In this document: piece after piece, positions 1 through 64,000 of the stretch
How the letters are laid out: each line of letters starts with the position of its first letter
Position numbering within the stretch: the first letter of the stretch is position 1
NCBI RefSeq assembly: GCF_900112525.1
Contig: NZ_FOMD01000001.1
Span: forward strand, 434,001 to 498,000
Length of the DNA stretch: 64,000 bases
Direction: 5' to 3'
From: Klenkia taihuensis
Lineage (GTDB): Bacteria; Actinomycetota; Actinomycetes; Mycobacteriales; Geodermatophilaceae
Made by a program: the position numbers and the translations under genes
The notes under the pieces: generated by a model
Seen by the model: only the letters and a program-made list of their open reading frames with translations
The model's database searches: none
Told to the model about the DNA's origin: nothing

Positions 1-85
1 CGAGCGGGCAGCGGCGGCCCTGGCGGGCCTGGGCCTGGCCGCCGCGCCGGCGCTGGACGTCGACCTGCAGCGGGTGGCGGCGTGA
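1..85 (+). CDS. C-terminal end of an unidentified protein (partial)
   Basis: The frame open from base 2 ends with a TGA at 83-85 and encodes the last 27 residues, an Ala/Leu-rich tail ending in LQRVAA. Too little is present to name a family. The stop overlaps the GTG start of the next gene, so the two are probably translationally coupled. AmaP-like genes are often preceded by Asp23/Gls24 or DUF6286 genes, so one of those is a reasonable guess, but nothing in this fragment proves it. Confidence 0.5.
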   Translation, partial: ERAAAALAGLGLAAAPALDVDLQRVAA

Positions 86-672
86 GCGGGCCCGCGGCGC
101 TGGCCCCGGCGACCCGCACGCCCGGCGCGGTCCGGGTCAACCGGGTGGTGCTCGCCGTGCTGGGCGCGGTGCTGCTCGCCGCCGGCGTGCTCGTCCTGCT
201 GCTCGGCCTGGGTGCGCTCGGCGCCGACCGGGCCGACCGGGCCGTGCTGCCCGGCGGCGGGACCGCGGGGTGGGTGGCGCCGGTCGTGGGGGCCGGCGGG
301 CTGGCGGTGGCCGGGCTCTCGGCCTGGTGGCTGGTGCTCCAGGCCCGCACCGACCGGCTGGCCCGCATCCGGCTGGAGGACGCCGACGGCGGCCGCACCG
401 TGCTGGACGGCGCCGCGCTGACCCGGGTGGTCGAGGAGGAGGTCGAGGCGCTGCCGGGCGTGGCCCGCGCCTCGGCGCACCTGTCCGGCACGTCGGCGGC
501 GCCGCGGCTGCACCTGCGGGTGCGGCTGGCCGGCCGCGCCGACCCCGGGGAGGTGCACCGCGCGGTCACCGGGGAGGTGCTGGCCAGGGCGCGGGAGGCC
601 CTCGAGCTGGACCGCCTGCCGGCCCGGGTCGAGCTGGACCTGCCGCGCGCCACCGGACGGCCCCTGTCGTGA
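82..672 (+). CDS. amaP: AmaP-like alkaline shock response membrane anchor protein
   Basis: The 196-residue protein has two N-terminal membrane helices at about residues 20-47 and 63-86, followed by a soluble alpha/beta domain (about 95-190) of the Asp23/Gls24-associated type. In Firmicutes AmaP tethers Asp23 to the membrane and is tied to envelope stress; the actinobacterial role is less clear. The GTG start overlaps the stop of the preceding gene, indicating an operon that extends out of the window. The family call rests on length, topology and the gene arrangement; no catalytic motif is expected. Confidence 0.6.
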   Translation: MSGPAALAPATRTPGAVRVNRVVLAVLGAVLLAAGVLVLLLGLGALGADRADRAVLPGGGTAGWVAPVVGAGGLAVAGLSAWWLVLQARTDRLARIRLEDADGGRTVLDGAALTRVVEEEVEALPGVARASAHLSGTSAAPRLHLRVRLAGRADPGEVHRAVTGEVLARAREALELDRLPARVELDLPRATGRPLS

Positions 673-783
673 ACCGGACCCCGGGATCCCGGAACACGGC
701 CGACCGGTGACCTGCCGCTGTCGGGGGTGTGGGGCATGATCGGGTCAGCTCGCGGGACCCGGGGGCGGGGACGAGGGGGACGG

Positions 784-2562
784 GTGGCCGAGAAGACCGC
801 GACCCTGTTCACCGCAGGGCTGGACGACGGCATCCGCGAGGTGGTGCTGGCCACCGACTGGGGGGCCACCCCGCTGGGCGAGGTGAGCACCTGGCCGGAG
901 TCGCTGCGCGCCGCCGTCGGCATCTGCCTGAACAACCCGTTCCCCATGCTCGTCATGTGGGGCCCCGAGCTGGTCATGGTCTACAACGCCGGCTACGCCC
1001 CGATCCTCGGGGACAAGCACCCGTGGGCGATGGGCCGGCCGTGCGCGGAGGTGTGGGCCGAGCTCTGGCCGACCATCCGCGGCCGGCTGGACGGCGTGCT
1101 GGCGGGCACCGCCACCTACGACGTCGACCTGCCGCTGCTCATGCACCGGCACGGCTTCGACGAGGCCACCTGGTTCACCTTCGCCTACTCCCCGATCACC
1201 GACCCCGACGGCCGGGTGGTCGGGGTGCTGAACACCACCAGCGACACCACGGGCCGGGTGCTCGGCGCCCGCAGGCTGACCGCGCTGCAGGCCTTCGCCG
1301 AGGTCGGCGCGGCCCGGCACGGCGACACCGACCGCGCGGCGAACGCGGCGATGGCCGCGCTCACCCGCGCGCCCGACGACGTCCCGTTCGGCCTGGTCTA
1401 CCTGCTCGACCCCGACGGCCGGTCGGCGCACCTGGCGGCCACCACCTGGCAGTCCGGGCCGCCGCCGGCCCCGCTGGTGCCCCGGTTGCCCACCGGCGGC
1501 GTCGCCGACTGGGCGTGGGAGGCGATCACCACCGGCACCGTGCAGGTCACCGGGGGGCTCGCGGCCCGGCTGCCCGGGCTGGTGCCGCCGCGGCCCGACG
1601 CGCTCACCCCCGCCGACGTCGACCAGGCCGTCGCGCTGCCTTTGGTGGTGGCCGGCCAGTCCGCGCCGATCGGCGTGCTGGTCGTCGGCGTCGCCCCCCA
1701 GCTGCGGCTGGACGAGGACTACCTCTCCTTCCTGGAGCTGGTCGCCGGGCAGGTCGCTGCCGTGGTCACCGACGCGCAGGCCTACCAGGCCGAGCGCCGC
1801 CGGTCGGCCGAGCGCGCCGAGGCCGAGCGCGAGGTGGCCCGCGCCGCGGTCGAGGTGTCGGTGACGCTGCAGCGCTCCATCCTCGGCCCGGTCGAGCTGC
1901 CCGGGGGGTTCGCCGTCCGCTACGAGCCGGCCGCCCGCGCCCTCGAGGTGGGCGGCGACTGGTACGACGTGGTCGAGCTCGCCGACGAGGTGTTCGGCGT
2001 GGTGGTCGGCGACGTCGTGGGCCGCGGCCTGCCGGCCGCGGCCGTGATGGGCCAGCTGCGCAGCGCCGGCCGGGCCCTGCTGCTGGAGGCCAACGGCCCC
2101 GCCCAGGTGCTCTCCGCGCTCGACCGCTTCGCCGAGCTGGTCGAGGGCGCGGCCTGCAGCACGGTGTTCTGCGCCGTGGTCGACCGCCGCGCCGGCACGC
2201 TGCGCTACAGCAGCGCCGGGCACCTGCCGGCCGTGCTGGGCGGGGCCGACGGCGGCACCCGCCTGCTCGACGGGGCGCAGTCGCTGCCGCTGGCGGTGCG
2301 CACCGGCCTGGCCCGCCCGGAGGCCGAGGTCGCGCTGGCGCCGGGCGACAGCCTGCTGCTCTACACCGACGGGCTGGTCGAGCGGCGGCACGAGGCGCTG
2401 GACGAGGGCATCGCCCGCGCCGTCACCGCGGTCGTCGAGGGCCGGGCGCTGTCCCCGGACGTGCTCGCCTCGGTCCTGGTCGACCAGCTGCTGGACGAGC
2501 AGGAGGACGACGTCGCGCTGCTGGTCTACCGGCACCCCGCGGAGGTGGCCGCCGCGCCATGA
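784..2562 (+). CDS. PAS/GAF-domain PP2C-type (SpoIIE) serine/threonine phosphatase
   Basis: The 592-residue regulator has an N-terminal PAS-like region (roughly 20-155; NPFPMLVMWGPE and a YSPI segment), a GAF domain (about 170-335), a short coiled linker (about 338-370) and a C-terminal SpoIIE/PP2C phosphatase domain with the metal-binding segments GGDWYD (near 390) and GDVVGRG (near 409). Such proteins dephosphorylate anti-anti-sigma factors in partner-switching stress pathways. No partner anti-sigma gene is in the window. GTG at 784 was chosen because a purine-rich GAGGGGGA lies just upstream; an ATG at 736 would add a low-complexity basic tail. It overlaps the next gene by an ATGA. Confidence 0.85.
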   Translation: MAEKTATLFTAGLDDGIREVVLATDWGATPLGEVSTWPESLRAAVGICLNNPFPMLVMWGPELVMVYNAGYAPILGDKHPWAMGRPCAEVWAELWPTIRGRLDGVLAGTATYDVDLPLLMHRHGFDEATWFTFAYSPITDPDGRVVGVLNTTSDTTGRVLGARRLTALQAFAEVGAARHGDTDRAANAAMAALTRAPDDVPFGLVYLLDPDGRSAHLAATTWQSGPPPAPLVPRLPTGGVADWAWEAITTGTVQVTGGLAARLPGLVPPRPDALTPADVDQAVALPLVVAGQSAPIGVLVVGVAPQLRLDEDYLSFLELVAGQVAAVVTDAQAYQAERRRSAERAEAEREVARAAVEVSVTLQRSILGPVELPGGFAVRYEPAARALEVGGDWYDVVELADEVFGVVVGDVVGRGLPAAAVMGQLRSAGRALLLEANGPAQVLSALDRFAELVEGAACSTVFCAVVDRRAGTLRYSSAGHLPAVLGGADGGTRLLDGAQSLPLAVRTGLARPEAEVALAPGDSLLLYTDGLVERRHEALDEGIARAVTAVVEGRALSPDVLASVLVDQLLDEQEDDVALLVYRHPAEVAAAP

Positions 2563-3929
2563 CGCGCGGGCGGGTGGTGGTCGTGGGCGCCGGGCCGGTG
2601 GGGCTGACCGCGGCCCTGCTGCTGGCCCGCCGCGGCCACGACGTGCAGGTGCTGGAGCGGCGCACCGGGCCCTCCGAGCTGCCCCGCGCGGTGCACCTGG
2701 ACGCCGAGGCGCGGCGGGTGCTCGCCGACGCGGGGGTGGGCGAGGCGTTCGCCCGGGTCAGCGCGCCCGGGGCGGGGCTGCGGCTGCTGGACGCCGACCA
2801 CCGGGTGCTCGCCGAGTTCCCCCGCGAGCCGGGCGCCGCGTCGATGTTCCACCAGCCCGACCTGGAGCAGCTGCTGCGCGGTGCGGCGGCCGCCGCCGGC
2901 GTGGAGCTGGTCACCGGGGTCGAGGTGCAGCGGGTCCGGCGCACCCGGCGGGGCGCGCAGGTCGAGACGGACCGGTCCACCCTGGCCGCCGACGTCGTGC
3001 TGGGCTGCGACGGCGCGCACTCGGTGGTGGCCCGCGAGGTCGGCGCCCGGTGGCGGCAGCTGGCCCGCCCGGACCGCTGGCACGTGGTGGACCTGCTGGC
3101 CCCCGCCCCGCTGGCCGGTTGGCCGGGGGTGCACCAGGTGTGCGACCCCGACCGGGCGGCGACGTTCATGCCGGTGTCCGGACGGCGCTACCGCGCCGAG
3201 TTCCGGGTGACCGGCCAGCCGCTCGACCTGCCCGCCGAGCTCGCCCGGTTCGGCGCGCAGGACTGCGAGGTCGTGCGGGCCACCGACTACACCTACGGCG
3301 CCCGGGTGGCCCGGCGCTGGCGGTCGGGGCGGGTGCTGATCGCCGGGGACGCCGCCCACCTCACCCCGCCGTTCATCGGCCAGGGCCTCGGGCTGGGGCT
3401 GCGGGACGTGCACCAGCTGGCGTGGAAGGTCGACGCGGTGCTCGCCGGGGCGCCCGACGCGCTGCTGGACACCCACGGCCGGGAGCGGGCCGCGCACGCC
3501 CGCGCGCTGGTCCGGCTGGCCGCGTTCACCGGCTGGCTGATGACCGCCGGCGGCCCGCGCGCCGCCCGGGTGCGCCGGGTGGTGCTGCGGCTGCTGCCCC
3601 GCACGCTGCTGGCCGCCGGCACCCCGCCGCTGCGCCGCGGGCCGTGGGTGCGCCGTCCGCGGGTCGGCCCGTCCCGGGGCGTGGGGCGGCCGGTGCCCGA
3701 CGTCGAGCTGCGCCGCGGCCGCCGGCTGGACGACGTCCTCGGGCCCGGGTGGGCGCTGCTGGTCTGCTCCACCGAGGTGCCCGAGCTGCCGGTGCTGCCC
3801 GGCGGGGCGCGGCCGCGGGTGCTGCACCGGGGTGCGCTGCCCGACCTGGGCCCGGCGCTGCGGGACCGCTGGGTGCTGGTGCGCCCGGACCGGGTGGTCG
3901 CCGCCGTCGGCCCCCGCGTCCAGCGTTGA
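2559..3929 (+). CDS. FAD-dependent aromatic-hydroxylase-type monooxygenase
   Basis: The 456-residue flavoprotein belongs to the PheA/TfdB/MhpA family. It has the N-terminal Rossmann signature GAGPVG (10-15), a DG motif in LGCDGAHS and the second FAD motif GDAAHLTPP (Asp near 264). The C-terminal third is a thioredoxin-like cap of the kind seen in MhpA-type 3-(3-hydroxyphenyl)propionate hydroxylases. It would hydroxylate an aromatic substrate using NAD(P)H and O2; the substrate cannot be read from sequence. ATGA overlap with the phosphatase gene indicates coupling. Its stop codon abuts the first intergenic palindrome. Confidence 0.85.
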   Translation: MTRGRVVVVGAGPVGLTAALLLARRGHDVQVLERRTGPSELPRAVHLDAEARRVLADAGVGEAFARVSAPGAGLRLLDADHRVLAEFPREPGAASMFHQPDLEQLLRGAAAAAGVELVTGVEVQRVRRTRRGAQVETDRSTLAADVVLGCDGAHSVVAREVGARWRQLARPDRWHVVDLLAPAPLAGWPGVHQVCDPDRAATFMPVSGRRYRAEFRVTGQPLDLPAELARFGAQDCEVVRATDYTYGARVARRWRSGRVLIAGDAAHLTPPFIGQGLGLGLRDVHQLAWKVDAVLAGAPDALLDTHGRERAAHARALVRLAAFTGWLMTAGGPRAARVRRVVLRLLPRTLLAAGTPPLRRGPWVRRPRVGPSRGVGRPVPDVELRRGRRLDDVLGPGWALLVCSTEVPELPVLPGGARPRVLHRGALPDLGPALRDRWVLVRPDRVVAAVGPRVQR

Positions 3930-4013
3930 TCAGGGAGGTTGATCGACGTCCGTCCTCCCTCGCGAGATCTGGTGCAGGAGGACGGCGTCCGGTGCAGGAG
4001 GACGGCGGGGCAG
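3925..4013. repeat. Intergenic palindromic repeat, copy A
   Basis: The element starts at the monooxygenase stop codon. It has the family signature: a TTGATCAGGGAGGTTGATC direct repeat at 3926-3944, then an imperfect dyad (GTCCGTCCTCC ... GGAGGACGG) around GAGATCTGG, then a second short GGTGCAGGAGGACGGCG unit at about 3990-4007. The same layout occurs at 52974-53062, and related elements at 32148 and 43158. This is the only copy between two co-directional genes. Confidence 0.85.
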
Positions 4014-4023
4014 GATCGGGCCC

Positions 4024-5226
4024 ATGAGCTTCGACGTCGCCGCCGTCCGGTCGCACTTCCCCGCGCTGCAGGGCGGCGCCGCCCACTTCGACGGCCCCGG
4101 CGGCACGCAGGTGCCCACCCCGGTCGCCGACGCCGTGCACGCGGCCCTGGTCGCCCCGATGGCCAACCGCGGGGCGACGACGCAGGCCGAGCGCAACGCC
4201 GACGACGTCGTGCGCGCCGCGCGGCAGGCAGTGGCCGACCTGGTCGGCGGGCAGCCCGGCGGCGTGGTGTTCGGCCGCAGCGCCACCGTGCTGACCTACG
4301 ACCTGGCCCGCACGCTGTCCGCCGGCTGGGGGCCCGGCGACGAGGTGGTGGTGACCCGGCTGGACCACGACGCCAACGTGCGCCCGTGGGTGCAGGCCGC
4401 CGAGCGGGCCGGCGCGACGGTGCGGTGGGCGGAGTTCGACCCGGCCACCGGCGAGCTCACCGCCGCCGACGTCGCGGCCGTGGTCACCGACGCGACCCGG
4501 CTGGTCGCCGTCACCGGGGCGTCGAACCTGATCGGCACCCGCCCGCCGCTGCCGCAGATCGCCGGCGTGGTGCACGCCGCGGGGGCGCTGCTGCACGTGG
4601 ACGGCGTGCACCTGACCGCGCACGCCCCGGTCGACCTCGCCGAGCTGGGCTGCGACACCTTCACCTGCTCGCCGTACAAGTTCCTCGGCCCGCACTGCGG
4701 CGTGCTGGTCGCCGACCCGGCCTTCCTGCAGACGCTGCACCCGGACAAGCTGCTGCCCTCCACCGACGCCGTCCCCGAGCGGTTCGAGCTGGGCACGCTG
4801 CCCTACGAGCTGCTGGCCGGCACCACCGCGGCGGTGGACTTCCTGGCCGGTCTCGGCGCCGGCGCGACCCGGCGGGAGCGGCTGCTGACCGGCATGGCGG
4901 CGCTGGAGGAGCACGAGGACGCGCTGCGCGCCTCGCTCGAGGACCGGCTGCGCGAGCTCCCCGGGGTGACCCTGTGGTCCCGTGCCGAGCGCCGGACGCC
5001 GACGCTGCTGGTCACCTTCGAGGGCCGGGACGCCGCCGACGCCTACCGCTACCTCGCCGCAGGCGGGGTGAACGCCCCGGCGGGGTCGTTCTACGCGCTG
5101 GAGTGCTCGCGCCGGCTGGGCCTGGGCGACACCGGGGGCCTGCGCATCGGTCTGGCCCCCTACAGCGACGACGCGGACGTCGACCGCCTGCTGGAGGGCC
5201 TGCGCGGCTTCCTCGCCCGGGCCTGA
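4024..5226 (+). CDS. Cysteine-desulfurase-like PLP-dependent aminotransferase (class V)
   Basis: The 400-residue class V aminotransferase-fold protein starts directly with the FPAL / GPGGTQVP region and carries the PLP lysine in SPYKFLGPHCG (K219). It matches the cysteine-desulfurase-like subfamily (TIGR01976 type) rather than SufS or IscS: there is no Suf/Isc context and no obvious mobile active-site cysteine loop. Substrate is unknown; C-S or C-N lyase or transaminase activity are all possible. The start lies a few bases after palindrome copy A and has only a weak Shine-Dalgarno (AGGA). It converges with mftR and ends seven bases from it. Confidence 0.8.
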   Translation: MSFDVAAVRSHFPALQGGAAHFDGPGGTQVPTPVADAVHAALVAPMANRGATTQAERNADDVVRAARQAVADLVGGQPGGVVFGRSATVLTYDLARTLSAGWGPGDEVVVTRLDHDANVRPWVQAAERAGATVRWAEFDPATGELTAADVAAVVTDATRLVAVTGASNLIGTRPPLPQIAGVVHAAGALLHVDGVHLTAHAPVDLAELGCDTFTCSPYKFLGPHCGVLVADPAFLQTLHPDKLLPSTDAVPERFELGTLPYELLAGTTAAVDFLAGLGAGATRRERLLTGMAALEEHEDALRASLEDRLRELPGVTLWSRAERRTPTLLVTFEGRDAADAYRYLAAGGVNAPAGSFYALECSRRLGLGDTGGLRIGLAPYSDDADVDRLLEGLRGFLARA

Positions 5227-5233
5227 GGGCGGG

Positions 5234-5821
5234 TCAGCGGAGGGTGGGGAACCCGCCGGCGAGCTGGTCGAAGGCGGCGTGCAGGTCGTCGGCCAGCGAG
5301 CCCTCGCCGGCCAGCCACGCCTCGAACGCGGTGGTCGCCGCGGCACGGGTCGAGAGCGCGACCAGCCGCGGCACGAGGGAGTCGGGGCGGCAGCCGGTGC
5401 GCCGGGCGACGTGCTCGGCGACCACCCGGTCGACGTCGGCGTAGCGCACCTGCGAGTGCGCCTGCAGCGCCGGCTCGGTGAGGATCAGCCGCATCCGCTC
5501 GCGCAGCAGCGGCAGGTCGGCGCCGGGGTAGTCGTTGACCTCGACGTAGGCGGCGCAGATGGAGGCGAGCACCGGCTGGTCCTCCGACGTCGCGGCCAGC
5601 AGCTCCTGGAGCCGGACGACGTGGGCGTGGAAGTCGCCCCACACCGCGTCGGCCTTGGTGGCGAAGTGCCGGAAGAACGTGCGCCGGCTGATCCCGGCCG
5701 CGTCGGCGAGCTCGTCGGCGGTGACGGCGTCGAAGTCGCGCTCGGCGAACAGCTCCAGGGCGGCGGCCTCGATGCGGGCGCGGGTCACCTCGCGGGTGGC
5801 GGGTTCGCTCACGACGCGCAT
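5234..5821 (-). CDS. mftR: Mycofactocin system TetR-family transcriptional regulator MftR
   Basis: The TetR-type repressor of about 195 residues has its N-terminal helix-turn-helix in the first 55 residues (ISRRTFFRHFATKADAVW). It is divergent from mftA, the usual position of mftR. In mycobacteria MftR represses the mft genes and is relieved by long-chain acyl-CoAs. ATG 5821 was chosen because AGAGGGGG precedes it; ATG 5824, GTG 5812 and a GTG at 5845 are alternatives, the last lying inside the palindrome proposed as operator. Autoregulation from the shared 77-base divergent region is likely. Confidence 0.88.
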   Translation of the reverse strand: MRVVSEPATREVTRARIEAAALELFAERDFDAVTADELADAAGISRRTFFRHFATKADAVWGDFHAHVVRLQELLAATSEDQPVLASICAAYVEVNDYPGADLPLLRERMRLILTEPALQAHSQVRYADVDRVVAEHVARRTGCRPDSLVPRLVALSTRAAATTAFEAWLAGEGSLADDLHAAFDQLAGGFPTLR

Positions 5822-5831
5822 CATCCCCCTC

Positions 5832-5861
5832 TTGCCCGGTGGCACTGGGTGCCACTAGCGT
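5832..5861 (+). promoter_or_regulatory. mftA promoter with palindromic operator in the spacer
   Basis: A perfect inverted repeat GTGGCACTGGGTGCCAC (5839-5855; 7-base arms, 3-base centre) lies between a possible -35 (TTGCCC, 5832-5837) and a possible -10 (TAGCGT, 5856-5861), almost exactly filling the 18-base spacer. Its position between mftR and mftA makes it the natural MftR operator. The promoter boxes are inferred by eye. Confidence 0.65.
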
Positions 5862-5898
5862 CGGCCGTGTCCGTGACCCAGCTCACCAGGAGGCATCC

Positions 5899-6009
5899 GT
5901 GCCGGAGCAGACCGAGACCGAGACCCCCGCCCCCGCCGCCGAGGAGGTCCTCACCGAGGAGTCCCTGGTGGAGGAGGTCTCCATCGACGGCATGTGCGGC
6001 GTGTACTGA
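5899..6009 (+). CDS. mftA: Mycofactocin precursor peptide MftA
   Basis: This 36-residue peptide ends in IDGMCGVY, the diagnostic C-terminus of MftA. The terminal Val-Tyr is what MftC decarboxylates and crosslinks and MftE releases to build mycofactocin. The leader is acidic (many Glu). It starts at GTG 5899 behind a strong AGGAGG (5888-5893), five bases away. Too short for routine gene finders, but the C-terminal eight residues, the RBS and the mftR/mftB/mftC neighbours make the call secure. Confidence 0.97.
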   Translation: MPEQTETETPAPAAEEVLTEESLVEEVSIDGMCGVY

Positions 6010-6028
6010 GCCGTTGGCCGACACCCTC

Positions 6029-6346
6029 GTGACCGGGCCCGGCACGGGCCCGGTCACGATCCCCGCTGACGAGGTCCCCTTCGACCCCACCGTGGGCTGG
6101 CGGAAGTCGCCGTCGGTGGCGCTGCGCCCGGAGCCCTTCGGCGCGCTGGTCTACCACTTCGGCAACCGCAAGCTGTCGTTCCTGAAGTCGAAGCCGCTGG
6201 TCGCGGTGGTCAAGGCCCTGGAGGCCCACCCCGACGTCGCGTCCACCCTGCGGGCCTGCGACGTCCCCGAGGCCCAGCACCCCGCCTACGTGACCGCCCT
6301 GGCGACCCTGTCGCGTTCCCAGATGATCGAAAGGAGGACCCCGTGA
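6029..6346 (+). CDS. mftB: Mycofactocin precursor-recognition protein MftB
   Basis: The roughly 105-residue RiPP recognition element (PqqD-like) has the characteristic RPEPFGALVYHFGNRKLSFL block. MftB binds the MftA leader and presents it to MftC. It lies 19 bases after mftA and overlaps mftC by GTGA. The start is uncertain: GTG 6029 is used, TTG 6014 would add five residues, and neither has a convincing RBS, so translation may depend on coupling to mftA. Confidence 0.92.
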   Translation: MTGPGTGPVTIPADEVPFDPTVGWRKSPSVALRPEPFGALVYHFGNRKLSFLKSKPLVAVVKALEAHPDVASTLRACDVPEAQHPAYVTALATLSRSQMIERRTP

Positions 6347-7557
6347 CGGCTGTCCTGCCCCAGCGGCCCACCGGTGGCCGGTTGATCGACCAGTTCGAGT
6401 ACGGCCTGGACGCCCCCATCTGCCTGACCTGGGAGCTCACCTACGCCTGCAACCTGGCCTGCGCGCACTGCCTGTCCAGCTCCGGGCGGCGCGACCCCCG
6501 CGAGCTGTCCACCGCCGAGGCCGAGGCGGTCATCGACGAGCTGCAGCGGATGCAGGTCTTCTACGTCAACGTCGGCGGCGGCGAGCCCACCGTGCGGCCG
6601 GACTTCTGGCACCTGCTCGACTACGCCATCGGCCACGACGTCGGGGTCAAGTTCTCCACCAACGGCGTCAAGCTGGACAAGCAGCGCGCCGCGCAGCTGG
6701 CCCGCACCGACTACGTCGACGTGCAGATCTCCCTGGACGGCGCCACCGCCGAGGTCAACGACCGGGTGCGGGGCACCGGCTCCTACGCCACCGCGATCCG
6801 GGCGCTGGAGAACCTGGCCGAGGCCGGGATGAAGGACTTCAAGGTCTCCGTCGTCGTCACCCGGGAGAACGCCGGGCAGCTCGACGAGTTCAAGGCCCTC
6901 ACCGACTCCTTCGGCGCGCAGCTGCGCATCACCCGGCTGCGGCCCAGCGGCCGCGGCGCCGACGTGTGGGACGAGCTGCACCCGACGATGGCCCAGCAGA
7001 AGGAGCTCTACCACTGGCTGCTGGCCAACGGCGACGGCGTCCTCACCGGTGACTCGTTCTTCCACCTGTCCGCCTTCGGGGAGGCCCTGCCGGGGCTCAA
7101 CCTGTGCGGCGCCGGGCGCGTGGTGTGCCTGATCGACCCGGTCGGCGACGTCTACGCCTGCCCGTTCGCCATCCACGAGAACTTCCTCGCCGGCAACGTG
7201 CGGTCCCCCGGCGGCTTCCAGCGGGTGTGGCAGACCTCGGACCTGTTCACCGAGCTGCGCAGCCCGCAGACCGGCGGCGCCTGCACCAAGTGCGCGCACT
7301 TCGACGCCTGCCGCGGGGGCTGCATGGCGGCGAAGTTCTTCACCGGCCTGCCCCTGGACGGCCCGGACCCCGAGTGCGTGCAGGGCTACGGCGAGAACGC
7401 CCTGGCCGCCCGGGACCTGGACCTCGTCACGCCGAAGTCGCACATCGACCACTCCCACAAGGGCCCGGTGCGCGGGCAGCCCACGCTGCTGGGCATGCCG
7501 AGCATCCCGGCGAAGATCTGCGACGAGTCGCCGCTGGCCGGGCTCGACCTGCGCTGA
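6343..7557 (+). CDS. mftC: Mycofactocin radical SAM maturase MftC
   Basis: The 404-residue radical SAM/SPASM enzyme has its SAM-binding cluster at C36-x3-C40-x2-C43 (TYACNLACAHC). Its C-terminal SPASM domain holds many cysteines (CGAGRVVCL, DVYACPF, CTKCAHFDACRGGC). It performs oxidative decarboxylation of the C-terminal tyrosine of MftA and then forms the Val-Tyr C-C bond. The start is very well supported: AAAGGAGG at about 6329-6336, six bases before GTG 6343. Length and motifs are normal for the family. The next gene starts two bases after its stop. Confidence 0.97.
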   Translation: MTAVLPQRPTGGRLIDQFEYGLDAPICLTWELTYACNLACAHCLSSSGRRDPRELSTAEAEAVIDELQRMQVFYVNVGGGEPTVRPDFWHLLDYAIGHDVGVKFSTNGVKLDKQRAAQLARTDYVDVQISLDGATAEVNDRVRGTGSYATAIRALENLAEAGMKDFKVSVVVTRENAGQLDEFKALTDSFGAQLRITRLRPSGRGADVWDELHPTMAQQKELYHWLLANGDGVLTGDSFFHLSAFGEALPGLNLCGAGRVVCLIDPVGDVYACPFAIHENFLAGNVRSPGGFQRVWQTSDLFTELRSPQTGGACTKCAHFDACRGGCMAAKFFTGLPLDGPDPECVQGYGENALAARDLDLVTPKSHIDHSHKGPVRGQPTLLGMPSIPAKICDESPLAGLDLR

Positions 7558-7558
7558 C

Positions 7559-9475
7559 GTGCCGCTGACCGGTCCCTGGGACCTCGCGGGGAGGACTGCG
7601 CCCTCGCGGACGCTCTTCGGCCCCCACGAGACCAACCTGGGGACCGGTCGCGGCCTCGCCGCGCGGCACGTCGCCTACTACGCGCGGCGGGCCGCCGGCG
7701 GCACCGGCGTGCTGGTCACCGAGGCCGCCTCGGTGCACCCCTCCGACCACCCCTACGAGCGCGCGCCGCTGGCCGCCGACTGCGCCGCCGGGTGGGCCGC
7801 GGTGGGCGACGCCTGCCGGCCGCACGGCACCGTGGTGCTGGCCGGGCTGACCCACACCGGCGGCCAGGGCTCGGCGTCCTGGACCCAGGCCCCGCCGTGG
7901 GGGCCGAGCAGGGTGCCCGACGTCGTCACCGGCCTGGTCCCCGTCCCGATGGGGGACGCCGAGGTCGCTGCCCTCGTCGCAGGCTTCGCGGGTGCCGCGG
8001 CCACCGCCGTCGCGGCCGGGCTGGACGGCGTCGAGGTGGACGCCGGCCCGCGCGCCCTGCTCCGCCAGTTCCTCTCCCCGCTCACCAACACCCGCGACGA
8101 CGGGTACGGCACCGACCGCGCCCGGCTGCTGCGCGAGGTGCTCGCCGCCGTCCGCGCCGCGCAGGGCCCCGACCGGGTGCTGGCGCTGCGGTTGTGCGTC
8201 GACGAGCAGGCGCCCTGGGCCGGGCTGGCACCCGAGGGCGCGGCCCCGCTGGTCGCCGAGCTCGCCCCGCTGGTCGACCTGCTCACCCTGGTCCGCGGCA
8301 GCGCGCTGGACGGCGAGGCCTACCGGCCCACCGCCCACCGCCGGCCGGGGTTCCACGTGGAACTGCTCGTCGCCGCGGGCGCCACCCCGGTCGTCGCGCA
8401 GGGCTCGGTGGTCGACCCCGCGCACGCCGAGGAGCTCCTGGCCGCCGGGTACGCGGCGGTGGAGCTGACCCGCGCGCAGATCGCCGACGCCGGGTTCGTC
8501 GCCGCCGTCCGGGCCGGCCGGGCGCCGCGGCCGTGCCTGCTGTGCAACCAGGCCTGCCAGGTGCTCGACACCCGGAACCCACCGGTCAGCTGCGTGGTCG
8601 ACCCGCGCAGCGGCCACGAGACCACCGAGCCCGACGTCGACGTCCCCGTCCCGGGCGGTCGGCCGGTGGTGGTGGCCGGGGCCGGGCCGGCCGGGCTGGA
8701 GGCGGCGCGGGTGCTCGCGCTGCGCGGCCACGACGTCGAGGTGGTGGCCCCCGCGGTCGGCGGGCTGCTGCCCGTGGTGGCGGCTGCGCCGGGACGGGAT
8801 CGATTCCACCGGTTCGGTGACTGGCTCGCCGCCGAGTGCACCCGGCTCGGCGTCCGGTTCACCGCGGGGACGACGGAGGACGCCGACGTGGTGGCCACCG
8901 GCGGGCTGCCCGGCGCGGCCGCCGTCCCCGGGGCCGTCCCCGCGGCCGACGTGCTGGCCGGCGCGGCGCTCCCGGAGGGCCCGGTGCTGGTGCACGACCC
9001 GGTCGGCGGGCCGGTGGGGGTCGGGGTCGCCGAGCTGCTCGCCGCCGGCGGCCGCGCGGTCGTGCTGGCCACGCCGGACGACGTCGTCGGCACCCGGCTC
9101 GGCCCGGCCGGCGACCTGGTGGGCGCCAACCGCCGGCTGGCCCGGGCGGGCGTGCGCCGGCTGACCGCCGTCCGGCTGGTGTCATGGGACGGCGCCGAGG
9201 CGGTCCTCGAGCCGGTGTTCGCCGCTCCCTTCCCCGCCGAGGCAGGGGAGCCCTTCCCCCACGCATCGGCTCCGTCCGTGGTGGAGGGGATCCCTCGCCC
9301 CGGCGGCGAGATCCGAGTCCCGTGCGCCGCGGTGGTCGACGCCGGGCACCGGCTCCCCGGGCGGACCCTGCCCGACACCGGCCGTGCGCGGTTCGCCGGT
9401 GACGTCGTCGCCCCGAGGACGGTGCTCGACGCCGTCCTCGAGGGCCGGCGGGCGGCGCTGGCGGTCGCCCCGTGA
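7559..9475 (+). CDS. Mycofactocin-system FadH/OYE family oxidoreductase (first copy)
   Basis: The 638-residue multidomain flavoprotein has the architecture of 2,4-dienoyl-CoA reductase: an OYE-type FMN TIM barrel (residues about 1-320, with SPLTNTRDDGYGTDRARLL), a 4Fe-4S cysteine set (PCLLCNQACQ ... SCVVD, about 322-345), and a C-terminal FAD/NAD Rossmann half starting at VVVAGAGPAGLEAARVL (about 370). Such enzymes recur in mycofactocin clusters, probably as electron-transfer partners; their exact substrate is unknown. It follows mftC by one base, the place where mftD usually lies. It is a paralogue of the gene at 19308-21176. Confidence 0.9.
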   Translation: MPLTGPWDLAGRTAPSRTLFGPHETNLGTGRGLAARHVAYYARRAAGGTGVLVTEAASVHPSDHPYERAPLAADCAAGWAAVGDACRPHGTVVLAGLTHTGGQGSASWTQAPPWGPSRVPDVVTGLVPVPMGDAEVAALVAGFAGAAATAVAAGLDGVEVDAGPRALLRQFLSPLTNTRDDGYGTDRARLLREVLAAVRAAQGPDRVLALRLCVDEQAPWAGLAPEGAAPLVAELAPLVDLLTLVRGSALDGEAYRPTAHRRPGFHVELLVAAGATPVVAQGSVVDPAHAEELLAAGYAAVELTRAQIADAGFVAAVRAGRAPRPCLLCNQACQVLDTRNPPVSCVVDPRSGHETTEPDVDVPVPGGRPVVVAGAGPAGLEAARVLALRGHDVEVVAPAVGGLLPVVAAAPGRDRFHRFGDWLAAECTRLGVRFTAGTTEDADVVATGGLPGAAAVPGAVPAADVLAGAALPEGPVLVHDPVGGPVGVGVAELLAAGGRAVVLATPDDVVGTRLGPAGDLVGANRRLARAGVRRLTAVRLVSWDGAEAVLEPVFAAPFPAEAGEPFPHASAPSVVEGIPRPGGEIRVPCAAVVDAGHRLPGRTLPDTGRARFAGDVVAPRTVLDAVLEGRRAALAVAP

Positions 9476-9603
9476 CCCCTGCCCTGGCCCACCTCCGGGT
9501 GGCCAAGCCCTGGTACCTGCGCGGCCCGGCCGCCTGGAAGCCGAGACCCGTGCGGCTCCAGGCCGCGGCCCTCCGGGGCCCTGTGCACCAGTCACAGCCG
9601 TAG
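9472..9603 (+). CDS. Possible 43-residue coupled small protein, unknown function
   Basis: A GTG at 9472 overlaps the OYE stop (GTGA) and opens a 43-residue frame ending in TAG at 9601-9603. The peptide is basic, with three tryptophan/proline-rich segments (KPWYLRG, AWKPRPVR). It otherwise fills the only gap between the OYE and SDR genes. A GC-rich stem-loop (about 9531-9564; CCTGG/CCAGG and AGCCG/CGGCT arms) lies within it, so the stretch could instead be an intercistronic hairpin that tunes mRNA stability. No Shine-Dalgarno is visible beyond coupling. I do not recognise it. Confidence 0.25.
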   Translation: MTPALAHLRVAKPWYLRGPAAWKPRPVRLQAAALRGPVHQSQP

Positions 9604-9629
9604 CGGGGGAACACCGAGAGGAACCACTG

Positions 9630-10466
9630 ATGGGCAAGCTCGAGGGCAAGGTCGCCTTCATCACCGGCGCGGCGCGCGGCCAGGGCCGCAGCCACGCCGT
9701 ACGCCTGGCGCAGGAGGGCGCCGACATCATCGCCGTCGACCACCTGCAGGACATGGCCAGCGTCGGCTACCCGCAGGCCACGCAGGCCGACATGGACGAG
9801 ACGGTCCGCCAGGTCGAGGCGCTGGACCGGCGGATCATCGCGAGCAAGGCCGACGTCCGCGACACCGCGGCGCTCGGGGCGGCGGTGGACGACGGCGTCG
9901 CGCAGCTGGGCCGGTTGGACATCGTGCTGGCCAACGCGGGGATCGCCAGCTTCGCGCCGGTCGAGGACCTCACCGACGAGATGTGGGACGAGATGGTCGG
10001 GGTGAACCTCACCGGCGTCTTCAAGACCGTGCGCGCGGCGATCCCGCACATCAGGGCCGGGGGTCGGGGCGGGGCGATCGTGCTGACCAGCTCCACGGCC
10101 GGCATCAAGGGCCTGGGCAACCTGGCGCACTACGTGGCGGCCAAGCACGGCGTCGTCGGGCTCATGAAGACCTTCGCCAACGAGTTCGCCCCGGACATGA
10201 TCCGGGTGAACTCCGTGCACCCGACCTCGGTCAACACGGACATGATCCACAACGAGTTCACGTACGGGCTCTTCCGTCCGGACAAGGCGGCGTCGGAGGT
10301 CACCCGCGAGGAGGCCGGCGAGTCGTTCAAGACCCTGAACGCGCTCCCGATCGAGTGGGTGGAGCCGGTCGACATCTCCAACGCGATCCTCTTCCTGGTC
10401 AGCGACGATGCCCGGTACGTCACCGGCGTCCAGCTGCCCGTCGACGCCGGGTCGGTGCAGAAGTGA
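9630..10466 (+). CDS. Mycofactocin-coupled SDR family oxidoreductase (first of tandem pair)
   Basis: The 278-residue short-chain dehydrogenase has the cofactor motif TGAARGQGRSHA (13-24), NAG, the catalytic Ser in TSSTAG and YVAAK. It belongs to the mycofactocin-coupled SDR subfamily (TIGR03971 type), with the long insert after VD (about 40-60). Members hold a tightly bound nicotinamide that is thought to be reoxidised by mycofactocin rather than exchanged. Substrate is probably a secondary alcohol or carveol-like compound, not determinable here. GAGAGGA lies seven bases before the ATG. It overlaps the second SDR by GTGA. Confidence 0.92.
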   Translation: MGKLEGKVAFITGAARGQGRSHAVRLAQEGADIIAVDHLQDMASVGYPQATQADMDETVRQVEALDRRIIASKADVRDTAALGAAVDDGVAQLGRLDIVLANAGIASFAPVEDLTDEMWDEMVGVNLTGVFKTVRAAIPHIRAGGRGGAIVLTSSTAGIKGLGNLAHYVAAKHGVVGLMKTFANEFAPDMIRVNSVHPTSVNTDMIHNEFTYGLFRPDKAASEVTREEAGESFKTLNALPIEWVEPVDISNAILFLVSDDARYVTGVQLPVDAGSVQK

Positions 10467-11299
10467 CGGGCCGGGTCGAGGGGAAGGTCGCCTTCATCAC
10501 CGGGGCGGCGCGCAACCAGGGCCGCAGCCATGCGCTGCGCCTGGCCCAGGAGGGCGCCGACATCATCGCCGTCGACGTCTGCGGGCCGATCGACTCGATC
10601 GGCATGTACCCGCCGGCGACCGAGGAGGACCTGGCGGAGACCGTGCGCCAGGTCGAGGCGCTGGACCGGCGGATCGTGGCCACCAAGGCCGACGTCCGCG
10701 ACGTCGCGGCCATGAAGGCGGCCGTGGACGACGGGGTCGCGCAGCTGGGCCGGCTGGACATCGTGCTCGGCAACGCCGGGGTGTTCGAGATCCAGCCCGC
10801 GCTGGAGCTCTCCGACGAGGCCTGGCGGGAGATGATCGACATCAACCTGACCGGGGTCTGGAACACCTGCAAGGTGGCCCTGCCGCACCTCGTCGAGGGC
10901 GGCCGCGGCGGCGCGATCGTGCTGACCAGCTCCACGGCCGGGCTCAAGGGGACGCCGAACACGATCCACTACACGGCGGCCAAGCACGGCGTCGTCGGTG
11001 TCATGCGCACCCTGGCCAACGAGTTCGCGCCGCACTCGATCCGGGTCAACTCGGTGCACCCGACCGGGGTGGACACGGTGATGATCCAGAACGAGAAGAC
11101 GTGGGGGCTGTTCGCCCCCGACGACCCGTCGCCCAGCCGCGAGAAGGCCGAGCCGATCTTCACCTCCACCAACGCCCTGCCCATCCCGTGGGTGGAGCCG
11201 GTGGACATCTCCAACGCGATCCTCTTCCTGGTCTCGGACGAGGCGCGGTACATCACCGGCGTGACCCTCCCGGTCGACGCCGGCTACACGGTCAAGTGA
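10463..11299 (+). CDS. Mycofactocin-coupled SDR family oxidoreductase (second of tandem pair)
   Basis: Also 278 residues and clearly a duplicate of the preceding gene: both share GKVAFITGAAR.QGRSHA, TVRQVEALDRRI, AVDDGVAQLGRLDIVL and a near-identical C-terminus (WVEPVDISNAILFLVSD.ARY.TGV). Catalytic Ser (TSSTAG) and YTAAK are intact. The substrate-binding parts differ (for example the loop after AVD), so the two probably oxidise different alcohols with mycofactocin as the electron acceptor. Starts at GTG 10463, coupled to the first copy. Confidence 0.92.
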   Translation: MTGRVEGKVAFITGAARNQGRSHALRLAQEGADIIAVDVCGPIDSIGMYPPATEEDLAETVRQVEALDRRIVATKADVRDVAAMKAAVDDGVAQLGRLDIVLGNAGVFEIQPALELSDEAWREMIDINLTGVWNTCKVALPHLVEGGRGGAIVLTSSTAGLKGTPNTIHYTAAKHGVVGVMRTLANEFAPHSIRVNSVHPTGVDTVMIQNEKTWGLFAPDDPSPSREKAEPIFTSTNALPIPWVEPVDISNAILFLVSDEARYITGVTLPVDAGYTVK

Positions 11300-11352
11300 C
11301 CCCCGGGCGGCGCGGGGGCGACCTCGCGCCGCCCCCTCACGACAGGACTCCC

Positions 11353-12303
11353 TTGGACGAGATCAACCGGACGACGTCGTCCGCGGCGGCGGACGTGCGC
11401 GCCGTGCGCGAGCGCGTCGCCACCCACCTGGTCGGCCGCGAGCGCGAGACCGACCTGCTGCTGGCCGCGGTCGCCGCCGGCCGCGACGTGCTCATCGAGG
11501 GCCCGCCGGGGACGTCGAAGTCGACGCTGCTGCGGGCGATCACCGGCGAGTGGGGCATCCCGCTGCTGTTCGTCGAGGGCAACGCCGACCTCACCCCGAC
11601 CCGGCTGGTGGGCCACCACAACCCGGCCCGGGTGCTGCGGGAGGACTACACCGCCGACAACTTCGTGGCCGGCCCGCTGGTCGAGGCGATGCGCACCGGC
11701 GGCTTCCTCTACGTCGAGGAGTTCAACCGGGCGCCCGAGGACACCCTGAACACGCTGCTCACGGCCATGGCGGAACGCTCCGTCACGGTGCCGACGATGG
11801 GCACGGTGCGCGCCGCGGACACCTTCCGCGTGGTGGCGAGCATGAACCCCTACGACGCGGTGGGCACGACCCGGATGCCGACGTCGGTGTCGGACCGGAT
11901 GTGCCGGCTGGCGGTCGGCTACCAGGACGCCGAGGCCGAGCGCGGGATCGTCGGCCGGCGGACCGGCATCGAGGCGCGCCGGCTGGTCGCCGACGCCGTG
12001 GCGCTGACCCGGGCGACGCGGGAGCGGGACGACGTCCGACAGGGCAGCAGCGTGCGCGGGGCGATCGACGTCGCGCTGGTGGCGTCGCAGCTGGCTGCGA
12101 TGCGCGGGGTCGCCGTCCCCGACACCGACGAGCTGCGCGGGCTGCCCGAGGACTACACCGCGGTGGTGTGGGACGCGATGCTGGTGGCGCTGAGCGGCCG
12201 GGTGCACCTGGACGAGATCGCCGAGCAGACACCGGAGGGCGTGCTGCGCGAGATCTGGGAGGACCACTTCCTGCTGCAGCCGGCCGCCGCCGCGCCCGGT
12301 TGA
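11353..12303 (+). CDS. MoxR-family AAA+ ATPase
   Basis: The 316-residue AAA+ ATPase has Walker A GPPGTSKST (about 49-57), Walker B LYVEEFNRAPED, sensor 1 in VVASMNPYD and an arginine-finger region. MoxR ATPases act with a VWA partner as a metalloenzyme-maturation chaperone pair (MoxR/NorQ/CoxD type), and the next gene encodes a VWA protein. The start is TTG 11353 with AGGA seven bases upstream; no ATG or GTG is better placed. It is the eighth gene in the rightward mycofactocin block, or the ninth if the possible 43-residue ORF is real. Confidence 0.88.
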   Translation: MDEINRTTSSAAADVRAVRERVATHLVGRERETDLLLAAVAAGRDVLIEGPPGTSKSTLLRAITGEWGIPLLFVEGNADLTPTRLVGHHNPARVLREDYTADNFVAGPLVEAMRTGGFLYVEEFNRAPEDTLNTLLTAMAERSVTVPTMGTVRAADTFRVVASMNPYDAVGTTRMPTSVSDRMCRLAVGYQDAEAERGIVGRRTGIEARRLVADAVALTRATRERDDVRQGSSVRGAIDVALVASQLAAMRGVAVPDTDELRGLPEDYTAVVWDAMLVALSGRVHLDEIAEQTPEGVLREIWEDHFLLQPAAAAPG

Positions 12304-12363
12304 AGGACGGTCGAGGCCGACTCGCCGGTCACCCGCCGGGACCGGCCCGGGGCGCCGCGGGGC

Positions 12364-13293
12364 ATGCGGCCGCTGCGCCGCCGTCCCAAGCAGCTCACCG
12401 AGCAGCCCGCCACCTACGAGCCCTCGCGCGGGGGCGCCGGTCTGGCGCTCTCGTCGGGTGACCGGCGGCGGCAGCGCGCGAAGGCGGTCGGCGGCGGTTC
12501 GACGCCGGGGACGACCGACGAGCCCGCCGACCTCATCCCGCTGGCGGACCTGGCGACCCTGCCGGAGGCCGACGCGGTGACCCGGGCGCGGGCCCGGCAG
12601 ATCGCCCGGCGGCTGGCCGTGCCGCGCCCGCCGCGCGACCGGCGGGCCCGGCGCGGGGTGGGGGAGCTGACCAGCGTGCGCTGGACCGGCGGCTCCGACG
12701 AGCTCGACCTGGACCGCACCGTCGACGCGCTGGCCGGCAAGCCCTGGCCCGAGGACGACGACGTGGTGGTGCGGGAGCGGCTGCGGCGGCGCCGGTCGGT
12801 GGTGCTGGTCGTGGACGTGTCCGGCTCCATGAAGGGCGAACGGCTGCGGACGGCGGCGGCCACCGTGGGGGCGCTGGCGGGGCAGCTCGGCCGCGACGCG
12901 CTCGGGGTGGTCGCCTTCTGGTCCGACGCCGCGGTGCTGGTGCCGCTGGGCGAGCCGGTCGAGCCGCTGGCCGTGCTGGACCTGCTGCTGCGGGTGCCGA
13001 CCCAGGGGCTGACCAACGTCTCGTTCGCGCTGGAGACCGCCGGCCGGCTGCTGGCCGGGGTGCCGCCGCGCGACGCCCGGGTGCTGCTGCTGTCCGACTG
13101 CGTGCACAACGCCGGCCCCGACCCCCGTCTGGTGGCCGGGCGGCTGCCGCGGCTGGACGTCCTGCTGGACACCTCGGGCGAGCAGGACGTCGACCTCGGG
13201 CGTGACCTGGCGACGGTCGGCCGGGGCCGGGTGCGGCTGGTGCGCGACCACACCGACGTCGCCCGCGCGCTGACGGCGGTGTTCGCGGAGTAG
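12364..13293 (+). CDS. VWA-domain protein, partner of the MoxR ATPase
   Basis: The 309-residue protein has a basic N-terminal third and a von Willebrand A domain with the MIDAS motif DVSGSMKGE (about 152-160), the downstream threonine in GLTNVSFAL and the LLLSDC acid. The length is close to that of CoxE-like or MoxR-associated VWA proteins, though its N-terminal region is short. With the MoxR protein it probably remodels or inserts metal into an oxidoreductase. It follows the ATPase by 60 bases and converges with the xylanase gene. ATG 12364 has only a weak RBS. Confidence 0.8.
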   Translation: MRPLRRRPKQLTEQPATYEPSRGGAGLALSSGDRRRQRAKAVGGGSTPGTTDEPADLIPLADLATLPEADAVTRARARQIARRLAVPRPPRDRRARRGVGELTSVRWTGGSDELDLDRTVDALAGKPWPEDDDVVVRERLRRRRSVVLVVDVSGSMKGERLRTAAATVGALAGQLGRDALGVVAFWSDAAVLVPLGEPVEPLAVLDLLLRVPTQGLTNVSFALETAGRLLAGVPPRDARVLLLSDCVHNAGPDPRLVAGRLPRLDVLLDTSGEQDVDLGRDLATVGRGRVRLVRDHTDVARALTAVFAE

Positions 13294-13305
13294 CGGGGTC
13301 GGCGC

Positions 13306-15030
13306 TCAGCCGCCGAGCGCCCGCCGCAGTGCCTCGAGGGCGGGCGTCGGGTGCCCGTCGTCGAACAGGAGGTCGTGGCCCTGCCGCAGGTCGCCGTCGT
13401 CGTCGACGAACCAGTCGTAGCGGTCGTCCACGCCCCAGGTGGTGTACGCGACGCAGGTGGGTGATCCCAGGCAGGTGGTCAGCACCGTCGCGTACTGCTC
13501 GGCCTGGGCGTCGGCCCCCTCGGCGTCGGTGACGTCGTTCTCGGAGATGCGGACCTGCAGTCCCGCCGCCCCGAAGGTGTCGAGCGTGGTCGCGAGGTCC
13601 TCGGCGGAGATGGCGTCCGTACCGAGGTCGTAGACGTGGGCCTGCAGGCCGACGCCGTCGACGTACCCGCCCAGCTCGTTGGTGCGGCGGACCAGGTCGA
13701 GCAGCGCGTCCTGGCGTTCGCCGGGCACGTCGGCCCCGTTCTCGTTGACGAACTGCGCGACGTCGGGGTCGGCGTCGTGCACGGCCCGGGACACGACCAC
13801 CGGGTAGTCGGGCCCGAAGGTCCGGTACCAGACGTTCTGCTGGAGGTCGGTCCCCTGGTCGACGTCGAACGGCTCGTTGACGACGTCCAGGGAGGCGAGC
13901 CGGCCCCGGAAGTGGGTCACCACGGTGGTGACGTAGCCCAGCAGCGCGTCGGCGCTGGCGGCGCGGTCCTCCGCGGAGTCGGTGGGCAGCTCCTGCATCC
14001 AGCGCGGCATGGCCTCGGTGAAGGCGATCGTGTGCCCGTGCACCGCCATGCCCCGGCTCTCCGCCACGTCGAGCAGCGCGTCGGCCTCCTCGAACGTGTA
14101 CACGCCGGGCAGGGGCGAGAGGGCCTGCGGCTTCATCGCGTTCTCCGGCGTGAGGGCGCCGAACTCCCCGATCAGCTGCTGCGCGTAGTCCGTGTCCGAG
14201 GCGAGCGGGCCGAGTGCCACCGCCGCACCGATCGGGAGGTCGGGACGGGTGCGGGCGGCGAGCGCCTGCAGCCCCTCGGGTGACGGCTCGGCCTGCTCGA
14301 ACGCCGGGCCCGCGGTGCGCAGCGAGGCCCCGTCCGGCGCGGCGGCGGTGAGCGAGGCGACCCGGAAGGTGCCCTCGTCGCTGGACAGCCCGAACCAGAG
14401 CTCGCCCGACCCGAACACCCCGCCGAGGGGCGCCGAGGCCAGCGTCTCCCCGCCGCTCGCGACCTCGAGCAGCTCCCCGGACCGGCGCACCGAGACCTCG
14501 GCTGCGGGGCCGGGGACCGTGACCTGCTGGTCGAGCACCGGGCGCGGGTCGGTCACGTCCTGCTGGGGTGCGCCGTCGAGGACGGCGATCCGCAGGTCGT
14601 CGCCGTCGAGGGTGAGCCGGATGCCCGCCGGTTCGATGCGGAACTCGTCCGCCACGACCGGCGGGCTGTCGTAGACGGCCCAGGTGGCATCGGCGGTGAC
14701 GTCGGCGAACCGCGCGCCGAGGGTGAAGTCGCCGTCGACGACCAGGTGGGTGCCGGCCAGGTCGAGCAGCGGGTTGGCCTGGCGGTCCCCGCCGTCCTGG
14801 CTGACGATGCCCAGCCCGGTCGCGGTGACCCGCAGACCGTCGCCGTCGGCGGTCACCCCCGGGACGTCGCCCCAGTCCTGCTGCAGCAGGTCGACGACGT
14901 CCCGTCCCGGCGCCGCGGCGGGCGCACTGCACCCCGCGAGGGCGAGCGCCACGGCCGACGCCAGCGGGACGAGCGCGCGGGCGTGCCCGGCTGCGCGACC
15001 CCGTGACGGGGGTCCCGCAGCGCCGAGCAC
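13306..15030 (-). CDS. Secreted lipoprotein endo-1,4-beta-xylanase (GH10) with N-terminal accessory domain
   Basis: The 574-residue protein has a type II signal peptide (lipobox LALAGC, Cys34). An N-terminal beta-rich region (about 50-230) resembles a concanavalin-like or carbohydrate-binding module. The C-terminal GH10 barrel (about 250-574) carries TPENAMKP, HGHTIAF, the acid/base Glu in DVVNEPF (E386) and a nucleophile Glu in RISENDV (E497). It would hydrolyse xylan at the cell surface. GTG 15030 gives a sensible signal peptide. It has no sugar-transport neighbours. Confidence 0.88.
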   Translation of the reverse strand: MLGAAGPPSRGRAAGHARALVPLASAVALALAGCSAPAAAPGRDVVDLLQQDWGDVPGVTADGDGLRVTATGLGIVSQDGGDRQANPLLDLAGTHLVVDGDFTLGARFADVTADATWAVYDSPPVVADEFRIEPAGIRLTLDGDDLRIAVLDGAPQQDVTDPRPVLDQQVTVPGPAAEVSVRRSGELLEVASGGETLASAPLGGVFGSGELWFGLSSDEGTFRVASLTAAAPDGASLRTAGPAFEQAEPSPEGLQALAARTRPDLPIGAAVALGPLASDTDYAQQLIGEFGALTPENAMKPQALSPLPGVYTFEEADALLDVAESRGMAVHGHTIAFTEAMPRWMQELPTDSAEDRAASADALLGYVTTVVTHFRGRLASLDVVNEPFDVDQGTDLQQNVWYRTFGPDYPVVVSRAVHDADPDVAQFVNENGADVPGERQDALLDLVRRTNELGGYVDGVGLQAHVYDLGTDAISAEDLATTLDTFGAAGLQVRISENDVTDAEGADAQAEQYATVLTTCLGSPTCVAYTTWGVDDRYDWFVDDDGDLRQGHDLLFDDGHPTPALEALRRALGG

Positions 15031-15153
15031 GCCGGCAGCCTAGGGCCTGTGCCGCGTCCGCCCGCTCCGTCACGGGGTGACGTCGGAGCCCTGTCGAGGC
15101 GGTTCGCCGGGGGGCGGGTGGACGAGGTGGGTGCTGCCGTAGGAATGTGGGGC

Positions 15154-15360
15154 ATGCGCGCACAGGTCGTTCGTCGTGAGCTGCATGAACTGGTCTTCCC
15201 ACTGGTGCTCGTCCTGGTCGGGGAGCTCGTGGTGCAGGTGTCCCGCTGGGACCGGTTCTGGGTCCTGCTCGGTGCACTCGTCGCGGGTTACCTCGTCCGG
15301 GCCGTCATCCGCACCTCAGCGCAGCGGGTCGAGCGAACGGACGGCGAACGGTCCCGGTAG
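15154..15360 (+). CDS. Small two-helix membrane protein, unknown function
   Basis: This 68-residue protein has two predicted membrane helices (about 14-27 and 34-50) and basic ends. It starts at ATG 15154 with AGGA about ten bases upstream; ATG 15145 or the upstream GTG at 15049 are possible, but the latter adds an unconvincing Arg/Pro-rich stretch. I do not recognise a family. It stands alone between a leftward xylanase gene and a degraded region. Confidence 0.5.
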   Translation: MRAQVVRRELHELVFPLVLVLVGELVVQVSRWDRFWVLLGALVAGYLVRAVIRTSAQRVERTDGERSR

Positions 15361-15472
15361 GCCCGCGGGATGTGCCGCACGACGCCCCTTCCGAGAGGTC
15401 GCATCGGACACGGCGGCGGCGTTCGAGCAGGGCCAGCCCGTCTACGTCAACGGCGAGACCGGCCACTGCGCC

Positions 15473-15865
15473 TCAGATGGTCTGCAGGCAGAGGAGCGTG
15501 TCCTCGCTGTCGGGAGCGTTGTACGGTCCCAACCAGACGGAATCGTCCACCTGCGGCTCATCGTCCTCGAGGCGGCAGAGAGCAACGGCGTTCGCCGTGG
15601 ATTCGCCGAAGGTGACGCCTGGGACGACCTTCACGATCCTGGCTTCGGCGCCATCGTCCTCGCAGTCGACGACCGTGATGCTGTCAGCTCCCGTGCCGTC
15701 ACCGGCGAGTGCCTCATCAAGTTCTTCCTGCGTGTCCACCGTCTCCAGCAGCTCGATGGGCCGGGTCGTGCAATCACCGACTTCGGCGTCCTGCGGGCCG
15801 GACGAACAACCCACCAGCGTCAAGGTCGCGCTGGCCACGACCAAGGGCAGCAACTGCAGGCGCAC
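15473..15865 (-). CDS. Small secreted lipoprotein, septum-formation-like
   Basis: The 130-residue lipoprotein starts at GTG 15865 (GTG 15871 also possible) with a signal sequence and lipobox LTLVGC (Cys20). The mature part is acidic and has a regular cysteine pattern (GDC, VVDC, LCRL, LLCL) that recalls actinobacterial septum-formation or DUF4190-associated lipoproteins, which share a GDC...V.V.C spacing. The assignment is tentative; membrane-anchored extracellular location is the firm part. Base composition here is less GC-rich than in neighbouring genes. Confidence 0.55.
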   Translation of the reverse strand: MRLQLLPLVVASATLTLVGCSSGPQDAEVGDCTTRPIELLETVDTQEELDEALAGDGTGADSITVVDCEDDGAEARIVKVVPGVTFGESTANAVALCRLEDDEPQVDDSVWLGPYNAPDSEDTLLCLQTI

Positions 15866-15878
15866 AGGCACAGGGTCG

Positions 15879-16214
15879 ATGCTAGGAGCCCTTCCCGCAG
15901 GCGTTGGCAGCCCGTCCGGCGGGGAGGACGGCACGGACGAGGAGCGGCTCACGCTGTGGATCGTCTCGTCAGCCGAGCTGGCCATCGAGCAGGCTGAGAC
16001 GGAGGCGGAGGAGTACGTGATCGGCCCGCAGGGGGTCAGCAACCTACGGTTCGCACACTCCTCTGCTCTCTCCGATGTCCCGGGCGACGGCGCAGAGACG
16101 TTCTCGCTCATGCGCGACAGCCGGCTCTCGCCCGACGACCAACCCACTACGCACCCCGGTACCGGGACCGAACGCGAGGTCAATCTGTCTTCGGACGTGC
16201 GCACGTCCCGGTAG
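15879..16214 (+). pseudogene. DUF4288-like gene fragment, probably N-terminally truncated
   Basis: Residues encoded from about 15930 to 16190 look like a real protein: EERLTLW, a helix rich in Glu/Ala, an SNLRFAHSSALSD segment and DGAETFSLMRDSRLSPDD, a pattern I associate with DUF4288 proteins. The usual N-terminal WY.VRC strand is missing. The possible ATG (15879) lies 13 bases from the divergent lipoprotein start, leaving no promoter room. I therefore treat it as a truncated remnant of up to 111 codons. The family memory should be checked by a profile search. Confidence 0.4.
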
Positions 16215-16508
16215 TCGGCCGTGTCCGGGGACAGGGGGAGGATGCGCCGGCCCCCGGGCAAGGTCTCCACGGAGACGTCGTGCAACGCATGCGGGCGGGC
16301 AACCTCGCGCATTGCCGGCGTGGTTGCTCACCGGCCCGTGGCAGCGCGACTGAGCGGGCAGCAGGTCGGCTACAGGCCCGGACGACCGCTCCTGGCGTCG
16401 CGCCCACGCGGACGAGGTCCCCGGCCGCGATCTCGGCGACGAGCAGGTGTTCCCGCGGGAGCGCGGCCGGGAGCGTTTCCGCGGAAACGCGCGCAGCGTC
16501 GCTACCGG
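16215..16508. other. Lower-GC non-coding stretch with possible decayed coding fragments
   Basis: No convincing complete gene is seen on either strand. On the minus strand a short open frame from ATG 16312 reads LHDVSVETLPGGRRILPLSPDT, which looks protein-like, but it runs without an RBS into the antisense of the DUF4288-like fragment. Another minus-strand frame (LVAEIAAGDLVRVGATPG) near 16400 also looks coding-like but is out of frame with the first. This suggests decay of one or more former genes. Confidence 0.35.
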
Positions 16509-16586
16509 TCAGCGGACGGCCGAGGGGAGCAGGTCGGCGACGGACAGCAGGGCGAAGAAGGCGAGCAGCGCGACGATCGTCGTCAT
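16509..16586 (-). CDS. 25-residue hydrophobic small protein
   Basis: ATG 16586 is preceded by GGAGGT five bases upstream and overlaps the DUF1275 stop (ATGA). The 25-residue product is a single hydrophobic helix (IVALLAFFALLSV core) with a short polar end, typical of single-pass membrane miniproteins such as KdpF-like subunits. I cannot name it. The strong RBS and coupling argue that it is translated. It may bind or stabilise the upstream membrane protein. Confidence 0.5.
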   Translation of the reverse strand: MTTIVALLAFFALLSVADLLPSAVR

Positions 16587-17365
16587 CGGGGACCTCCAGG
16601 TGTCGGTGGACCCGACGGTGCCCCCGGTTCCTGCACGTCCGCGGTGGTCTCCCTGTGCGGTCCCGGTGAGGTCGCCGCACGTCCGCGGTGGAAGCGCAGC
16701 GACGCCACGACGAGCACCACCGCGACGAGGGCCAGCTGCAGGGCCGGGGCCGCGCCGGGCAGGGCCGACACCACCGCCGCGCCCGCGGCGGCACCGGCGA
16801 CCAGGCCGACCACGACCTGGACGCCCGGCAGGACCTCCCGCAGCGGACGGCGGGTGGTCAGCCGGACGACGATCCCGGTGAGCGTCCCGGTGAGGAAGGT
16901 CGTCGACAACCCCGGCACCCCGAACCGCTGCACCGTGCTGCTCTGCACCCCCAGCGCGACGGCGGTGGTCGCGAGCAGCAGCAGTGCGGCGGTGGCACCG
17001 CGGTCGGCGCCGGTCACCCACCAGCCGGCCGCGTAGCCGACCAGCAGCGCGCCCTCCACCGCCAGCGCCACGGTCACCCTGGCCGGCCACACGCCGTCCT
17101 CGCGCCGCGGTGTCCCGGCCAGCAGCGTGCCCAGCGCGACGCCGAGGCAGAACGCGAGGACCGCCGTCCCCGAGGAGAGGGCCAGGGCACCGTTGGTGGT
17201 GGTGGACGCCGTGCCCAGCAGCACCAGGTTGCCGGTCATCACGCTGGTGAACGCCCCGCCGAGCGCGAGCAGGCCGACGGCGTCGGTCGCCCCGCTGAGC
17301 GCGGCCAGCGCCGCGACCAGGACCTGCCGGGTGCGCAGGTCGCCGGACGTCGGTCGCGCGGTCAC
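16583..17365 (-). CDS. YoaK/DUF1275 family membrane protein
   Basis: The 260-residue protein has about six membrane helices and the DUF1275 hallmarks: ATDAVGLLALGGAFTSVMTGNLVLLG near the N-terminus and FLTGTLTGI in the second half. Members are putative transporters of unknown substrate. GTG 17365 is the preferred start because longer versions add an unlikely soluble tail running into the divergent lipase gene. Its Pro/Gly-rich tail ends at the ATGA that starts the 25-residue protein. Confidence 0.85.
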   Translation of the reverse strand: MTARPTSGDLRTRQVLVAALAALSGATDAVGLLALGGAFTSVMTGNLVLLGTASTTTNGALALSSGTAVLAFCLGVALGTLLAGTPRREDGVWPARVTVALAVEGALLVGYAAGWWVTGADRGATAALLLLATTAVALGVQSSTVQRFGVPGLSTTFLTGTLTGIVVRLTTRRPLREVLPGVQVVVGLVAGAAAGAAVVSALPGAAPALQLALVAVVLVVASLRFHRGRAATSPGPHRETTADVQEPGAPSGPPTPGGPR

Positions 17366-17408
17366 CCCCGCATCGTCGTCCCGCCCCGGCGCGGGCCAGG
17401 ATGCGGGC

Positions 17409-18275
17409 ATGCCTGCCTCCTTCCCCTCCCCGGCCGACGGACTGGCCATCGCCACCTACACCTGGGACGACGTCCCCGGCGCCCCGGTCGGCGTCGTCCA
17501 GGTGGTGCACGGCCTGGCCGAGCACGGCCCCCGGTACGACCGCTTCGCCCAGGCGCTGGTCGCCGCCGGGTTCGTGGTCTCCGCGGCCGACAACCGCGGG
17601 CACGGCGCCTCGGTGTCCGACGCGGTGCCGCTGGGCAGCTTCGGCGCGGCCGGCGTCGACGGGTTCGTGGCCGACATCGGCGCCCACGCCCGTCAGCTCG
17701 CCGAGCAGCACCCCGACCTGCCGCTGTTCGCCTTCGCGCACTCGCTGGGTTCCATGGGCATGCAGCTGGCCCTGCTGGACGAACCGGTCCGCTACGCCGG
17801 CGTCGTGCTCAGCGGCTCCACCACCCTCGACGGCCTCGGCGAGGTGCTGGCGGGGCTGCCCGCCGACGCGCCCGGCCTGGCCGCGTTCAACGCCGGCTTC
17901 AAGCCGCGCACCGGCTTCGAGTGGCTCAGCCGCGACGCCGCCGAGGTCGACGCGTACGTGGCCGACCCGCTGTGCGGCTTCCCCACCGAGGACGCCATCA
18001 TCGGCGGCGTCCTGGGCCAGGCCGGCCGCGCCGCCGACCCCTCGTCGGTCCGCGACGACCTGCCGCTGCTGCTGGTCTCCGGCGACCGCGACCCGGTGGG
18101 CGGTCGCGGCGGCACCAACGTCACCGCGCTCGGCGACCGCTACCGCGCCGCCGGCCTGACCGACGTCACGACCACCCTCTACCCCGAGGCCCGGCACGAG
18201 CTGGTCAACGAGACCGTCCGGGACGCCGTCACCGTCGACGTCGTCCGCTGGCTGCGCGCCCACCTGCCGGGCTGA
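17409..18275 (+). CDS. Alpha/beta hydrolase, monoacylglycerol-lipase-like
   Basis: The 288-residue cytosolic hydrolase of the lysophospholipase/monoacylglycerol lipase group has the early VVHGLAEHGPRYDRFA block and RGHGAS. Its nucleophile is in FAHSLGSMG (about 111), the acid in SGDRDPVG and the histidine in PEARHEL. The nucleophile elbow is A-H-S-L-G, a usual variant. Divergent from the DUF1275 gene (43-base gap) and convergent with the siderophore-binding gene with no spacer at all. Confidence 0.85.
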   Translation: MPASFPSPADGLAIATYTWDDVPGAPVGVVQVVHGLAEHGPRYDRFAQALVAAGFVVSAADNRGHGASVSDAVPLGSFGAAGVDGFVADIGAHARQLAEQHPDLPLFAFAHSLGSMGMQLALLDEPVRYAGVVLSGSTTLDGLGEVLAGLPADAPGLAAFNAGFKPRTGFEWLSRDAAEVDAYVADPLCGFPTEDAIIGGVLGQAGRAADPSSVRDDLPLLLVSGDRDPVGGRGGTNVTALGDRYRAAGLTDVTTTLYPEARHELVNETVRDAVTVDVVRWLRAHLPG

Positions 18276-19244
18276 TCACCCCGCCAGCTGGTCCAGCACC
18301 ACGCGGGCCGCGGCCGGGCCGGCGTTGAGGAACCACGCCTCGTCGTCGACCCGGACCGCGGTGCCGTCCGCGATCGCCGGCAGCCCCGTCCACAGCGGGC
18401 TGGCCAGCGCGGTCGCGTCCTCGGCGCCGGCCTGCACCCCGTAGAACAGGCGGTCGCCGGCGGCGCGCTGCAGCTCCTCGTCGGAGAGGTCCTGCGAGGT
18501 CCCGGTGAACCGCTGGTCGGCCGGGCGGGCGACGTCGCCGGCGGCCAGGATGCTGCCGACGAAGGAGCCGGTGCCCCAGATCCGGGTCCGGTCGCCGCTG
18601 ACCCGCACCACCGACGCCGTCGCGTCCCCGAACCCCGCGCCGACCTGCGCGGCGTCGTCCAGCAGGTCCTGCAGCAGGTCCTGGGCGGCAGCGGTGCGGC
18701 CCAGCGCGGCGGCGACCAGCAGCAGGTCCTGCTGCCAGTTCACCCCGGTGCCCTCGGTGACCACGGTCGGGGCGATCCCGGACAGCGCCGCGCCGATCGG
18801 TTCCGCGCCGACCGTGTTGACCAGCACCAGGTCCGGCTGCAGCGCTGCGATCGCCTCCAGGTCGGGCTCCAGGCGCAGCCCGACGGAGCCGACGGAGGTC
18901 AGGTCGGCGTCGGGGAAGGCGTCGGCCAGGTAGGCCGGGACCAGGCCCGCGCCGCTGGCCTGGGTGGCGCCCACCGGGACCACCCCGAGGGAGAGGACGC
19001 CGTCCAGCTGGCCGGTGCTGATGACCACCACCCGCTGCGGCTCCGCCGGGAGGGTCGTCGTCCCGCCGAAGTGCACGACGTCGCGGGGGAACTCCCCGTC
19101 GGCGGCGGTCGAGCCGTACCCCCCGGGCAGCTCCTGCGGGGCCACCCCGGACACGGGTGCGGCCGCCGCGGCGGCGTCCGGGGGCGGGTCGGCCGAGCAC
19201 GCGGTGAGGACCAGGGCCAGCAGGACGACGACGGCGCGGAGCAC
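18276..19244 (-). CDS. Iron-siderophore ABC transporter substrate-binding lipoprotein
   Basis: The 322-residue protein has a lipoprotein signal (lipobox LVLTAC, Cys near 16) and a FepB/FecB-type periplasmic-binding fold: VVVISTGQLDGVLSLGVVPVG, then ALQPDLVLVN, and a C-terminal WFLNAGP segment. It binds a ferric siderophore outside the cell for an ABC importer; no permease or ATPase genes are adjacent. Start GTG 19244 sits directly behind an iron-box-like sequence (19250-19268), so control by an IdeR/DtxR repressor is likely. Confidence 0.88.
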   Translation of the reverse strand: MLRAVVVLLALVLTACSADPPPDAAAAAAPVSGVAPQELPGGYGSTAADGEFPRDVVHFGGTTTLPAEPQRVVVISTGQLDGVLSLGVVPVGATQASGAGLVPAYLADAFPDADLTSVGSVGLRLEPDLEAIAALQPDLVLVNTVGAEPIGAALSGIAPTVVTEGTGVNWQQDLLLVAAALGRTAAAQDLLQDLLDDAAQVGAGFGDATASVVRVSGDRTRIWGTGSFVGSILAAGDVARPADQRFTGTSQDLSDEELQRAAGDRLFYGVQAGAEDATALASPLWTGLPAIADGTAVRVDDEAWFLNAGPAAARVVLDQLAG

Positions 19245-19249
19245 CTCGG

Positions 19250-19268
19250 AAGGGTAAGGGTGACCTAA
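19250..19268 (-). promoter_or_regulatory. Candidate IdeR/DtxR iron box
   Basis: On the minus strand the sequence is TTAGGTCACCCTTACCCTT. By eye 12 of 19 positions match the actinobacterial iron-box consensus TTAGGTTAGGCTAACCTAA. It ends six bases before the GTG of the siderophore-binding lipoprotein, a fitting target. It also lies about 40 bases before the rightward OYE gene, so it could affect that promoter too. Confidence 0.6.
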
Positions 19269-19307
19269 GTTCGCCTGGTCGGCGGGGCGTGCGGCACAGT
19301 CCGCGGG

Positions 19308-21176
19308 GTGGCGCTGACCGACCCGCTGGTGCTGCGCGGCCGCGTGCTGCGCAACCGGCTGGTGTTCTGCGCGCACCTGACCAACCAGGCCGTCGACCGG
19401 CTCCCGTCGCCCGCGCACACCGCCTACTACGCCGCCCGCGCCGCCGGCGGCGCCGCGCTGGTCATCACCGAGGAGCAGGCCGTCGACCCGGCCGACCAGC
19501 CCTACGAGAAGGTCGTCGACGGCACCGACCCCGCCGTCGTCGACCGGTACCGGGAGCTCGCCGCCGCGGTGCACGCCCACGGCGCACTGGTCGTCGCCCA
19601 GCTCAACCACAACGGCGGCCAGGGCAGCTCCCTGCACTCCCGCACCCCGCTGGTGGCGCCCTCCCCGGTCGCCGACCCGCTGTTCGGCGAGGTGCCGCGC
19701 GAGGCGACACCGGCTGACCTGGCCGCCGTCGTCGCCGGGTTCGCCCGGGTCGCCGGGCACGCCAGGGACGGCGGGCTGGACGGCGTGGAGCTGCAGGCCT
19801 CCCAGTCCTCGCTGCTGCGCGCCCTCCTCGACCCCTCCACCAACCGGCGCACGGACGGCTACGGCACCGACCGCGCCCGGCTGCTGCTCGAGGTGGTCGC
19901 CGCCGTCCGCGGGGCGCTGGGGCCGGACCTGCTGCTCGGCGTCCGCCTGGCCACCGCCGAGCCCGGGGGGACGACGACGGAGGACGCCGTGGCCACCGCG
20001 CACCGGCTGGCCGCGACCGGCGCCGTGGACTGGCTGTCCACCACCACCGGCGTCGCCACCGCCTCCCTGCACCTGGTCGAGCCCTCCATGGCCGGCCCGC
20101 ACGGGTACGCGCTGCCGCTGGCCGCCCGGCTGCGGACCGCGGGCCTGCCGGTCATCGGCGTCGGCCGGGTGACCACGCCCGCCGAGGCCGAGGCCGCCCT
20201 GGCGCACTGCGACCTGGTCGGGGTGGTCCGCGGCCAGCTCGCCGACCCCGACTTCGCCGCCACGGCGTTGCGCGGCGACCCGGTGCGGGCGTGCACCGGC
20301 TGCAACGAGTGCGCCGCGGGCATCGGGGCCGGCCTGCCGATGCGCTGCGTGCAGGGCGTGCTGCCGGTGCCCGCCGTCCCGGCCCGGGCGCGGCACGTCG
20401 TGGTGGTCGGCGGCGGACCGGCCGGGCTCCGGGCCGCCGCGCACGCCGCCGCCCGCGGCCACCGGGTGACGCTGCTGGAGGCCGCCGAGCGGCTCGGCGG
20501 GGCGCTCGCCCTGGCCGCCACCGCGCCCGGGCGGGGGGAGCTGGCCGGGTTCGTCGAGGCCGACGTCCGGGCGTGCGCGGAGCACGGCGTCGACGTCCGC
20601 ACCGGGGTGCGCGCCCGTGACGAGGACCTGGTCGAGCTGCGGCCCGACGTCGTCGTCCTGGCCTGCGGCGCGGTCCCGGCCCGGCCGGCCTGGGCCGGGG
20701 ACGCCGAGCGGGTGGTCGACGTCGCCGACGTGCTCGCCGGGGTGGCCGCGCCGTCCGGTCGGGTCCTGGTGGTCGACGAGCTCGGCGGCCCGCACGCCAC
20801 CTCCACCGCGGAGCTCCTCGCCGCCCGGGGCTGCGCGGTCGAGGTGGTCACCGGGGCGCTGGTCGCCGCGCAGCGGCTGGGCCCGACGCTGGACCGCGGG
20901 CCCTGGCACCGGCGGGCCGCGGCGGCCGGGATCGTGCAGACGGTGGAGCGGGTGCCGCTGTCGGTGCAGGACGGCGTCGTGACCCTGCTGCACCACCTGA
21001 CCGGGGACGTCGAGGAGCGGGTGGTGGACTGGGTCGTGGCCGCCACCCCGCCCGACCCCGTGCCGGGCCCCGCCGTGCCCGCCGGCGTCGCGGTGCACCG
21101 GGTCGGCGACTGCCTCGCCCCGGCCGGCCTCGCGGTGGCCGTGGCGACGGCGGAGCGGGTGGTGGGGTCGTGGTGA
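19308..21176 (+). CDS. Mycofactocin-system FadH/OYE family oxidoreductase (second copy)
   Basis: The 622-residue protein has the same three-part architecture as the 7559-9475 enzyme: FMN barrel (STNRRTDGYGTDRARLL, about 181-197), 4Fe-4S cysteines (CTGCNECAAG ... RCVQG, about 328-350) and a Rossmann FAD/NAD part from VVVVGGGPAGLRAAAHAAARG. It opens the second mycofactocin block and overlaps mftE by GTGA, so it is translated with the maturation peptidase. Probably an electron-transfer partner or client of mycofactocin; substrate unknown. Confidence 0.9.
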   Translation: MALTDPLVLRGRVLRNRLVFCAHLTNQAVDRLPSPAHTAYYAARAAGGAALVITEEQAVDPADQPYEKVVDGTDPAVVDRYRELAAAVHAHGALVVAQLNHNGGQGSSLHSRTPLVAPSPVADPLFGEVPREATPADLAAVVAGFARVAGHARDGGLDGVELQASQSSLLRALLDPSTNRRTDGYGTDRARLLLEVVAAVRGALGPDLLLGVRLATAEPGGTTTEDAVATAHRLAATGAVDWLSTTTGVATASLHLVEPSMAGPHGYALPLAARLRTAGLPVIGVGRVTTPAEAEAALAHCDLVGVVRGQLADPDFAATALRGDPVRACTGCNECAAGIGAGLPMRCVQGVLPVPAVPARARHVVVVGGGPAGLRAAAHAAARGHRVTLLEAAERLGGALALAATAPGRGELAGFVEADVRACAEHGVDVRTGVRARDEDLVELRPDVVVLACGAVPARPAWAGDAERVVDVADVLAGVAAPSGRVLVVDELGGPHATSTAELLAARGCAVEVVTGALVAAQRLGPTLDRGPWHRRAAAAGIVQTVERVPLSVQDGVVTLLHHLTGDVEERVVDWVVAATPPDPVPGPAVPAGVAVHRVGDCLAPAGLAVAVATAERVVGSW

Positions 21177-21865
21177 TCCTGGGGTCGGCGCGGTCGCCGG
21201 AGGTGGTGGAGCGGCCCACGGTCGTCGTCCCGCTGGGGTCGGTGGAGCAGCACGGGCCGCACCTGCCGCTGGCGACCGACACCGCCGTCGCCGCGGCGGC
21301 CGCGGCCGGCCTGGTGGGGCGGCGGCCCGACCTGCTGCTGGCCCCGGCCGTCCCCTACGGCGCGAGCGGCGAGCACGAGGGCTTCCCCGGCACCGTCTCG
21401 ATCGGCACCGGGGCGCTGCGCACGCTGCTGGTCGAGCTGGGCCGCTCGGCCGGGTTGTGGGCCGGGCGGGTGCTGGTGGTGAACGGCCACGGCGGCAACC
21501 TGGACGCGCTGCGCTCGTCGGTCCCCCTGCTGCGGCACGAGGGCCGGGACGTCGCCTGGTTCCCGTGCGGCGTCCGCGGCGGCGACGCGCACGCCGGGCG
21601 CACCGAGACGTCGCTGATGTTGCACGTGGAACCCGGCGCGGTCCGGCCGGAGCTGGCCGAGGCGGGGGAGACCGCGCCGGTGGCGGAGCTGCTGCCCCGG
21701 CTGCGGGCCGGCGGGCTGGCCGCGGTCAGCCCGAACGGTGTGCTCGGCGACCCGGCGGGCGCCTCGGCGGACGAGGGTGCACGGATGCTGGCCGACCTGG
21801 TCGACCGGCTGGCCGCCGCGGTGCAGACCTGGGACGTGGGCGCCGACGGGCGGCTGGCCGGGTGA
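21170..21865 (+). CDS. mftE: Mycofactocin precursor peptidase MftE (creatininase family)
   Basis: The 231-residue creatininase-fold metallopeptidase has metal-ligand motifs GSVEQHGPHLPLATD (about 22-36), EHEGFPGT and NGHGGN. MftE cleaves modified MftA to release the C-terminal Val-Tyr-derived dipeptide moiety. Start GTG 21170 or 21173, overlapping the stop of the OYE gene; its own stop overlaps the GTG of mftF. Length is typical. Confidence 0.95.
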   Translation: MVILGSARSPEVVERPTVVVPLGSVEQHGPHLPLATDTAVAAAAAAGLVGRRPDLLLAPAVPYGASGEHEGFPGTVSIGTGALRTLLVELGRSAGLWAGRVLVVNGHGGNLDALRSSVPLLRHEGRDVAWFPCGVRGGDAHAGRTETSLMLHVEPGAVRPELAEAGETAPVAELLPRLRAGGLAAVSPNGVLGDPAGASADEGARMLADLVDRLAAAVQTWDVGADGRLAG

Positions 21866-23265
21866 CCCTGCCCGCCCCGCCCGCCGACCGGTTGCCCGAC
21901 GGGTTCCGGGTGGTGCTCGACCCCCGCACCCGGCGGCGGGACGGCGGCGCCGCCCTGCTCGGCGGCTCCCCGCTGCGCCTGCTGCGACTGGCCCCCCGCG
22001 CCCGCGCGCTGTTGACCGGCGACGCGCTGACCGTCACCGACCCCACCACCGCGGCGCTCGCCGCCCGGCTGCTCGACGCCGGCCTCGCCCACCCGCACCT
22101 GCCCCCGGTCGACCCGGCCGACGTCACCGTCGTCGTCCCGGTCAAGGACCGCACCGCCGAGCTCGACCGCCTGCTGCGCGCGCTGCGCGCCGACCTGCCC
22201 GGCACCCCGCTGCTCGTGGTGGACGACGGCTCGGCCGACCCCGCCGCCACCGCCGGCGTCTGCGCCGCCTCCGGTGCCCGGGTCATCCGGCACGCGACCG
22301 CCCGTGGGCCGTCCGCCGCCCGCAACGCCGGCCTCGCCGCCGCGACCACCACCGCCGTCGCGTTCGTCGACTCCGACTGCGTGCCGGTGCCCGGGTGGCT
22401 GGGCGTGCTCGCCGCGCACCTGGTCGACCCCCGGCTGGCGGTCGTCGCCCCCCGGGTCGTCGCGCTGCCCGCGGACCGGCCCGGCTGGGTCGGCGCCTAC
22501 GAGGACGCCGTCAGCGCGCTGGACATGGGACCGCGCCCGGCCCCCGTCGCCCCGCTGACCGGCGTCTCCTACGTGCCCAGCGCCGCCCTGCTCGCCCGGC
22601 GCACCGCCCTCGGCGGCGGCTTCGACGAGGACATGCAGGTCGCCGAGGACGTCGACCTGGTGTGGCGGCTGGCCGCCGCCGGCTGGCGGGTCCGCTACGA
22701 CCCGGTCGCCCGGGTCGCCCACGAGCACCCCGCCCGCACCGGGGCCTGGCTGCGCCGCCGGGCCTACTACGGCACCGGCGCCGCGCTGCTCGCGCAGCGG
22801 CACGGCTCCGCCGTCGCGCCGGTGGTCATGTCGCCCTGGTCGGCCGCCGCCTGGGGCCTGGCGCTGCTCGGCGGGCGGCCGGGGCTGCTCGGCGCGGCCG
22901 CGGTGCTCGGCGGCGCGACGGCGAAGCTCGCCCCGCGGCTGGGCGACCCGCCGCCCGCCGGTCTCGCCGCGACCCTCGTCGTCCGCGGCTCCTGGTCGGC
23001 CGGGCGCACCCTGGCCCGGTCGGTCACCCGGCACCACTGGCCGCTCGTCGTCCCGCTGCTGGGCACCCGCCGGGTCCGCCGGCTGGTCCTGGCCGCCGCG
23101 GCCGTCGACGCCGCCGGCGCCTGGTGGCCGCACCGCCACGAGGTCGGCCCGCTCCGGTTCGCGGCCGGTCGGCGGCTCGAGGACCTGGCCTACGGCGCCG
23201 GGCTCTGGCGGGGTGCACTGCGGGCACGCAGCGTTCGCGCGCTGTCGCCCGCCCGGCCACGCTGA
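21862..23265 (+). CDS. mftF: Mycofactocin glycosyltransferase MftF
   Basis: The 467-residue GT2-fold glycosyltransferase has an N-terminal PqqD-like winged segment (about 1-80), a GT-A domain with VVVPVKDRT, VVDDGSAD, the DxD-like FVDSDCVPVPGW and EDVDLVWRL, and a C-terminal helical membrane-associated part rich in Ala/Leu. MftF adds beta-1,4-glucose units to premycofactocin. GTGA overlap with mftE marks a single operon. The large C-terminal region matches the family. Confidence 0.95.
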   Translation: MTLPAPPADRLPDGFRVVLDPRTRRRDGGAALLGGSPLRLLRLAPRARALLTGDALTVTDPTTAALAARLLDAGLAHPHLPPVDPADVTVVVPVKDRTAELDRLLRALRADLPGTPLLVVDDGSADPAATAGVCAASGARVIRHATARGPSAARNAGLAAATTTAVAFVDSDCVPVPGWLGVLAAHLVDPRLAVVAPRVVALPADRPGWVGAYEDAVSALDMGPRPAPVAPLTGVSYVPSAALLARRTALGGGFDEDMQVAEDVDLVWRLAAAGWRVRYDPVARVAHEHPARTGAWLRRRAYYGTGAALLAQRHGSAVAPVVMSPWSAAAWGLALLGGRPGLLGAAAVLGGATAKLAPRLGDPPPAGLAATLVVRGSWSAGRTLARSVTRHHWPLVVPLLGTRRVRRLVLAAAAVDAAGAWWPHRHEVGPLRFAAGRRLEDLAYGAGLWRGALRARSVRALSPARPR

Positions 23266-23304
23266 CCCGGGAACAAGACCTCCCGGTCCGGCCTTGCCCC
23301 TCCC

Positions 23305-24561
23305 GTGCCGCCCTCCCAGCCCGCGCTCAGCCCGCTCAAGGTCACCCTGGTCCTCGGTGCCTTCGTCGCGCTCGGCCCGCTGACCATCGACCTGTACCTG
23401 CCGGCGCTGCCCACCATCGCCAGCGACCTGATGACCACCGACGCCGCGGTGCAGCTCACCCTGACCGGCACGTTCGCCGGCCTCGCGCTCGGCCAGCTCG
23501 TCCTCGGCCCGCTCTCCGACGCCGTCGGCCGGCGCAAGCCGCTGCTGGCCGGCACCGCGCTGCACGTGCTGGCCTCGCTGCTCATCCTCGTCGCGCCGAC
23601 GGTGGAGGTCCTCGGCGCGCTGCGGGTGCTGCAGGGCATCGGGTCGGCCGCCGGCGCCGTGGTCGCCCTCGCCGTCGTCCGGGACCTGTACTCCGGCCGG
23701 GCCGCGGCCAGCCTGCTGTCCCGGCTGTTCCTGGTCATCGGCGTCGCCCCGGTGCTCGCGCCCACCCTGGGCGGGGAGCTGCTGCGGTTCACCTCCTGGC
23801 GGGGGCTGTTCGTCGCGCTGGCCCTCATCGGCACCGCCTCGCTGGTCGCGGTCGCCCTCACGCTGCCCGAGACGCTGCCGGCCCGGCACCGGCACCCGCT
23901 GCGCTTCCGCCGCACCGTCACCGACTACGGCCGGCTGTTCCGCGACCGGGCCTACGTCGGTCTCGTGCTCGTGGCCGGCCTGGTCATCGCCGGGCTGTTC
24001 AGCTACGTCTCCGGCGCCTCGTTCGTCTACCAGCAGCAGTTCGGCCTCGACGAGCAGCAGTTCGGCCTGCTGTTCGGCGCCGGGGCGGTCTTCCTGATCG
24101 GCACCACCCAGTTCAACCCCGTGCTGCTGCGCCGCACCTCCCCCCAGGTGCTGCTCACCGTCGCGGTGCTCGCCGGGCTGGTCTCGGCCACCCTCCTGGT
24201 GGTCACCGCCGCCACCGGGTTCGGCGGCCTGTTCGGCGTCGCCGTCCCGCTGTGGCTGGTGCTGGCCAGCGCCGGGCTCGGCATGCCCAACGCCCCCGCC
24301 CTCGCGCTGTCCCGGCACGGCGAGGCCGCCGGCACCGCCGCCGCGCTGCTGGGTGCGGTGCAGTTCGGCGTCGGCGCCGCCGTCTCCCCGGTCGTCGGCC
24401 TGCTCGGCAACGACGCCCTCGCGCTCGGGTCGGTCATCCTGGCTGCCGCGGCGCTGGCGGTGCTGGTGCTGTTCCTGGTCGTGCGGCCCAGGTCCCTGCC
24501 CGACGTCGACGAGCCCGCCGTGGTGCAGGAGGCGGAGGTCCCTGGCGTGATCGCCCGGTAG
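23305..24561 (+). CDS. MFS drug-efflux transporter, Bcr/CflA type
   Basis: The 418-residue twelve-helix transporter has the Bcr/CflA signature: LGPLTIDLYLPALPTIASDL in helix 1, LGQLVLGPLSDAVGRRKPLL (motif A) and ATLGGELLRF-like motif C region. It probably exports a drug or metabolite by proton antiport. It lies 39 bases after mftF and could be co-transcribed with it; a weak CCGGGA/TCCCGG stem (23267-23286) is in between. GTG 23305 has no clear RBS. Confidence 0.88.
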   Translation: MPPSQPALSPLKVTLVLGAFVALGPLTIDLYLPALPTIASDLMTTDAAVQLTLTGTFAGLALGQLVLGPLSDAVGRRKPLLAGTALHVLASLLILVAPTVEVLGALRVLQGIGSAAGAVVALAVVRDLYSGRAAASLLSRLFLVIGVAPVLAPTLGGELLRFTSWRGLFVALALIGTASLVAVALTLPETLPARHRHPLRFRRTVTDYGRLFRDRAYVGLVLVAGLVIAGLFSYVSGASFVYQQQFGLDEQQFGLLFGAGAVFLIGTTQFNPVLLRRTSPQVLLTVAVLAGLVSATLLVVTAATGFGGLFGVAVPLWLVLASAGLGMPNAPALALSRHGEAAGTAAALLGAVQFGVGAAVSPVVGLLGNDALALGSVILAAAALAVLVLFLVVRPRSLPDVDEPAVVQEAEVPGVIAR

Positions 24562-24563
24562 CG

Positions 24564-24580
24564 GTCACCATGGCGGTGAC
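24564..24580. promoter_or_regulatory. Inverted repeat upstream of the GAF regulator
   Basis: GTCACC-ATGGC-GGTGAC, six-base arms with a five-base spacer, lies between the MFS stop and the regulator GTG at 24616. It is a candidate operator, possibly autoregulatory. It could equally arise by chance at this GC content. Confidence 0.3.
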
Positions 24581-24615
24581 ATGAGCCACCGGGCAGCGTT
24601 GCCTCGGGTGACCGC

Positions 24616-25935
24616 GTGACCGCGGTCAACCCGTGGCTCGCGCTGCCCGACGGCGCCCCGGGGCCGCTGCTGACCCGTCGCCTGCGCGCCGCGCACGAGG
24701 CGCTGGTCACCCGCGGCGGGCCCCCGCGCGCCGGCCAGGACGTCCGCGCCGTCGTCTGGGACTCCTGGCGGCGCAGCCTGGGCAGCGGTGTCGATCCCGA
24801 CGCCGGGGCCGCGCCGGTCGACCTGCTCGACGACGACCTGGTCAGCTACCGCGACGCCCACCCGCTGGCCGCCGTCATGCCGGTCATCCGCCGGCTGCTG
24901 GTCGCCGACGCCGAGGTGGACAAGATGATCGTCGCGGTCGCCGACGCCGCCGGCCGCATCCTCTGGGTCGAGGGCGACCGGCGGCTGCGCAGCCAGGCCG
25001 AGGGCATGCACTTCGTCGCCGGGTCCCGCTGGAGCGAGGACGTCGTCGGCACCAACGCCCCGGGCACCGCGCTGGCCCTGGACACCCCGGTGCAGATCTA
25101 CGGCAGCGAGCACTACAGCCGCACCGTGCAGCCCTGGAGCTGCTCGGCCGCTCCCGTGCACCACCCGGTCACCGGCCAGCTGCTCGGCGCCATCGACGTC
25201 ACCGGCGGCGACCACGTCGCCAGCCCCGCCGTGCTCACCCTGGTGCGGGCCACCGTGGCCGCCGCGGAGTCCGAGCTGCGCTGGCTGCACCGGGAGCAGC
25301 TCGCCACCCCTGCCCCGGCCCCGCCGCGGCCCCGCCCGGCGAGCCCGCTGCTGGAGGTCCTCGGCCGCGACCGCGCCCGGCTGGTCACCCCCGACGGGCC
25401 GGTCGAGCTCTCCCTCCGGCACTCCGAGCTGGTCCTGCTGCTGGCCGAGGCCGCGCACTCCGGCGGTGGCCGCACCGCCGAGCAGCTGGCCATCGAGGTG
25501 CACGGCGGGGACGCCGCCCCGGTCACCGTGCGGGCCGAGCTCTCCCGGCTGCGCAAGCTGCTCGGCGACGAGCTGCTCGCCTCGCGCCCCTACCGGCTCA
25601 CCGCGCCGCTGGACACCGACCTCGACCAGGTCCGCCGGCTGCTGGCCCGCGGCCAGGTCGCCACCGCCCTCGACCGCTACACCGGGCCCGTCCTGCCCCG
25701 CTCCGACGCGCCCGGCGTGCGGGCCGCCCGGGCCCGGCTGGCCGGGTCGCTGCGCGCCGCCGTGCTGCGCAGCCCCCGCCCCGACCTCCTGCTGCGCTGG
25801 AGCCGGCTCCCCGAGGCGGTCGACGACCCCGCCGTCTGGCAGGCGCTGCTGGACGTGCTGCCGGTCAGCTCGCCGCGCCGGGCGGCCGCGGCCAACCACC
25901 TGCTCCGGCTGCGCCGCGCCCCCCGCCGCCCCTGA
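24616..25935 (+). CDS. GAF-domain transcriptional regulator (AcoR-like sensor without AAA+ domain)
   Basis: The 439-residue protein has an N-terminal segment as in acetoin/aldehyde-dehydrogenase regulators (VWDSWRRSLGSGVDPD) and a GAF sensor (about 90-225; RWSEDVVGTNAPGTALA). The C-terminal part holds a winged-helix-like region (about 255-310; LSLRHSELVLLLAE ... VTVRAELSRLRKLLG). The sigma-54 AAA+ module of true AcoR is absent, as in many actinobacterial versions that sit beside aldehyde or alcohol dehydrogenase genes. It may sense a small molecule and control the neighbouring exporters. Confidence 0.75.
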   Translation: MTAVNPWLALPDGAPGPLLTRRLRAAHEALVTRGGPPRAGQDVRAVVWDSWRRSLGSGVDPDAGAAPVDLLDDDLVSYRDAHPLAAVMPVIRRLLVADAEVDKMIVAVADAAGRILWVEGDRRLRSQAEGMHFVAGSRWSEDVVGTNAPGTALALDTPVQIYGSEHYSRTVQPWSCSAAPVHHPVTGQLLGAIDVTGGDHVASPAVLTLVRATVAAAESELRWLHREQLATPAPAPPRPRPASPLLEVLGRDRARLVTPDGPVELSLRHSELVLLLAEAAHSGGGRTAEQLAIEVHGGDAAPVTVRAELSRLRKLLGDELLASRPYRLTAPLDTDLDQVRRLLARGQVATALDRYTGPVLPRSDAPGVRAARARLAGSLRAAVLRSPRPDLLLRWSRLPEAVDDPAVWQALLDVLPVSSPRRAAAANHLLRLRRAPRRP

Positions 25936-25969
25936 CGCCCGCCCGGCCGCGCTGGCATGCTCGGGCCAC

Positions 25970-27160
25970 GTGACCGCCACCGCGACCCGCCCGACGGCCA
26001 CCCGCCGGGCCGCCCTGGCCATCGCGGTGCTCGGCTGCGGTGCCTTCGGCATCGGCATCAGCGAGTTCGTCGTCATGGGTCTGCTGCCCGAGATCGCCCG
26101 CGGGGTGGACGTCGACATCCCCACCGCCGGGCACGTGGTGTCGGCCTACGCCTTCGGGGTCGTCGTCGGCGCCCCGGTCATCGCGGCCACCGCCGCCCGG
26201 CTGCCCCGCAAGGGCCTGCTCGTCGGGCTGCTCGCCGCCTTCCTGGCCGGCACGGTGCTCACCGCGGTCGCACCCGGTTACGGCACCCTGCTCGCCGCCC
26301 GGTTCGTCGCGGGCCTGCCGCACGGCGCCTACTTCGGCGTCGCGTCCCTGGTCGCGGCCTCGCTGGTGGCCCCGGAGGCCAAGGGGCGGGCGGTCAGCTC
26401 GGTGATGCTCGGGCTCTCGGCCGCCACGCTGGCCGGGGTACCCGCGGCCACCTGGCTGGGGCAGCACCTGGGCTGGCGGACGGCGTTCGTGGCGGTGCTC
26501 GCCGTCGCCGTCCTCACCCTGCTCGCGGTGCTGGCCGTCGTGCCGCGGACGCCGGGCAACCCGCGGGCGACCGTGCGCTCCGAGCTCGGGGCACTGCGCC
26601 GGCCGCAGGTCTGGCTGACCCTCGGCGTCGCCGTCGTCGGGTTCGGCGGGTTCTTCGCCCTGTACGCCTACATCGCGCCGCTGACCACCGAGGTCGCCGG
26701 TGCCCCAGCCGGGTTCGTGCCGCTGGTGCTGCTGGCGTTCGGCGTCGGCGGGGTGCTGGGCACCGTGCTCGGCGGGAAGCTCGCCGACGTCGCACTGTTC
26801 CGCTCGCTGGTCTGGTCGATGGCCGCCACCGGCGTCCTGCTCGGCGCGGTGTACGTGGGCTCGCGGTCGGTGGTGTCGCTGGTCGCGCTGGCCCTCTGCA
26901 CCACGGTCGTCACGTCGGTGCTGGTGGTGACGCTGCAGCTGCGGCTCATGGAGGTCGCCCGCGAGGCCGAGCTGCTGGGCGCCGCGCTCAACCACTCCGC
27001 GCTCAACGCGGCCAACGGTCTGGGGGCGCTGCTGGGCGGCTGGGTGATCGCCTCCGGGTGGGGCTACCGGTCCACCGCGCTGGTCGGCGTCGTCCTCGCC
27101 GTCCTCGGGCTGGGCGTGCTGGCCTGGTCGGCGGTGCTGCGGCGCCGCGAGCTGCGCTGA
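25970..27160 (+). CDS. MFS exporter, DHA1/AraJ type
   Basis: The 396-residue twelve-helix transporter has AFGIGISEFVVMGLLPEIA in helix 1, as in AraJ/CmlR-type DHA1 exporters, and the conserved ARFVAGLPHGAYFGVASLVAA segment in helix 4-5. It likely exports a small molecule, arabinose-like sugar or drug. GTG 25970 follows the regulator by 34 bases, so the regulator and this pump may be one transcription unit. Confidence 0.87.
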   Translation: MTATATRPTATRRAALAIAVLGCGAFGIGISEFVVMGLLPEIARGVDVDIPTAGHVVSAYAFGVVVGAPVIAATAARLPRKGLLVGLLAAFLAGTVLTAVAPGYGTLLAARFVAGLPHGAYFGVASLVAASLVAPEAKGRAVSSVMLGLSAATLAGVPAATWLGQHLGWRTAFVAVLAVAVLTLLAVLAVVPRTPGNPRATVRSELGALRRPQVWLTLGVAVVGFGGFFALYAYIAPLTTEVAGAPAGFVPLVLLAFGVGGVLGTVLGGKLADVALFRSLVWSMAATGVLLGAVYVGSRSVVSLVALALCTTVVTSVLVVTLQLRLMEVAREAELLGAALNHSALNAANGLGALLGGWVIASGWGYRSTALVGVVLAVLGLGVLAWSAVLRRRELR

Positions 27161-27172
27161 CGTCTGCAACCC

Positions 27173-27188
27173 GCTGCAACGTTGCAGC
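27173..27188. promoter_or_regulatory. Perfect 16-base palindrome GCTGCAACGTTGCAGC
   Basis: A spacer-less palindrome starts 13 bases after the MFS stop. The half-site TGCAAC also occurs at 27165-27170 and again at 27362-27367 just before the coxS Shine-Dalgarno. A central CG dyad of this kind is typical of LacI-family operators. It is too symmetrical, and lacks a loop, to be a terminator. The regulated gene is most probably the cox operon. Confidence 0.5.
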
Positions 27189-27284
27189 CTCTCGGATCTG
27201 CGGACCTCTCCTCGCCACTGCCCCGCACCTGCGGGTCCTGGCCGCCTCTCGATCCGCACCGTCGGACGGCGGCACCGGGCGCCG

Positions 27285-27303
27285 CGAGGTAAGCGTGGCC
27301 TAA
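27285..27303 (-). promoter_or_regulatory. Candidate IdeR/DtxR iron box upstream of coxS
   Basis: On the minus strand the sequence is TTAGGCCACGCTTACCTCG; 13 of 19 positions match the iron-box consensus by eye. It lies 77 bases before coxS. A role in iron-dependent control of an iron-sulfur molybdoenzyme is plausible but inferred. Confidence 0.45.
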
Positions 27304-27379
27304 GAAGTGTGTCCGTCGGCACACTCGCTGCAGGTGGCGGGAGACCGCCGTCACACGACCCTGCAACGAGGCGGAGGAC

Positions 27380-27865
27380 ATGACGCAGATCAACGTGCGG
27401 GTCGACGGGGCGTCCTACTCGGACGACGTCGAACCCAGGACACTCCTGGTCCACTACCTGCGGGAGCAGCTCGGCAAGGTCGGCACCGTGGTCGGCTGCG
27501 ACACCAGCAACTGCGGCGCCTGCACCGTCCACCTGGACGGCGAGAGCGTGAAGTCCTGCACCGTGCTGGCCGTGCAGGCCGACGGCAGCGAGGTCACCAC
27601 CATCGAGGGCATCGCCGAGGGCGGCGAGCTGCACCCGATGCAGAAGGCCTTCCACGAGAAGCACGGGCTGCAGTGCGGCTACTGCACCCCCGGGATGATC
27701 ATGGCCTCGATCGACCTGCTCAAGAACAACCCGGACCCCAGCGAGTCCGAGATCCGTGAGGGCATCGAGGGCAACCTCTGCCGCTGCACGGGCTACGTGA
27801 ACATCGTCCGCGCGGTGCAGCAGGCCGCCGGCGAGATGAGCAGCACGGCAGGAGCGCAGGCATGA
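27380..27865 (+). CDS. coxS: CO-dehydrogenase-type molybdenum hydroxylase, [2Fe-2S] small subunit
   Basis: The 161-residue iron-sulfur subunit has the plant-ferredoxin cluster [16 protein letters not shown] (C40, C45, C48, C60) and the second, helical cluster (CGYCTPGM ... NLCRCTGY). It passes electrons from the molybdenum centre in CoxL to FAD in CoxM. The RBS GGCGGAGGA precedes the ATG. Gene order S-L-M is that of form II CODH clusters, unlike M-S-L of form I. Overlaps coxL by four bases. Confidence 0.92.
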
Positions 27866-30336
27866 CCCTCACCGACGAGCCCACCACCGCCGAGGCGCCG
27901 GCCAAGGAGGTCGGCAACGCCCGCCTCCGCAAGGAGGACGCCCGGCTGATCACCGGCAAGACCACCTGGACCGACAACATGGTCCTGCCGGGGATGCTGC
28001 ACATGGCGTTCCTGCGCTCCCCGGTCGCGCACGCCACGATCAGCCACCTCGACGTCAGCGCCGCCAAGGACCGCCCGAACGTCGTCGCGGTCTTCACCGG
28101 GCAGGACTTCAAGGACGAGCAGGGCACCATCCCCTGCGCCTGGCCGGTCACCCCCGACATGGTCAACCCCGGGCACCCCTCGATCGCGGTCGACACCGTC
28201 AACCACGTCGGCGAGGCCGTGGCCATCGTGGTGGCCCGCACCCGCACCGCCGCGGTGGACGCCGTCGAGGCCATCGACGTCGACTACGAGAACCTCCCGG
28301 TCGTGCTGGACATGGAGGAGGCGGTCAAGGACGGCGCCGACCTGGTGCACGCCTCGACGTCGTCCAACACCAGCTACCACTTCGTCTTCGACGCCGGCGA
28401 GGCCGGCACCGGCAGCGACACCGAGGCCGCCTTCCGCGACGCCGAGGTCACCGTCTCCCGCCGCTTCGTGCAGCAGCGCCTCATCCCGGCGTTCATGGAG
28501 CCGCGCTCGGCCGTCGTCGGCGTGCAGGGCGACAACTTCACCCTGTGGTCGGCCACCCAGATCCCGCACATCCTGCGGGTGATGGGCGCGCTGACCACCG
28601 GCATCCCCGAGCACAAGCTGCGCGTGGTGGCCCCCGACGTTGGCGGCGGCTTCGGCGGCAAGCTGCAGGTCTGCCCCGAGGAGATCCTGGCGCTGCTGGT
28701 CGCCCGCCGGTTGGGCAAGCCGGTCAAGTGGACCGAGACCCGCTCGGAGTCCCTGATGACCGCCCACCACGGGCGCGACCAGATCCAGTACATCGACGTC
28801 GCGGCCAGGAAGGACGGCACCGTCACCGGCCTGCGCGTGCGGCTGCTGGCCGACATGGGTGCCTACCTGCGGCTGATCACCCCCGGCGTCCCGGCGCTGG
28901 GTGCGTTCATGTTCCCCGGCATCTACAAGTTCCCGGCCTATCGCTTCGAGTGCGACGGCGTGTTCACCAACAAGGTGCCCACCGACGCCTACCGCGGCGC
29001 CGGCCGGCCCGAGGCCACCTTCGCCATCGAGCGGATCATGGACGAGCTCGCCGTCGAGCTGGACATGGACCCGATGGAGCTCCGCCGCAAGAACTGGATC
29101 GGGGCGGAGGAGTTCCCCTTCACCACGGTCGCGGGTCTCGAGTACGACTCCGGTGACTACGAGCAGGCCACCCAGGCCGCGCTCGAGCTGCTCGGCTACG
29201 ACGAGCTGCGCGCCGAGCAGAAGCAGCGCCGCGAGTCGGGCGACCCGGTGCAGCTGGGCATCGGCATCTCGACGTTCACCGAGATGTGCGGCCTGGCGCC
29301 CTCCCGGGTGCTGGGGTCGCTCAGCTTCGGCGCCGGCGGCTGGGAGCAGGCCTCCATCCGGATGCTGCCCACCGGCAAGGTCGAGGTCGTCACCGGCTCC
29401 ACCCCGCACGGCCAGGGCCACGAGACGGCCTGGAGCCAGATCGTCGCCGACGAGCTGGGCGTGCCGTTCGAGGACGTCGAGGTGCTGCACGGCGACACCG
29501 CCATCTCCAGCCGCGGCCTGGACACCTACGGCTCGCGCTCCCTGGTCGTCGGTGGCACCGCCGTGGTCAAGGCCGCGGAGAAGGTGGTCGCCAAGGCCCG
29601 CAAGATCGCCGCGCACCTGCTGGAGGCCAGCGAGGACGACCTGGAGTTCTCCGGCGGCACGTTCTCCGTCAAGGGGACGCCGGGCGCCGGGCTGGGCATC
29701 CAGGAGATCGCCCTGGCGATCTTCGCCGCGCACGACTACCCGGAGGGCATCGAGCCCTCCATCGACGCCGAGGCCGCCTTCGACCCGGTCAACTTCTCCT
29801 TCCCGCACGGCACCCACCTGTGCGCGATGGAGGTCGACACCGAGACCGGCTTCGTCAAGATCCGCAAGTACGCCTCGGTCGACGACATCGGGACGATCGT
29901 CAACCCGATCATCGTCGAGGGCCAGATGCACGGCGGTCTCGCGCAGGGCATCGCGCAGGCCCTGTACGAGGAGGCCATCTACGACGCCGACGGCAACCTG
30001 ACCACCGGCACGTTCGTGGACTACCTGCTGCCCTCGGCCGCCGACCTGCCGACCTTCCACACCGGCAACACGGTGCACGCGGCGACGTCGAACCCGCTGG
30101 GTGCCAAGGGCGTCGGCGAGGCCGGGTGCATCGCCAGCACCCCGGCCGTGGTCAACGCCGCGCTGGACGCCGTCCGGCACCTGGGCGTGTCCGACATCCG
30201 GATGCCGCTGACCCCCGAGCGGGTCTGGCGGGCCATCCACCAGGGCGGCGACGGCGGCGACCGCGCCGCCGAGGGCAGCAACGCCTACGGCGGTGCCCGC
30301 ACCACCGAGTCCGGCATCGAGGAGGCAGCGCAGTGA
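27862..30336 (+). CDS. coxL: Form II CO-dehydrogenase-like molybdopterin large subunit
   Basis: The 824-residue molybdopterin-cytosine-dinucleotide subunit of the xanthine oxidase family has GGGFGGK in the first Moco loop, the active-site loop AYRGAGR at 376-382 and the C-terminal GVGEAGC with the catalytic Glu. True CO-oxidising form I enzymes have AYxCSFR with a copper-binding Cys; the AYRGAGR loop marks form II, whose CO oxidation is disputed and which may use another substrate. The gene symbol therefore names the family, not a proven activity. ATG overlaps coxS. Confidence 0.9.
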
Positions 30337-30364
30337 TCCGCGGAAACGACTTCGGAGTGGAGCC

Positions 30365-31225
30365 ATGATCCCCGCATCGTTCGCCTACGCCCGCCCCACC
30401 ACCGTCGACGAGGCCCTGCAGGCCATCGCCGCCGGCGGGGAGGACGTGAAGATCATGGCCGGTGGGCAGTCGCTCATCCCGGTCATGCGGCTGCGCCTGG
30501 CCGCCCCCGAGACGGTCGTCGACCTGACGAAGGTGACCGAGCTGCGCGGCGTCCGGGAGGACGGCGACTCGCTGGTCATCGGGGCGATGACCACCCACTC
30601 GGACATCCTCCGCGACCCGCTGGTCGCCCGGTACGGGAAGCTGATCGCCGAGGCGACCGAGACGGTGGCCGACCCCGCCGTCCGGCACCGGGGCACCTTC
30701 GGCGGCGCCCTGGCGCACGCCGACCCGGCCGGTGACCTGCCGGCGGTGGCCCTGGCGCTGGACGCCGAGTTCGTCATCGCCGGTCCCGGCGGTGCGCGGC
30801 GCTCGGTGCCGGCCTCGGCGTTCTTCGTCGACTACCTGACGACGGCGCTGGAGGAGGGTGAGCTGCTCGTCGAGGTGCGGGTGCCCAAGCTGGGCGAGGG
30901 CTGGGGGGTGCGGTACGAGAAGTTCAACCGCGTCGCCCAGGCCTGGTCGATCGTGGCGGTGGCCGCGGCCGTCCGGCGCGAGGGCTCGACCATCGCCGAG
31001 GCCCGCATCGGGCTGACCAACATGGGCTCCACCCCGCTGCGGGCGACCGCGACGGAGCAGGCCCTGGTCGGTGCCGACGTCAGCCTCGAGACGGTCACCG
31101 CGGCGGCCGCCCAGGCCGCCGAGGGCACCGAGCCCAGCAGTGACCTCAACGCCCAGGCCGACTACCGGCAGCACCTCGCCCGGGTGCTCACCGGACGAGC
31201 GGTGCGGGCAGCCGCCGGGCTGTAG
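30365..31225 (+). CDS. coxM: CO-dehydrogenase-type FAD-binding medium subunit
   Basis: The 286-residue FAD subunit of the molybdenum hydroxylase has AGGQSLIPVMRLRLA (about 36-50) and TFGGALAHADPAGD (about 113-126), the two loops that hold FAD in CoxM. Electrons leave the complex here towards quinone or another acceptor. ATG 30365 follows coxL by 28 bases, with a GGAGTGGAGCC ribosome-binding segment. Confidence 0.92.
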   Translation: MIPASFAYARPTTVDEALQAIAAGGEDVKIMAGGQSLIPVMRLRLAAPETVVDLTKVTELRGVREDGDSLVIGAMTTHSDILRDPLVARYGKLIAEATETVADPAVRHRGTFGGALAHADPAGDLPAVALALDAEFVIAGPGGARRSVPASAFFVDYLTTALEEGELLVEVRVPKLGEGWGVRYEKFNRVAQAWSIVAVAAAVRREGSTIAEARIGLTNMGSTPLRATATEQALVGADVSLETVTAAAAQAAEGTEPSSDLNAQADYRQHLARVLTGRAVRAAAGL

Positions 31226-31301
31226 CGTCCGTCTCAAGCAGTTCACGGCCGACCCGCCCCGCCCGGGCGGGTCGGCCGCCCCACCTACGGAGGTCCCACC
31301 C

Positions 31302-32138
31302 GTGCAGTTGGAGAACTCGTTCCTCGTCCCCGTCCCCGTCGACGACGCGTGGAAGGTGCTGCTCGACATCGAGCGGATCGCGCCGTGCATGCCCGGCGCA
31401 GCGCTCGACAGCGTGGAGGGCGACGACTTCACCGGCCGGGTCAAGGTCAAGCTCGGCCCGATCAACCTGACCTACGCCGGCAAGGCGTCCTTCATCGAGA
31501 AGGACGAGGCCGCGCACAAGGCCGTCATCGACGCCCGCGGCAAGGACCAGCGCGGCAACGGCACCGCCGCCGCCGTGGTCACCGCCCAGCTCAAGAGCGA
31601 GGGCGACTCGACCCGCGTCGACGTCCTCACCGACCTCAACATCACCGGCCGCCCGGCCCAGTTCGGCCGCGGCGTGATGACCGACGTCGGCAACAAGCTG
31701 CTCGGCCAGTTCGCCGACAAGCTCGCCGCCCAGCTCGGCGAGACCGAGGCCCCGGCGCAGGAGCCGACGGTCGAGAGCACCGTCAAGGAGAAGGCCGCCG
31801 ACGCCGCGGCCACCGCCGCCGGTGCGGTCGGCGAGGTCGCCGAGTCCGTCGCGGGCGTCGACGGCGACACCCCGATCGCCGAGGCCGCCCGCAAGGCCGC
31901 CTCCACGACGGTGCAGGCCGCCGACGCCGCCGCCGACAGGGCGGAGGAGGCCAAGAAGGAGGCCGCGAAGCCGGTCGCCGCCACCCCGGCCGCCCGCACG
32001 CCGCAGGCCGAGCCGGAGCCCATCGACCTGCTCGACGTCGCCGGCGGTGCGGCGTTCACCCGGTTCGCCAAGCCCGCCGCGATCGGCGTCGGCGCGCTGC
32101 TGCTGGTCGCCCTCGTCGTCCGCCGCCGCCGGCGGTAG
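31302..32138 (+). CDS. coxG: CoxG-like SRPBCC membrane-anchored protein
   Basis: The 278-residue protein has an N-terminal CoxG/SRPBCC domain (about 1-150; VDDAWKVLLDIERIAPCMPGA), an Ala/Glu-rich linker (about 150-245) and a C-terminal membrane helix followed by an Arg-rich cytoplasmic tail. CoxG anchors the CODH complex to the membrane in Afipia (Oligotropha) and, in newer work, may bring quinone to the enzyme. Here the tail-anchor fits that role. Excellent GGAGGT RBS seven bases before GTG 31302. Confidence 0.88.
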   Translation: MQLENSFLVPVPVDDAWKVLLDIERIAPCMPGAALDSVEGDDFTGRVKVKLGPINLTYAGKASFIEKDEAAHKAVIDARGKDQRGNGTAAAVVTAQLKSEGDSTRVDVLTDLNITGRPAQFGRGVMTDVGNKLLGQFADKLAAQLGETEAPAQEPTVESTVKEKAADAAATAAGAVGEVAESVAGVDGDTPIAEAARKAASTTVQAADAAADRAEEAKKEAAKPVAATPAARTPQAEPEPIDLLDVAGGAAFTRFAKPAAIGVGALLLVALVVRRRRR

Positions 32139-32147
32139 CCCTCCCCG

Positions 32148-32241
32148 CAGCGTTGATCAGGGGGGTTGGTCGAACTCCCGCTCCCTGCGCCAGATCTGGT
32201 GCAGGAGGACGGAGTTCGATCAACCCCCCTGATCGTTGCTG
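32148..32241. repeat. Intergenic palindromic repeat, copy B (full-length dyad)
   Basis: This copy is an almost complete inverted repeat of about 94 bases. The left arm begins CAGCGTTGATCAGGGGGGTT, the right arm ends with its near reverse complement CCCCCCTGATCGTTGCTG, and the centre is CCAGATCTGG. Arms are about 43 bases with a few mismatches. It fills the gap between the convergent coxG and alpha/beta hydrolase genes, where a bidirectional terminator would be expected. Confidence 0.9.
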
Positions 32242-32244
32242 GGC

Positions 32245-32859
32245 CTAGGGGAGCGCGGCGAGCCAGGTCGTCACGGCGGCGCGGACGGCGGGCGGGTCGG
32301 CCTTGAGCGCGTGGTCGCCGCGCACCGCCACCACGGTCGCCGGGTGCTCGCCCAGCTCGGCGACCACCGCGGTCGGCCCGCCGAACGCGTCGCTGTCGCC
32401 CTGCACCACCAGCACGGGGACGGCGACCGCGGTCAGCTCGCCCGCCCGGCTCTTCTCCGGCTTGCCCGGCGGGTGCAGCGGGAACGCGAGACACAGCACA
32501 CCCGCCGCACCCAGGGCCCCCGCCGTCCGGCAGGCCACCCGCGCGCCGGCGCTGCGGCCGCCGAGCACGACCGGGCCGGTGAGCAGGTCGCCGACCGCGC
32601 CGTGGATCGCCGTCCAGCCCTCGTCGAGCTTCGGCGGCGCCGCGGCGACGCGCTTGCCGGCCACCCGCCAGGGCTGCTCGACGCGCAGCACCCGCCAGCC
32701 CAGCCCGACCGCGGCGTCGGTGGCCGCGAGCAGGTCCGGTGCCTCGATGCCGCCGCCGGCGCCGTGCCCCAGCAGCAGGGTGCCGGCGACGTTCCCCACC
32801 GGGTCGTCGACGGTCACCCGGGCGGGGCCGAGCGGGGTGTCGACGTCCCGGGTGGTCAC
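32245..32859 (-). CDS. Alpha/beta hydrolase of the KANL3/Tex30 (dienelactone-hydrolase-like) type
   Basis: The 204-residue minimal alpha/beta hydrolase has an oxyanion segment LLLGHGAGGG (28-37), the nucleophile elbow GGRSAG (about 100-105), an acid in GDSDAFGG and the histidine in RGDHAL. Such proteins are small esterases of unknown substrate. GTG 32859 overlaps the TGA of the MinD-like gene, so the two are co-translated. It ends next to palindrome copy B. Confidence 0.8.
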   Translation of the reverse strand: MTTRDVDTPLGPARVTVDDPVGNVAGTLLLGHGAGGGIEAPDLLAATDAAVGLGWRVLRVEQPWRVAGKRVAAAPPKLDEGWTAIHGAVGDLLTGPVVLGGRSAGARVACRTAGALGAAGVLCLAFPLHPPGKPEKSRAGELTAVAVPVLVVQGDSDAFGGPTAVVAELGEHPATVVAVRGDHALKADPPAVRAAVTTWLAALP

Positions 32860-34517
32860 GCCGGGCGGCGCTGCAGCGGCGGCAGGGCGAACCCGTCCGC
32901 GACGTGCGCGGCGAGCTCGAGGTACGCGGTGCGGGCAGGTGCGCCCACCCGGTCGAGGTCGATGAGCCCGCCGGTGACCAGGTGCGGGTCGTAGGGGATC
33001 TCGACCACCGCGCGGCACCGGGCGGCGAAGTGGTCGCGCACCATGCCCATGTCGACGTCGCCGGTGTTGGGCCGGACGCTGGAGATCACCGCGACGGAGC
33101 GCGCGACGAGCTCCTCGTGGCCGTGCGCGATCAGCCAGTCCAGGGTCTTGCTCGCCCGGCTGGCGCCGTCGACCGAGGGCGCGCCGACGACGACCAGCGA
33201 GTCGGCGATGGCCAGCGTCCCGGACATCGCCGAGTGCAGCAGGCCGGTGCCGGAGTCGGTGAGGATGATGTTGAAGTACCGCGCCAGGATGTCGGCGACG
33301 GTCGTGTACTCCTCCTCGCTGAAGGCCTCCGACAGCGCCGGGTCCTGGTCGCTGGCCAGCACCTGCAGCCGCCCGGCCAGCGACGTGAACGCCGAGACGT
33401 CGGTGAAGGAGCGGATGCGGTCCTTGGCTGCGAGCAGGTCGCGCACGGTCACGTCGGTGACGTTGGTGAGCCGCTCGGCCAGGGTCCCGGCGTCGGGGTT
33501 GGCGTCGACGGCGACCACCCGGTCACCGCGGTGGTGGGCCAGGGTCAGCCCGAGGCAGCAGGTGGTGGTGGTCTTGCCGATGCCGCCCTTGAGCGAGACG
33601 ACGGCGATGCGGTTGGAGCCGCGCACCGGCGTGGTCACCCGCTGCACCATCGCCCGGTGCTCGATCTCGGCCTGCGACAGCCCGGGGTTGTAGCTGCCAC
33701 CGGTGGCCTTGTGCACGAACCGGCGCCAACCCCGGGTGGGGGCCTCGGGCGCCTGGCGCAGCAGGGACTGCGAGGTCAGCGACGGCGGAGGAGTCGCCGG
33801 ACCACCGCCCGGACCGCCCTGTGCACCACCCTGCGGCGTCCAGGACGTGCTGCCCTGGCTGCCCCACCCGCCCGAGGGCTGCTGCCCCCACTGCTGCGGC
33901 TGCTGCGGGGCCTGCTGGGCGGGTGCCTGCTGGGTAGGTGCCTGCTGGGCAGGTGCCTGCTGGGCGGGCGGCTGCGGGGTCTGCTGCTGCTCCCACGGGC
34001 GGGCACCCGGCGGCGGCTCCCAGGCCCGGGGCTGCTCGGCCGGTGCCTGCCGGGCCTGGCCGCCCTGCTGGTCCCAGGACCGGTTGTCCCAGCTCTGCTG
34101 CTCCCACGTCGGGGGCTGCCCGACCGGCTGGTCGGCCGGCCGCCAGCTCGGCTCGCCACCCTGGTCGGCGGGCTGCGAGGGGGCCGGCGCGGGCTCGGCG
34201 GCCTGCCGGGCCTGGGCCTCCTGCTGCCAGGACGGCGGCTGCTGCCACGACGCGATGTGCTCGGCGGACTGCTGGTCCCAGGGCCGCTGGTCCTCGGGGA
34301 CGTTGGGCTGCTGCGCCGTCTGCTCCCAGGACCCCGCGCCGCCGTCCAGGCGGATCTCCCGGGTGCCGCCCTCGGGCGCCGGGCCCGACCAGCTGTCCAG
34401 CGCGGCCTGCCAGCGGTCGCCGTCGGTGCGGCGGCGCGCCTCGTCCGACGGCACCCCGGTGTCGGCGGGCGACCCCTCGGCGGGTGCGTCGGCGGGGTCG
34501 GTCGGGCGGTCTGGCAC
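32856..34517 (-). CDS. MinD/ParA-like ATPase with long Gln/Pro-rich N-terminal region
   Basis: The 553-residue protein has a disordered N-terminal half (about 1-285) rich in Gln, Pro and Trp, with short repeats of the APAQQ/APTQQ kind. A C-terminal deviant Walker A ATPase follows (KGGIGKTTTT, K310 and K315), with VAVDANPDAGTL and an LTDSGTG Walker B-like motif. This layout is typical of actinobacterial MinD-like or EspI-like proteins linked to secretion or polar positioning. The adjacent hydrolase is coupled by GTGA. GTG 34517 is the preferred start; longer frames run into unrelated sequence. Confidence 0.82.
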   Translation of the reverse strand: MPDRPTDPADAPAEGSPADTGVPSDEARRRTDGDRWQAALDSWSGPAPEGGTREIRLDGGAGSWEQTAQQPNVPEDQRPWDQQSAEHIASWQQPPSWQQEAQARQAAEPAPAPSQPADQGGEPSWRPADQPVGQPPTWEQQSWDNRSWDQQGGQARQAPAEQPRAWEPPPGARPWEQQQTPQPPAQQAPAQQAPTQQAPAQQAPQQPQQWGQQPSGGWGSQGSTSWTPQGGAQGGPGGGPATPPPSLTSQSLLRQAPEAPTRGWRRFVHKATGGSYNPGLSQAEIEHRAMVQRVTTPVRGSNRIAVVSLKGGIGKTTTTCCLGLTLAHHRGDRVVAVDANPDAGTLAERLTNVTDVTVRDLLAAKDRIRSFTDVSAFTSLAGRLQVLASDQDPALSEAFSEEEYTTVADILARYFNIILTDSGTGLLHSAMSGTLAIADSLVVVGAPSVDGASRASKTLDWLIAHGHEELVARSVAVISSVRPNTGDVDMGMVRDHFAARCRAVVEIPYDPHLVTGGLIDLDRVGAPARTAYLELAAHVADGFALPPLQRRPA

Positions 34518-34599
34518 GGATGGCCCCCATCGGGAGTCTGGGACGGAACCTGCAGGCCGGGGCCACGCTAGTGCAGGGTTGTGGCCCCGGCTCGTCCGA

Positions 34600-35274
34600 T
34601 CACCCCTGCGGGGGCAGTGCCAGCAGCCCGCGGACGACCTCGACGAGGTCGGCGCCGCTGACGTGCGGTTCGTCGAGCACCGGGGCGTGGCGACGCTCGG
34701 CCCGGGCGGCCCAGCCACCGGTCAGCCCGGCCCGCTGCGCGCCGTGCACGTCCCAGCCGTGGACGGCGACCAGGGCCAGGTCGGCCGGGACGACGTCGCA
34801 GACCCCCGCCGCCCACAGGTAGACCTCGGGCGCCGGCTTCCACGCCCGGATCGCCTGCGAGGACAGGGACCGCTCGACGAGGTGGTCCACCCCGCCCCGG
34901 GCGAGCCCGGCCTCGGCGACGCCGGGACCGCCGTGCGTGAGGGTGACGGCCCGGACGCCGGCCCCGGCCAGCAGATCGAGGGCGGGCCGGACGTCGGGGT
35001 GCGGCGCCAGGTCGCCGAACACGTCGGCCACCGCCGAGCGGGCCTCGTCGTCCAGGTCGGTCAGCTGGGCGAGTGCGGCGTCGAAGGAGTCGCGGAAGGA
35101 GCACCACGCCCCGGTCAGGGTGGCGGCGAACCCGGTGCCCAGGGTGCGGCCGAAGACGGTGCCGAAGAGCTCGGCGGGCACGCCGCGGTCGGCGAGCGCC
35201 GCGGCCACCGGCCCGACGTCGAGCAGCGTCTCCACGACGTCGAAGGCGACGACGGCCGGCCGGGTGCGGGTCAC
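34600..35274 (-). CDS. HAD-superfamily hydrolase, haloacid-dehalogenase type II
   Basis: The 224-residue HAD enzyme has motif I FDVVETLLDV (nucleophile Asp near 10), motif II threonine in AVTLTHGG, motif III lysine in AWKPAPEVY and motif IV VAVHGWDVHGAQRAGL, characteristic of the L-2-haloacid dehalogenase branch. Substrate is unknown. GTG 35274 overlaps the stop of the DedA gene, so the pair is an operon. Confidence 0.85.
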   Translation of the reverse strand: MTRTRPAVVAFDVVETLLDVGPVAAALADRGVPAELFGTVFGRTLGTGFAATLTGAWCSFRDSFDAALAQLTDLDDEARSAVADVFGDLAPHPDVRPALDLLAGAGVRAVTLTHGGPGVAEAGLARGGVDHLVERSLSSQAIRAWKPAPEVYLWAAGVCDVVPADLALVAVHGWDVHGAQRAGLTGGWAARAERRHAPVLDEPHVSGADLVEVVRGLLALPPQG

Positions 35275-35975
35275 CGGTCGTCCTCCTCCCGCCGCCGGTC
35301 GGCCTCCAGGATGCGGTCGGCCGCGCTGCGGTCGGGCTCGACGTCGCCCTGGGTGATCTTCTCCTTCACCGCGCGGTAGACGAACCAGGCGACGACCAGC
35401 ACGACGGCGGCGTAGATGACGTAGTCGAAGTACTGCAGGTAGTCGTTCACCACGTCGCCCAGGGCCACGCCCAGGCCGATGAGCAGCGAGTTCCAGATCA
35501 GCGACCCGGCGGTCGTGTAGGCCAGGAACTGCGCCCACGGCATCTTGACCACCCCGGCGGGCACCGACACGAAGCTGCGCACGATCGGCACCATGCGGCC
35601 GAAGAACACCGCCGGCCGGCCGTGCCGCTCGAACCACTCGAAGGTGCGGTCGACGTCCTCGGTCTTGACCAGCGGCAGCCGGTCCAGGAAGGCGTGCGAC
35701 CGGCGCGGGCCCAGCGAGCGGCCGACCTGGTAGAGCACGGCCGCGCCGAGCACCGACCCCAGGGTGGCGAAGAGGATCACCGGGACCAGCGCCATGCGCC
35801 CGTCGTTGATGAGCACCCCGGCGGCGCTGAGCACGACCTCGCTGGGGATGGGCGGGACGACCGTCTCGATGAAGATGGTCATCCCCACGCCCACCGGGCC
35901 CAGGGTCTCGATCAGGTCGAGCAGGAACCCGGTGATGCCACCCTGGTCGGACGAGGTCGCGGCGAGGACGGACAT
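35271..35975 (-). CDS. DedA-family membrane protein (first of two)
   Basis: The 234-residue protein has about five membrane segments, with the DedA/SNARE-associated motifs FIETVVPPIPSEVVLSAAG (about 33-51), FFGRMVPIVRSFVSVPAG (about 126-143) and a conserved G...W segment. Family members are lipid scramblases or flippases for undecaprenyl phosphate or phospholipid. ATG 35975 precedes the divergent amidohydrolase by 34 bases. Confidence 0.88.
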   Translation of the reverse strand: MSVLAATSSDQGGITGFLLDLIETLGPVGVGMTIFIETVVPPIPSEVVLSAAGVLINDGRMALVPVILFATLGSVLGAAVLYQVGRSLGPRRSHAFLDRLPLVKTEDVDRTFEWFERHGRPAVFFGRMVPIVRSFVSVPAGVVKMPWAQFLAYTTAGSLIWNSLLIGLGVALGDVVNDYLQYFDYVIYAAVVLVVAWFVYRAVKEKITQGDVEPDRSAADRILEADRRREEDDR

Positions 35976-36009
35976 GCGCCCACGGTATCGGCGGCTAGCG
36001 TCCGGGGGC

Positions 36010-37299
36010 ATGGCGCACCGATTCACCGCCCGGGCCGTCGTCGTCGGCGACCGGGCCGGCACCGTCGTCCCCGATGCCGTGCTCGACGTCGAGGACGGGC
36101 TGATCAGCTGGGTCGGGCCCGCCGGCGAGGCGCCCGCGTCGGACGCCGAGGGGACCCGGCTGCCCGGGGTGCTGGTGCCCGGCATGGTGAACACGCACTC
36201 GCACGCGCCGATGGTGCTGTTCCGCGGCCAGGGCGAGGGACTGCCGCTGGACCGCTGGCTGCGCGAGGTCATGTGGCCCCGCGAGGCCCGGCTGACCCCC
36301 GAGGACATCGAGGTCGCGATGACCGCGGCGTCGGCGGAGATGCTGCGGCACGGCGTCACCACCAGCGTGGAGATGTACTTCCAGCCCGAGCGGCTGGCCG
36401 CCGCGGTGCGCACCACCGGTGCCCGGGCGGTGGTGGCCAACCCGCTGATCGGGCTGCCCGGGTTCGGCACCTTCGACGAGCAGCTGGCCACCGCGGTCGG
36501 GCTCGCGGCGTCCTCGGACGAGCAGGTGGAGTTCGGCATCGGCCCGCACTCGGCCTACACCGTGCCGCTGCCCGTGCTCCGGGACGCCGGGGCCGCCGCC
36601 CGCGAGCACGGCCTGCTGCTCACCGTGCACGTCGCCGAGACCGCCACCGAGGGCGATGACCTGCTCACCGAGCACGGGGTGTCGGTGCCGCAGCTGCTCG
36701 CCGCCCACGACGTCCTCGGCGGCCGGGTGATCGGCGCGCACTGCGTGCACATGGACGACGCCGACCTCGAGATCTGGCGGGAGCACGACGTCGCCGTCGC
36801 GCACTGCCCGGGCTCCAACACCAAGCTGGCCAGCGGGACGGCGCGCCTGCGCGACATGCTCGACCGCGGCATCCGGGTCGGGATCGGCACCGACGGCCCG
36901 GCGTCCAACGACAACCTCGACCTGTTCGAGGACCTCCGGCTGGCCGCGCAGCTGGCCCGCCTGCGGGAGCGCGACGCCCTCGCCCTGACCGCGCCCGAGG
37001 CGTTCTGGCTGGCCACGGGCGCGGCGGCCGCGGCGATCGACCGGCCCGACCTCGGTCAGCTGGAGGTGGGCCGCCGGGCCGACCTGGTGCACGTGGACGC
37101 CGACGACATCGCCTTCACCCCGGTCGGCGACCTCACCGACCTGGTCACCCACCTGGTCTGGTCGGTCGGCTCGCGGCACGTCCGCGACACCTGGGTCGCC
37201 GGCCGCCAGGTCGTCCGCGACGGCGTCTCCACCACCGTGGACGAGGCGGAGCTGCGCGCCCAGGTGCAGGAGCGCGGCCTCCGCCTGGCCCGCGGCTAG
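36010..37299 (+). CDS. Amidohydrolase of the chlorohydrolase / MTA-SAH deaminase family
   Basis: The 429-residue metal-dependent TIM-barrel deaminase has NTHSH (61-65), HVAET, HCVH and GTDGPASNDNLD, the metal-ligand and catalytic set of S-adenosylhomocysteine/methylthioadenosine deaminases and related TRZ/ATZ enzymes. It probably deaminates a purine-derived compound. ATG 36010 is close to GGGGG. It shares its TAG with the convergent metallo-beta-lactamase-fold gene in a CTAG. Confidence 0.88.
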   Translation: MAHRFTARAVVVGDRAGTVVPDAVLDVEDGLISWVGPAGEAPASDAEGTRLPGVLVPGMVNTHSHAPMVLFRGQGEGLPLDRWLREVMWPREARLTPEDIEVAMTAASAEMLRHGVTTSVEMYFQPERLAAAVRTTGARAVVANPLIGLPGFGTFDEQLATAVGLAASSDEQVEFGIGPHSAYTVPLPVLRDAGAAAREHGLLLTVHVAETATEGDDLLTEHGVSVPQLLAAHDVLGGRVIGAHCVHMDDADLEIWREHDVAVAHCPGSNTKLASGTARLRDMLDRGIRVGIGTDGPASNDNLDLFEDLRLAAQLARLRERDALALTAPEAFWLATGAAAAAIDRPDLGQLEVGRRADLVHVDADDIAFTPVGDLTDLVTHLVWSVGSRHVRDTWVAGRQVVRDGVSTTVDEAELRAQVQERGLRLARG

Positions 37300-38093
37300 G
37301 GCGCCAGCGACACCGTCTGGCCGCGGACGACGGTGCGCAGCGTCCCGGGCAGCCGGCGGCGGGCGACCTCCTGGACGACGGTGCCCAGCGGGTCCTTGAA
37401 CAGGCCGTAGTCGTCGTAGTGCACCGGCACGGTGACCCCGGGCCGCAGCAGCTCGACCAGGTCGGCGCCCTGCCGGCCGTCCATGGTGACCAGGAACGGG
37501 CCGAGCTTCGTGCCGCCGAGGTGCGGCACCAGCGCGTCCAGCGGGCCGCACCGCTCCAGCACCTGGGCCAGCGCGGGGCGGAACAGGGTGTCGCCGGTGA
37601 CGTAGCCGCGCCAGCGCACCTCGCCGTCCCGCACCAGCTCCAGCACGCTGCCCATCACCTGCGGCAGCAGCCGGGCCAGCGGGCCCGGGCCGTGCACGCC
37701 GGGCACCGAGGTGACCCGGACGACGACGCCGTCCCGCTCGACGGTGGTGGTCTGCCACGGCCGGAGGTCCTCGGTGGCGGTGAACCCGCGGTCGGCCAGG
37801 CAGCGGGAGGCCTCCGGCGTGGTCAGCACCCGCGACGGCTTCGGCAGGCCGCGGGTGGCCCGGCGGTCCCAGTGGTCGCCGTGCATGTGCGAGAGCAGGA
37901 CGGCGTCGAGCTCGGGCAGGTCGTCGGGCTGCAGGGCCGGGTCGGTGAGCCGCCGGCTGGACAGGCCGTAGCCGAGGCGGGCGCGCTCGCCGCGGTGCAG
38001 GAAGTTGGGGTCGGTGAGGAGGGTGACCGGGCCGAGCCGGAGCAGGGTGGTCGCCGTCCCGCCGAAGGTGAGGGTGACGTCGTCGGGGGGCAC
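37296..38093 (-). CDS. Metallo-beta-lactamase-fold hydrolase (UlaG/PhnP-like)
   Basis: The 265-residue beta-lactamase-fold protein has the metal motif SHMHGDHWD (about 68-76), a GYVTGDTLF segment and a C-terminal VPVHYDDY. It belongs to the L-ascorbate-6-phosphate-lactonase-like (UlaG) or N-acyl-phosphatidylethanolamine phospholipase D (NAPE-PLD)-like branch. Substrate is unclear. It overlaps the amidohydrolase stop by four bases, with no space for a terminator. Confidence 0.85.
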   Translation of the reverse strand: MPPDDVTLTFGGTATTLLRLGPVTLLTDPNFLHRGERARLGYGLSSRRLTDPALQPDDLPELDAVLLSHMHGDHWDRRATRGLPKPSRVLTTPEASRCLADRGFTATEDLRPWQTTTVERDGVVVRVTSVPGVHGPGPLARLLPQVMGSVLELVRDGEVRWRGYVTGDTLFRPALAQVLERCGPLDALVPHLGGTKLGPFLVTMDGRQGADLVELLRPGVTVPVHYDDYGLFKDPLGTVVQEVARRRLPGTLRTVVRGQTVSLAP

Positions 38094-38103
38094 CCCCGAC
38101 CCC

Positions 38104-38607
38104 CTACCCCGCTGCGCGCCGGTCCATGAGTGCCGGCAGCTGCGCGACCAGGCCGGCGCAGGCCGCCTCGACCTGCCGGTACACGGTGGTGAAGCCCTCG
38201 GCCCCGCCGCCGTAGGGGTCCGGGACGGACTGGTCCGGCTCGCCGTCGGGGTCGAAGTCGCGCAGCAGCACCACCTGCGGGTGCGGCCGGTCGCCGACCA
38301 TGTCCAGCAGGTCGTCGCGGTTCGAGCGGTCCATGGCCACCAGCAGGTCGAACTCCCCGACCCGCCGCGCGGTCATCTGCTGTGCGACGTGCCGGCTGGG
38401 GTCCAGGCCGTGCTCGGCCAGGACGGCGGCCGACCCGGGGTCCATCGGCCCGCCCACGTGCCAGGGGCCGGTGCCGGCCGAGGTGACGACGACGTCCAGC
38501 CCCTCGGCCTCGACCATCCCCCGCAGCACCACCTCGGCGATCGGGGAGCGGCAGATGTTGCCCAGGCAGACCATCGAGACGCGGTAGGGACCGGTAGCCG
38601 TGCTCAC
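38104..38607 (-). CDS. Low-molecular-weight protein tyrosine phosphatase
   Basis: The 167-residue phosphatase has the P-loop CLGNICRS (C14, R20) and the general-acid loop DPYGGG near 137, diagnostic for the family. It dephosphorylates phosphotyrosine proteins; the partner kinase is not in the window. GTG 38607 gives the usual short N-terminus. It is ten bases from the upstream metallo-hydrolase gene, likely one transcript, and divergent from tldD. Confidence 0.92.
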   Translation of the reverse strand: MSTATGPYRVSMVCLGNICRSPIAEVVLRGMVEAEGLDVVVTSAGTGPWHVGGPMDPGSAAVLAEHGLDPSRHVAQQMTARRVGEFDLLVAMDRSNRDDLLDMVGDRPHPQVVLLRDFDPDGEPDQSVPDPYGGGAEGFTTVYRQVEAACAGLVAQLPALMDRRAAG

Positions 38608-38650
38608 GAACTCCAGTGTCCCCGTCGCCCCCGACTGGTAGGAAGGACAG

Positions 38651-40165
38651 GTGGCAGAACCCCGTTCCGTGGACGCGTCGTTCCTGGCCCTCCCGCTGTC
38701 CGCGCTCACCGACGCCGCGCTCACCCGCGCCGTCGACCTGGGCTGCGAGCACGCCGACATCCGGGTCGAGCGCATCCGCACCCAGACCATCCGGCTGCGC
38801 GACGCCCGGGTCGAGGCAGCCGCCGACGGCGAGGACCTCGGCCTGGCCGTCCGGGTCGTGCACGAGGGCACGTGGGGGTTCGCCGCCGGCGTCGTCCTCA
38901 CCGCGGCCGAGGCGGTCCGGCTGGCCGAGGAGGCCGTCGCCGTCGCCCAGGTCTCCGCGGCGCTGAACACCGACCGCGTGGAGCTCGCCCCCGAGCCGGC
39001 CTACCCCGACGCCGAGTGGGTGTCGGCCTACGACGTCGACCCCTTCGAGGTCCCCGAGGCCGAGAAGACCGGCCTGATGGTCGAGCTGTCCGAGCAGCTG
39101 CTGGCCGCCGACGGCGTGGAGCACGTGCAGTCCGACGTCATGCACGTCAAGGAGCAGAAGTACTACGCCGACACCGCCGGCACCCGCACCCGCCAGCAGC
39201 GGGTGCGCATCCACCCGACCTTCACCGCGCTCACCGTCGACCGGGTCACCGGCGGGTTCGAGTCGATGCGCACGCTGGCCCCGCCGGCCGGCCGCGGCTG
39301 GGAGTACCTCACCGGCACCGGTTGGGACTGGCGCGGCGAGCTGGCCGAGATCCCCGAGCACCTGCGGGAGAGGACCAAGGCGCCCTCGGTCGAGCCGGGC
39401 CGCTACGACCTGGTCGTCGACCCCTCCAACCTGTTCCTCACCATCCACGAGTCGATCGGCCACGCCACCGAGCTCGACCGCGCGCTGGGCTACGAGGCCG
39501 CCTACGCCGGCACCTCGTTCGCCACCGTCGACAAGCTCGGCAGCCTGCAGTACGGCTCGTCGCTGATGAACGTCACCGGCGACCGCACGGCCGAGCACGG
39601 CCTGTCCACCATCGGCTGGGACGACGAGGGCGTCGCCGGCCAGCAGTGGGACATCGTCTCCGACGGCGTGCTGGTCGGGTACCAGGTCGACCGCAACATG
39701 GCCCGGCTGCGCGGGATGGGCCGCTCCAACGGCTGCGCATTCGCCGACTCCGCCGGCCACGTGCCGGTGCAGCGGATGGCCAACGTGTCGCTGCAGCCCG
39801 CCCCCGACGGGCCGAGCACCGAGGAGATCATCTCCGGCGTCGAGCGCGGCATCTACGTCGTCGGCGACAAGAGCTGGTCGATCGACATGCAGCGCTACAA
39901 CTTCCAGTTCACCGGTCAGCGGTTCTACCGGATCGAGGGCGGGAAGCTGGCCGGGCAGGTCAAGGACGTCGCCTACCAGGCCACCACCACCGACTTCTGG
40001 GGCTCGATGAGCCGGGTCGGCGGCCCGCAGACCTACGTCCTGGGCGGCGCCTTCAACTGCGGCAAGGCCCAGCCGGGGCAGGTCGCCCCGGTCAGCCACG
40101 GCTGCCCGAGCGCCCTCTTCGAGGGCACGACCATCCTCAACACGGTGCAGGAGGGCGGCCAGTGA
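38651..40165 (+). CDS. tldD: TldD-type metalloprotease subunit
   Basis: The 504-residue TldD/PmbA protein has the zinc motif HESIGH (H266, E267, H271) preceded by LTI, followed by ELDRALGYEAAYAGTSF. TldD with TldE forms a heterodimeric protease that trims unfolded or modified peptides such as microcin B17. The Zn ligands are intact. RBS GGAAGGA lies near GTG 38651. Overlaps pmbA by GTGA. Confidence 0.93.
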   Translation: MAEPRSVDASFLALPLSALTDAALTRAVDLGCEHADIRVERIRTQTIRLRDARVEAAADGEDLGLAVRVVHEGTWGFAAGVVLTAAEAVRLAEEAVAVAQVSAALNTDRVELAPEPAYPDAEWVSAYDVDPFEVPEAEKTGLMVELSEQLLAADGVEHVQSDVMHVKEQKYYADTAGTRTRQQRVRIHPTFTALTVDRVTGGFESMRTLAPPAGRGWEYLTGTGWDWRGELAEIPEHLRERTKAPSVEPGRYDLVVDPSNLFLTIHESIGHATELDRALGYEAAYAGTSFATVDKLGSLQYGSSLMNVTGDRTAEHGLSTIGWDDEGVAGQQWDIVSDGVLVGYQVDRNMARLRGMGRSNGCAFADSAGHVPVQRMANVSLQPAPDGPSTEEIISGVERGIYVVGDKSWSIDMQRYNFQFTGQRFYRIEGGKLAGQVKDVAYQATTTDFWGSMSRVGGPQTYVLGGAFNCGKAQPGQVAPVSHGCPSALFEGTTILNTVQEGGQ

Positions 40166-41574
40166 GCGCTCAGTCGAAGTCGCAGACCGGTCAGCAGATC
40201 GTCGAGGCCGCGCTCGCCGCCTCCACCGCCGACGGGGCCGTGGCCTACGTCGTCGACAGCTCCGAGGCCAACCTGCGCTGGGCGAGCAACAGCCTGACCA
40301 CCAACGGCGCGATGCGCTCGCGCCAGGTCGTCGTCATCAGCTTCGTCGACGGCGGCGCCGGCATGGCCGCCGGCACCGTCGCCCGCACCGGGACGCCGGA
40401 CGTCGCCGAGCTGGTCGCCGCCAGCGAGCAGGCCGCCCGCGACGCCGGGCCCGCCGAGGACGCGGTGCCGCTGATCGGCCCCGGCGACCCGATGGCCCCG
40501 GTGTCCACCGGCGACTGGGACGCCGACCCGGCCACGACGTCCATCGAGGTGTTCCGCGACGTCGCCCCGGCGCTGGGCCAGGCCTTCGGGGAGGCCGGCG
40601 GGCGCGACGAGCTGCTGTTCGGGTTCGCCGAGCACCAGATGTCCACCACCTGGCTGGGCACCTCCACCGGCCTGCGGCTGCGGCACGACCAGCCCACTGG
40701 CCGGGTGGAGCTCAACGGCAAGAGCCGCGACTTCGGCCGCTCCGTGTGGGCCGGCGTCGGCACCCGCGACTTCACCGACGTCTCGATCGAGGCGCTGGCC
40801 GCCGACGTGCAGCGCAAGATGGCCTGGTCGCAGCGCCGGGTCGACCTGCCCGCCGGCCGGTACGAGACGCTGCTGCCGCCGTCCGCCGTCAGCGACCTGA
40901 TGATCTACGCCTACTGGACGATGGAGGCCCGCGACGCCGACGAGGGCCGCAACGTCTACGCCCGGCCCGGGGGCGGCAACCGCATCGGCGACCGCATCTG
41001 CGGGCTGCCGCTGACCCTGCGCAGCGACCCGGCCGAGCCGGGCCTGGAGTGCGCGCCGTTCCAGGTGGTCGGCGGGTCCTCCGGGGCGGCGTCGGTGTTC
41101 GACAACGGCATGGCCACCCCGGCCACCGACTGGATCTCCGGCGGCGTGCTGACCAACCTCGTCCGGCCGCGGGCGTGGGCGCTGCAGCAGACCGCCCCCG
41201 CCGTCGCCGCGCTGGACAACATCGTGCTCAGCGACCCGGGCGCCACCGCGACCACCGACGAGATGATCGCCTCGACGCAGCGCGGCCTGCTGCTGACCAC
41301 GCTCTGGTACATCCGCGAGGTCGACCCGCAGACGCTGCTGCTCACCGGGCTCACCCGCGACGGCGTCTTCCTGGTCGAGGACGGCGAGGTCACCGGCGCG
41401 GTGAACAACTTCCGGTTCAACGAGTCGCCGGTGTCGCTGCTGGGCCGGGCCACCCAGGCCTCGGTCACCGAGCGCACCCTGCCGCGGGAGTGGAACGACT
41501 GGTTCACCCGCGCGGCCATGCCGATGCTGCGGGTGCCGGACTTCAACATGAGCTCGGTCTCGCCGGCGAGCTGA
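40162..41574 (+). CDS. pmbA: TldE/PmbA-type metalloprotease subunit
   Basis: The 470-residue partner of TldD lacks the HExxxH zinc motif, as expected for the non-catalytic TldE/PmbA subunit. It has the C-terminal YIREVDPQTLLLTGLTRDGVFLVEDG..GAVNNFRFNESP block of the family. Coupled to tldD. It may help mature peptides in general; a role in mycofactocin, whose genes are 17 kb away, would be speculation. Confidence 0.92.
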   Translation: MSAQSKSQTGQQIVEAALAASTADGAVAYVVDSSEANLRWASNSLTTNGAMRSRQVVVISFVDGGAGMAAGTVARTGTPDVAELVAASEQAARDAGPAEDAVPLIGPGDPMAPVSTGDWDADPATTSIEVFRDVAPALGQAFGEAGGRDELLFGFAEHQMSTTWLGTSTGLRLRHDQPTGRVELNGKSRDFGRSVWAGVGTRDFTDVSIEALAADVQRKMAWSQRRVDLPAGRYETLLPPSAVSDLMIYAYWTMEARDADEGRNVYARPGGGNRIGDRICGLPLTLRSDPAEPGLECAPFQVVGGSSGAASVFDNGMATPATDWISGGVLTNLVRPRAWALQQTAPAVAALDNIVLSDPGATATTDEMIASTQRGLLLTTLWYIREVDPQTLLLTGLTRDGVFLVEDGEVTGAVNNFRFNESPVSLLGRATQASVTERTLPREWNDWFTRAAMPMLRVPDFNMSSVSPAS

Positions 41575-41611
41575 TCCCGGTCGGGCCCGGCGCGGGGGTG
41601 GGTACCCTCGT

Positions 41612-41687
41612 CGCCGGGCCGTGACTGGCGCACAGGTGGTCCACCACCGGGGAGCGGCTCCGACGTGACCGCCGCGCGCCTGGGCAC
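41612..41687 (+). ncRNA. ZTP (pfl) riboswitch upstream of glyA
   Basis: The leader contains the conserved segments of the ZTP riboswitch in order: CCGTGACTGGCGCACAGGTG (41619-41638), CCACCGGGGAGCGG (41644-41657) and CCGCGCGCCTGGGCA (41672-41686). These form the pseudoknotted ZTP/ZMP pocket. glyA is a classic target. Only 25 bases separate the aptamer from the ATG, holding the GGAGGAG RBS (41700-41706), so control at translation start is more likely than a terminator switch. Confidence 0.9.
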
Positions 41688-41711
41688 CGAGCCATCCACG
41701 GAGGAGCCCCG

Positions 41712-43139
41712 ATGACCACCACCCCGTCGCCCGAGAGCACCGCCTTCCAGGCCGCGCTGCAGGTGATCGCCGACGTCGAGCCCGCCGTGGCCGCCGCGAT
41801 CGGCCAGGAGCTGCACGACCAGCGCGAGAGCCTCAAGCTCATCGCCAGCGAGAACTACGCCTCCCCGGCGACGCTGCTGGCGATGGGCAACTGGTTCAGC
41901 GACAAGTACGCCGAGGGCACCCCCGGCCGCCGCTTCTACGCCGCCTGCCAGAACGTCGACACCGTCGAGCGGCTCGCCGCCGAGCACGCCCGCGCCCTGT
42001 TCGGCGCCGAGTACGCCTACCCGCAGCCGCACTCGGGCATCGACGCGAACCTGGTCGCCTTCTGGGCGATCCTCGCCCACCGCGTGGAGACCCCGGCGCT
42101 CGCCGAGGCCGGGGTGAAGAACGTCGACGCGCTCGGCGAGGCCGACTGGGCGAACCTGCGCCGCGCGCTGGGCGACCAGCGGATGCTCGGCATGAGCCTG
42201 GACGCCGGTGGCCACCTCACCCACGGCTTCCGGCCGAACATCAGCGGCAAGATGTTCCACCAGGCCAGCTACGGCACCGACCCCGAGACCGGGCTCATCG
42301 ACTACGCCGCGCTGCGCAAGCAGGCGAACGAGTTCAAGCCGCTGATCCTGGTGGCCGGGTACTCGGCCTACCCGCGGCGGGTCGACTTCGCCGCGATGCG
42401 CGAGATCGCCGACGAGGTGGGCGCGACCCTGATGGTCGACATGGCCCACTTCGCCGGGCTGGTCGCGGGCAAGGTGTTCACCGGCGACGAGGACCCGGTG
42501 CCGCACGCCCACGTCGTCACCACCACCACGCACAAGTCGTTGCGCGGCCCGCGCGGCGGCATGGTGCTGGCCACCGAGGAGTACGCCCCCTCCATCGACC
42601 GCGGCTGCCCGCTGGTGCTCGGTGGCCCGCTGGGCAACGTGATGGCCGCCAAGGCGGTCGCGTTCGCCGAGGCCCGCCGGCCCGACTTCGCCGACTACGC
42701 GCAGCGGATCGTGGACAACTCCCGGGCGCTGGCCGAGTCGCTGCTGCGCCGCGGCGTCGTGCTGGTCACCGGCGGCACCGACAACCACCTGGTGCTCGCC
42801 GACGTCTCCGGCGTCGGGCTCACCGGCCGGCAGGCCGAGGCGGCCCTGCTGGAGAGCGGCCTGGTCACCAACCGCAACGCGGTGCCGGGCGACCCGAACG
42901 GACCCTGGTACACCTCCGGCATCCGGCTGGGCACACCTGCGCTGACCACCCGTGGGCTGGGCACCGCCGAGCTGGCCGAGGTGGGCGACCTGATGGCCGA
43001 CGTCCTCGAGGCCACCACCGCGGTGGGCGACTCCAAGGTCAAGTTCACCATCGCCGACGGCGTGGCCGAGCGGGTCCGCGCCCGGGCCGCCGAGATCGTT
43101 GGCGCGCACCCGCTGTACCCGGGCGTCGAGCTGGTCTGA
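41712..43139 (+). CDS. glyA: Glycine/serine hydroxymethyltransferase
   Basis: The 475-residue PLP enzyme makes glycine and methylene-THF from serine and THF. It shows [13 protein letters not shown] (about 37-49), the PLP lysine in [14 protein letters not shown] and [16 protein letters not shown]. It is longer than the E. coli enzyme (417) because of the inserts seen in actinobacterial long forms. RBS GGAGGAG five bases before the ATG. Regulated by the ZTP riboswitch; followed by palindrome copy C. Confidence 0.95.
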
Positions 43140-43230
43140 CCCGGGTCCTCCCGCGCAGAAGTCCGGCCCCCTGCACCAGATCTGGTGCAGGGGGCCGGAC
43201 TTCGATCAACCTCCCTGGTCATCGCTGAGC
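43140..43230. repeat. Intergenic palindromic repeat, copy C (perfect 46-base palindrome)
   Basis: A perfect 46-base inverted repeat spans 43158-43203, starting GAAGTCCGGCC and centred on CCAGATCTGG. Its right flank keeps the family tail (GATCAACCTCCCTGGTCATC), but the matching left tail is replaced. The stem differs from copies A and D (G/C-rich GGCCCCC instead of GTCCTCC) yet is exactly self-complementary. It lies between convergent glyA and the secreted repeat protein. Confidence 0.92.
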
Positions 43231-43282
43231 GGGAGGGGTGGTCCGCCGGCCCGGGGTCAGAGGGTCGGCGGACCGGGCTCGG

Positions 43283-45142
43283 TCAGGCCGCCGAGCGGCG
43301 ACGGCCGGCCAGGGCGAGGCCCAGGCCACCCGCCAGGGCCAGCAGGCCCAGGGCGGCCGCGTCGGAGACGTCGGCACCGGTGTAGGCCAGCGACGACGGA
43401 GCCGAGTAGGACGCGTTCACCGTGGTGCCGTGGCCGGAGCCGGCGACGACCGGGGCGGCGTGCTGCACCGCGGCGGCCGGGTGCGCGGCAGCCGGGGCGG
43501 CCGGGGCCGGGTGGGCCGGCTGGGCCGGCTGGGCCGGGGTCCCCGGCTGCGCCGGGTGGGTGGGACCGGCCGGGCTGGTCGGCTCCTCGGCGGAGCAACC
43601 CGAACCGGAGGCGGCGCCGTTGGCCGAGCCGCCGACGGCGGAGGTGCAGCCGTCGACCGTGGTGTCGCCGACGTGGTTGGAGGCGTTGCCGCCCTCGTTC
43701 ACGACGGTGGCGTCACCGCTGGTGGTGATCGGGTTGCAGTTGTTGTCGCTCTTGTAGTTGAAGCAGTGGACGACGACGGTGTTGCCGGAGTTGGCCCAGC
43801 CCTTGTTGCCGCCGGTCCAGGCCCACTGCCACGGGGCGACCTCGACCCAGTGGCCCTCGGCGTCGGCGTCCCCACCGGAGGCCGAGTTGCCGACGCCGGT
43901 GCTGGCACCGCCCGAGCCGGAGCCCAGGCTGACGCTCTCGGACGAGCCGGTGGCGCTGCCCGTGGAGGCGTTGCCGCCGGTGGCGCCGGTGTTGCCGCTG
44001 ACCGTGGTGTCACCGACGTGGTTGGAGGCGTTGCCCCCGTTGTTGCTGACCGACGCGTTGCCGCTGTGCGTCACCGGGTTGCAGTTGTCGTTGCTCTTGA
44101 AGTTGAAGCAGATGACGTGGACGGTGTTGCCGCTGTTCGCCGCGCCCGTGTTCCCGCCGCTGCCGGCGAACTGCCACGGGGCGACGGTGACGCCGTGCCC
44201 GTAGGCCTCGGCGTCACCGCCGCCGGCCGAGTTCGACACCGAGGTGTCGGCCCCCGACGAGCTGCCGTAGAACCAGCCGTTCAGCCAGGACAGGAAGTCC
44301 GAGACGTCGACGCTCTCCGAGCTGCCCGACGCGCTCCCGGTCGAGGCGTTGCCCCCGGTGGCGGAGGTGTTCCCGCCGACGGTGGTGTCCCCGACGGTGT
44401 TGGAGGCGTTGCCGCCGGTGTTGGTCACCGAGGCGTTGCCCGTGCTGGTCACGGGGCTGCAGTTGGAGTGGCTCTTGTAGTTGAGGCAGAGGACGTAGAC
44501 CGTGCTGCCGCTGTTCGCCGCACCCGAGTTGCCGCCGGAGATCGCCCCCTGCGTCGGCTCGACACCCACCACGTGACCCCCGGCGGTGGCGTCGCCGCCG
44601 GTCGCGGAGGAGTCGACGGAGGTCGAGGCGCCCGAGCCGCCGCCCGACGTGGACGCGACGGCCTCGGAGCCGCCGCCGGAGCTGCTGCCGCCGGTGCCGA
44701 CCGCCTCGGACGAGCCGGACGTGCTGCCGGTGGAGGCGTTGCCGCCCGTCGCGGTGGTGGTGCCGGTGACGGTGGTGTCGCCGACGGAGTTGCCGGCGTT
44801 GCCCCCGGTGTTGCTCACCGAGGCGCTGCCGCTGCTGGTCTGCGGGTTGCCGTTGCCGTCGCTGTGGACGTCCGCCCCGCCGACGGAGACCTCGTTGCCG
44901 CTGTTCGCGACGCCCTCGTTGCCGCCGCTGCCGGCGACCTGGGTGGGGGCGACGTAGACGTCGTGCCCGACCGCGTCGGCGTCGCCGCCGGTCGAGGAGT
45001 TGCCGACCTCGGTGACGGCGGTGCCGCCCCCGACGGACTCGGAGGTGGCCCCGGTGTCGGCCGAGGCGACCGCCTGGCCGAGGAGCCAGATGCCCCCGGC
45101 CATGGTGGCAACGGCGAGGCCGTTGCGCACGGTTCGGTTCAT
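43283..45142 (-). CDS. Secreted cell-wall protein with four long repeats and LAYTG sortase signal
   Basis: The 619-residue protein has a signal peptide (cut near ASA at about 28) and four repeats of 110-140 residues. Each repeat contains GGDA.A.GH.V.VAPxQ, SGGNxGxANSG, GNASV.N.GGNASN.VGDTTV and ATGGNASTGS. Repeats 2-4 also carry a Cys pair (for example VICFNFKSNDNC). A Pro/Ala-rich spacer precedes LAYTG (about 585), a hydrophobic helix and RRRSAA, an LAxTG sorting signal (class E sortase). The Gly/Asn/Ser/Thr-rich repeats suggest a beta-solenoid surface fibre. Family unknown. RBS AAGGA before ATG 45142. Confidence 0.85.
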   Translation of the reverse strand: MNRTVRNGLAVATMAGGIWLLGQAVASADTGATSESVGGGTAVTEVGNSSTGGDADAVGHDVYVAPTQVAGSGGNEGVANSGNEVSVGGADVHSDGNGNPQTSSGSASVSNTGGNAGNSVGDTTVTGTTTATGGNASTGSTSGSSEAVGTGGSSSGGGSEAVASTSGGGSGASTSVDSSATGGDATAGGHVVGVEPTQGAISGGNSGAANSGSTVYVLCLNYKSHSNCSPVTSTGNASVTNTGGNASNTVGDTTVGGNTSATGGNASTGSASGSSESVDVSDFLSWLNGWFYGSSSGADTSVSNSAGGGDAEAYGHGVTVAPWQFAGSGGNTGAANSGNTVHVICFNFKSNDNCNPVTHSGNASVSNNGGNASNHVGDTTVSGNTGATGGNASTGSATGSSESVSLGSGSGGASTGVGNSASGGDADAEGHWVEVAPWQWAWTGGNKGWANSGNTVVVHCFNYKSDNNCNPITTSGDATVVNEGGNASNHVGDTTVDGCTSAVGGSANGAASGSGCSAEEPTSPAGPTHPAQPGTPAQPAQPAHPAPAAPAAAHPAAAVQHAAPVVAGSGHGTTVNASYSAPSSLAYTGADVSDAAALGLLALAGGLGLALAGRRRSAA

Positions 45143-45337
45143 GTCGTGTCCTTCGTGCTGGTGTGCGTCGTTGCGCACGAGCGGGTGGTGCGGGATGGGT
45201 GGCGCAGGGTGGTGCGGTCTCGAGCCCCCGTGGGGACCGCGGACCCGTGGTGCCGGTCCGCCGAGCCGGGCTCGGTCGGGGCGGGGCTGCTGCGCGGGTG
45301 CCGGACTGGCCAGGCCCGGGGTGGTCGCCCGTCGTGA

Positions 45338-45356
45338 TGTGCCCCCCGTGGGCACA
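45338..45356 (-). terminator. Stem-loop downstream of the Pro/Ala/Thr-rich gene
   Basis: TGTGCCC-CCCGT-GGGCACA forms a seven-base-pair stem and five-base loop, 34 bases after the stop codon of the leftward gene ending at 45390. There is no T-run, so it would be a weak or Rho-independent-like high-GC terminator. Confidence 0.4.
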
Positions 45357-45389
45357 CCGGGGACGGGGCGGGACCGCGCGAGGAGGCGG

Positions 45390-46604
45390 TCAGTCCGGGC
45401 GGGAGCCCGGGTCGTCGTCGGTGTCGACGACGGTGGCCACGGCGGCGAGGGTGCGCGCGGTGGCGGTCCCGGCCGGGGCGGCGGGGACGGCGGAGCCGAG
45501 GACGGCGGAGGCGTTGCCGCCGCCGGTCAGTGCGGAGGCGGTCGAGGTGCCGCCGCCGGAGCTGCAGGGCGCGGGGACGGCGACCGGGGCGTCGGGCGAG
45601 CCAGGGGCCGGCAGCGGCGCGGGCGCACCGAGCGCGGACGGGCCGGCGGGGGCGACCGGGACCGCCCAGGGGGCGGGGGCCTGCGCCGGCGCGATGACCG
45701 CGTGCTGGGTGAGGGCCGTCGGGCGGTGGTGGGCGGCGGTGCGGGCCGGGGTGCCGGTGGGGGCCTCGACCGCGGCGGTGGCCGGTCCGCAGAGCGGCCC
45801 GGCGGCGGCGGTGGCGGGAGCGGTCGTCCCGGCGTCGGTCGCCCCGGCGGCCTGCGCGGCGGCGGCCTCGGCGACGGCGGTGGCGGCGTCCGCGGTGGCG
45901 GGGCGGTCCGCGGTGTCCGCGGTCGCCGGGTCCGAGCCGGCGGCCGCCGTCGTGCCGGTCGTCGTGCCGGCCGCGGTGCCCGTCCCGGTGGTGGTGGCCG
46001 TCCCGGCGGTGGAGGTCGTCCCGGTGGATGTCGTCCCGGTGGAGGTCGTCGCGGTGGCCGGGTCCGACGACGCCGCGCTGCCCGTCGCGCCGCCCGCGGC
46101 CGGGCTCGACGCGGCGGTCGTGCTGGTGGTGGTGGTGCTGGGGGTGGTGCTGGTGGTCGGGCTCGTGGTGGAGCTGGTGCCGTTGGTGGTCCCGGACGAC
46201 GTCGTGTCGCCGGCCGCGGCGGGGTCGGCGGGTGGGGGCCCGGCCGGTGGCGGCTCGGCGGGCGCGGGGTCCGCGGGCTGCCCGGACGACGGCTCGGCCG
46301 GTGCGGGGTCGGCGGGGGCCGGCTCCGTCGGGGTGACGACGTAGGTCGCCACGCCGCTGTCGGGGGCGGGTTCGGGGGCGGCGGTGGAGCTCTCCGCCGT
46401 CCCGGTGCCCGGGCTCCCGGCGGTCTCGACGGCCGCGGTGCCCGGGTCGGCGCCGCTCGCCTCGTCGGCGGACGCGGGCCCGGCGAGGGCGACCCAGGCG
46501 GCCGCGGAACCGAGGCCGAGGACGGCCCCGGTGAGCAGCCGACGGCGCCACGGCCGACCACCGGACGGCGGTCGGCCGTCTCCGGGGAGGTCGGCCTGGG
46601 TCAC
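45390..46604 (-). CDS. Secreted Pro/Ala/Thr/Ser-rich low-complexity protein
   Basis: The 404-residue protein has an N-terminal signal segment (RRRLLTGAVLGLG ... ASADEASG), then long low-complexity stretches: Pro/Ala/Glu-rich (about 70-130), Thr/Ser-rich (about 135-220) and Ala-rich. A few cysteines near 280 and 350 are followed by GGGNASAVLG, echoing the neighbouring repeat protein. No sortase signal or enzymatic motif is visible. Probably a wall-spanning, possibly glycosylated, stalk. The gene is leftward like its neighbour, with 247 bases between. Confidence 0.65.
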   Translation of the reverse strand: MTQADLPGDGRPPSGGRPWRRRLLTGAVLGLGSAAAWVALAGPASADEASGADPGTAAVETAGSPGTGTAESSTAAPEPAPDSGVATYVVTPTEPAPADPAPAEPSSGQPADPAPAEPPPAGPPPADPAAAGDTTSSGTTNGTSSTTSPTTSTTPSTTTTSTTAASSPAAGGATGSAASSDPATATTSTGTTSTGTTSTAGTATTTGTGTAAGTTTGTTAAAGSDPATADTADRPATADAATAVAEAAAAQAAGATDAGTTAPATAAAGPLCGPATAAVEAPTGTPARTAAHHRPTALTQHAVIAPAQAPAPWAVPVAPAGPSALGAPAPLPAPGSPDAPVAVPAPCSSGGGTSTASALTGGGNASAVLGSAVPAAPAGTATARTLAAVATVVDTDDDPGSRPD

Positions 46605-46749
46605 GGGTCGGAAGTTAGGGAGACCGCAAGGTCCTGACCACGAAACGAGTCACCCCTGGTCCGTTGCACGGCGTGTCGGGCCCGCCGGATCGACGGACCG
46701 TTCCGTCTCCATCACGCTGGGTTGACCCTTCCCTCGTCGGTGTGACGCG

Positions 46750-46768
46750 TGACACCATGCTGGTATCA
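46750..46768. promoter_or_regulatory. Inverted repeat, candidate operator of the RHH/Doc pair
   Basis: TGACACCATGCTGGTATCA has eight-base arms with one mismatch and a TGC centre. It lies 37 bases before the antitoxin start. Toxin-antitoxin operons with an RHH protein are usually autoregulated through such a site. Confidence 0.5.
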
Positions 46769-46805
46769 CCGGAACGGGTCGGTGCGGTGGGCGAGGGGGC
46801 CCCGG

Positions 46806-47018
46806 GTGGCGATGACGTTGCGGCTGTCGGCCGCGCAGAGCGAGGCGCTGCGGATCCAGGCGCGGGCCGAGGGCGCGTCGATGCAGGACGTCGCCAAGCG
46901 GGCCGTGTCGGAGTACCTGGACCACCACGGCCGCACCACCCCGCTCGACCTCGTGCTCGACACCGAGATCCCGCGCTACGCCGACGCGCTCGCCGAGCTG
47001 GCCCGGTGGACGGACTGA
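46806..47018 (+). CDS. Ribbon-helix-helix antitoxin-like protein
   Basis: The 70-residue protein reads MTLRLSAAQSEALRIQARAE at residues 3-22 and continues GASMQDVAKRAVSEYL, the strand-helix-helix layout of CopG/Arc-type repressors used as Doc antitoxins. GTG 46806 or ATG 46812 may start it. It overlaps the downstream doc-like gene by 13 bases, the usual antitoxin-first arrangement. The DNA-binding domain appears intact. Confidence 0.75.
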   Translation: MAMTLRLSAAQSEALRIQARAEGASMQDVAKRAVSEYLDHHGRTTPLDLVLDTEIPRYADALAELARWTD

Positions 47019-47371
47019 CCACCGACGACCTGCTGCAGGTCGCCGTCCGGGTGGTCGGGCCCGACGTCGTGGTCGCCGACCACGGCCTGCTCGCGGCCGC
47101 CGTCGCCCGGGTGACGGCGGTGGTGGACGGCGAGGACGTGTACCCCGGCCCGACCGAGAAGGCCGCCGCCCTGCTGCACTCGCTGGCGCTCAACGGCCCC
47201 CTGGCCACCGGCAACCGGCCCTTCGCGCTCGCCGCCGCCCTCGTGCTGCTGGGCCTGCACGACCAGCCGGCCACCATCTCCGGCCCCGACGCGGTCGACC
47301 TGGTCACCGGGGTGATGACCGGCCGGGTGGAGTCGGTCCACCAGATCGCGCGCGCACTGCGGGCGTCCTGA
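47006..47371 (+). CDS. Doc-like toxin with degenerate Fic motif
   Basis: The 121-residue protein matches the Doc fold (death on curing), with DLLQVAVRVVG at the start and VYPGPTEKAAALLHSLALN in the middle. Active Doc/Fic proteins then have HPxVDGNKR; here the segment is GPLATGNRP (64-72), with the catalytic His replaced by Gly64, the Asp by Thr68 and K/R shifted. Phosphotransfer activity is therefore unlikely. It may be a silenced toxin. GTG 47006 overlaps the antitoxin. Confidence 0.75.
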   Translation: MDGLTTDDLLQVAVRVVGPDVVVADHGLLAAAVARVTAVVDGEDVYPGPTEKAAALLHSLALNGPLATGNRPFALAAALVLLGLHDQPATISGPDAVDLVTGVMTGRVESVHQIARALRAS

Positions 47372-47473
47372 GACGGAACCCGCCCGTCACGACCGCGGAA
47401 CCGGGTGGGAACGCCGCCGGACCAGACTCCGGGTCCCGGCGCCCGGTGCGGGGCCCGGTCGAGGGGAGGCAGC

Positions 47474-47776
47474 GTGGTGCGGGAGCAGAGGCCGTCGATC
47501 TTCCAGCTCGGTGCGGTCGAGGGGACCGGGGGCGACACCGTGGTCTCCGGGTGGGGCCTGGGCATGTGCGCCGGCCGGTGCGCCTGCCACCGCGACCCCG
47601 CGGGCGGGCAGCTGCGGATCAGCGAGGACCGGGTCGCCGGCACGCTGGGGCTGCACTGCTTCACGGCCGCGGGGTGCGGGTGCTGCCGACCGTGGAGGGT
47701 CGACGAGCTGCGGGCCGTGCTCCGGGACGTGGCCGCGGTCGCCGCCCTCGAGGCACGGGAGCGCACCGCCGGCTGA
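47474..47776 (+). CDS. Small cysteine-rich protein, unknown function
   Basis: The 100-residue protein has two Cys/His clusters: MCAGRCACH (about 31-39) and LHCFTAAGCGCC (about 60-71), seven cysteines in all plus two His, suggesting one or two zinc or iron sites. The C-terminal third is helical. GTG 47474 (or 47477) follows GAGGGGAGG at a good distance. I do not know a family. Confidence 0.6.
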   Translation: MVREQRPSIFQLGAVEGTGGDTVVSGWGLGMCAGRCACHRDPAGGQLRISEDRVAGTLGLHCFTAAGCGCCRPWRVDELRAVLRDVAAVAALEARERTAG

Positions 47777-47945
47777 TGGACGCCGCCGTCCTGCGGTGAC
47801 CAGGGGCTGTGACGGATGGGGCGGGTGGGACAGACACACCTCCGCGAGTGTCCGGACCGTCAGCACCGGCCTCGTTACGTTGCGTTCCGACCCGCTCGGC
47901 GACGTCACCCCTCCCCGGGTGCGCGGGCAGGGACCGGAGGCATCC

Positions 47946-48974
47946 ATGGCACCGCGATCGACCGCGCGACGCTGGACCCGGACGGCGGTGCCGGCCGTCG
48001 TGGCCGGCGTGCTGCTCACCCTCACCGCGGGGCCCGCCGTCGCCGAGCCGACCACCGCCGCCGAGGCCGCCGACGCGGTCACGCAGGCCGCCCAGCAGGT
48101 CGAGGCGCTGGGCGAGCAGGTCCACGACGCCGAGCTCGCCGTGGCCGACCAGCAGGCCGCGGCCGCCGCCGCCGCGGGTGCGGCCGACACCGCCGCCGCC
48201 GCGGTGACCGCCCTGCAGCCCCAGGTCGACGCCATCGTGCGCAGCGGCTTCGTCGACGGCGTGCCGTCGGGCCTGGAGACCATGCTGAGCAGCGACTCCG
48301 CGGACGAGGTGCTGCAGCGGGTGTCCACGATCAACCAGCTCACCTCGCACACCGACGCCGTCCTCGGGCAGCTGGCGCTGGCCCAGCAGGCCGCGCAGCA
48401 GGCCCGCGCCGACGCCGACGCCGCCGCGGCGCAGGCCGCCACCGCGCTGGCCGACCTGGAGGCGCAGCAGGACCAGGTGCAGGCCCAGCTCGCCGCCTAC
48501 CGCGCCGACTACGCCCGGCTGGCCGCCCCGCTGCAGGCGCAGGTGGACCGCGCCGTCGCCGGGCCGGAGCTGTCCGCCGCGGCGATGGCCGACGCGGCGG
48601 CCGCCGCTCCCGCGGCCGCACCGAGCGAGGCGGCCGGGGTCGCGATCGAGGCCGCCCTCGCCCAGCTCGGCAAGCCCTACGTGTGGGGTTCGTCCGGTCC
48701 CGACGGCTTCGACTGCTCGGGTCTCATGCAGTACGCCTACGCGGCCGCCGGCATCTCGCTGCCGCACTCCAGCCGCGCCCAGTCCGGCCTGGGGACGCCG
48801 GTCTCGCGAGCCGAGCTGCAGCCCGGTGACCTGGTGTTCTTCTACTCACCGGTGAGCCACGTCGGCATGTACATCGGCAACGGGCAGATGGTGCACGCCA
48901 GCGTCAGCGGCCGTCCGGTCGCCGTCACCAGCGTCGACCAGCGGGGCTACGTCGGCGCGCGCCGCGTCGCCTGA
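47946..48974 (+). CDS. Secreted NlpC/P60 peptidoglycan endopeptidase (RipA-like)
   Basis: The 342-residue protein has a signal peptide (cut near 33), a long Ala/Gln-rich coiled coil (about 40-200) and a C-terminal NlpC/P60 domain with catalytic FDCSG (C257), His in HVGMYIG and HAS. It cleaves the D-iGlu-mDAP bond in peptidoglycan, likely during cell separation. ATG 47946 has GACCGGAGG upstream. Its 3' end is antisense to the tail of the DedA gene. Confidence 0.9.
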   Translation: MAPRSTARRWTRTAVPAVVAGVLLTLTAGPAVAEPTTAAEAADAVTQAAQQVEALGEQVHDAELAVADQQAAAAAAAGAADTAAAAVTALQPQVDAIVRSGFVDGVPSGLETMLSSDSADEVLQRVSTINQLTSHTDAVLGQLALAQQAAQQARADADAAAAQAATALADLEAQQDQVQAQLAAYRADYARLAAPLQAQVDRAVAGPELSAAAMADAAAAAPAAAPSEAAGVAIEAALAQLGKPYVWGSSGPDGFDCSGLMQYAYAAAGISLPHSSRAQSGLGTPVSRAELQPGDLVFFYSPVSHVGMYIGNGQMVHASVSGRPVAVTSVDQRGYVGARRVA

Positions 48975-49580
48975 CCGCTTCCGCGACCGCCGCCCGCGCA
49001 CCTTCCACGCGACGACGACGGCGACCACCACGACGGCGGCGACCACCGCACCGGTGGTGCCGACCTTCGAGGCCACGGTCTCCCACGAGGCCCCGGCCAG
49101 GTAGCCGAGGAGCACCGCACCGACGCCCCAGACCAGCCCGCCGACCGCGTTCCAGGCCAGGAAGGTCCGGTAGCGCATCCGGGCGGCCCCGGCCAGCGCC
49201 GGGGTGACCGCGCGCAGGAACGCGGTGAGCCGGGCCAGGAACACCGCCGGGCCGCCGCGCCGGGCCAGGGTGTCCGACGCTGCGTCGATGCCCTGCTGGT
49301 GCCGGCGCGCCAGCCGGCCGGCGAGCAGGCGCGGCCCGAACCGCCTGCCGACCTCGTAGCCCAGGCTGTCGCCGACGACCGCCGCCGCGACCACCAGGGC
49401 GCCGAGCAGCCAGACGTCGCCGTGGCCCTGCGAGGCGGCCACCCCGCCCAGCACGACCGCGGTCTCCGCCGGTACGACGAAGCCGACGAACAGGGCGTCC
49501 TCGACGACGACCAGGGTCACCACGACCGCGTAGACCCAGATCGCCGGGACCGACAGCAGGCGTTCGAGCAGGGCGGTCAT
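48846..49580 (-). CDS. DedA-family membrane protein (second)
   Basis: The 244-residue protein has about five membrane segments, a DedA core with FVGFVVPAETAVVLGGVAA (about 31-49) and VFLARLTAFLRAVTPALAG (about 113-131), and a soluble C-terminal tail. The last 43 codons overlap the NlpC gene on the opposite strand; the tail may be non-essential or the frame extended by mutation of an earlier stop. ATG 49580 is the natural start. Function as a lipid flippase is inferred from the family. Confidence 0.85.
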   Translation of the reverse strand: MTALLERLLSVPAIWVYAVVVTLVVVEDALFVGFVVPAETAVVLGGVAASQGHGDVWLLGALVVAAAVVGDSLGYEVGRRFGPRLLAGRLARRHQQGIDAASDTLARRGGPAVFLARLTAFLRAVTPALAGAARMRYRTFLAWNAVGGLVWGVGAVLLGYLAGASWETVASKVGTTGAVVAAVVVVAVVVAWKVRGRRSRKRSGDAARADVAPLVDAGDGDRTAADAGVHHLPVADVHADVAHR

Positions 49581-49641
49581 GCGACGGGTCGTGCCCCACC
49601 GACTGGGCCGTGGCTGTCCGGACCCTGTGGGTCCCCGGGGA

Positions 49642-50853
49642 TCAGCCGCCCTCGCGCATGCCCCAGGGCGAGCCGTAGGCGGTGAGCAGCTCCAGGAACG
49701 GCACCGCGTCGAAGGCCTCCGGACCCAGCACGCCCGAGCCCGACCAGGTGCCCGCGGCCAGCAGCTCCAGGGCCACCACCGGGTTCACCGCGGTCTGCCA
49801 GACCACGGCCTGGTGGCCGTACTCGCGCATGGACCACTCGTTGTCCACCACGTGGTACAGGTAGACCTGCCGGGGCTCGCCGTCCTGGCCGGTACCGGTG
49901 ACCCACAGCCCGGCGCAGGTCTTGCCCGTCATCCGGTCGCCCAGCCCGGCCGGGTCGGGCAGGCACGCGGCGACGACGTCCCGCGGGCTGACCTGCACAC
50001 CCTTGACCGTCACCGGGTCGGTGCGGTCCAGGCCCACCTTGTGCAGCGCCTTGAGCACGTCGATGAACTCGGTGCCCAGGCCGTACTTGAAGGTGACCCG
50101 GCCGGCGTCCACCCAGCGCGGCATGAGGAGCACCTCCTCGTGCTCCACGTTCACGCACTCCACCGGGCCGATGCCCTCGGGGAACTCGAACACCTCGGGC
50201 TCGCTGAACGGCGGGGTGGTGAAGAACCCGCGGCCGGCCTCGTAGACCACCGGCGGGTTCAGGCACTCCTCTATCGTGGTCCAGATGCTGAACGACGGGG
50301 CGAAGTCGTAGCCGCTGACCTCGAGGTTCGCCCCGTCGCGCACGCCGAGCTCGTCGATCGAGGAGAACAGGTGGTCGGCGGCGTAGCGGGCGAACACGTC
50401 GGACAGCCCCGGTTCCACGCCCATGCCGACCAGTGCCAGCTGCCCGGCGGCCTCCCACTCGCCGGCCAGCTCGAACTGCTCGTCGCCGAGCTTGACGCCG
50501 GTCTCGGCGTACGGGTTCTCCGGGTGGGGGCGGGACAGCGACATGGCCATGTCCACGTAGGTCGCCCCGCCGGCCAGCGCCGCGCGGAACAGCGGCATGA
50601 CGAACCGGGGGTCCACGGCGTTCATCAGCACGTCGCAGCGGTGCTCGGCCAGCAGCGCGGCCACCGCGTCGGCGTCCCCGGCGTCCACCGACCCGGCGGA
50701 GCTGAACCGCGGGTCCCCGACGGCCTCGGCGGTGGCCCGGGCCCGGTCGCCGTCGTAGTCGGTGACGACCACGGCCTCGGGGAAGGCGCGACGGGCGGCG
50801 ATGGCGGCGAAGGCGCTGCCGACGCCGCCGGCACCGACCAGGAGGATGCGCAT
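49642..50853 (-). CDS. Saccharopine-dehydrogenase-family oxidoreductase
   Basis: The 403-residue NAD(P)-dependent enzyme has the Rossmann signature VGAGGVGSAF (6-15) and DVLMNAVDPRF, as in saccharopine and lysine 6-dehydrogenases. The divergent APC permease and USP, with an aminotransferase just beyond, suggest amino-acid breakdown (lysine, beta-alanine or GABA-like). Substrate not determinable. It ends 61 bases from the DedA start and is divergent from the permease. Confidence 0.82.
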   Translation of the reverse strand: MRILLVGAGGVGSAFAAIAARRAFPEAVVVTDYDGDRARATAEAVGDPRFSSAGSVDAGDADAVAALLAEHRCDVLMNAVDPRFVMPLFRAALAGGATYVDMAMSLSRPHPENPYAETGVKLGDEQFELAGEWEAAGQLALVGMGVEPGLSDVFARYAADHLFSSIDELGVRDGANLEVSGYDFAPSFSIWTTIEECLNPPVVYEAGRGFFTTPPFSEPEVFEFPEGIGPVECVNVEHEEVLLMPRWVDAGRVTFKYGLGTEFIDVLKALHKVGLDRTDPVTVKGVQVSPRDVVAACLPDPAGLGDRMTGKTCAGLWVTGTGQDGEPRQVYLYHVVDNEWSMREYGHQAVVWQTAVNPVVALELLAAGTWSGSGVLGPEAFDAVPFLELLTAYGSPWGMREGG

Positions 50854-50911
50854 GGGGACCTTCTTCTCTCGCGGGACGGGTGCGCCGACTGTAGGTGACG
50901 ACGATCACGAG

Positions 50912-50930
50912 GGCGACGGCTTCCGTCGCC
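50912..50930. promoter_or_regulatory. Inverted repeat in the dehydrogenase/permease divergent promoter
   Basis: GGCGACGG-CTT-CCGTCGCC has perfect eight-base arms and a three-base centre between the divergent genes starting at 50853 and 51015. It is a good candidate binding site for a regulator that controls both. The regulator is not encoded next door. Confidence 0.5.
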
Positions 50931-51014
50931 TCACCAAGTCGTAACACGGGAAACCCTTGTGAAGAAGGTCTCTACCTGCGATAACCGTGGGATGACGGAC
51001 AGCCCGGGCGCCCC

Positions 51015-52535
51015 ATGAGCGCCCCCTCGCAGGAGCCGCAGCTCAAGCAGGGCGCGATCGGCTTCGTCGACGCCCTGGTCATCGGCCTGGCGTCCACCTC
51101 ACCGGCCTACTCGCTGGCCGCCGTGGTGGGTGCCGTCGTCGCCCTCGTCGGCGTCTACGCGCCCGGCGTCTTCCTCGCGTCCTTCGTCCCGATGCTGCTC
51201 ATCGCCTCGGCCTTCTACTACCTGAACAAGGCCGACCAGGACTGCGGGACGACGTTCTCCTGGGTCACCCGGGCGATGGGCCCGTGGGTGGGCTGGATGG
51301 GCGGCTGGGCCATCTCGATGACCGGCGTGCTGGTCATCGGGTCCCTCGCCGACACCGGCGTCCGGTTCGGCCTGCTCGCCCTGCAGCTGGACGGCCTGGC
51401 CGACAACACCTTCCTGGTGCGCACGCTGACCGTGCTGCTGATCTTCGCCATGACCTGGATCTGCGTGATCGGCACCGAGGTGAGCGCCAAGCTGCAGAAC
51501 GGCCTGATCATCGCCCAGGTCGGTGCGCTGCTGGTGTTCGCCGTCGTCGCCCTGGTGGCCGGCCTGTCGGGCAACGGCGAGGCCGACGGCGGCAACCTGA
51601 CCCCGTCGCTGGACTGGCTGAACCCCTTCGGCGCCGGCGGTGCCGCGCTGACCGGCGGGCTGCTGCTGGGCGTGTTCATCTACTGGGGCTGGGAGTCCGC
51701 GGTCAACCTGACGGAGGAGACCTCCGACGCGGAGTCGACCCCCGGCAAGGCGGCGATCGTGTCCACCGTCGTCCTGCTGATCACCTACCTCGGCGTCACG
51801 ATCGCGATCCTCAGCTACTTCGGCACCGACTTCCTCGCCTCCCGCGAGGACGAGGCCGAGACGATCTTCGCGACCATGGCCACCGAGGTGCTGGGCGGCT
51901 GGGACTGGGTGCTGCTGCTGGCGGTGGCCACCTCGGCGATCGCGTCGACGCAGACCACGATCCTGCCCGCGTCGCGCACCGGGCTGTCGATGGCCCGGCG
52001 GCACGCCATGCCCCGCTCGCTGGCCCGCATCCACCCCCGGTTCCGGACGCCGGACGTCTCCACCTGGCTGGTCGCCGTCATCGCCGCCGCCTGGTACGTG
52101 GTGGTCAACCTGATCAGCGAGAACGCGCTGTTCGACTCGCTCACCGCGCTCTCGCTGCTGATCGCCTTCTACTACTCACTCACCGGCATCGCCTGCGCGG
52201 TGTTCCACCGCCGCCAGCTCACCCGCAGCGTCAAGGACTTCCTGCTCATCGGCGTCGGGCCGCTGATCGGTTCGGCGCTGCTGATCTGGCTGCTGGTCGA
52301 GTCGATCGGCGACCTGGCCGACCCGGCCAACTCCGACCTCGGCACCGCCTGGTTCGGCCTCGGCCCGCCGCTGGTGATGGGCATCGCGATCTTCCTCGTC
52401 GGGGTCGTCTTCATGCTGTTCTGGCGGGCGAAGGACAAGCGGTTCTGGGCCGAGCAGACGACGACGTCGGACCGCATGCAGGCCGACATCGCCGCCGGCC
52501 GCTCCGGCGCCGCCGTCGAGGACCCCGCCTCGTGA
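51015..52535 (+). CDS. APC-family amino acid permease
   Basis: The 506-residue transporter has about twelve membrane helices, an APC-type start (GFVDALVIGLASTSPAYSLAAVVGA) and WGWESAVNLTEETSD near helix 6. It probably imports an amino acid or amine. The USP gene 16 bases after it and the neighbouring dehydrogenase and aminotransferase indicate a catabolic set. ATG 51015 follows GGGCGCC, weak RBS. Confidence 0.88.
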   Translation: MSAPSQEPQLKQGAIGFVDALVIGLASTSPAYSLAAVVGAVVALVGVYAPGVFLASFVPMLLIASAFYYLNKADQDCGTTFSWVTRAMGPWVGWMGGWAISMTGVLVIGSLADTGVRFGLLALQLDGLADNTFLVRTLTVLLIFAMTWICVIGTEVSAKLQNGLIIAQVGALLVFAVVALVAGLSGNGEADGGNLTPSLDWLNPFGAGGAALTGGLLLGVFIYWGWESAVNLTEETSDAESTPGKAAIVSTVVLLITYLGVTIAILSYFGTDFLASREDEAETIFATMATEVLGGWDWVLLLAVATSAIASTQTTILPASRTGLSMARRHAMPRSLARIHPRFRTPDVSTWLVAVIAAAWYVVVNLISENALFDSLTALSLLIAFYYSLTGIACAVFHRRQLTRSVKDFLLIGVGPLIGSALLIWLLVESIGDLADPANSDLGTAWFGLGPPLVMGIAIFLVGVVFMLFWRAKDKRFWAEQTTTSDRMQADIAAGRSGAAVEDPAS

Positions 52536-52551
52536 CCCCCTGGAGCAAGCA

Positions 52552-52968
52552 GTGAGCATCGTGCTGGGCTACGACGAGTCCCCGGGCGCCCGCCGGGCGC
52601 TGTCCCTGGCCATCGACCTGGCCGGCCGGCTGGACGAGGAGCTGGTGCTGGTCTTCGGCGCCGCCCCGCCGGGCACCGTGGGCGAGGAGTCCGGCGCGCA
52701 CGCGCAGGCGCTGGCCGAGATGGGCGGCACGGCGGTCGCCGGCGCGGTGGAGGCCGCCGACGCCGCCGGGGTGCGCACCGTGGTGGAGGTGCTGCCGGCC
52801 AAGCCGGTGGACGCGCTGCTGGACTCGGCCGACCGGCACGACGCCCGGGTCATCGTGGTCGGCACCTACGGCGAGACCCCGCTGCGCGGCGCGATCCTCG
52901 GGTCGGTGCCGCACAAGCTGCTGCACCTGTCCCCGCGCCCGGTCCTCTGCGTCCCCGCCGAGGCCTGA
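52552..52968 (+). CDS. Universal stress protein (UspA family)
   Basis: The 138-residue single-domain USP has an N-terminal VLGYDESPGARRAL and the ATP-binding motif GTYGETPLRGAILGSVPHKLL (about 103-123) with G-x2-G-x9-G-S. USPs paired with APC permeases probably regulate transport in response to nucleotide state. GTG 52552 lies 16 bases after the permease stop. Followed by palindrome copy D. Confidence 0.9.
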   Translation: MSIVLGYDESPGARRALSLAIDLAGRLDEELVLVFGAAPPGTVGEESGAHAQALAEMGGTAVAGAVEAADAAGVRTVVEVLPAKPVDALLDSADRHDARVIVVGTYGETPLRGAILGSVPHKLLHLSPRPVLCVPAEA

Positions 52969-52973
52969 CCCCC

Positions 52974-53062
52974 AGCGTGGATCAGGGGGGTTGATCGACG
53001 TCCGTCCTCCTGCGCCAGATCTGGCGCAGGAGGACGGACCCCGGTGCAGGAGGACGGCGCCT
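52974..53062. repeat. Intergenic palindromic repeat, copy D (perfect 40-base palindrome)
   Basis: The core at 53000-53039 is a perfect 40-base inverted repeat (GTCCGTCCTCC arm, centre CCAGATCTGG). To its left lies the GATCAGGGGGGTTGATCGAC tail, and to its right a second GGTGCAGGAGGACGGCG unit as in copy A. It sits between the convergent USP and aminotransferase genes and touches the aminotransferase stop at 53061. Confidence 0.92.
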
Positions 53063-54449
53063 AGAGCCGGGACCAGGCCTCGCTGAGGACGCCGCGCAGG
53101 ACCTGCTCGATCTCGTCGAACTCGGCCTGGCCCGCGGTCAGCGGCGGGGCGAGCTGGACGACGGGGTCGCCCCGGTCGTCGGCCCGGCAGTAGAGCCCGG
53201 CGTCGAACAGGGCGGCGGAGAGGAAGCCGCGCAGCAGCCGCTCGCTCTCGTCGGCGTCGAAGGTCTCCTTGGTCGTCCTGTCCTTGACCAGCTCGATGCC
53301 GTAGAAGAACCCGTCGCCGCGGACGTCGCCCACGATTGGCAGGTCGGTCAGCTTCTCCAGGGTGCGGCGGAAGTCGTGCTCGGTGTCCAGCACGTGCTGG
53401 TTGAGGCCCTCGCGCTCGAAGATGTCCAGGTTGGCCAGCCCGACGGCGGCCGACACCGGGTGCCCGCCGAAGGTGTAGCCGTGCGGGAAGGTGACGCCCG
53501 GGCGCAGGAAGGGCTCCATGACCCGGTCGCTGGCGATCATCGCGCCGATGGGGGAGTAGCCCGACGTCATCCCCTTGGCGCAGGTGATCATGTCGGGCAC
53601 GTAGCCGAACTTCTCGCAGGCGAACGTGGTGCCCAGTCGGCCGAAGGCGCAGATGACCTCGTCGGAGACCAGCAGCACGTCGTGCCGGTCGCAGATCTCG
53701 CGGACCCGGTCGAAGTAGCCGGGCGGGGGCGGGAAGCAGCCGCCGGCGTTCTGCACCGGCTCCAGGAACACCGCGGCGACGGTGTCGGGGCCCTCGAAGA
53801 GGATGGCCTGCTCGATCTGGTCGGCCGCCCAGTGGCCGAAGGCCTTGGGGTCGTCGCCGAAGTACGGCGCCCGGTAGATGTTGGTGTTGGCGGCCCGGAA
53901 GGCGCCGGGCACCAGCGGCTCGAAGTCCTGCTTGAGCGCCGGCAGCCCGGTGATCGACAGCGCCCCCTGGGTGGTGCCGTGGTAGGCGATGGCCCGGCTG
54001 ATCACCTTGTGCTTGGCCGGCTTGCCGACCAGCTTGAAGTACTGCTTGGCCGCCTTCCACGCCGTCTCCACGGCCTCCCCGCCGCCGGTGGTGAAGAAGA
54101 CCCGGTTCAGGTCCCCCGGTGCCGCGGCGGCCAGCCGCTGCGACAGCTCGATGGCCGAGGGGTGCGCGTAGGACCAGATCGGGAAGAAGGCCAGCTGCTC
54201 GGCCTGCGCGGCGGCGGCCTGGGCGAGCTCGCGGCGGCCGTGCCCGGCCTGGACGACGAACAGCCCGGCCAGCCCGTCGAGGTACTTCCGGCCGCGGTCG
54301 TCCCAGATGTAGCAGCCCTCGCCCTTCACGATGACCGGCGGCGCCTGCTGGGCGTAGCCGCCCATCCGGGAGAAGTGCAGCCAGAGGTTGTCGACGTCGG
54401 CCGGGCCGTAGTGCCCGGGTTCGGTGACCGGCTGCTCGGTGGTGGTCAT
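53061..54449 (-). CDS. Class III aminotransferase (omega-amino acid type)
   Basis: The 462-residue PLP aminotransferase of subgroup III has WLHFSRMGGYAQQAPPVIVKG at the start, VFLEPVQNAGGCFPPPPGYF, the PLP Asp in VSDEVICAFGRLG and the lysine in TCAKGMTSGYSPIG. Relatives act on beta-alanine, GABA, putrescine or pyruvate-linked omega-amino acids. With the adjacent dehydrogenase and permease it suggests use of an amino acid as carbon and nitrogen source. Its stop overlaps the edge of palindrome D. Confidence 0.88.
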   Translation of the reverse strand: MTTTEQPVTEPGHYGPADVDNLWLHFSRMGGYAQQAPPVIVKGEGCYIWDDRGRKYLDGLAGLFVVQAGHGRRELAQAAAAQAEQLAFFPIWSYAHPSAIELSQRLAAAAPGDLNRVFFTTGGGEAVETAWKAAKQYFKLVGKPAKHKVISRAIAYHGTTQGALSITGLPALKQDFEPLVPGAFRAANTNIYRAPYFGDDPKAFGHWAADQIEQAILFEGPDTVAAVFLEPVQNAGGCFPPPPGYFDRVREICDRHDVLLVSDEVICAFGRLGTTFACEKFGYVPDMITCAKGMTSGYSPIGAMIASDRVMEPFLRPGVTFPHGYTFGGHPVSAAVGLANLDIFEREGLNQHVLDTEHDFRRTLEKLTDLPIVGDVRGDGFFYGIELVKDRTTKETFDADESERLLRGFLSAALFDAGLYCRADDRGDPVVQLAPPLTAGQAEFDEIEQVLRGVLSEAWSRL

Positions 54450-54474
54450 GTCAGCACTCCTCGAACTGCGGATT

Positions 54475-54491
54475 CCGTCGTCGGACGACGG
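54475..54491. promoter_or_regulatory. Palindrome upstream of the aminotransferase
   Basis: CCGTCGTC-G-GACGACGG is a perfect 17-base dyad, 26 bases upstream of the aminotransferase start. Its CCGTCG half resembles the CCGTCGCC half of the site at 50912-50930, so one regulator might bind both. Confidence 0.45.
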
Positions 54492-54542
54492 GTCGACGAA
54501 GCAGAGCGTAGCGAGGAGGCCCCCCGGAAAGCGAGACCGTCG

Positions 54543-55115
54543 TCACGTCCGTTCCGGATCGGTCAGCCGCACGACCGCGTCGGCGATCGCCGACGCGCGC
54601 CCGGCGGCGGTCCGCCTGGTGTGCACCCGGTACAGCACCGCGTACCGGCCGGCGGCGTCCAGTGCGTCGAAGGCGGCCCGTGCGCCGGGGGTGGCGGCCA
54701 GCGCCGCGGCGAGGTCCTCGGGCACCGGCATGGCCGCCGACCCCGGGTAGGCCGTGGCCCACCGGCCGTCGGCCCGTGCCGCCTCCACCTGGGCGAGCCC
54801 GGCCGGGCGCATCCGGCCGGCGTCGACCAGCCGGGTCACCGTGGCGACGTTCTTGGCCGACCAGACGCTGCGCGGGCGGCGGGGGGTGACCCGGATCGTC
54901 CAGCTCTCCTCGTCCAGCCGGTTGGCCCGGCCGTCGATCCAGCCGTGGCAGAGCAGGCCCTCCACCAGCTCCTCCCAGGTCACCGACGGGAAGCCGGCCC
55001 CCTTCTTGGCCAGCCGGACGTACAGGCCCGGTGCCGACGCCCCGTGCTCGGCCAGCCACGCGTCCAGCTCGGCGCCGTCGGCGAAGGACCGCACCTCGAA
55101 CTCCCGCTCCACCAC
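54543..55115 (-). CDS. YdeI/OmpD-associated family protein
   Basis: The 190-residue protein of the YdeI/OmdA group has an N-terminal wHTH-like region with FADGAELDAWLAEHGASAPGL, the conserved LCHGWIDG and RRPRSVWSAKNVATVTRL, followed by a helical C-terminal domain. Molecular function is not established. GTG 55115 or 55112, both behind GGGGAGGG. It is divergent from the phosphoglycerate-mutase-like gene. Confidence 0.85.
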   Translation of the reverse strand: MVEREFEVRSFADGAELDAWLAEHGASAPGLYVRLAKKGAGFPSVTWEELVEGLLCHGWIDGRANRLDEESWTIRVTPRRPRSVWSAKNVATVTRLVDAGRMRPAGLAQVEAARADGRWATAYPGSAAMPVPEDLAAALAATPGARAAFDALDAAGRYAVLYRVHTRRTAAGRASAIADAVVRLTDPERT

Positions 55116-55163
55116 GAGCCCTCCCCGCGTTTCGGAACCTGCCCGGACGGTCAGGGGTCGAGG

Positions 55164-55886
55164 GTGACCCGACGACCTCCCGGCCCGGAGCAACTGTGGC
55201 TGGTGCGGCACGGGGAGAGCCAGGGGAACCTCGCCGACGCCCGCGCCCACGAGCTCGGCGTCGACCGGCTCGACCTCGACGTCCGCGACCCCGACGTCCC
55301 GCTGTCCCCGACCGGGGAGCGGCAGGCCGACGCGCTGGGCGCGCACCTGGCCGGGCTGGCCGAGCGGCCCACCGCCGTCCTGGCCTCGCCGTTCACCCGG
55401 GCCGCCGACACCGCGCGCCGTGCCGCCGAGCCGCTGGGCCTGCCCGTGCGGTTCGACGAGCGGCTGCGCGAGCGGGACTTCGGCGCCTTCGACGGCATGA
55501 CCGGCCGGGGCATCCGCGAGCGCTACCCCGAGGAGGCCGCGCGGCGCGAGCTGCTCGGCAAGTTCTGGTACCGCCCGCCGGGCGGGGAGAGCTGGGCCGA
55601 CGTCGCCCTGCGGGTGCGCAGCGCGCTGGCCACCGAGGCGCTCCGGCACGACGGCGAGCGGCTGCTCGTGGTCAGCCACCAGGCCGTGGTCATGGTCTTC
55701 CGGTACGTGCTCGAGGAGCTCTCCGAGCAGCGGCTGCTCGAGCTCGACCGCGCCGAGCAGGTCGCCAACGCCTCCCTCACCCGCTACCGCGCCGCCGGCG
55801 CCGGGTGGGAGCTGCAGGACTTCAACGCCGTCGAGCACCTGGCGGGCACCCGTGTCACCGAGGAGCCCGATGTCCCCGACCCCTGA
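55164..55886 (+). CDS. Histidine phosphatase (phosphoglycerate-mutase-like)
   Basis: The 240-residue phosphatase has the catalytic RHGESQGN near the start, SPFTRAADTARRAAE, ERDFGAFDGM and the second histidine in VVSHQAVVM. It could act on a small phosphoester or phosphoprotein. GTG 55164. It overlaps the downstream hydratase gene by 17 bases, suggesting co-translation. Confidence 0.88.
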   Translation: MTRRPPGPEQLWLVRHGESQGNLADARAHELGVDRLDLDVRDPDVPLSPTGERQADALGAHLAGLAERPTAVLASPFTRAADTARRAAEPLGLPVRFDERLRERDFGAFDGMTGRGIRERYPEEAARRELLGKFWYRPPGGESWADVALRVRSALATEALRHDGERLLVVSHQAVVMVFRYVLEELSEQRLLELDRAEQVANASLTRYRAAGAGWELQDFNAVEHLAGTRVTEEPDVPDP

Positions 55887-56742
55887 CCTCGTCACCCCGC
55901 AGCTGCTGCGTGGCTGGCGGCTGCCCGAGCCCACCGGCGGCAAGGACGCCCGCGGCTCCGTGCTCGTCGTCGGCGGCAGCACCGAGACCCTCGGGGCGGT
56001 GCTGCTCGCCGCGGAGGCAGCGCTCCGGTCCGGCGCGGGGAAGCTGCAGGTCGCCGTCCCGCGCAGCCTGGCGCCGGTGACGTCGGCGGCGCTGCCCGAG
56101 GCGCTGGTCCGGGGCCTGGTCGAGACCGAGGACGGCGCGGTCCGCGCGGACGCCGCCGAGCGGGTGCTGGACCTGGCGCAGCAGGCCGCCGCGGTGCTGG
56201 TCGGGCCGGGCATGGTCGACGAGCCGCAGACCCGGCAGCTGGTCGAGCGACTGCTCCCCGAGCTGACCGGCCCGCTCGCGCTGGACGCGCTCGGGCTGGC
56301 CGCGGTCACCGCCGACCCGACCTGCCTGCACCACCTGGGGGGCCGGGTGGTGCTCACCCCCAACCCGACGGAGCTCGCCTTCGGCCTGCACGTCGACGAG
56401 GTGGACGACGCCCCGGCCGCGGCGGCGGAGATGGCCCGGCGCGCCCGGGCGGTGGTGGCCCTCGGCGGGGAGACCAGCTGGGTGGCCGCCCCCGACGGCC
56501 GGCTGTGGCGGGACGAGAGCGGCGGCGCCGGCCTGGGCGTCTCCGGCTCGGGCGACGTGCGGGCCGGGGTGGTCGCCGGGCTGCTGGCCCGTGGCGCGGA
56601 CCCCGCCCAGGCCGCGGTGTGGGCGGCGCACCTGCACGGCCGCGCGGGGGAGCGGCTGGCCGCGGCGGTCGGCCGGCTGGGCTTCCTCGCCCGCGAGCTG
56701 CCGCCCGAGCTGCCCCGGGTGATCAGCGAGGTCGACCTGTAG
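55870..56742 (+). CDS. nnrD: ADP-dependent NAD(P)H-hydrate dehydratase
   Basis: The 290-residue ribokinase-like enzyme repairs hydrated NADH/NADPH. It has GSVLVVGGSTETLGAVLLAAEAALRSGAGKL, the VLTPNPTELAFG block and the GSGDVRAGVVAGLLARG anion-hole/catalytic Asp motif. Its usual epimerase partner domain (NnrE) is not fused. ATG 55870 is preceded by GGAG at five bases; the upstream GTG at 55852 is less likely. Confidence 0.9.
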   Translation: MSPTPDLVTPQLLRGWRLPEPTGGKDARGSVLVVGGSTETLGAVLLAAEAALRSGAGKLQVAVPRSLAPVTSAALPEALVRGLVETEDGAVRADAAERVLDLAQQAAAVLVGPGMVDEPQTRQLVERLLPELTGPLALDALGLAAVTADPTCLHHLGGRVVLTPNPTELAFGLHVDEVDDAPAAAAEMARRARAVVALGGETSWVAAPDGRLWRDESGGAGLGVSGSGDVRAGVVAGLLARGADPAQAAVWAAHLHGRAGERLAAAVGRLGFLARELPPELPRVISEVDL

Positions 56743-56768
56743 GGCCTTGCCGGACGACGGGGGGCATC

Positions 56769-56786
56769 CATAAGCTGCTGCTTATG
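56769..56786. promoter_or_regulatory. ArsR-type operator palindrome overlapping a start codon
   Basis: CATAAGCTGCTGCTTATG is a perfect 18-base dyad (seven-base arms, TGCT centre). Its last three bases are the ATG of the SRPBCC gene (56784-56786), whose operon encodes an ArsR repressor. Bound repressor would block the very start of the gene. AT-rich arms are unusual in this GC-rich DNA. Confidence 0.7.
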
Positions 56787-57422
56787 CTGACTGACCCCGT
56801 CGCCACCGCCGGTCTCGTCGTCCGGGAGGTGCGCACCGGCTCCCGGGACGGCGTCCCCACCCGGCTGGTCGTCGCCCGGCGCCGCTACCGCACCGACCGC
56901 GCCGACCTCTGGCAGGCCGTCACCGACCCCGAGCGCATCCCGCGCTGGTTCCTCCCGGTCACCGGCGACCTGCACGAGGGTGGCCGCTACCAGCTGCAGG
57001 GCAACGCCGGCGGCGTGGTCGAGCGCTGCGCCGCCCCGGAGTCGTTCGCGGTCACCTGGGAGATGGGCCCGATGGTGTCCTGGGTGACCGTCTCCCTCGC
57101 CGAGGCCGACGGCGGCACGGACCTGGAGCTGGTGCACGAGGCGCCGGTCGACCCGACCATGTGGGACACCTACGGCCCGGGCGCGGTCGGCGTCGGCTGG
57201 GACCTCGGGCTCATGGGGCTGGGCCTGCACGTCGACACCGGCGCCCCGGTCGACCCGGACGAGGGGCTGGCCTTCGCGACCACGCCCGAGGGGCACGCGT
57301 TCGTCGGCGCCGCGGCGCGGGACTGGGCCGACGCCGCGGTGGCGGACGGCGACGACCCGGCCGCGGCCCGGGCGGCCGCCGCGCAGACCGCCGCGTTCTA
57401 CACCGGCACCAGCGCCGACTGA
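56784..57422 (+). CDS. SRPBCC (AHSA1-type) domain protein
   Basis: The 212-residue START/SRPBCC-fold protein has the AHSA1-like RYRTDRADLWQAVTDPERIPRWF segment, GGRYQLQGNAGGVV and TWEMGP. Such proteins often bind hydrophobic ligands and pair with ArsR regulators. ATG 56784 lies inside the operator palindrome with little leader, so the transcript may be leaderless. The ArsR gene follows its stop directly. Confidence 0.85.
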   Translation: MLTDPVATAGLVVREVRTGSRDGVPTRLVVARRRYRTDRADLWQAVTDPERIPRWFLPVTGDLHEGGRYQLQGNAGGVVERCAAPESFAVTWEMGPMVSWVTVSLAEADGGTDLELVHEAPVDPTMWDTYGPGAVGVGWDLGLMGLGLHVDTGAPVDPDEGLAFATTPEGHAFVGAAARDWADAAVADGDDPAAARAAAAQTAAFYTGTSAD

Positions 57423-57785
57423 GTGGCCGCCGACCCGTTCGGCGCGCTCGGCGACCCCACCCGCCGCCGGATCCTGGAGCTGCTGGCCGGCACCGAGCGC
57501 ACCGTCGGGGAGCTGGTCGCCGCGCTCGGCCGGATCTCCCAGCCGGCGGTCTCCCAGCACCTGGCCGTGCTGCGGGACGCCGGCCTGGTGCGGGTGCGCG
57601 CCGAGGGCACCCGCCGGTTCCACGCGGTGGACGACGCCGCGGTCGCCGCCGCGGGGGACTGGCTGGCCCGTCTCGTCGACCCCTTCGCGCAGCCCCTGGA
57701 CGCCCTGGCCACCGAGGTCGCCCGCGGCCGCCGAGCCCGGGCGGGGGCTCAGTCGCCCGGGGTGGAGGCCCGGCGCGCCCGGTAG
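57423..57785 (+). CDS. ArsR-family transcriptional regulator
   Basis: The 120-residue winged-helix regulator has ALGDPTRRRILELLAG and RISQPAVSQHLAVLRDAGLV (the recognition helix). No metal-binding Cys is visible, so it is not a metal sensor. Paired with SRPBCC, it likely represses that operon through the 56769-56786 palindrome. GTG 57423 immediately follows the SRPBCC stop. Its tail overlaps the convergent CGNR gene by 37 bases. Confidence 0.9.
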   Translation: MAADPFGALGDPTRRRILELLAGTERTVGELVAALGRISQPAVSQHLAVLRDAGLVRVRAEGTRRFHAVDDAAVAAAGDWLARLVDPFAQPLDALATEVARGRRARAGAQSPGVEARRAR

Positions 57786-58306
57786 GCCGCGGCGTGCGTG
57801 CGGTTGGCGCAGCTGGTGTCGCAGAAGCGGCGCGACCGGTTCTTGGTGAGGTCCACCAGGGCCGCGCCGCACCCCTCGGCCTCGCAGCGGCCCAGCCGGT
57901 CCAGCTCCCCGGCGCGCACGAGGTCGGCCACCGCCATCGCGGCCTCCACCGCCATCCGGTGCGCCAGCGGGGCGTGCGGCTCGGTGGCGTGGATGTGCCA
58001 GCCCCACTCGCCGTGCCGGACCAGCTGCGGCTGGGCGTCGCCGTCGCGCAGCAGCCGGTTCACCACGCCGACCACGGCGTCGGACTCGTCGTCCCACATC
58101 TCGCCGAGCCGGGCCCGCAGGCGGTGCACCGCGGCGAGCTCGCCCGCGTCGCCGGCACGGTCGCCGGTGTAGCCCCAGGTGTCCAGGAACGCGTCGAGCG
58201 CGGCCGGGTCGGGGAGCAGCTCGGTGCCGGTCCCCGAGCCGGTGGCGGTGTTCACCAGGGCGGCCGCCGCCTGCAGCGCCACCTCGGTGTCATGAGCGAA
58301 GAGCAT
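57749..58306 (-). CDS. CGNR zinc-finger transcriptional regulator
   Basis: The 185-residue protein has an N-terminal ABATE-like stress-sensor domain (FAHDTEVALQAAAALVNT ...) and a C-terminal CGNR zinc finger: CEAEGCGAALVDLTKN, then RFCDTSCANRTHAAAYRARR. ATG 58306 has AGGAG five bases upstream. Divergent from the EamA exporter, which it probably regulates through the 80-base intergenic region. Confidence 0.88.
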   Translation of the reverse strand: MLFAHDTEVALQAAAALVNTATGSGTGTELLPDPAALDAFLDTWGYTGDRAGDAGELAAVHRLRARLGEMWDDESDAVVGVVNRLLRDGDAQPQLVRHGEWGWHIHATEPHAPLAHRMAVEAAMAVADLVRAGELDRLGRCEAEGCGAALVDLTKNRSRRFCDTSCANRTHAAAYRARRASTPGD

Positions 58307-58386
58307 GTTGCTCCTGACGTCTGCTACGGTCGCGCACATCAGGATCGTACGTCCCTTCGGTCCTGACGGGTCTCGAGGAGGACGCC
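58307..58386. promoter_or_regulatory. Divergent promoter region with repeated TCCTGA half-sites
   Basis: Between the CGNR regulator and the EamA gene the half-site TCCTGA occurs at about 58312 and 58370, and its reverse complement TCAGGA at 58350. Spacing and arrangement suggest a regulator binding region for the pair. The core promoter elements could not be fixed. Confidence 0.35.
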
Positions 58387-59355
58387 GTGCTGGACCGTCG
58401 TGCCGGGCTGACCGGTCTGCTGCTCGCACTGGCCTCCGCGGCCGCCTTCGGCACCTCCGGCGTCTTCGCCTCCGCGCTGCTGGACGCCGGGTGGAGCGCC
58501 GCGGCGGCGGTGACCGTCCGGGTCGGGCTGGCCGCGGTGGTGCTGACCGTCCCCGCCGTGCTGCAGCTGCGCGGCCGGTGGCACCTGCTGCGCGCCAACG
58601 CAGGCTCCGTGCTCGCCTTCGGCCTGCTGGCCGTCGCCGGCTGCCAGCTCGCCTACTTCCTGGCCATCAGCCGGCTGTCGGTGGGCGTCGCGCTGCTCCT
58701 GGAGTACTCGGGCGTGGTCCTCGTGGTGCTGTGGACCTGGCTGCGGCACGGCCAGCGCCCCAGCCCCGTCACCGCGGCCGGCGTCGTCGTGGCCGTGGCC
58801 GGGCTGGTGCTGGTCCTCGACGTGCTCTCCGGCGCCCGGATCGACCTGCTCGGCGTCTTCTGGGGTCTGCTGGCCGCGGTCGGCCTGGCCGTCTACTTCG
58901 TCGTCTCCGGCCGCACCGACGACGCGCTGCCCCCGCTGGTCAGCGCCTGGGGCGGTCTGGGCGTCGGCGCGGTGGCCCTGGGCGTCGCCGCGGCCGTCGG
59001 CGTCGTCCCGTGGCGGACCACCGCCGCGCCGGTCGATCTGGCCGGGCACGGGGTGAGCTGGCTGGTCCCCGTGCTGGGCCTGGCGCTGCTGGCCGCGGCC
59101 TTCGCCTACGCCACCGGGGTCGCCGCCATCCGCCGGCTCGGCTCGCGGACCAGCTCCTTCGTCGGCCTCACCGAGGTGCTCTTCGCCGTCGGCTTCGCCT
59201 GGCTGGCGCTGGGTCAGCAGCCCGGGCCGGTGCAGCTGGTCGGCGGGCTGGTCGTGCTGGCCGGGATCGTGCTGGTCCGGGTGGGGGAGCAGCGCCCGGT
59301 GCCGGCCGTCGAGCCGCTGCCCGAGCCCGCCGGGGCGCCCGCACCCGGCCGTTGA
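58387..59355 (+). CDS. EamA-family (DMT) exporter
   Basis: The 322-residue transporter has ten membrane helices in two EamA halves (about 10-150 and 160-300), with ASAAAFGTSGVFASALLDAG and LLEYSGVVLVVLWTWLRHGQ. It probably exports an amino acid or metabolite. RBS GAGGAGG is close to GTG 58387. Regulation by the divergent CGNR protein is likely. Confidence 0.87.
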   Translation: MLDRRAGLTGLLLALASAAAFGTSGVFASALLDAGWSAAAAVTVRVGLAAVVLTVPAVLQLRGRWHLLRANAGSVLAFGLLAVAGCQLAYFLAISRLSVGVALLLEYSGVVLVVLWTWLRHGQRPSPVTAAGVVVAVAGLVLVLDVLSGARIDLLGVFWGLLAAVGLAVYFVVSGRTDDALPPLVSAWGGLGVGAVALGVAAAVGVVPWRTTAAPVDLAGHGVSWLVPVLGLALLAAAFAYATGVAAIRRLGSRTSSFVGLTEVLFAVGFAWLALGQQPGPVQLVGGLVVLAGIVLVRVGEQRPVPAVEPLPEPAGAPAPGR

Positions 59356-59425
59356 CCTGCACATCCGGGCTGGTCACGGCCCCGTCGGACCCCCCAGCCG
59401 GCGTGCGAGCGCCTATCGTGGGGTG

Positions 59426-59707
59426 ATGACCGGCAGCCAGGACACCGCCAAGGACGCCGCCGTGCAGGCCATCCGGGCCGCCGACGCCGAGCGCCAGGCC
59501 GCCCAGGCGGCTGCGCGGGAGGCCCAGCGGCGCTGGGAGGCGGCCCTCGTGGCGGCCGTCGACGCCGGCCACGCGCCCTCCGCCGTGGCCCGCGAGGCCG
59601 GGGTGACCCGCAACCGGGTGTCCCAGCTGGTATCCGCGCGCCGCGCCGCCGAGGCCGAAGGTCGCGCCCCCCGCGCGCCGCGGATCGTGCCGAGCCCGTT
59701 CGGCTGA
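59426..59707 (+). CDS. Small helix-turn-helix protein
   Basis: The 93-residue protein has an N-terminal helical Ala/Glu/Gln-rich stretch (about 10-50) and a short HTH, APSAVAREAGVTRNRVSQLV (about 49-68). It is likely a DNA-binding protein of unknown target. ATG 59426 or GTG 59423; a TATCGT -10 just upstream (59413-59419) would make a near leaderless transcript. No known partner nearby. Confidence 0.65.
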   Translation: MTGSQDTAKDAAVQAIRAADAERQAAQAAAREAQRRWEAALVAAVDAGHAPSAVAREAGVTRNRVSQLVSARRAAEAEGRAPRAPRIVPSPFG

Positions 59708-59782
59708 GCCTTCCCGCTGCGTAAACGCAGTTTGCAGATCGGCGTACGGTGGTAGTCAGACCGCGCCGACGAGGAGGCTGCC

Positions 59783-60181
59783 GTGCCCGACAACCTGCGC
59801 GGCTCCCGCATGGGGGCCACGAGCCTGGAGAGCGTCCGCGGGGCCGTGCTCGCGGACGCCGCCACCCACACCTACGTCTGCACGCGTGACCACGACGTGC
59901 AGGTGACCTTCGCTGCGGACGCCGTCCCGCCGTCCACCTGGACCTGCCCCCGGCACGGGACGCCGGCCGCGCTGGTGGTCACCCCGGACACCCCGGTGGC
60001 CCCGCCGGTCGGCGAGGACGAGGAGCAGCCCCGCCGCGGCCGGGCCCGCAAGACCGGTCCGCCCCGGGTCAGCAAGACCCCGTGGGAGATGCTGCTCGAG
60101 CGCCGCGACATCGCCGACCTGGACGACCTGCTCGCCGAGCGTCTCGAGGTGCTGCGCGCCCGGCGGACCCGCGCCTCCTGA
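59783..60181 (+). CDS. rbpA: RbpA-family RNA polymerase-binding protein
   Basis: The 132-residue protein matches RbpA: LRGSRMGATSLES at the N-terminus, FAADAVPPSTWTCPRHGTPA in the central fold, and KTPWEMLLERRDIADLDDLLAERL at the sigma-binding C-terminus. RbpA stabilises the open complex with the principal sigma factor. It is longer than the usual 110-115 residues owing to an Asp/Glu/Arg linker (about 72-92), and keeps two cysteines. GTG 59783 with GAGGAGG RBS. Confidence 0.88.
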   Translation: MPDNLRGSRMGATSLESVRGAVLADAATHTYVCTRDHDVQVTFAADAVPPSTWTCPRHGTPAALVVTPDTPVAPPVGEDEEQPRRGRARKTGPPRVSKTPWEMLLERRDIADLDDLLAERLEVLRARRTRAS

Positions 60182-60183
60182 CC

Positions 60184-60447
60184 TCAGCGGTCGGGGTCGA
60201 CCACCAGCTCGACCTCGACCTCGTCGCCGGCCCCGCGGCCGGTGCGCTTGCGGGTCTCGGCGTTGAACGAGACCAGGTACCGGCCGCCCATCACGCCGAT
60301 CGTGGTCGGGTAGGTGTAGTCGCCGTCGATCGTCACGACGACGGGCACCCGCTTGCCGCGACCGAAGCCGAGGACGACGTCCTCGGGCACGACGATGCCG
60401 ACGTTGGTGCCGCCGGTGGCTTCCAGGGTGGTCCGGAACACGGTCAC
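60184..60447 (-). CDS. DUF1905 domain protein
   Basis: The 87-residue protein reads FRTTLEATGGTNVGIVVPEDV and GFGRGKRVPVVVTIDGDYTY, followed by GDEVEVELVVDPDR, the compact beta-fold of DUF1905 (often the N-terminal part of YdeI-like proteins). Function is unknown. GTG 60447. It is convergent with rbpA, two bases apart, and divergent from the carbonic anhydrase gene. Confidence 0.82.
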   Translation of the reverse strand: MTVFRTTLEATGGTNVGIVVPEDVVLGFGRGKRVPVVVTIDGDYTYPTTIGVMGGRYLVSFNAETRKRTGRGAGDEVEVELVVDPDR

Positions 60448-60495
60448 GGGCGCCGATGGTGCCGGGTCCGGGGCCCGTGCGGTAGGCAGGTGCGC

Positions 60496-61041
60496 ATGAC
60501 CGCACCCCTCATCGCCGCTCTCGGGGACCGCGTCCCCGCCGTCGACCCCACCGCCTTCGTCGCGCCGTCCGCCGTGGTGGTGGGCGACGTGGCCCTCGGT
60601 CCGCGGGCCTCGGTCTGGTACGGCGCGGTGGTCCGGGCCGACGCGGAGTCCATCCGGATCGGCGCGGACTCCAACGTGCAGGACGGCTCCACCCTGCACA
60701 GCGACCCCGGCTACCCGCTGGTGCTCGGCGACCGGGTCACCGTGGGCCACCGGGTGGTGCTGCACGGCGCCCGGGTGGACGACGACGTCCTCGTCGGCAT
60801 GGGCGCGGTGGTGATGAACGGCGCGCACATCGGCTCGGGCTCGATCGTGGCGGCCGGCGCGGTGGTGACCGAGAACGCGGAGGTGCCGCCGGGGTCGCTG
60901 GTCGCCGGCGTCCCCGCGAAGGTCGTCCGCGACCTCGGTGACAGCGCCGTCGAGCGCATCCGGGCCAACGCGGTCAGCTACACCGACCGGCTGGACCAGC
61001 ACCGCGCCCTCAGGCCAGTTGGGCAGCCACCAACGGCGTGA
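60496..61041 (+). CDS. Gamma carbonic anhydrase family protein
   Basis: The 181-residue left-handed beta-helix trimer protein has repeated hexapeptides (VVVGDVALGPRASVWYGAVVRAD), the zinc histidines in LHSDPG and VGHRVVLHGA, and a C-terminal helix. It may be a true carbonic anhydrase or a ferripyochelin-binding-like homologue. It converges with prfC, overlapping by 32 bases. Confidence 0.88.
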   Translation: MTAPLIAALGDRVPAVDPTAFVAPSAVVVGDVALGPRASVWYGAVVRADAESIRIGADSNVQDGSTLHSDPGYPLVLGDRVTVGHRVVLHGARVDDDVLVGMGAVVMNGAHIGSGSIVAAGAVVTENAEVPPGSLVAGVPAKVVRDLGDSAVERIRANAVSYTDRLDQHRALRPVGQPPTA

Positions 61042-62590
61042 GCGTGAGGTGCGGCTTGTTCTGCTCGAGCGTGCGCAGCGCCCACTTGTCGGTGAACAGC
61101 GCCAGCAGCTCGCCGTCCGGCCGGGTCATCACCTCGGCGCCGCGGGCCTTGGCGACCTCGGGTGCGGACTCCGCGTCGGTCACCCGGGCCACGGTGTAGG
61201 GCAGGTGGTCCAGGCTGATCCGTGAGCCGAACTCGTGCTCCATGCGGTGGCTGGCCACCTCGAACTGCATGGGGCCGACGACGGCGAGCACCGGCGCGCC
61301 GTCGCCGCGGCGCTCGGAGATGAGCACCTGGACGACGCCCTCACCGGCCAGGGTGTCCATGCCCTTGCGGAACTGCTTGTACTTGCTGGTGTCGGCGGCC
61401 CGGGCCACGGCGAAGTGCTCGGGCGCGAACGTGGTGATCGGCGGGTAGACGACGGGGGTGTCGGTGTAGAGGGTGTCGCCGACGCCCAGCGCGCTGGCGT
61501 TGACCAGGCCGACGACGTCGCCGGGGTAGGCGGTCTCGATCGTCTCCCGGTCGCGGCCGAAGACCTGCTGGGCGTACTTGGTGGCGAAGGGCCGGCCGTT
61601 GGCGGCGTTGGTGACCACCATCCCGCGCTCGAAGACGCCGGTGCAGACGCGGATGTAGGCCAGCCGGTCGCGGTGGCCGGTGTCCATGCCGGCCTGCACC
61701 TTGAACACGAACGCGCTGAACGGGTCATCCAGGGCGCGCGGCTTGCCGTCGGCGTCGGGCCGGTCGGCCGGGGGCGGGGCCAGGTCGACCAGGGTGTCCA
61801 GCAGCGCCGCGACGCCGAAGTTGGAGACCGCCGAGGCGAACAGCACCGGGGTGGTGGCGCCGGCGAGGAACAGCTCCTGGTCGTGCTGGGCGCCGGTCTC
61901 CTCGAGCAGTTCGCTCTCCTCGAGCGCGGTGGTCCAGGCGTCGCCCTCCTGGGCGAGCGCGGCGTCGGCGTCCATCACCTTCTCCGGGGCGATGGTCGCG
62001 CCGCCGGCGGTGCGGGTGAAGTGCCGGTAGCTGCCGTCGCGGCGGTCCAGCACGCCCCGGAAGTCGCCGGCGATGCCGACCGGCCAGGTGAGCGGGGTGG
62101 GCTGCAGGCCGGTGCGCTCGGCGATCTCGTCCATGAGCGCCAGCGCCTCGTTGCCGGGCCTGTCCCACTTGTTGATCACCGTGATGATCGGGATGCCGCG
62201 GTGCTTGCAGACCGCGAACAGCTTCATGGTCTGGGTCTCCAGGCCCTTCGCCGCGTCCACCAGCATCACCGCGGCGTCGACGGCGGTGAGCACGCGGTAG
62301 GTGTCCTCGGAGAAGTCCGCGTGGCCCGGGGTGTCCAGCAGGTTGACCACCGCGTCGCGGTAGGCGAACTGCAGCGCCGCGGAGGTGATGGAGATGCCGC
62401 GGGCCTTCTCCATGTCCATCCAGTCCGACACGGTGGCACCCCGGCCGGCCTTGCCGTGCACCGCGCCGGCCCGCCCGATCACGTGCGCGTGCAGCGCCAG
62501 CGCCTCGGTGAGGGTGGACTTCCCGGCGTCCGGGTGGCTGATGACCGCGAAGGTCCGACGGCGCGCGGCCTCGCCGGCGGCAGTGCTCAT
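61010..62590 (-). CDS. prfC: Peptide chain release factor 3
   Basis: The 526-residue translational GTPase has the G1 motif SHPDAGKST (18-26), DTPGHADF, NKWD and the RF3-specific DMEKARGISI. RF3 recycles RF1/RF2 after termination. ATG 62590. Its 3' end overlaps the carbonic anhydrase gene on the opposite strand. Length is normal for the family. Confidence 0.95.
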   Translation of the reverse strand: MSTAAGEAARRRTFAVISHPDAGKSTLTEALALHAHVIGRAGAVHGKAGRGATVSDWMDMEKARGISITSAALQFAYRDAVVNLLDTPGHADFSEDTYRVLTAVDAAVMLVDAAKGLETQTMKLFAVCKHRGIPIITVINKWDRPGNEALALMDEIAERTGLQPTPLTWPVGIAGDFRGVLDRRDGSYRHFTRTAGGATIAPEKVMDADAALAQEGDAWTTALEESELLEETGAQHDQELFLAGATTPVLFASAVSNFGVAALLDTLVDLAPPPADRPDADGKPRALDDPFSAFVFKVQAGMDTGHRDRLAYIRVCTGVFERGMVVTNAANGRPFATKYAQQVFGRDRETIETAYPGDVVGLVNASALGVGDTLYTDTPVVYPPITTFAPEHFAVARAADTSKYKQFRKGMDTLAGEGVVQVLISERRGDGAPVLAVVGPMQFEVASHRMEHEFGSRISLDHLPYTVARVTDAESAPEVAKARGAEVMTRPDGELLALFTDKWALRTLEQNKPHLTLTPLVAAQLA

Positions 62591-62976
62591 TCCGACGAGT
62601 CTACGACCGGGACGCCGACCACCCCGCGCTGTGATCCCGGGCGCACTCCGGGGAATGGTCCGCGGGCCCGTGTCGACAACGGTGACGGTCACCGTCCGCA
62701 GGGGTGTCGACACGTCGACCCGGAATGGCGCCGACCATTCCACCCCATTGTGCGCAACCGCCCCCGACCTGCAGGTTCACCCCTCCGAGGGGGGTTTCCT
62801 CCCGTGGTCGCCGAATGGCGCGGGAAGGGTCACCGGAATGGTGCCGGAGAACGGTCGCGCGCATCGGCAGAAAGGGGACGGAACTGGAGCGGTTCGAGTG
62901 GAGGACGTGGCGGGGCTGCCGTAACCGGTCCTGACGACGCGGGGCGGACAGCGCCCCGCAGCAGGGGAGGACGACC
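62591..62976. promoter_or_regulatory. Upstream region of cheA with repeated GGAATGG motifs
   Basis: No gene is seen in these 386 bases. The motif GGAATGG (or GAATGG) recurs at about 62652, 62722, 62813 and 62836, with an inverted CCATTCC at 62735-62741 that makes the dyad GGAATGG-N6-CCATTCC (62722-62741). There is also a GTGTCGACAC palindrome at 62704-62713. The cluster suggests a multi-site regulator binding region for the chemotaxis operon or prfC. Confidence 0.5.
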
Positions 62977-64000
62977 GTGGACGGCTTGGACGACATCGTC
63001 GAGGACTTCCTCGTCGAGAGCCACGAGAACCTGGACCAGCTCGACCGCGACCTGGTCGCGCTGGAGCAGGACCCGGGTTCGCGGGAGCGGCTCTCGAGCA
63101 TCTTCCGCACGATCCACACGATCAAGGGCACCAGTGGCTTCCTGGCCTTCGGCAAGCTCGAGCAGGTCGCCCACGTCGGGGAGAACATGCTCTCCAAGCT
63201 GCGCGACGGGGTGCTGGAGCTGACCCCGCACCGCACCGACGCGCTGCTGGCGATGGTGGACACGGTGCGCGAGCTGCTGGGCTCCATCGAGACCGCCGGC
63301 GGCGAGGGCGCGGTCGACGTGACCCGCGCGGTCGAGCTGATCACCGCCGCGATGGACGACGAGCCGGCCCCCGCCGCCGAGCCGGCCGCCGCGGAGCCCG
63401 TGGTCGCGGAGGTGGTCGCCGAGGTGGTCGAGGCGCCCGTCGTGGTCCCGGCCCCGGTCGCGGTGGCCCCGGTCCCGGTCCCGGCCGCCGCCCCGGTCCC
63501 CGCCCCGGCGCCGGCCGCCGAGGACGAGCAGGCCCCCCGCCGGGCGGTCGCCGACTCCACCATCCGGGTGGACGTCGACCTGCTCGACGCCCTGATGCAG
63601 CTGGTCGGAGAGCTGGTGCTGACCCGCAACCAGATCGTGCAGTACGTCTCCCGGCAGACCGACACCGACCTGGTGCGCGCCGGCCAGCGGCTCAACCTCA
63701 TCGCCAGCGAGCTGCAGGAGGGCGTCATGAAGACGCGCATGCAGCCCATCGACCACATCTGGTCCAAGCTGCCGCGCGTCGTCCGCGACCTGGGCCAGCA
63801 GTGCGGCAAGTCCGTGCGGCTGGCGATGGAGGGCAACGAGACCGAGCTGGACAAGACGCTGCTCGAGGCGGTCAAGGACCCGCTGACCCACCTGGTCCGC
63901 AACTCCGTCGACCACGGCATCGAGACCCCCGAGGCCCGCCGCGCCGCCGGCAAGCCGGCCGAGGGCGTGCTGAGCCTGCGGGCCCGGCACGAGTCCGGCC
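62977..64000 (+). CDS. cheA: Chemotaxis histidine kinase CheA (5' part, runs off window)
   Basis: The first 341 codons of CheA are present. An HPt domain (about 1-110) carries phospho-accepting His48 in IFRTIHTIKGTSGF. A Pro/Ala/Val-rich linker (about 130-180) follows, then the dimerisation domain (LMQLVGELVLTRNQ) and the start of the ATPase with the N-box LVRNSVDHGIE. The P2 CheY-binding domain typical of E. coli is missing, replaced by the linker. RBS GGGGAGG seven bases before GTG 62977. Receptor and motility genes must lie beyond the edge. Confidence 0.95.
   Translation, partial: MDGLDDIVEDFLVESHENLDQLDRDLVALEQDPGSRERLSSIFRTIHTIKGTSGFLAFGKLEQVAHVGENMLSKLRDGVLELTPHRTDALLAMVDTVRELLGSIETAGGEGAVDVTRAVELITAAMDDEPAPAAEPAAAEPVVAEVVAEVVEAPVVVPAPVAVAPVPVPAAAPVPAPAPAAEDEQAPRRAVADSTIRVDVDLLDALMQLVGELVLTRNQIVQYVSRQTDTDLVRAGQRLNLIASELQEGVMKTRMQPIDHIWSKLPRVVRDLGQQCGKSVRLAMEGNETELDKTLLEAVKDPLTHLVRNSVDHGIETPEARRAAGKPAEGVLSLRARHESG

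Follow-up and report, generated by a model that had tools for sequence, protein, structure and literature searches.

A REP-like family of dispersed palindromes in Klenkia taihuensis and its relatives that may end or protect transcripts from both sides

Among the closest described systems, the GTAG-tagged REPs are dispersed extragenic palindromes of 20–40 bp that go together with RAYT transposases, and their paired inverted units form BIMEs, which resemble the two-tailed form of the repeat described here. The CGTC-tagged REPs are also palindromic and have no known dedicated transposase; in the accessible part of the source, their stems measure 8–9 bp and their loops mostly 4–5 bases, most carry a CCA tail, and the five phyla they are reported from do not include Actinobacteria (PMC3733652). 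Hairpins without a U-run are known as ‘I-shaped’ terminators of mycobacteria, within 50 bp of stop codons; the accessible text of that work also describes Rho-dependent ends as predominant in mycobacteria and refers to titles on either side of the question whether a U-tract is needed (PMC12288462). In Neisseria and Pasteurellaceae, as far as the accessible text goes, inverted pairs of repeated DNA uptake sequences, each ~9–11 nt long and generally present at least 1000 times per genome, form terminator hairpins (PMC1852404). Here we describe in Klenkia taihuensis a set of dispersed palindromes shared by most of the genomes sampled from one actinobacterial family, others being known from other phyla. 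Judging from sequence, we favor on balance the view that it represents a REP-like superfamily of the Geodermatophilaceae that is not linked to RAYTs and whose most likely role is to end or protect the transcripts arriving from either side. A literature search, covering few subscription papers, returned no description of this repeat nor of any other dispersed palindromes of the Geodermatophilaceae.

The window, meaning the whole analyzed stretch of 64,000 nucleotides, contains all four palindromic elements (E1–E4) that had been noted in a preliminary description; the elements are real, but their edges had to be corrected to those in Table 1. Their AGATCT center, also noted there, turned out to be typical of one subfamily, F1, while the other subfamilies usually carry GGCGCC/GACGCC or GACGTC-like centers. 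In its full form, the element is a 94-bp palindrome in the order tail, arm, AGATCT center, arm, tail, in which two tails ~65 bp apart flank the central palindrome. Most K. taihuensis copies carry a second arm in place of one tail; accordingly typed, E2 is the sole full two-tailed palindrome among the four, and E1, E3 and E4 consist of one tail plus a second copy of the arm. All four sit at gene ends as initially described, three of them between convergent genes, and the gene upstream of E1 even takes its stop codon (TGA, 3927-3929) from the element's tail. Relatives share the common layout in other spellings (F3, and F2 at 96 bp).

Table 1. Elements of the window, their neighboring genes (own-script gene calls) and the content of the orthologous sites in the relatives covered (G-numbers label genomes)
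Element	Coordinates	Strand	Type	Neighboring genes	Orthologous sites
E1	3921..4005	+	F1, asymmetric; tail 3921-3944, arm/center AGATCT/arm, second arm 3991-4005	Co-directional: FAD-binding-domain protein 2574-3929; class-V aminotransferase 4024-5226	5 relatives: F2 in G001; F1 in G003; absent in G002, G004, G008
E2	32148..32241	none	F1, symmetric 94-bp palindrome, both tails	Convergent: CoxG-like 31302-32138 (+); alpha/beta hydrolase 32245-32859 (-)	7 relatives: F1 in G003, G006, G008; F3 in G001, G002; plain hairpin in G004, G005
E3	43145..43227	-	F1, asymmetric; tail at right	Convergent: SHMT-like 41712-43139 (+); gene without Pfam match 43283-45142 (-)	6 relatives: F1 in G002; unrelated hairpins in G001, G003, G005, G006, G008
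E4	52973..53057	+	F1, asymmetric	Convergent: universal stress protein 52552-52968 (+); class-III aminotransferase 53061-54449 (-)	7 relatives: F2 in G001, G003, G006; F3 in G008; F1 in G002; F1-like in G005; plain hairpin in G004

Few further copies in the genome would have spoken against a repeat family; instead, ~40 were found in the 4.3 Mb genome, of which 39 F1 copies and one F3 copy were read out. These 40 elements were kept from 42 candidates, the other two (C7:196373 and C10:1218027) being chance matches to the center inside genes. Allowing up to three mismatches, the tail pattern matched five times in the window, where 100 shuffles averaged 0, and 40 times in the whole genome versus 0 for the reversed control. 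Copy pairs within the genome reached identities of up to 95.7%. The suggested convergent-gene bias was clearly borne out: 38 of the 39 F1 copies could be placed between genes (25 convergent, 12 co-directional and 1 divergent), compared with only 5 convergent cases among 91 element-free gaps of 60–600 bp at the same loci (25/38 versus 5/91; Fisher p 1.3e-12). Furthermore, the tail pointed toward the end of the upstream gene in 10 of 11 asymmetric co-directional copies (two-sided binomial p 0.012). In the searched stretches of eight Klenkia genomes, a sample that takes in the window's own element sites, a hairpin score of at least 12 was reached in 25/37 convergent, 17/137 co-directional and 1/47 divergent gaps of 30–400 bp, and never by letter-shuffled versions of a gap, taking the highest-scoring of three; this score gives E2 only 6, owing to bulges.

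Being multi-copy, dispersed, extragenic and palindromic, and almost restricted to its own family among the sampled genomes, the repeat is a REP/BIME-like element in the broad sense, as had been proposed. Unlike the GTAG REPs, with which it shares this dispersed extragenic character, its full form measures 94 bp, and none of 58 aligned two-tailed copies carries GTAG within 10 bases of the start or CTAC within 10 bases of the end, the commonest starts being CAGCG (23 copies) and CGGCG (10 copies). The arms contain CGTCC, a likeness to the CGTC REPs that adds to the palindromic nature and the lack of a known dedicated transposase; however, the window elements fold with central stems of 17–19 pairs in three of the four, or with one long stem, and the two-tailed form fits a 45-pair model. 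With the I-shaped terminators the repeat has in common a hairpin without a U-run no more than 50 bp from stop codons, but the accessible description presents those as no repeat family (PMC12288462), whereas the Klenkia element recurs as a module of nearly constant length whose subfamilies are interchangeable. It likewise resembles the DNA uptake sequence terminators in forming hairpins from inverted repeated units, yet differs in its size of up to 94 bp and its ~40 copies.

To follow the repeat across genomes we used a covariance model, which matched 84 of 112 Geodermatophilaceae genomes (80 of the 96 good ones). An order-wide draw of 397 genomes yielded 66 with a match, 63 of them from the same family, and the three outside it had E values of 1.2e-6 or weaker. 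At most 37 candidates per genome were scored for the 112 family genomes and at most 10 in the order-wide draw, so that copy numbers in other genera would be lower bounds. Long-hairpin models cross-match, and miRNA models match these elements below their cut-offs; weak covariance-model matches could therefore be other hairpins. Rfam gave only a ZMP/ZTP riboswitch located elsewhere in the window and, for the four loci at E ≤ 1, only those miRNA models below gathering scores, so no known RNA family was assigned. The RAYT connection raised in the preliminary description was not sustained: the Y1/RAYT domain PF01797 had no match at E ≤ 0.001 in the 112 family genomes (the control was found in 5 of 14 named genomes), which leaves a RAYT-driven REP unsupported. 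Phage and plasmid records contained no copy at E 1e-3, and neither they nor the Y1 search or Rfam revealed a known transposon end. A near-constant length (94 bp ± 1–2 among the listed matches from several genera, the 58 aligned copies being cut at exactly 94 bases) is kept while the sequence turns over, without the usual transposase match.

At orthologous sites of related species different subfamilies are present (Table 1), and one and the same convergent gap may hold F1, F2, F3 or a plain hairpin depending on the species. For E2–E4, the hairpin score was at least 12 at 19 of 20 relative sites covered and 11 at the remaining one (G003 at E2). These three elements agree with the notion that orthologous convergent gaps invariably contain a hairpin, but a broader survey of K. 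brasiliensis does not: there, 4 of 21 convergent sites (L084, L093, L101, L104) had no strong hairpin at all; a hairpin is therefore not obligatory. In this survey, labels were set by reading the sequences for L096 and L100 (F1) and L079 (absent). F1–F3 tandems at L229, L237, L256 and L285 suggest that replacement may proceed by insertion beside an older copy and subsequent loss of one of the two. From these comparisons we infer a direction of change and a route of spread, in which F1, F2 and F3 would multiply inside each genome and take each other's place at given sites. Sister species that differ in whether F1, F2, F3, a plain hairpin or no element at all lies between the same two genes constitute a natural experiment, and two old questions therefore become directly testable, namely the roles of extragenic palindromes and U-less hairpin termination in high-GC actinobacteria.

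As to function, these genomic patterns point to what is probably a U-less two-sided transcript-end element: at gene 3′ ends, and especially between convergent genes, a long I-shaped hairpin without a U-run would end or protect both transcripts. For the initially suggested terminator role, position and hairpin fit, but neither of the two elements scanned (E2 and E3) has a U-run terminator, and the four K. brasiliensis gaps lack a strong hairpin. A strict terminator role is also spoken against by the 8 of 31 covered K. brasiliensis sites at which the element is missing. A role as an mRNA 3′ stabilizer or RNase stop instead of a terminator, as hypothesized for REPs, appears very improbable, even though the positional evidence applies equally, folds are stable (z -2.8 to -15.7 over seven elements; E2 RNA -77.3 kcal/mol, z -12.3) and the accessible part of PMC3733652 lists mRNA stabilization as one role of REPs; sequence cannot tell it from termination, and a two-sided convergent palindrome fits either. 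We also consider it quite unlikely that a chromosome-organizing or recombination protein reads the fixed geometry as a DNA-level signal, be it a binding site or a cruciform. The length conserved despite changed spelling would suit such a signal, as would the base-pair exchanges: among 47 asymmetric F1 copies, whose central hairpins were read from the tail, G-U occurred 31 times versus 48 for A-C, and among 36 symmetric ones, for which no direction is defined, 25 versus 23 times (of 84 copies entered, one fitted neither class). Selection on an RNA strand is unsupported, since G-U is not favored over A-C; a transcript role nevertheless explains the gene-end position more simply.

Possible movement of the repeat leads to two further readings. 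It might be a non-autonomous, MITE-like mobile element without host function, whose gene-end position reflects tolerated or targeted insertion. We regard this as doubtful, although 8 of 31 covered K. brasiliensis sites and the E1 site in three of five relatives are empty, copies within a genome can be nearly identical, and species differ in subfamily dosage (3 of 8 good Klenkia genomes have F2, and F3 sites range from 0 to 24). Empty sites show no obvious target-site duplication by eye, neither a Y1 transposase nor a phage- or plasmid-borne copy was detected in the searches above, convergent placement far exceeds that of comparable element-free gaps, and unrelated plain hairpins occupy several of the same orthologous gaps. 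Equally tentative is the idea of a self-spreading ‘terminator cassette’, defined by geometry (two tails, fixed spacing, 94 bp) and not by sequence, that would copy itself into gene ends throughout the family via a non-RAYT route, with new subfamilies displacing old ones in place; if true, a mobile palindrome would supply and renew the transcript ends of its host.

The pairing pattern of the palindrome also speaks for the favored transcript-end reading, under which we infer termination or 3′-end protection. Across the 58 two-tailed copies, 85% of the cells of the 45-pair model pair, 30 of the 45 pairs change on both sides, and double-change cells number 307 versus 158 in shuffles. Covariation in palindromes can also arise from template-switch correction of quasi-palindromes. 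The covariation score was higher for the long palindrome (0.292) than for a three-hairpin model (0.238). Both the long palindrome and the side hairpins may matter. In copies with a flipped tail, such as L110, the side hairpins are kept and the long palindrome is broken.

All four palindromes of the preliminary description (E1–E4) are present in the window, with small corrections to their edges and anatomy. They belong to a real, multi-copy repeat found in most sampled Geodermatophilaceae genomes. Searching for its tail motif (at most 3 mismatches) gave five matches in the window, where 100 shuffles averaged 0, and 40 in the whole genome, where the reversed control gave none. The description had also proposed counting the copies. 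When the genome (4.32 Mb, 10 contigs) was searched with a 90-base query, 70 BLAST rows were obtained, many being both strands of the same palindrome, and these together with a search for the centre yielded 42 candidates. Two of them, centre matches within genes and without tails, were discarded. The resulting count of 40, which may omit more diverged copies, comprises 39 elements of the window's own subfamily, F1, centred on AGATCT, and one of subfamily F3 (C5:284900, contig:position).

In its symmetric form, F1 is a 94-bp palindrome whose first half runs from CAGCG through a tail (for example TTGATCAGGGAGGTTGATC) and an arm to the AGATCT centre and is mirrored in the second half. A threshold classed 10 of the 39 own copies as symmetric and 29 as asymmetric. 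In the asymmetric ones a further copy of the arm, similar to GGTGCAGGAGGACG, replaces the second tail; L080 was judged by eye to be symmetric with a one-base indel. A similar asymmetric plan in different letters was recognized by eye in some F2 copies of genome G003, L204, L207, L209, L212 and L213. Fold z-scores of seven elements ranged from -2.8 to -15.7, with one long hairpin predicted for E2, L265 (from another genus) and L223 (an F3 copy), and side plus central hairpins for E1, E3, E4 and an F2 copy. In an alignment of 58 copies with both tails (F1, F3 and variants), 85% of cells pair in a 45-pair palindrome and 30 pairs show changes on both sides, while slid control versions pair in only 30–46% of cells; the alignment is biased towards the palindrome, since copies were selected for both tails and trimmed to 94 bases. 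A three-hairpin model exceeds its controls and scores below the 45-pair palindrome.

With genes called by a custom script trained on these loci, and gene starts therefore rough, 38 of the 39 F1 copies lie between called genes (25 convergent, 12 co-directional and one divergent, L113), and L098 overlaps a called gene. The element-free gaps of 60–600 bp within these loci divide into 5 convergent, 40 co-directional and 46 divergent ones (Fisher p 1.3e-12). Ten of the 11 asymmetric co-directional copies point their tail towards the end of the upstream gene, the exception being L090. Across the searched stretches of eight Klenkia genomes, a sample containing the window element sites and their orthologues, a hairpin score ≥12 was found in 25/37 convergent, 17/137 co-directional and 1/47 divergent gaps, and in 0 letter shuffles (best of three per gap).

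An exact scan for the F1 tail over one genome per species, which may leave out the own genome or a very near one, returned 11 stretches, all of them from K. brasiliensis DSM 44526 or Klenkia sp. PcliD-1-E; Klenkia is a member of the Geodermatophilaceae. A covariance model, searched with stricter filters that lose weak matches, matched 84 of 112 Geodermatophilaceae genomes (80 of the 96 good ones; 8 of 12 genera). In an equally filtered order-wide draw, 66/397 genomes matched at E 1e-4, 63 of them Geodermatophilaceae; the three matches outside the family were weak (E 1.2e-6 to 6.6e-5). Visual inspection of twelve hits, four in Klenkia and eight in other genera, showed mostly conserved CAGCG/CGGCG-like termini, GATCAG tails and a CACC-six-GGTG centre, with L271 and L273 deviating; nine are convergent, and at L259 a called gene extends into the element. 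PF01797, the Y1/RAYT transposase family, had no match in the 112 family genomes, and no phage or plasmid record matched the repeat. The proposed REP/BIME-like character therefore applies to its distribution, and a RAYT link is not supported. The broad kind, an extragenic palindrome, is already known; the form is new in its near-constant 94-bp geometry, mutually substituting sequence subfamilies and lack of a RAYT.

Window elements and occupants of the orthologous gaps (G000, own genome; G001–G008, other Klenkia genomes, with G001 K. brasiliensis and G006 PcliD-1-E)
Element	Window position	Flanking genes	F1	F2	F3	Other
E1	3921–4005	co-directional	G003	G001		nothing in G002, G004, G008; G005, G006 uncovered
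E2	32148–32241	convergent	G003, G006, G008		G001, G002	plain hairpins in G004, G005
E3	43145–43227	convergent	G002			other hairpins in five genomes (G004 outside alignment)
E4	52973–53057	convergent	G000, G002; F1-like in G005	G001, G003, G006	G008	plain hairpin in G004

Of the nine Klenkia genomes, all but G007 match the F1 consensus; G007 is 73% complete and is matched by the covariance model. Among the nine, the F2 core occurs in G001, G003, G006 and at one place in G007, and was not found in the remaining five. F3 core sites number 24 in G002, 17 in G008, 6 in G003, 3 in G001, 1 in G000 and 9 (one strand) in G006, with none in G004, G005 or G007. Nine of 22 F3 copies examined in G002 (4/13) and G008 (5/9) occupy own F1 sites, counting the F1+F3 tandem L237. 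At the E1 site of K. brasiliensis, F2 is bordered by TCCAGCG and GGAGGACGGC, as is F1 in the own genome, which hints at replacement in place. The E3 orthologue in G008 (L187, ~11360–11506) is a long palindrome of unrelated sequence (AACGATCATGGGGTTG...) that may represent a further repeat family. At L081 (3955–5233), two asymmetric elements with tails outward surround one gene, which has a weak AbiEi-type match (24.8 bits vs cut-off 25); paired elements occur in four relatives, the pair being F1 in G000 and G001 and F3 in G002, G008 and G006.

Chimeras were also observed: the own symmetric copies L095, L099 and L111 combine F1 tails with F3-like arms, L094 does so on a single side, and L120 has an F1 tail on an F3-like core. 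F1 and F3 copies adjoin or overlap at L229, L237, L256 and L285. From these arrangements we infer that subfamily replacement would proceed via tandem copies; they would be consistent with ectopic conversion or template switching as well. At the 31 of 40 own sites covered in K. brasiliensis (positions predicted via synteny; nine missed), reading the sequences gave 17 F1, 2 F2, 1 F3, 3 other hairpins and 8 without element, compared with 15, 2, 1, 5 and 8 in the automatic tally; three labels were revised (L096 and L100 to F1, L079 to absent). No strong hairpin is present at four of the 21 convergent sites there. At a fifth, L079, just an adjoining hairpin remains; here the element may have been lost, as the arm end GAGGACC persists and PcliD-1-E carries the element. 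Mean identity is 88% between orthologous F1 copies of the own genome and K. brasiliensis (13 pairs), and 82% (symmetric) or 79% (asymmetric) among own paralogues.

In K. brasiliensis, a short hairpin at the site of own C3:292061 (L282, 9474–9526) resembles two outer F3 tails fused and reads as if the F3 centre had been deleted. Directly adjoining its F3 element at the E2 site is a ~2.7 kb insert (L180, 7610–10282; GC 58% vs 75% in the remaining locus), two translated ORFs of which had no Pfam match. In PcliD-1-E, the orthologue of the own element C3:68365 has an insert at its asymmetric end (L129, 700–1480). This insert is bordered by GTAGGAGG and GCAGGAGG, and its first reading frame has a match to the Phd/YefM antitoxin family.

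The best-supported reading from sequence is that the repeat would serve as a two-sided transcript-end element. Against it, a U-run is absent at E2 and E3, the two elements scanned, the hairpin is missing at some orthologous gaps, and there is no G-U excess. A review provides a precedent in mycobacterial U-less terminators near stop codons and also describes Rho-dependent ends as dominant in mycobacteria (PMC12288462). In a Corynebacterium RNA-seq study, a clear transcript end was seen at only 320 of 1,383 predicted terminators, with 72% of these ends within the first stem (PMC3890552). At E3, the adjoining SHMT-like gene (41712–43139), whose 3' end meets the element, is closely preceded by a ZMP/ZTP riboswitch (window 41611–41692, plus strand; 52 bits, gathering 39).
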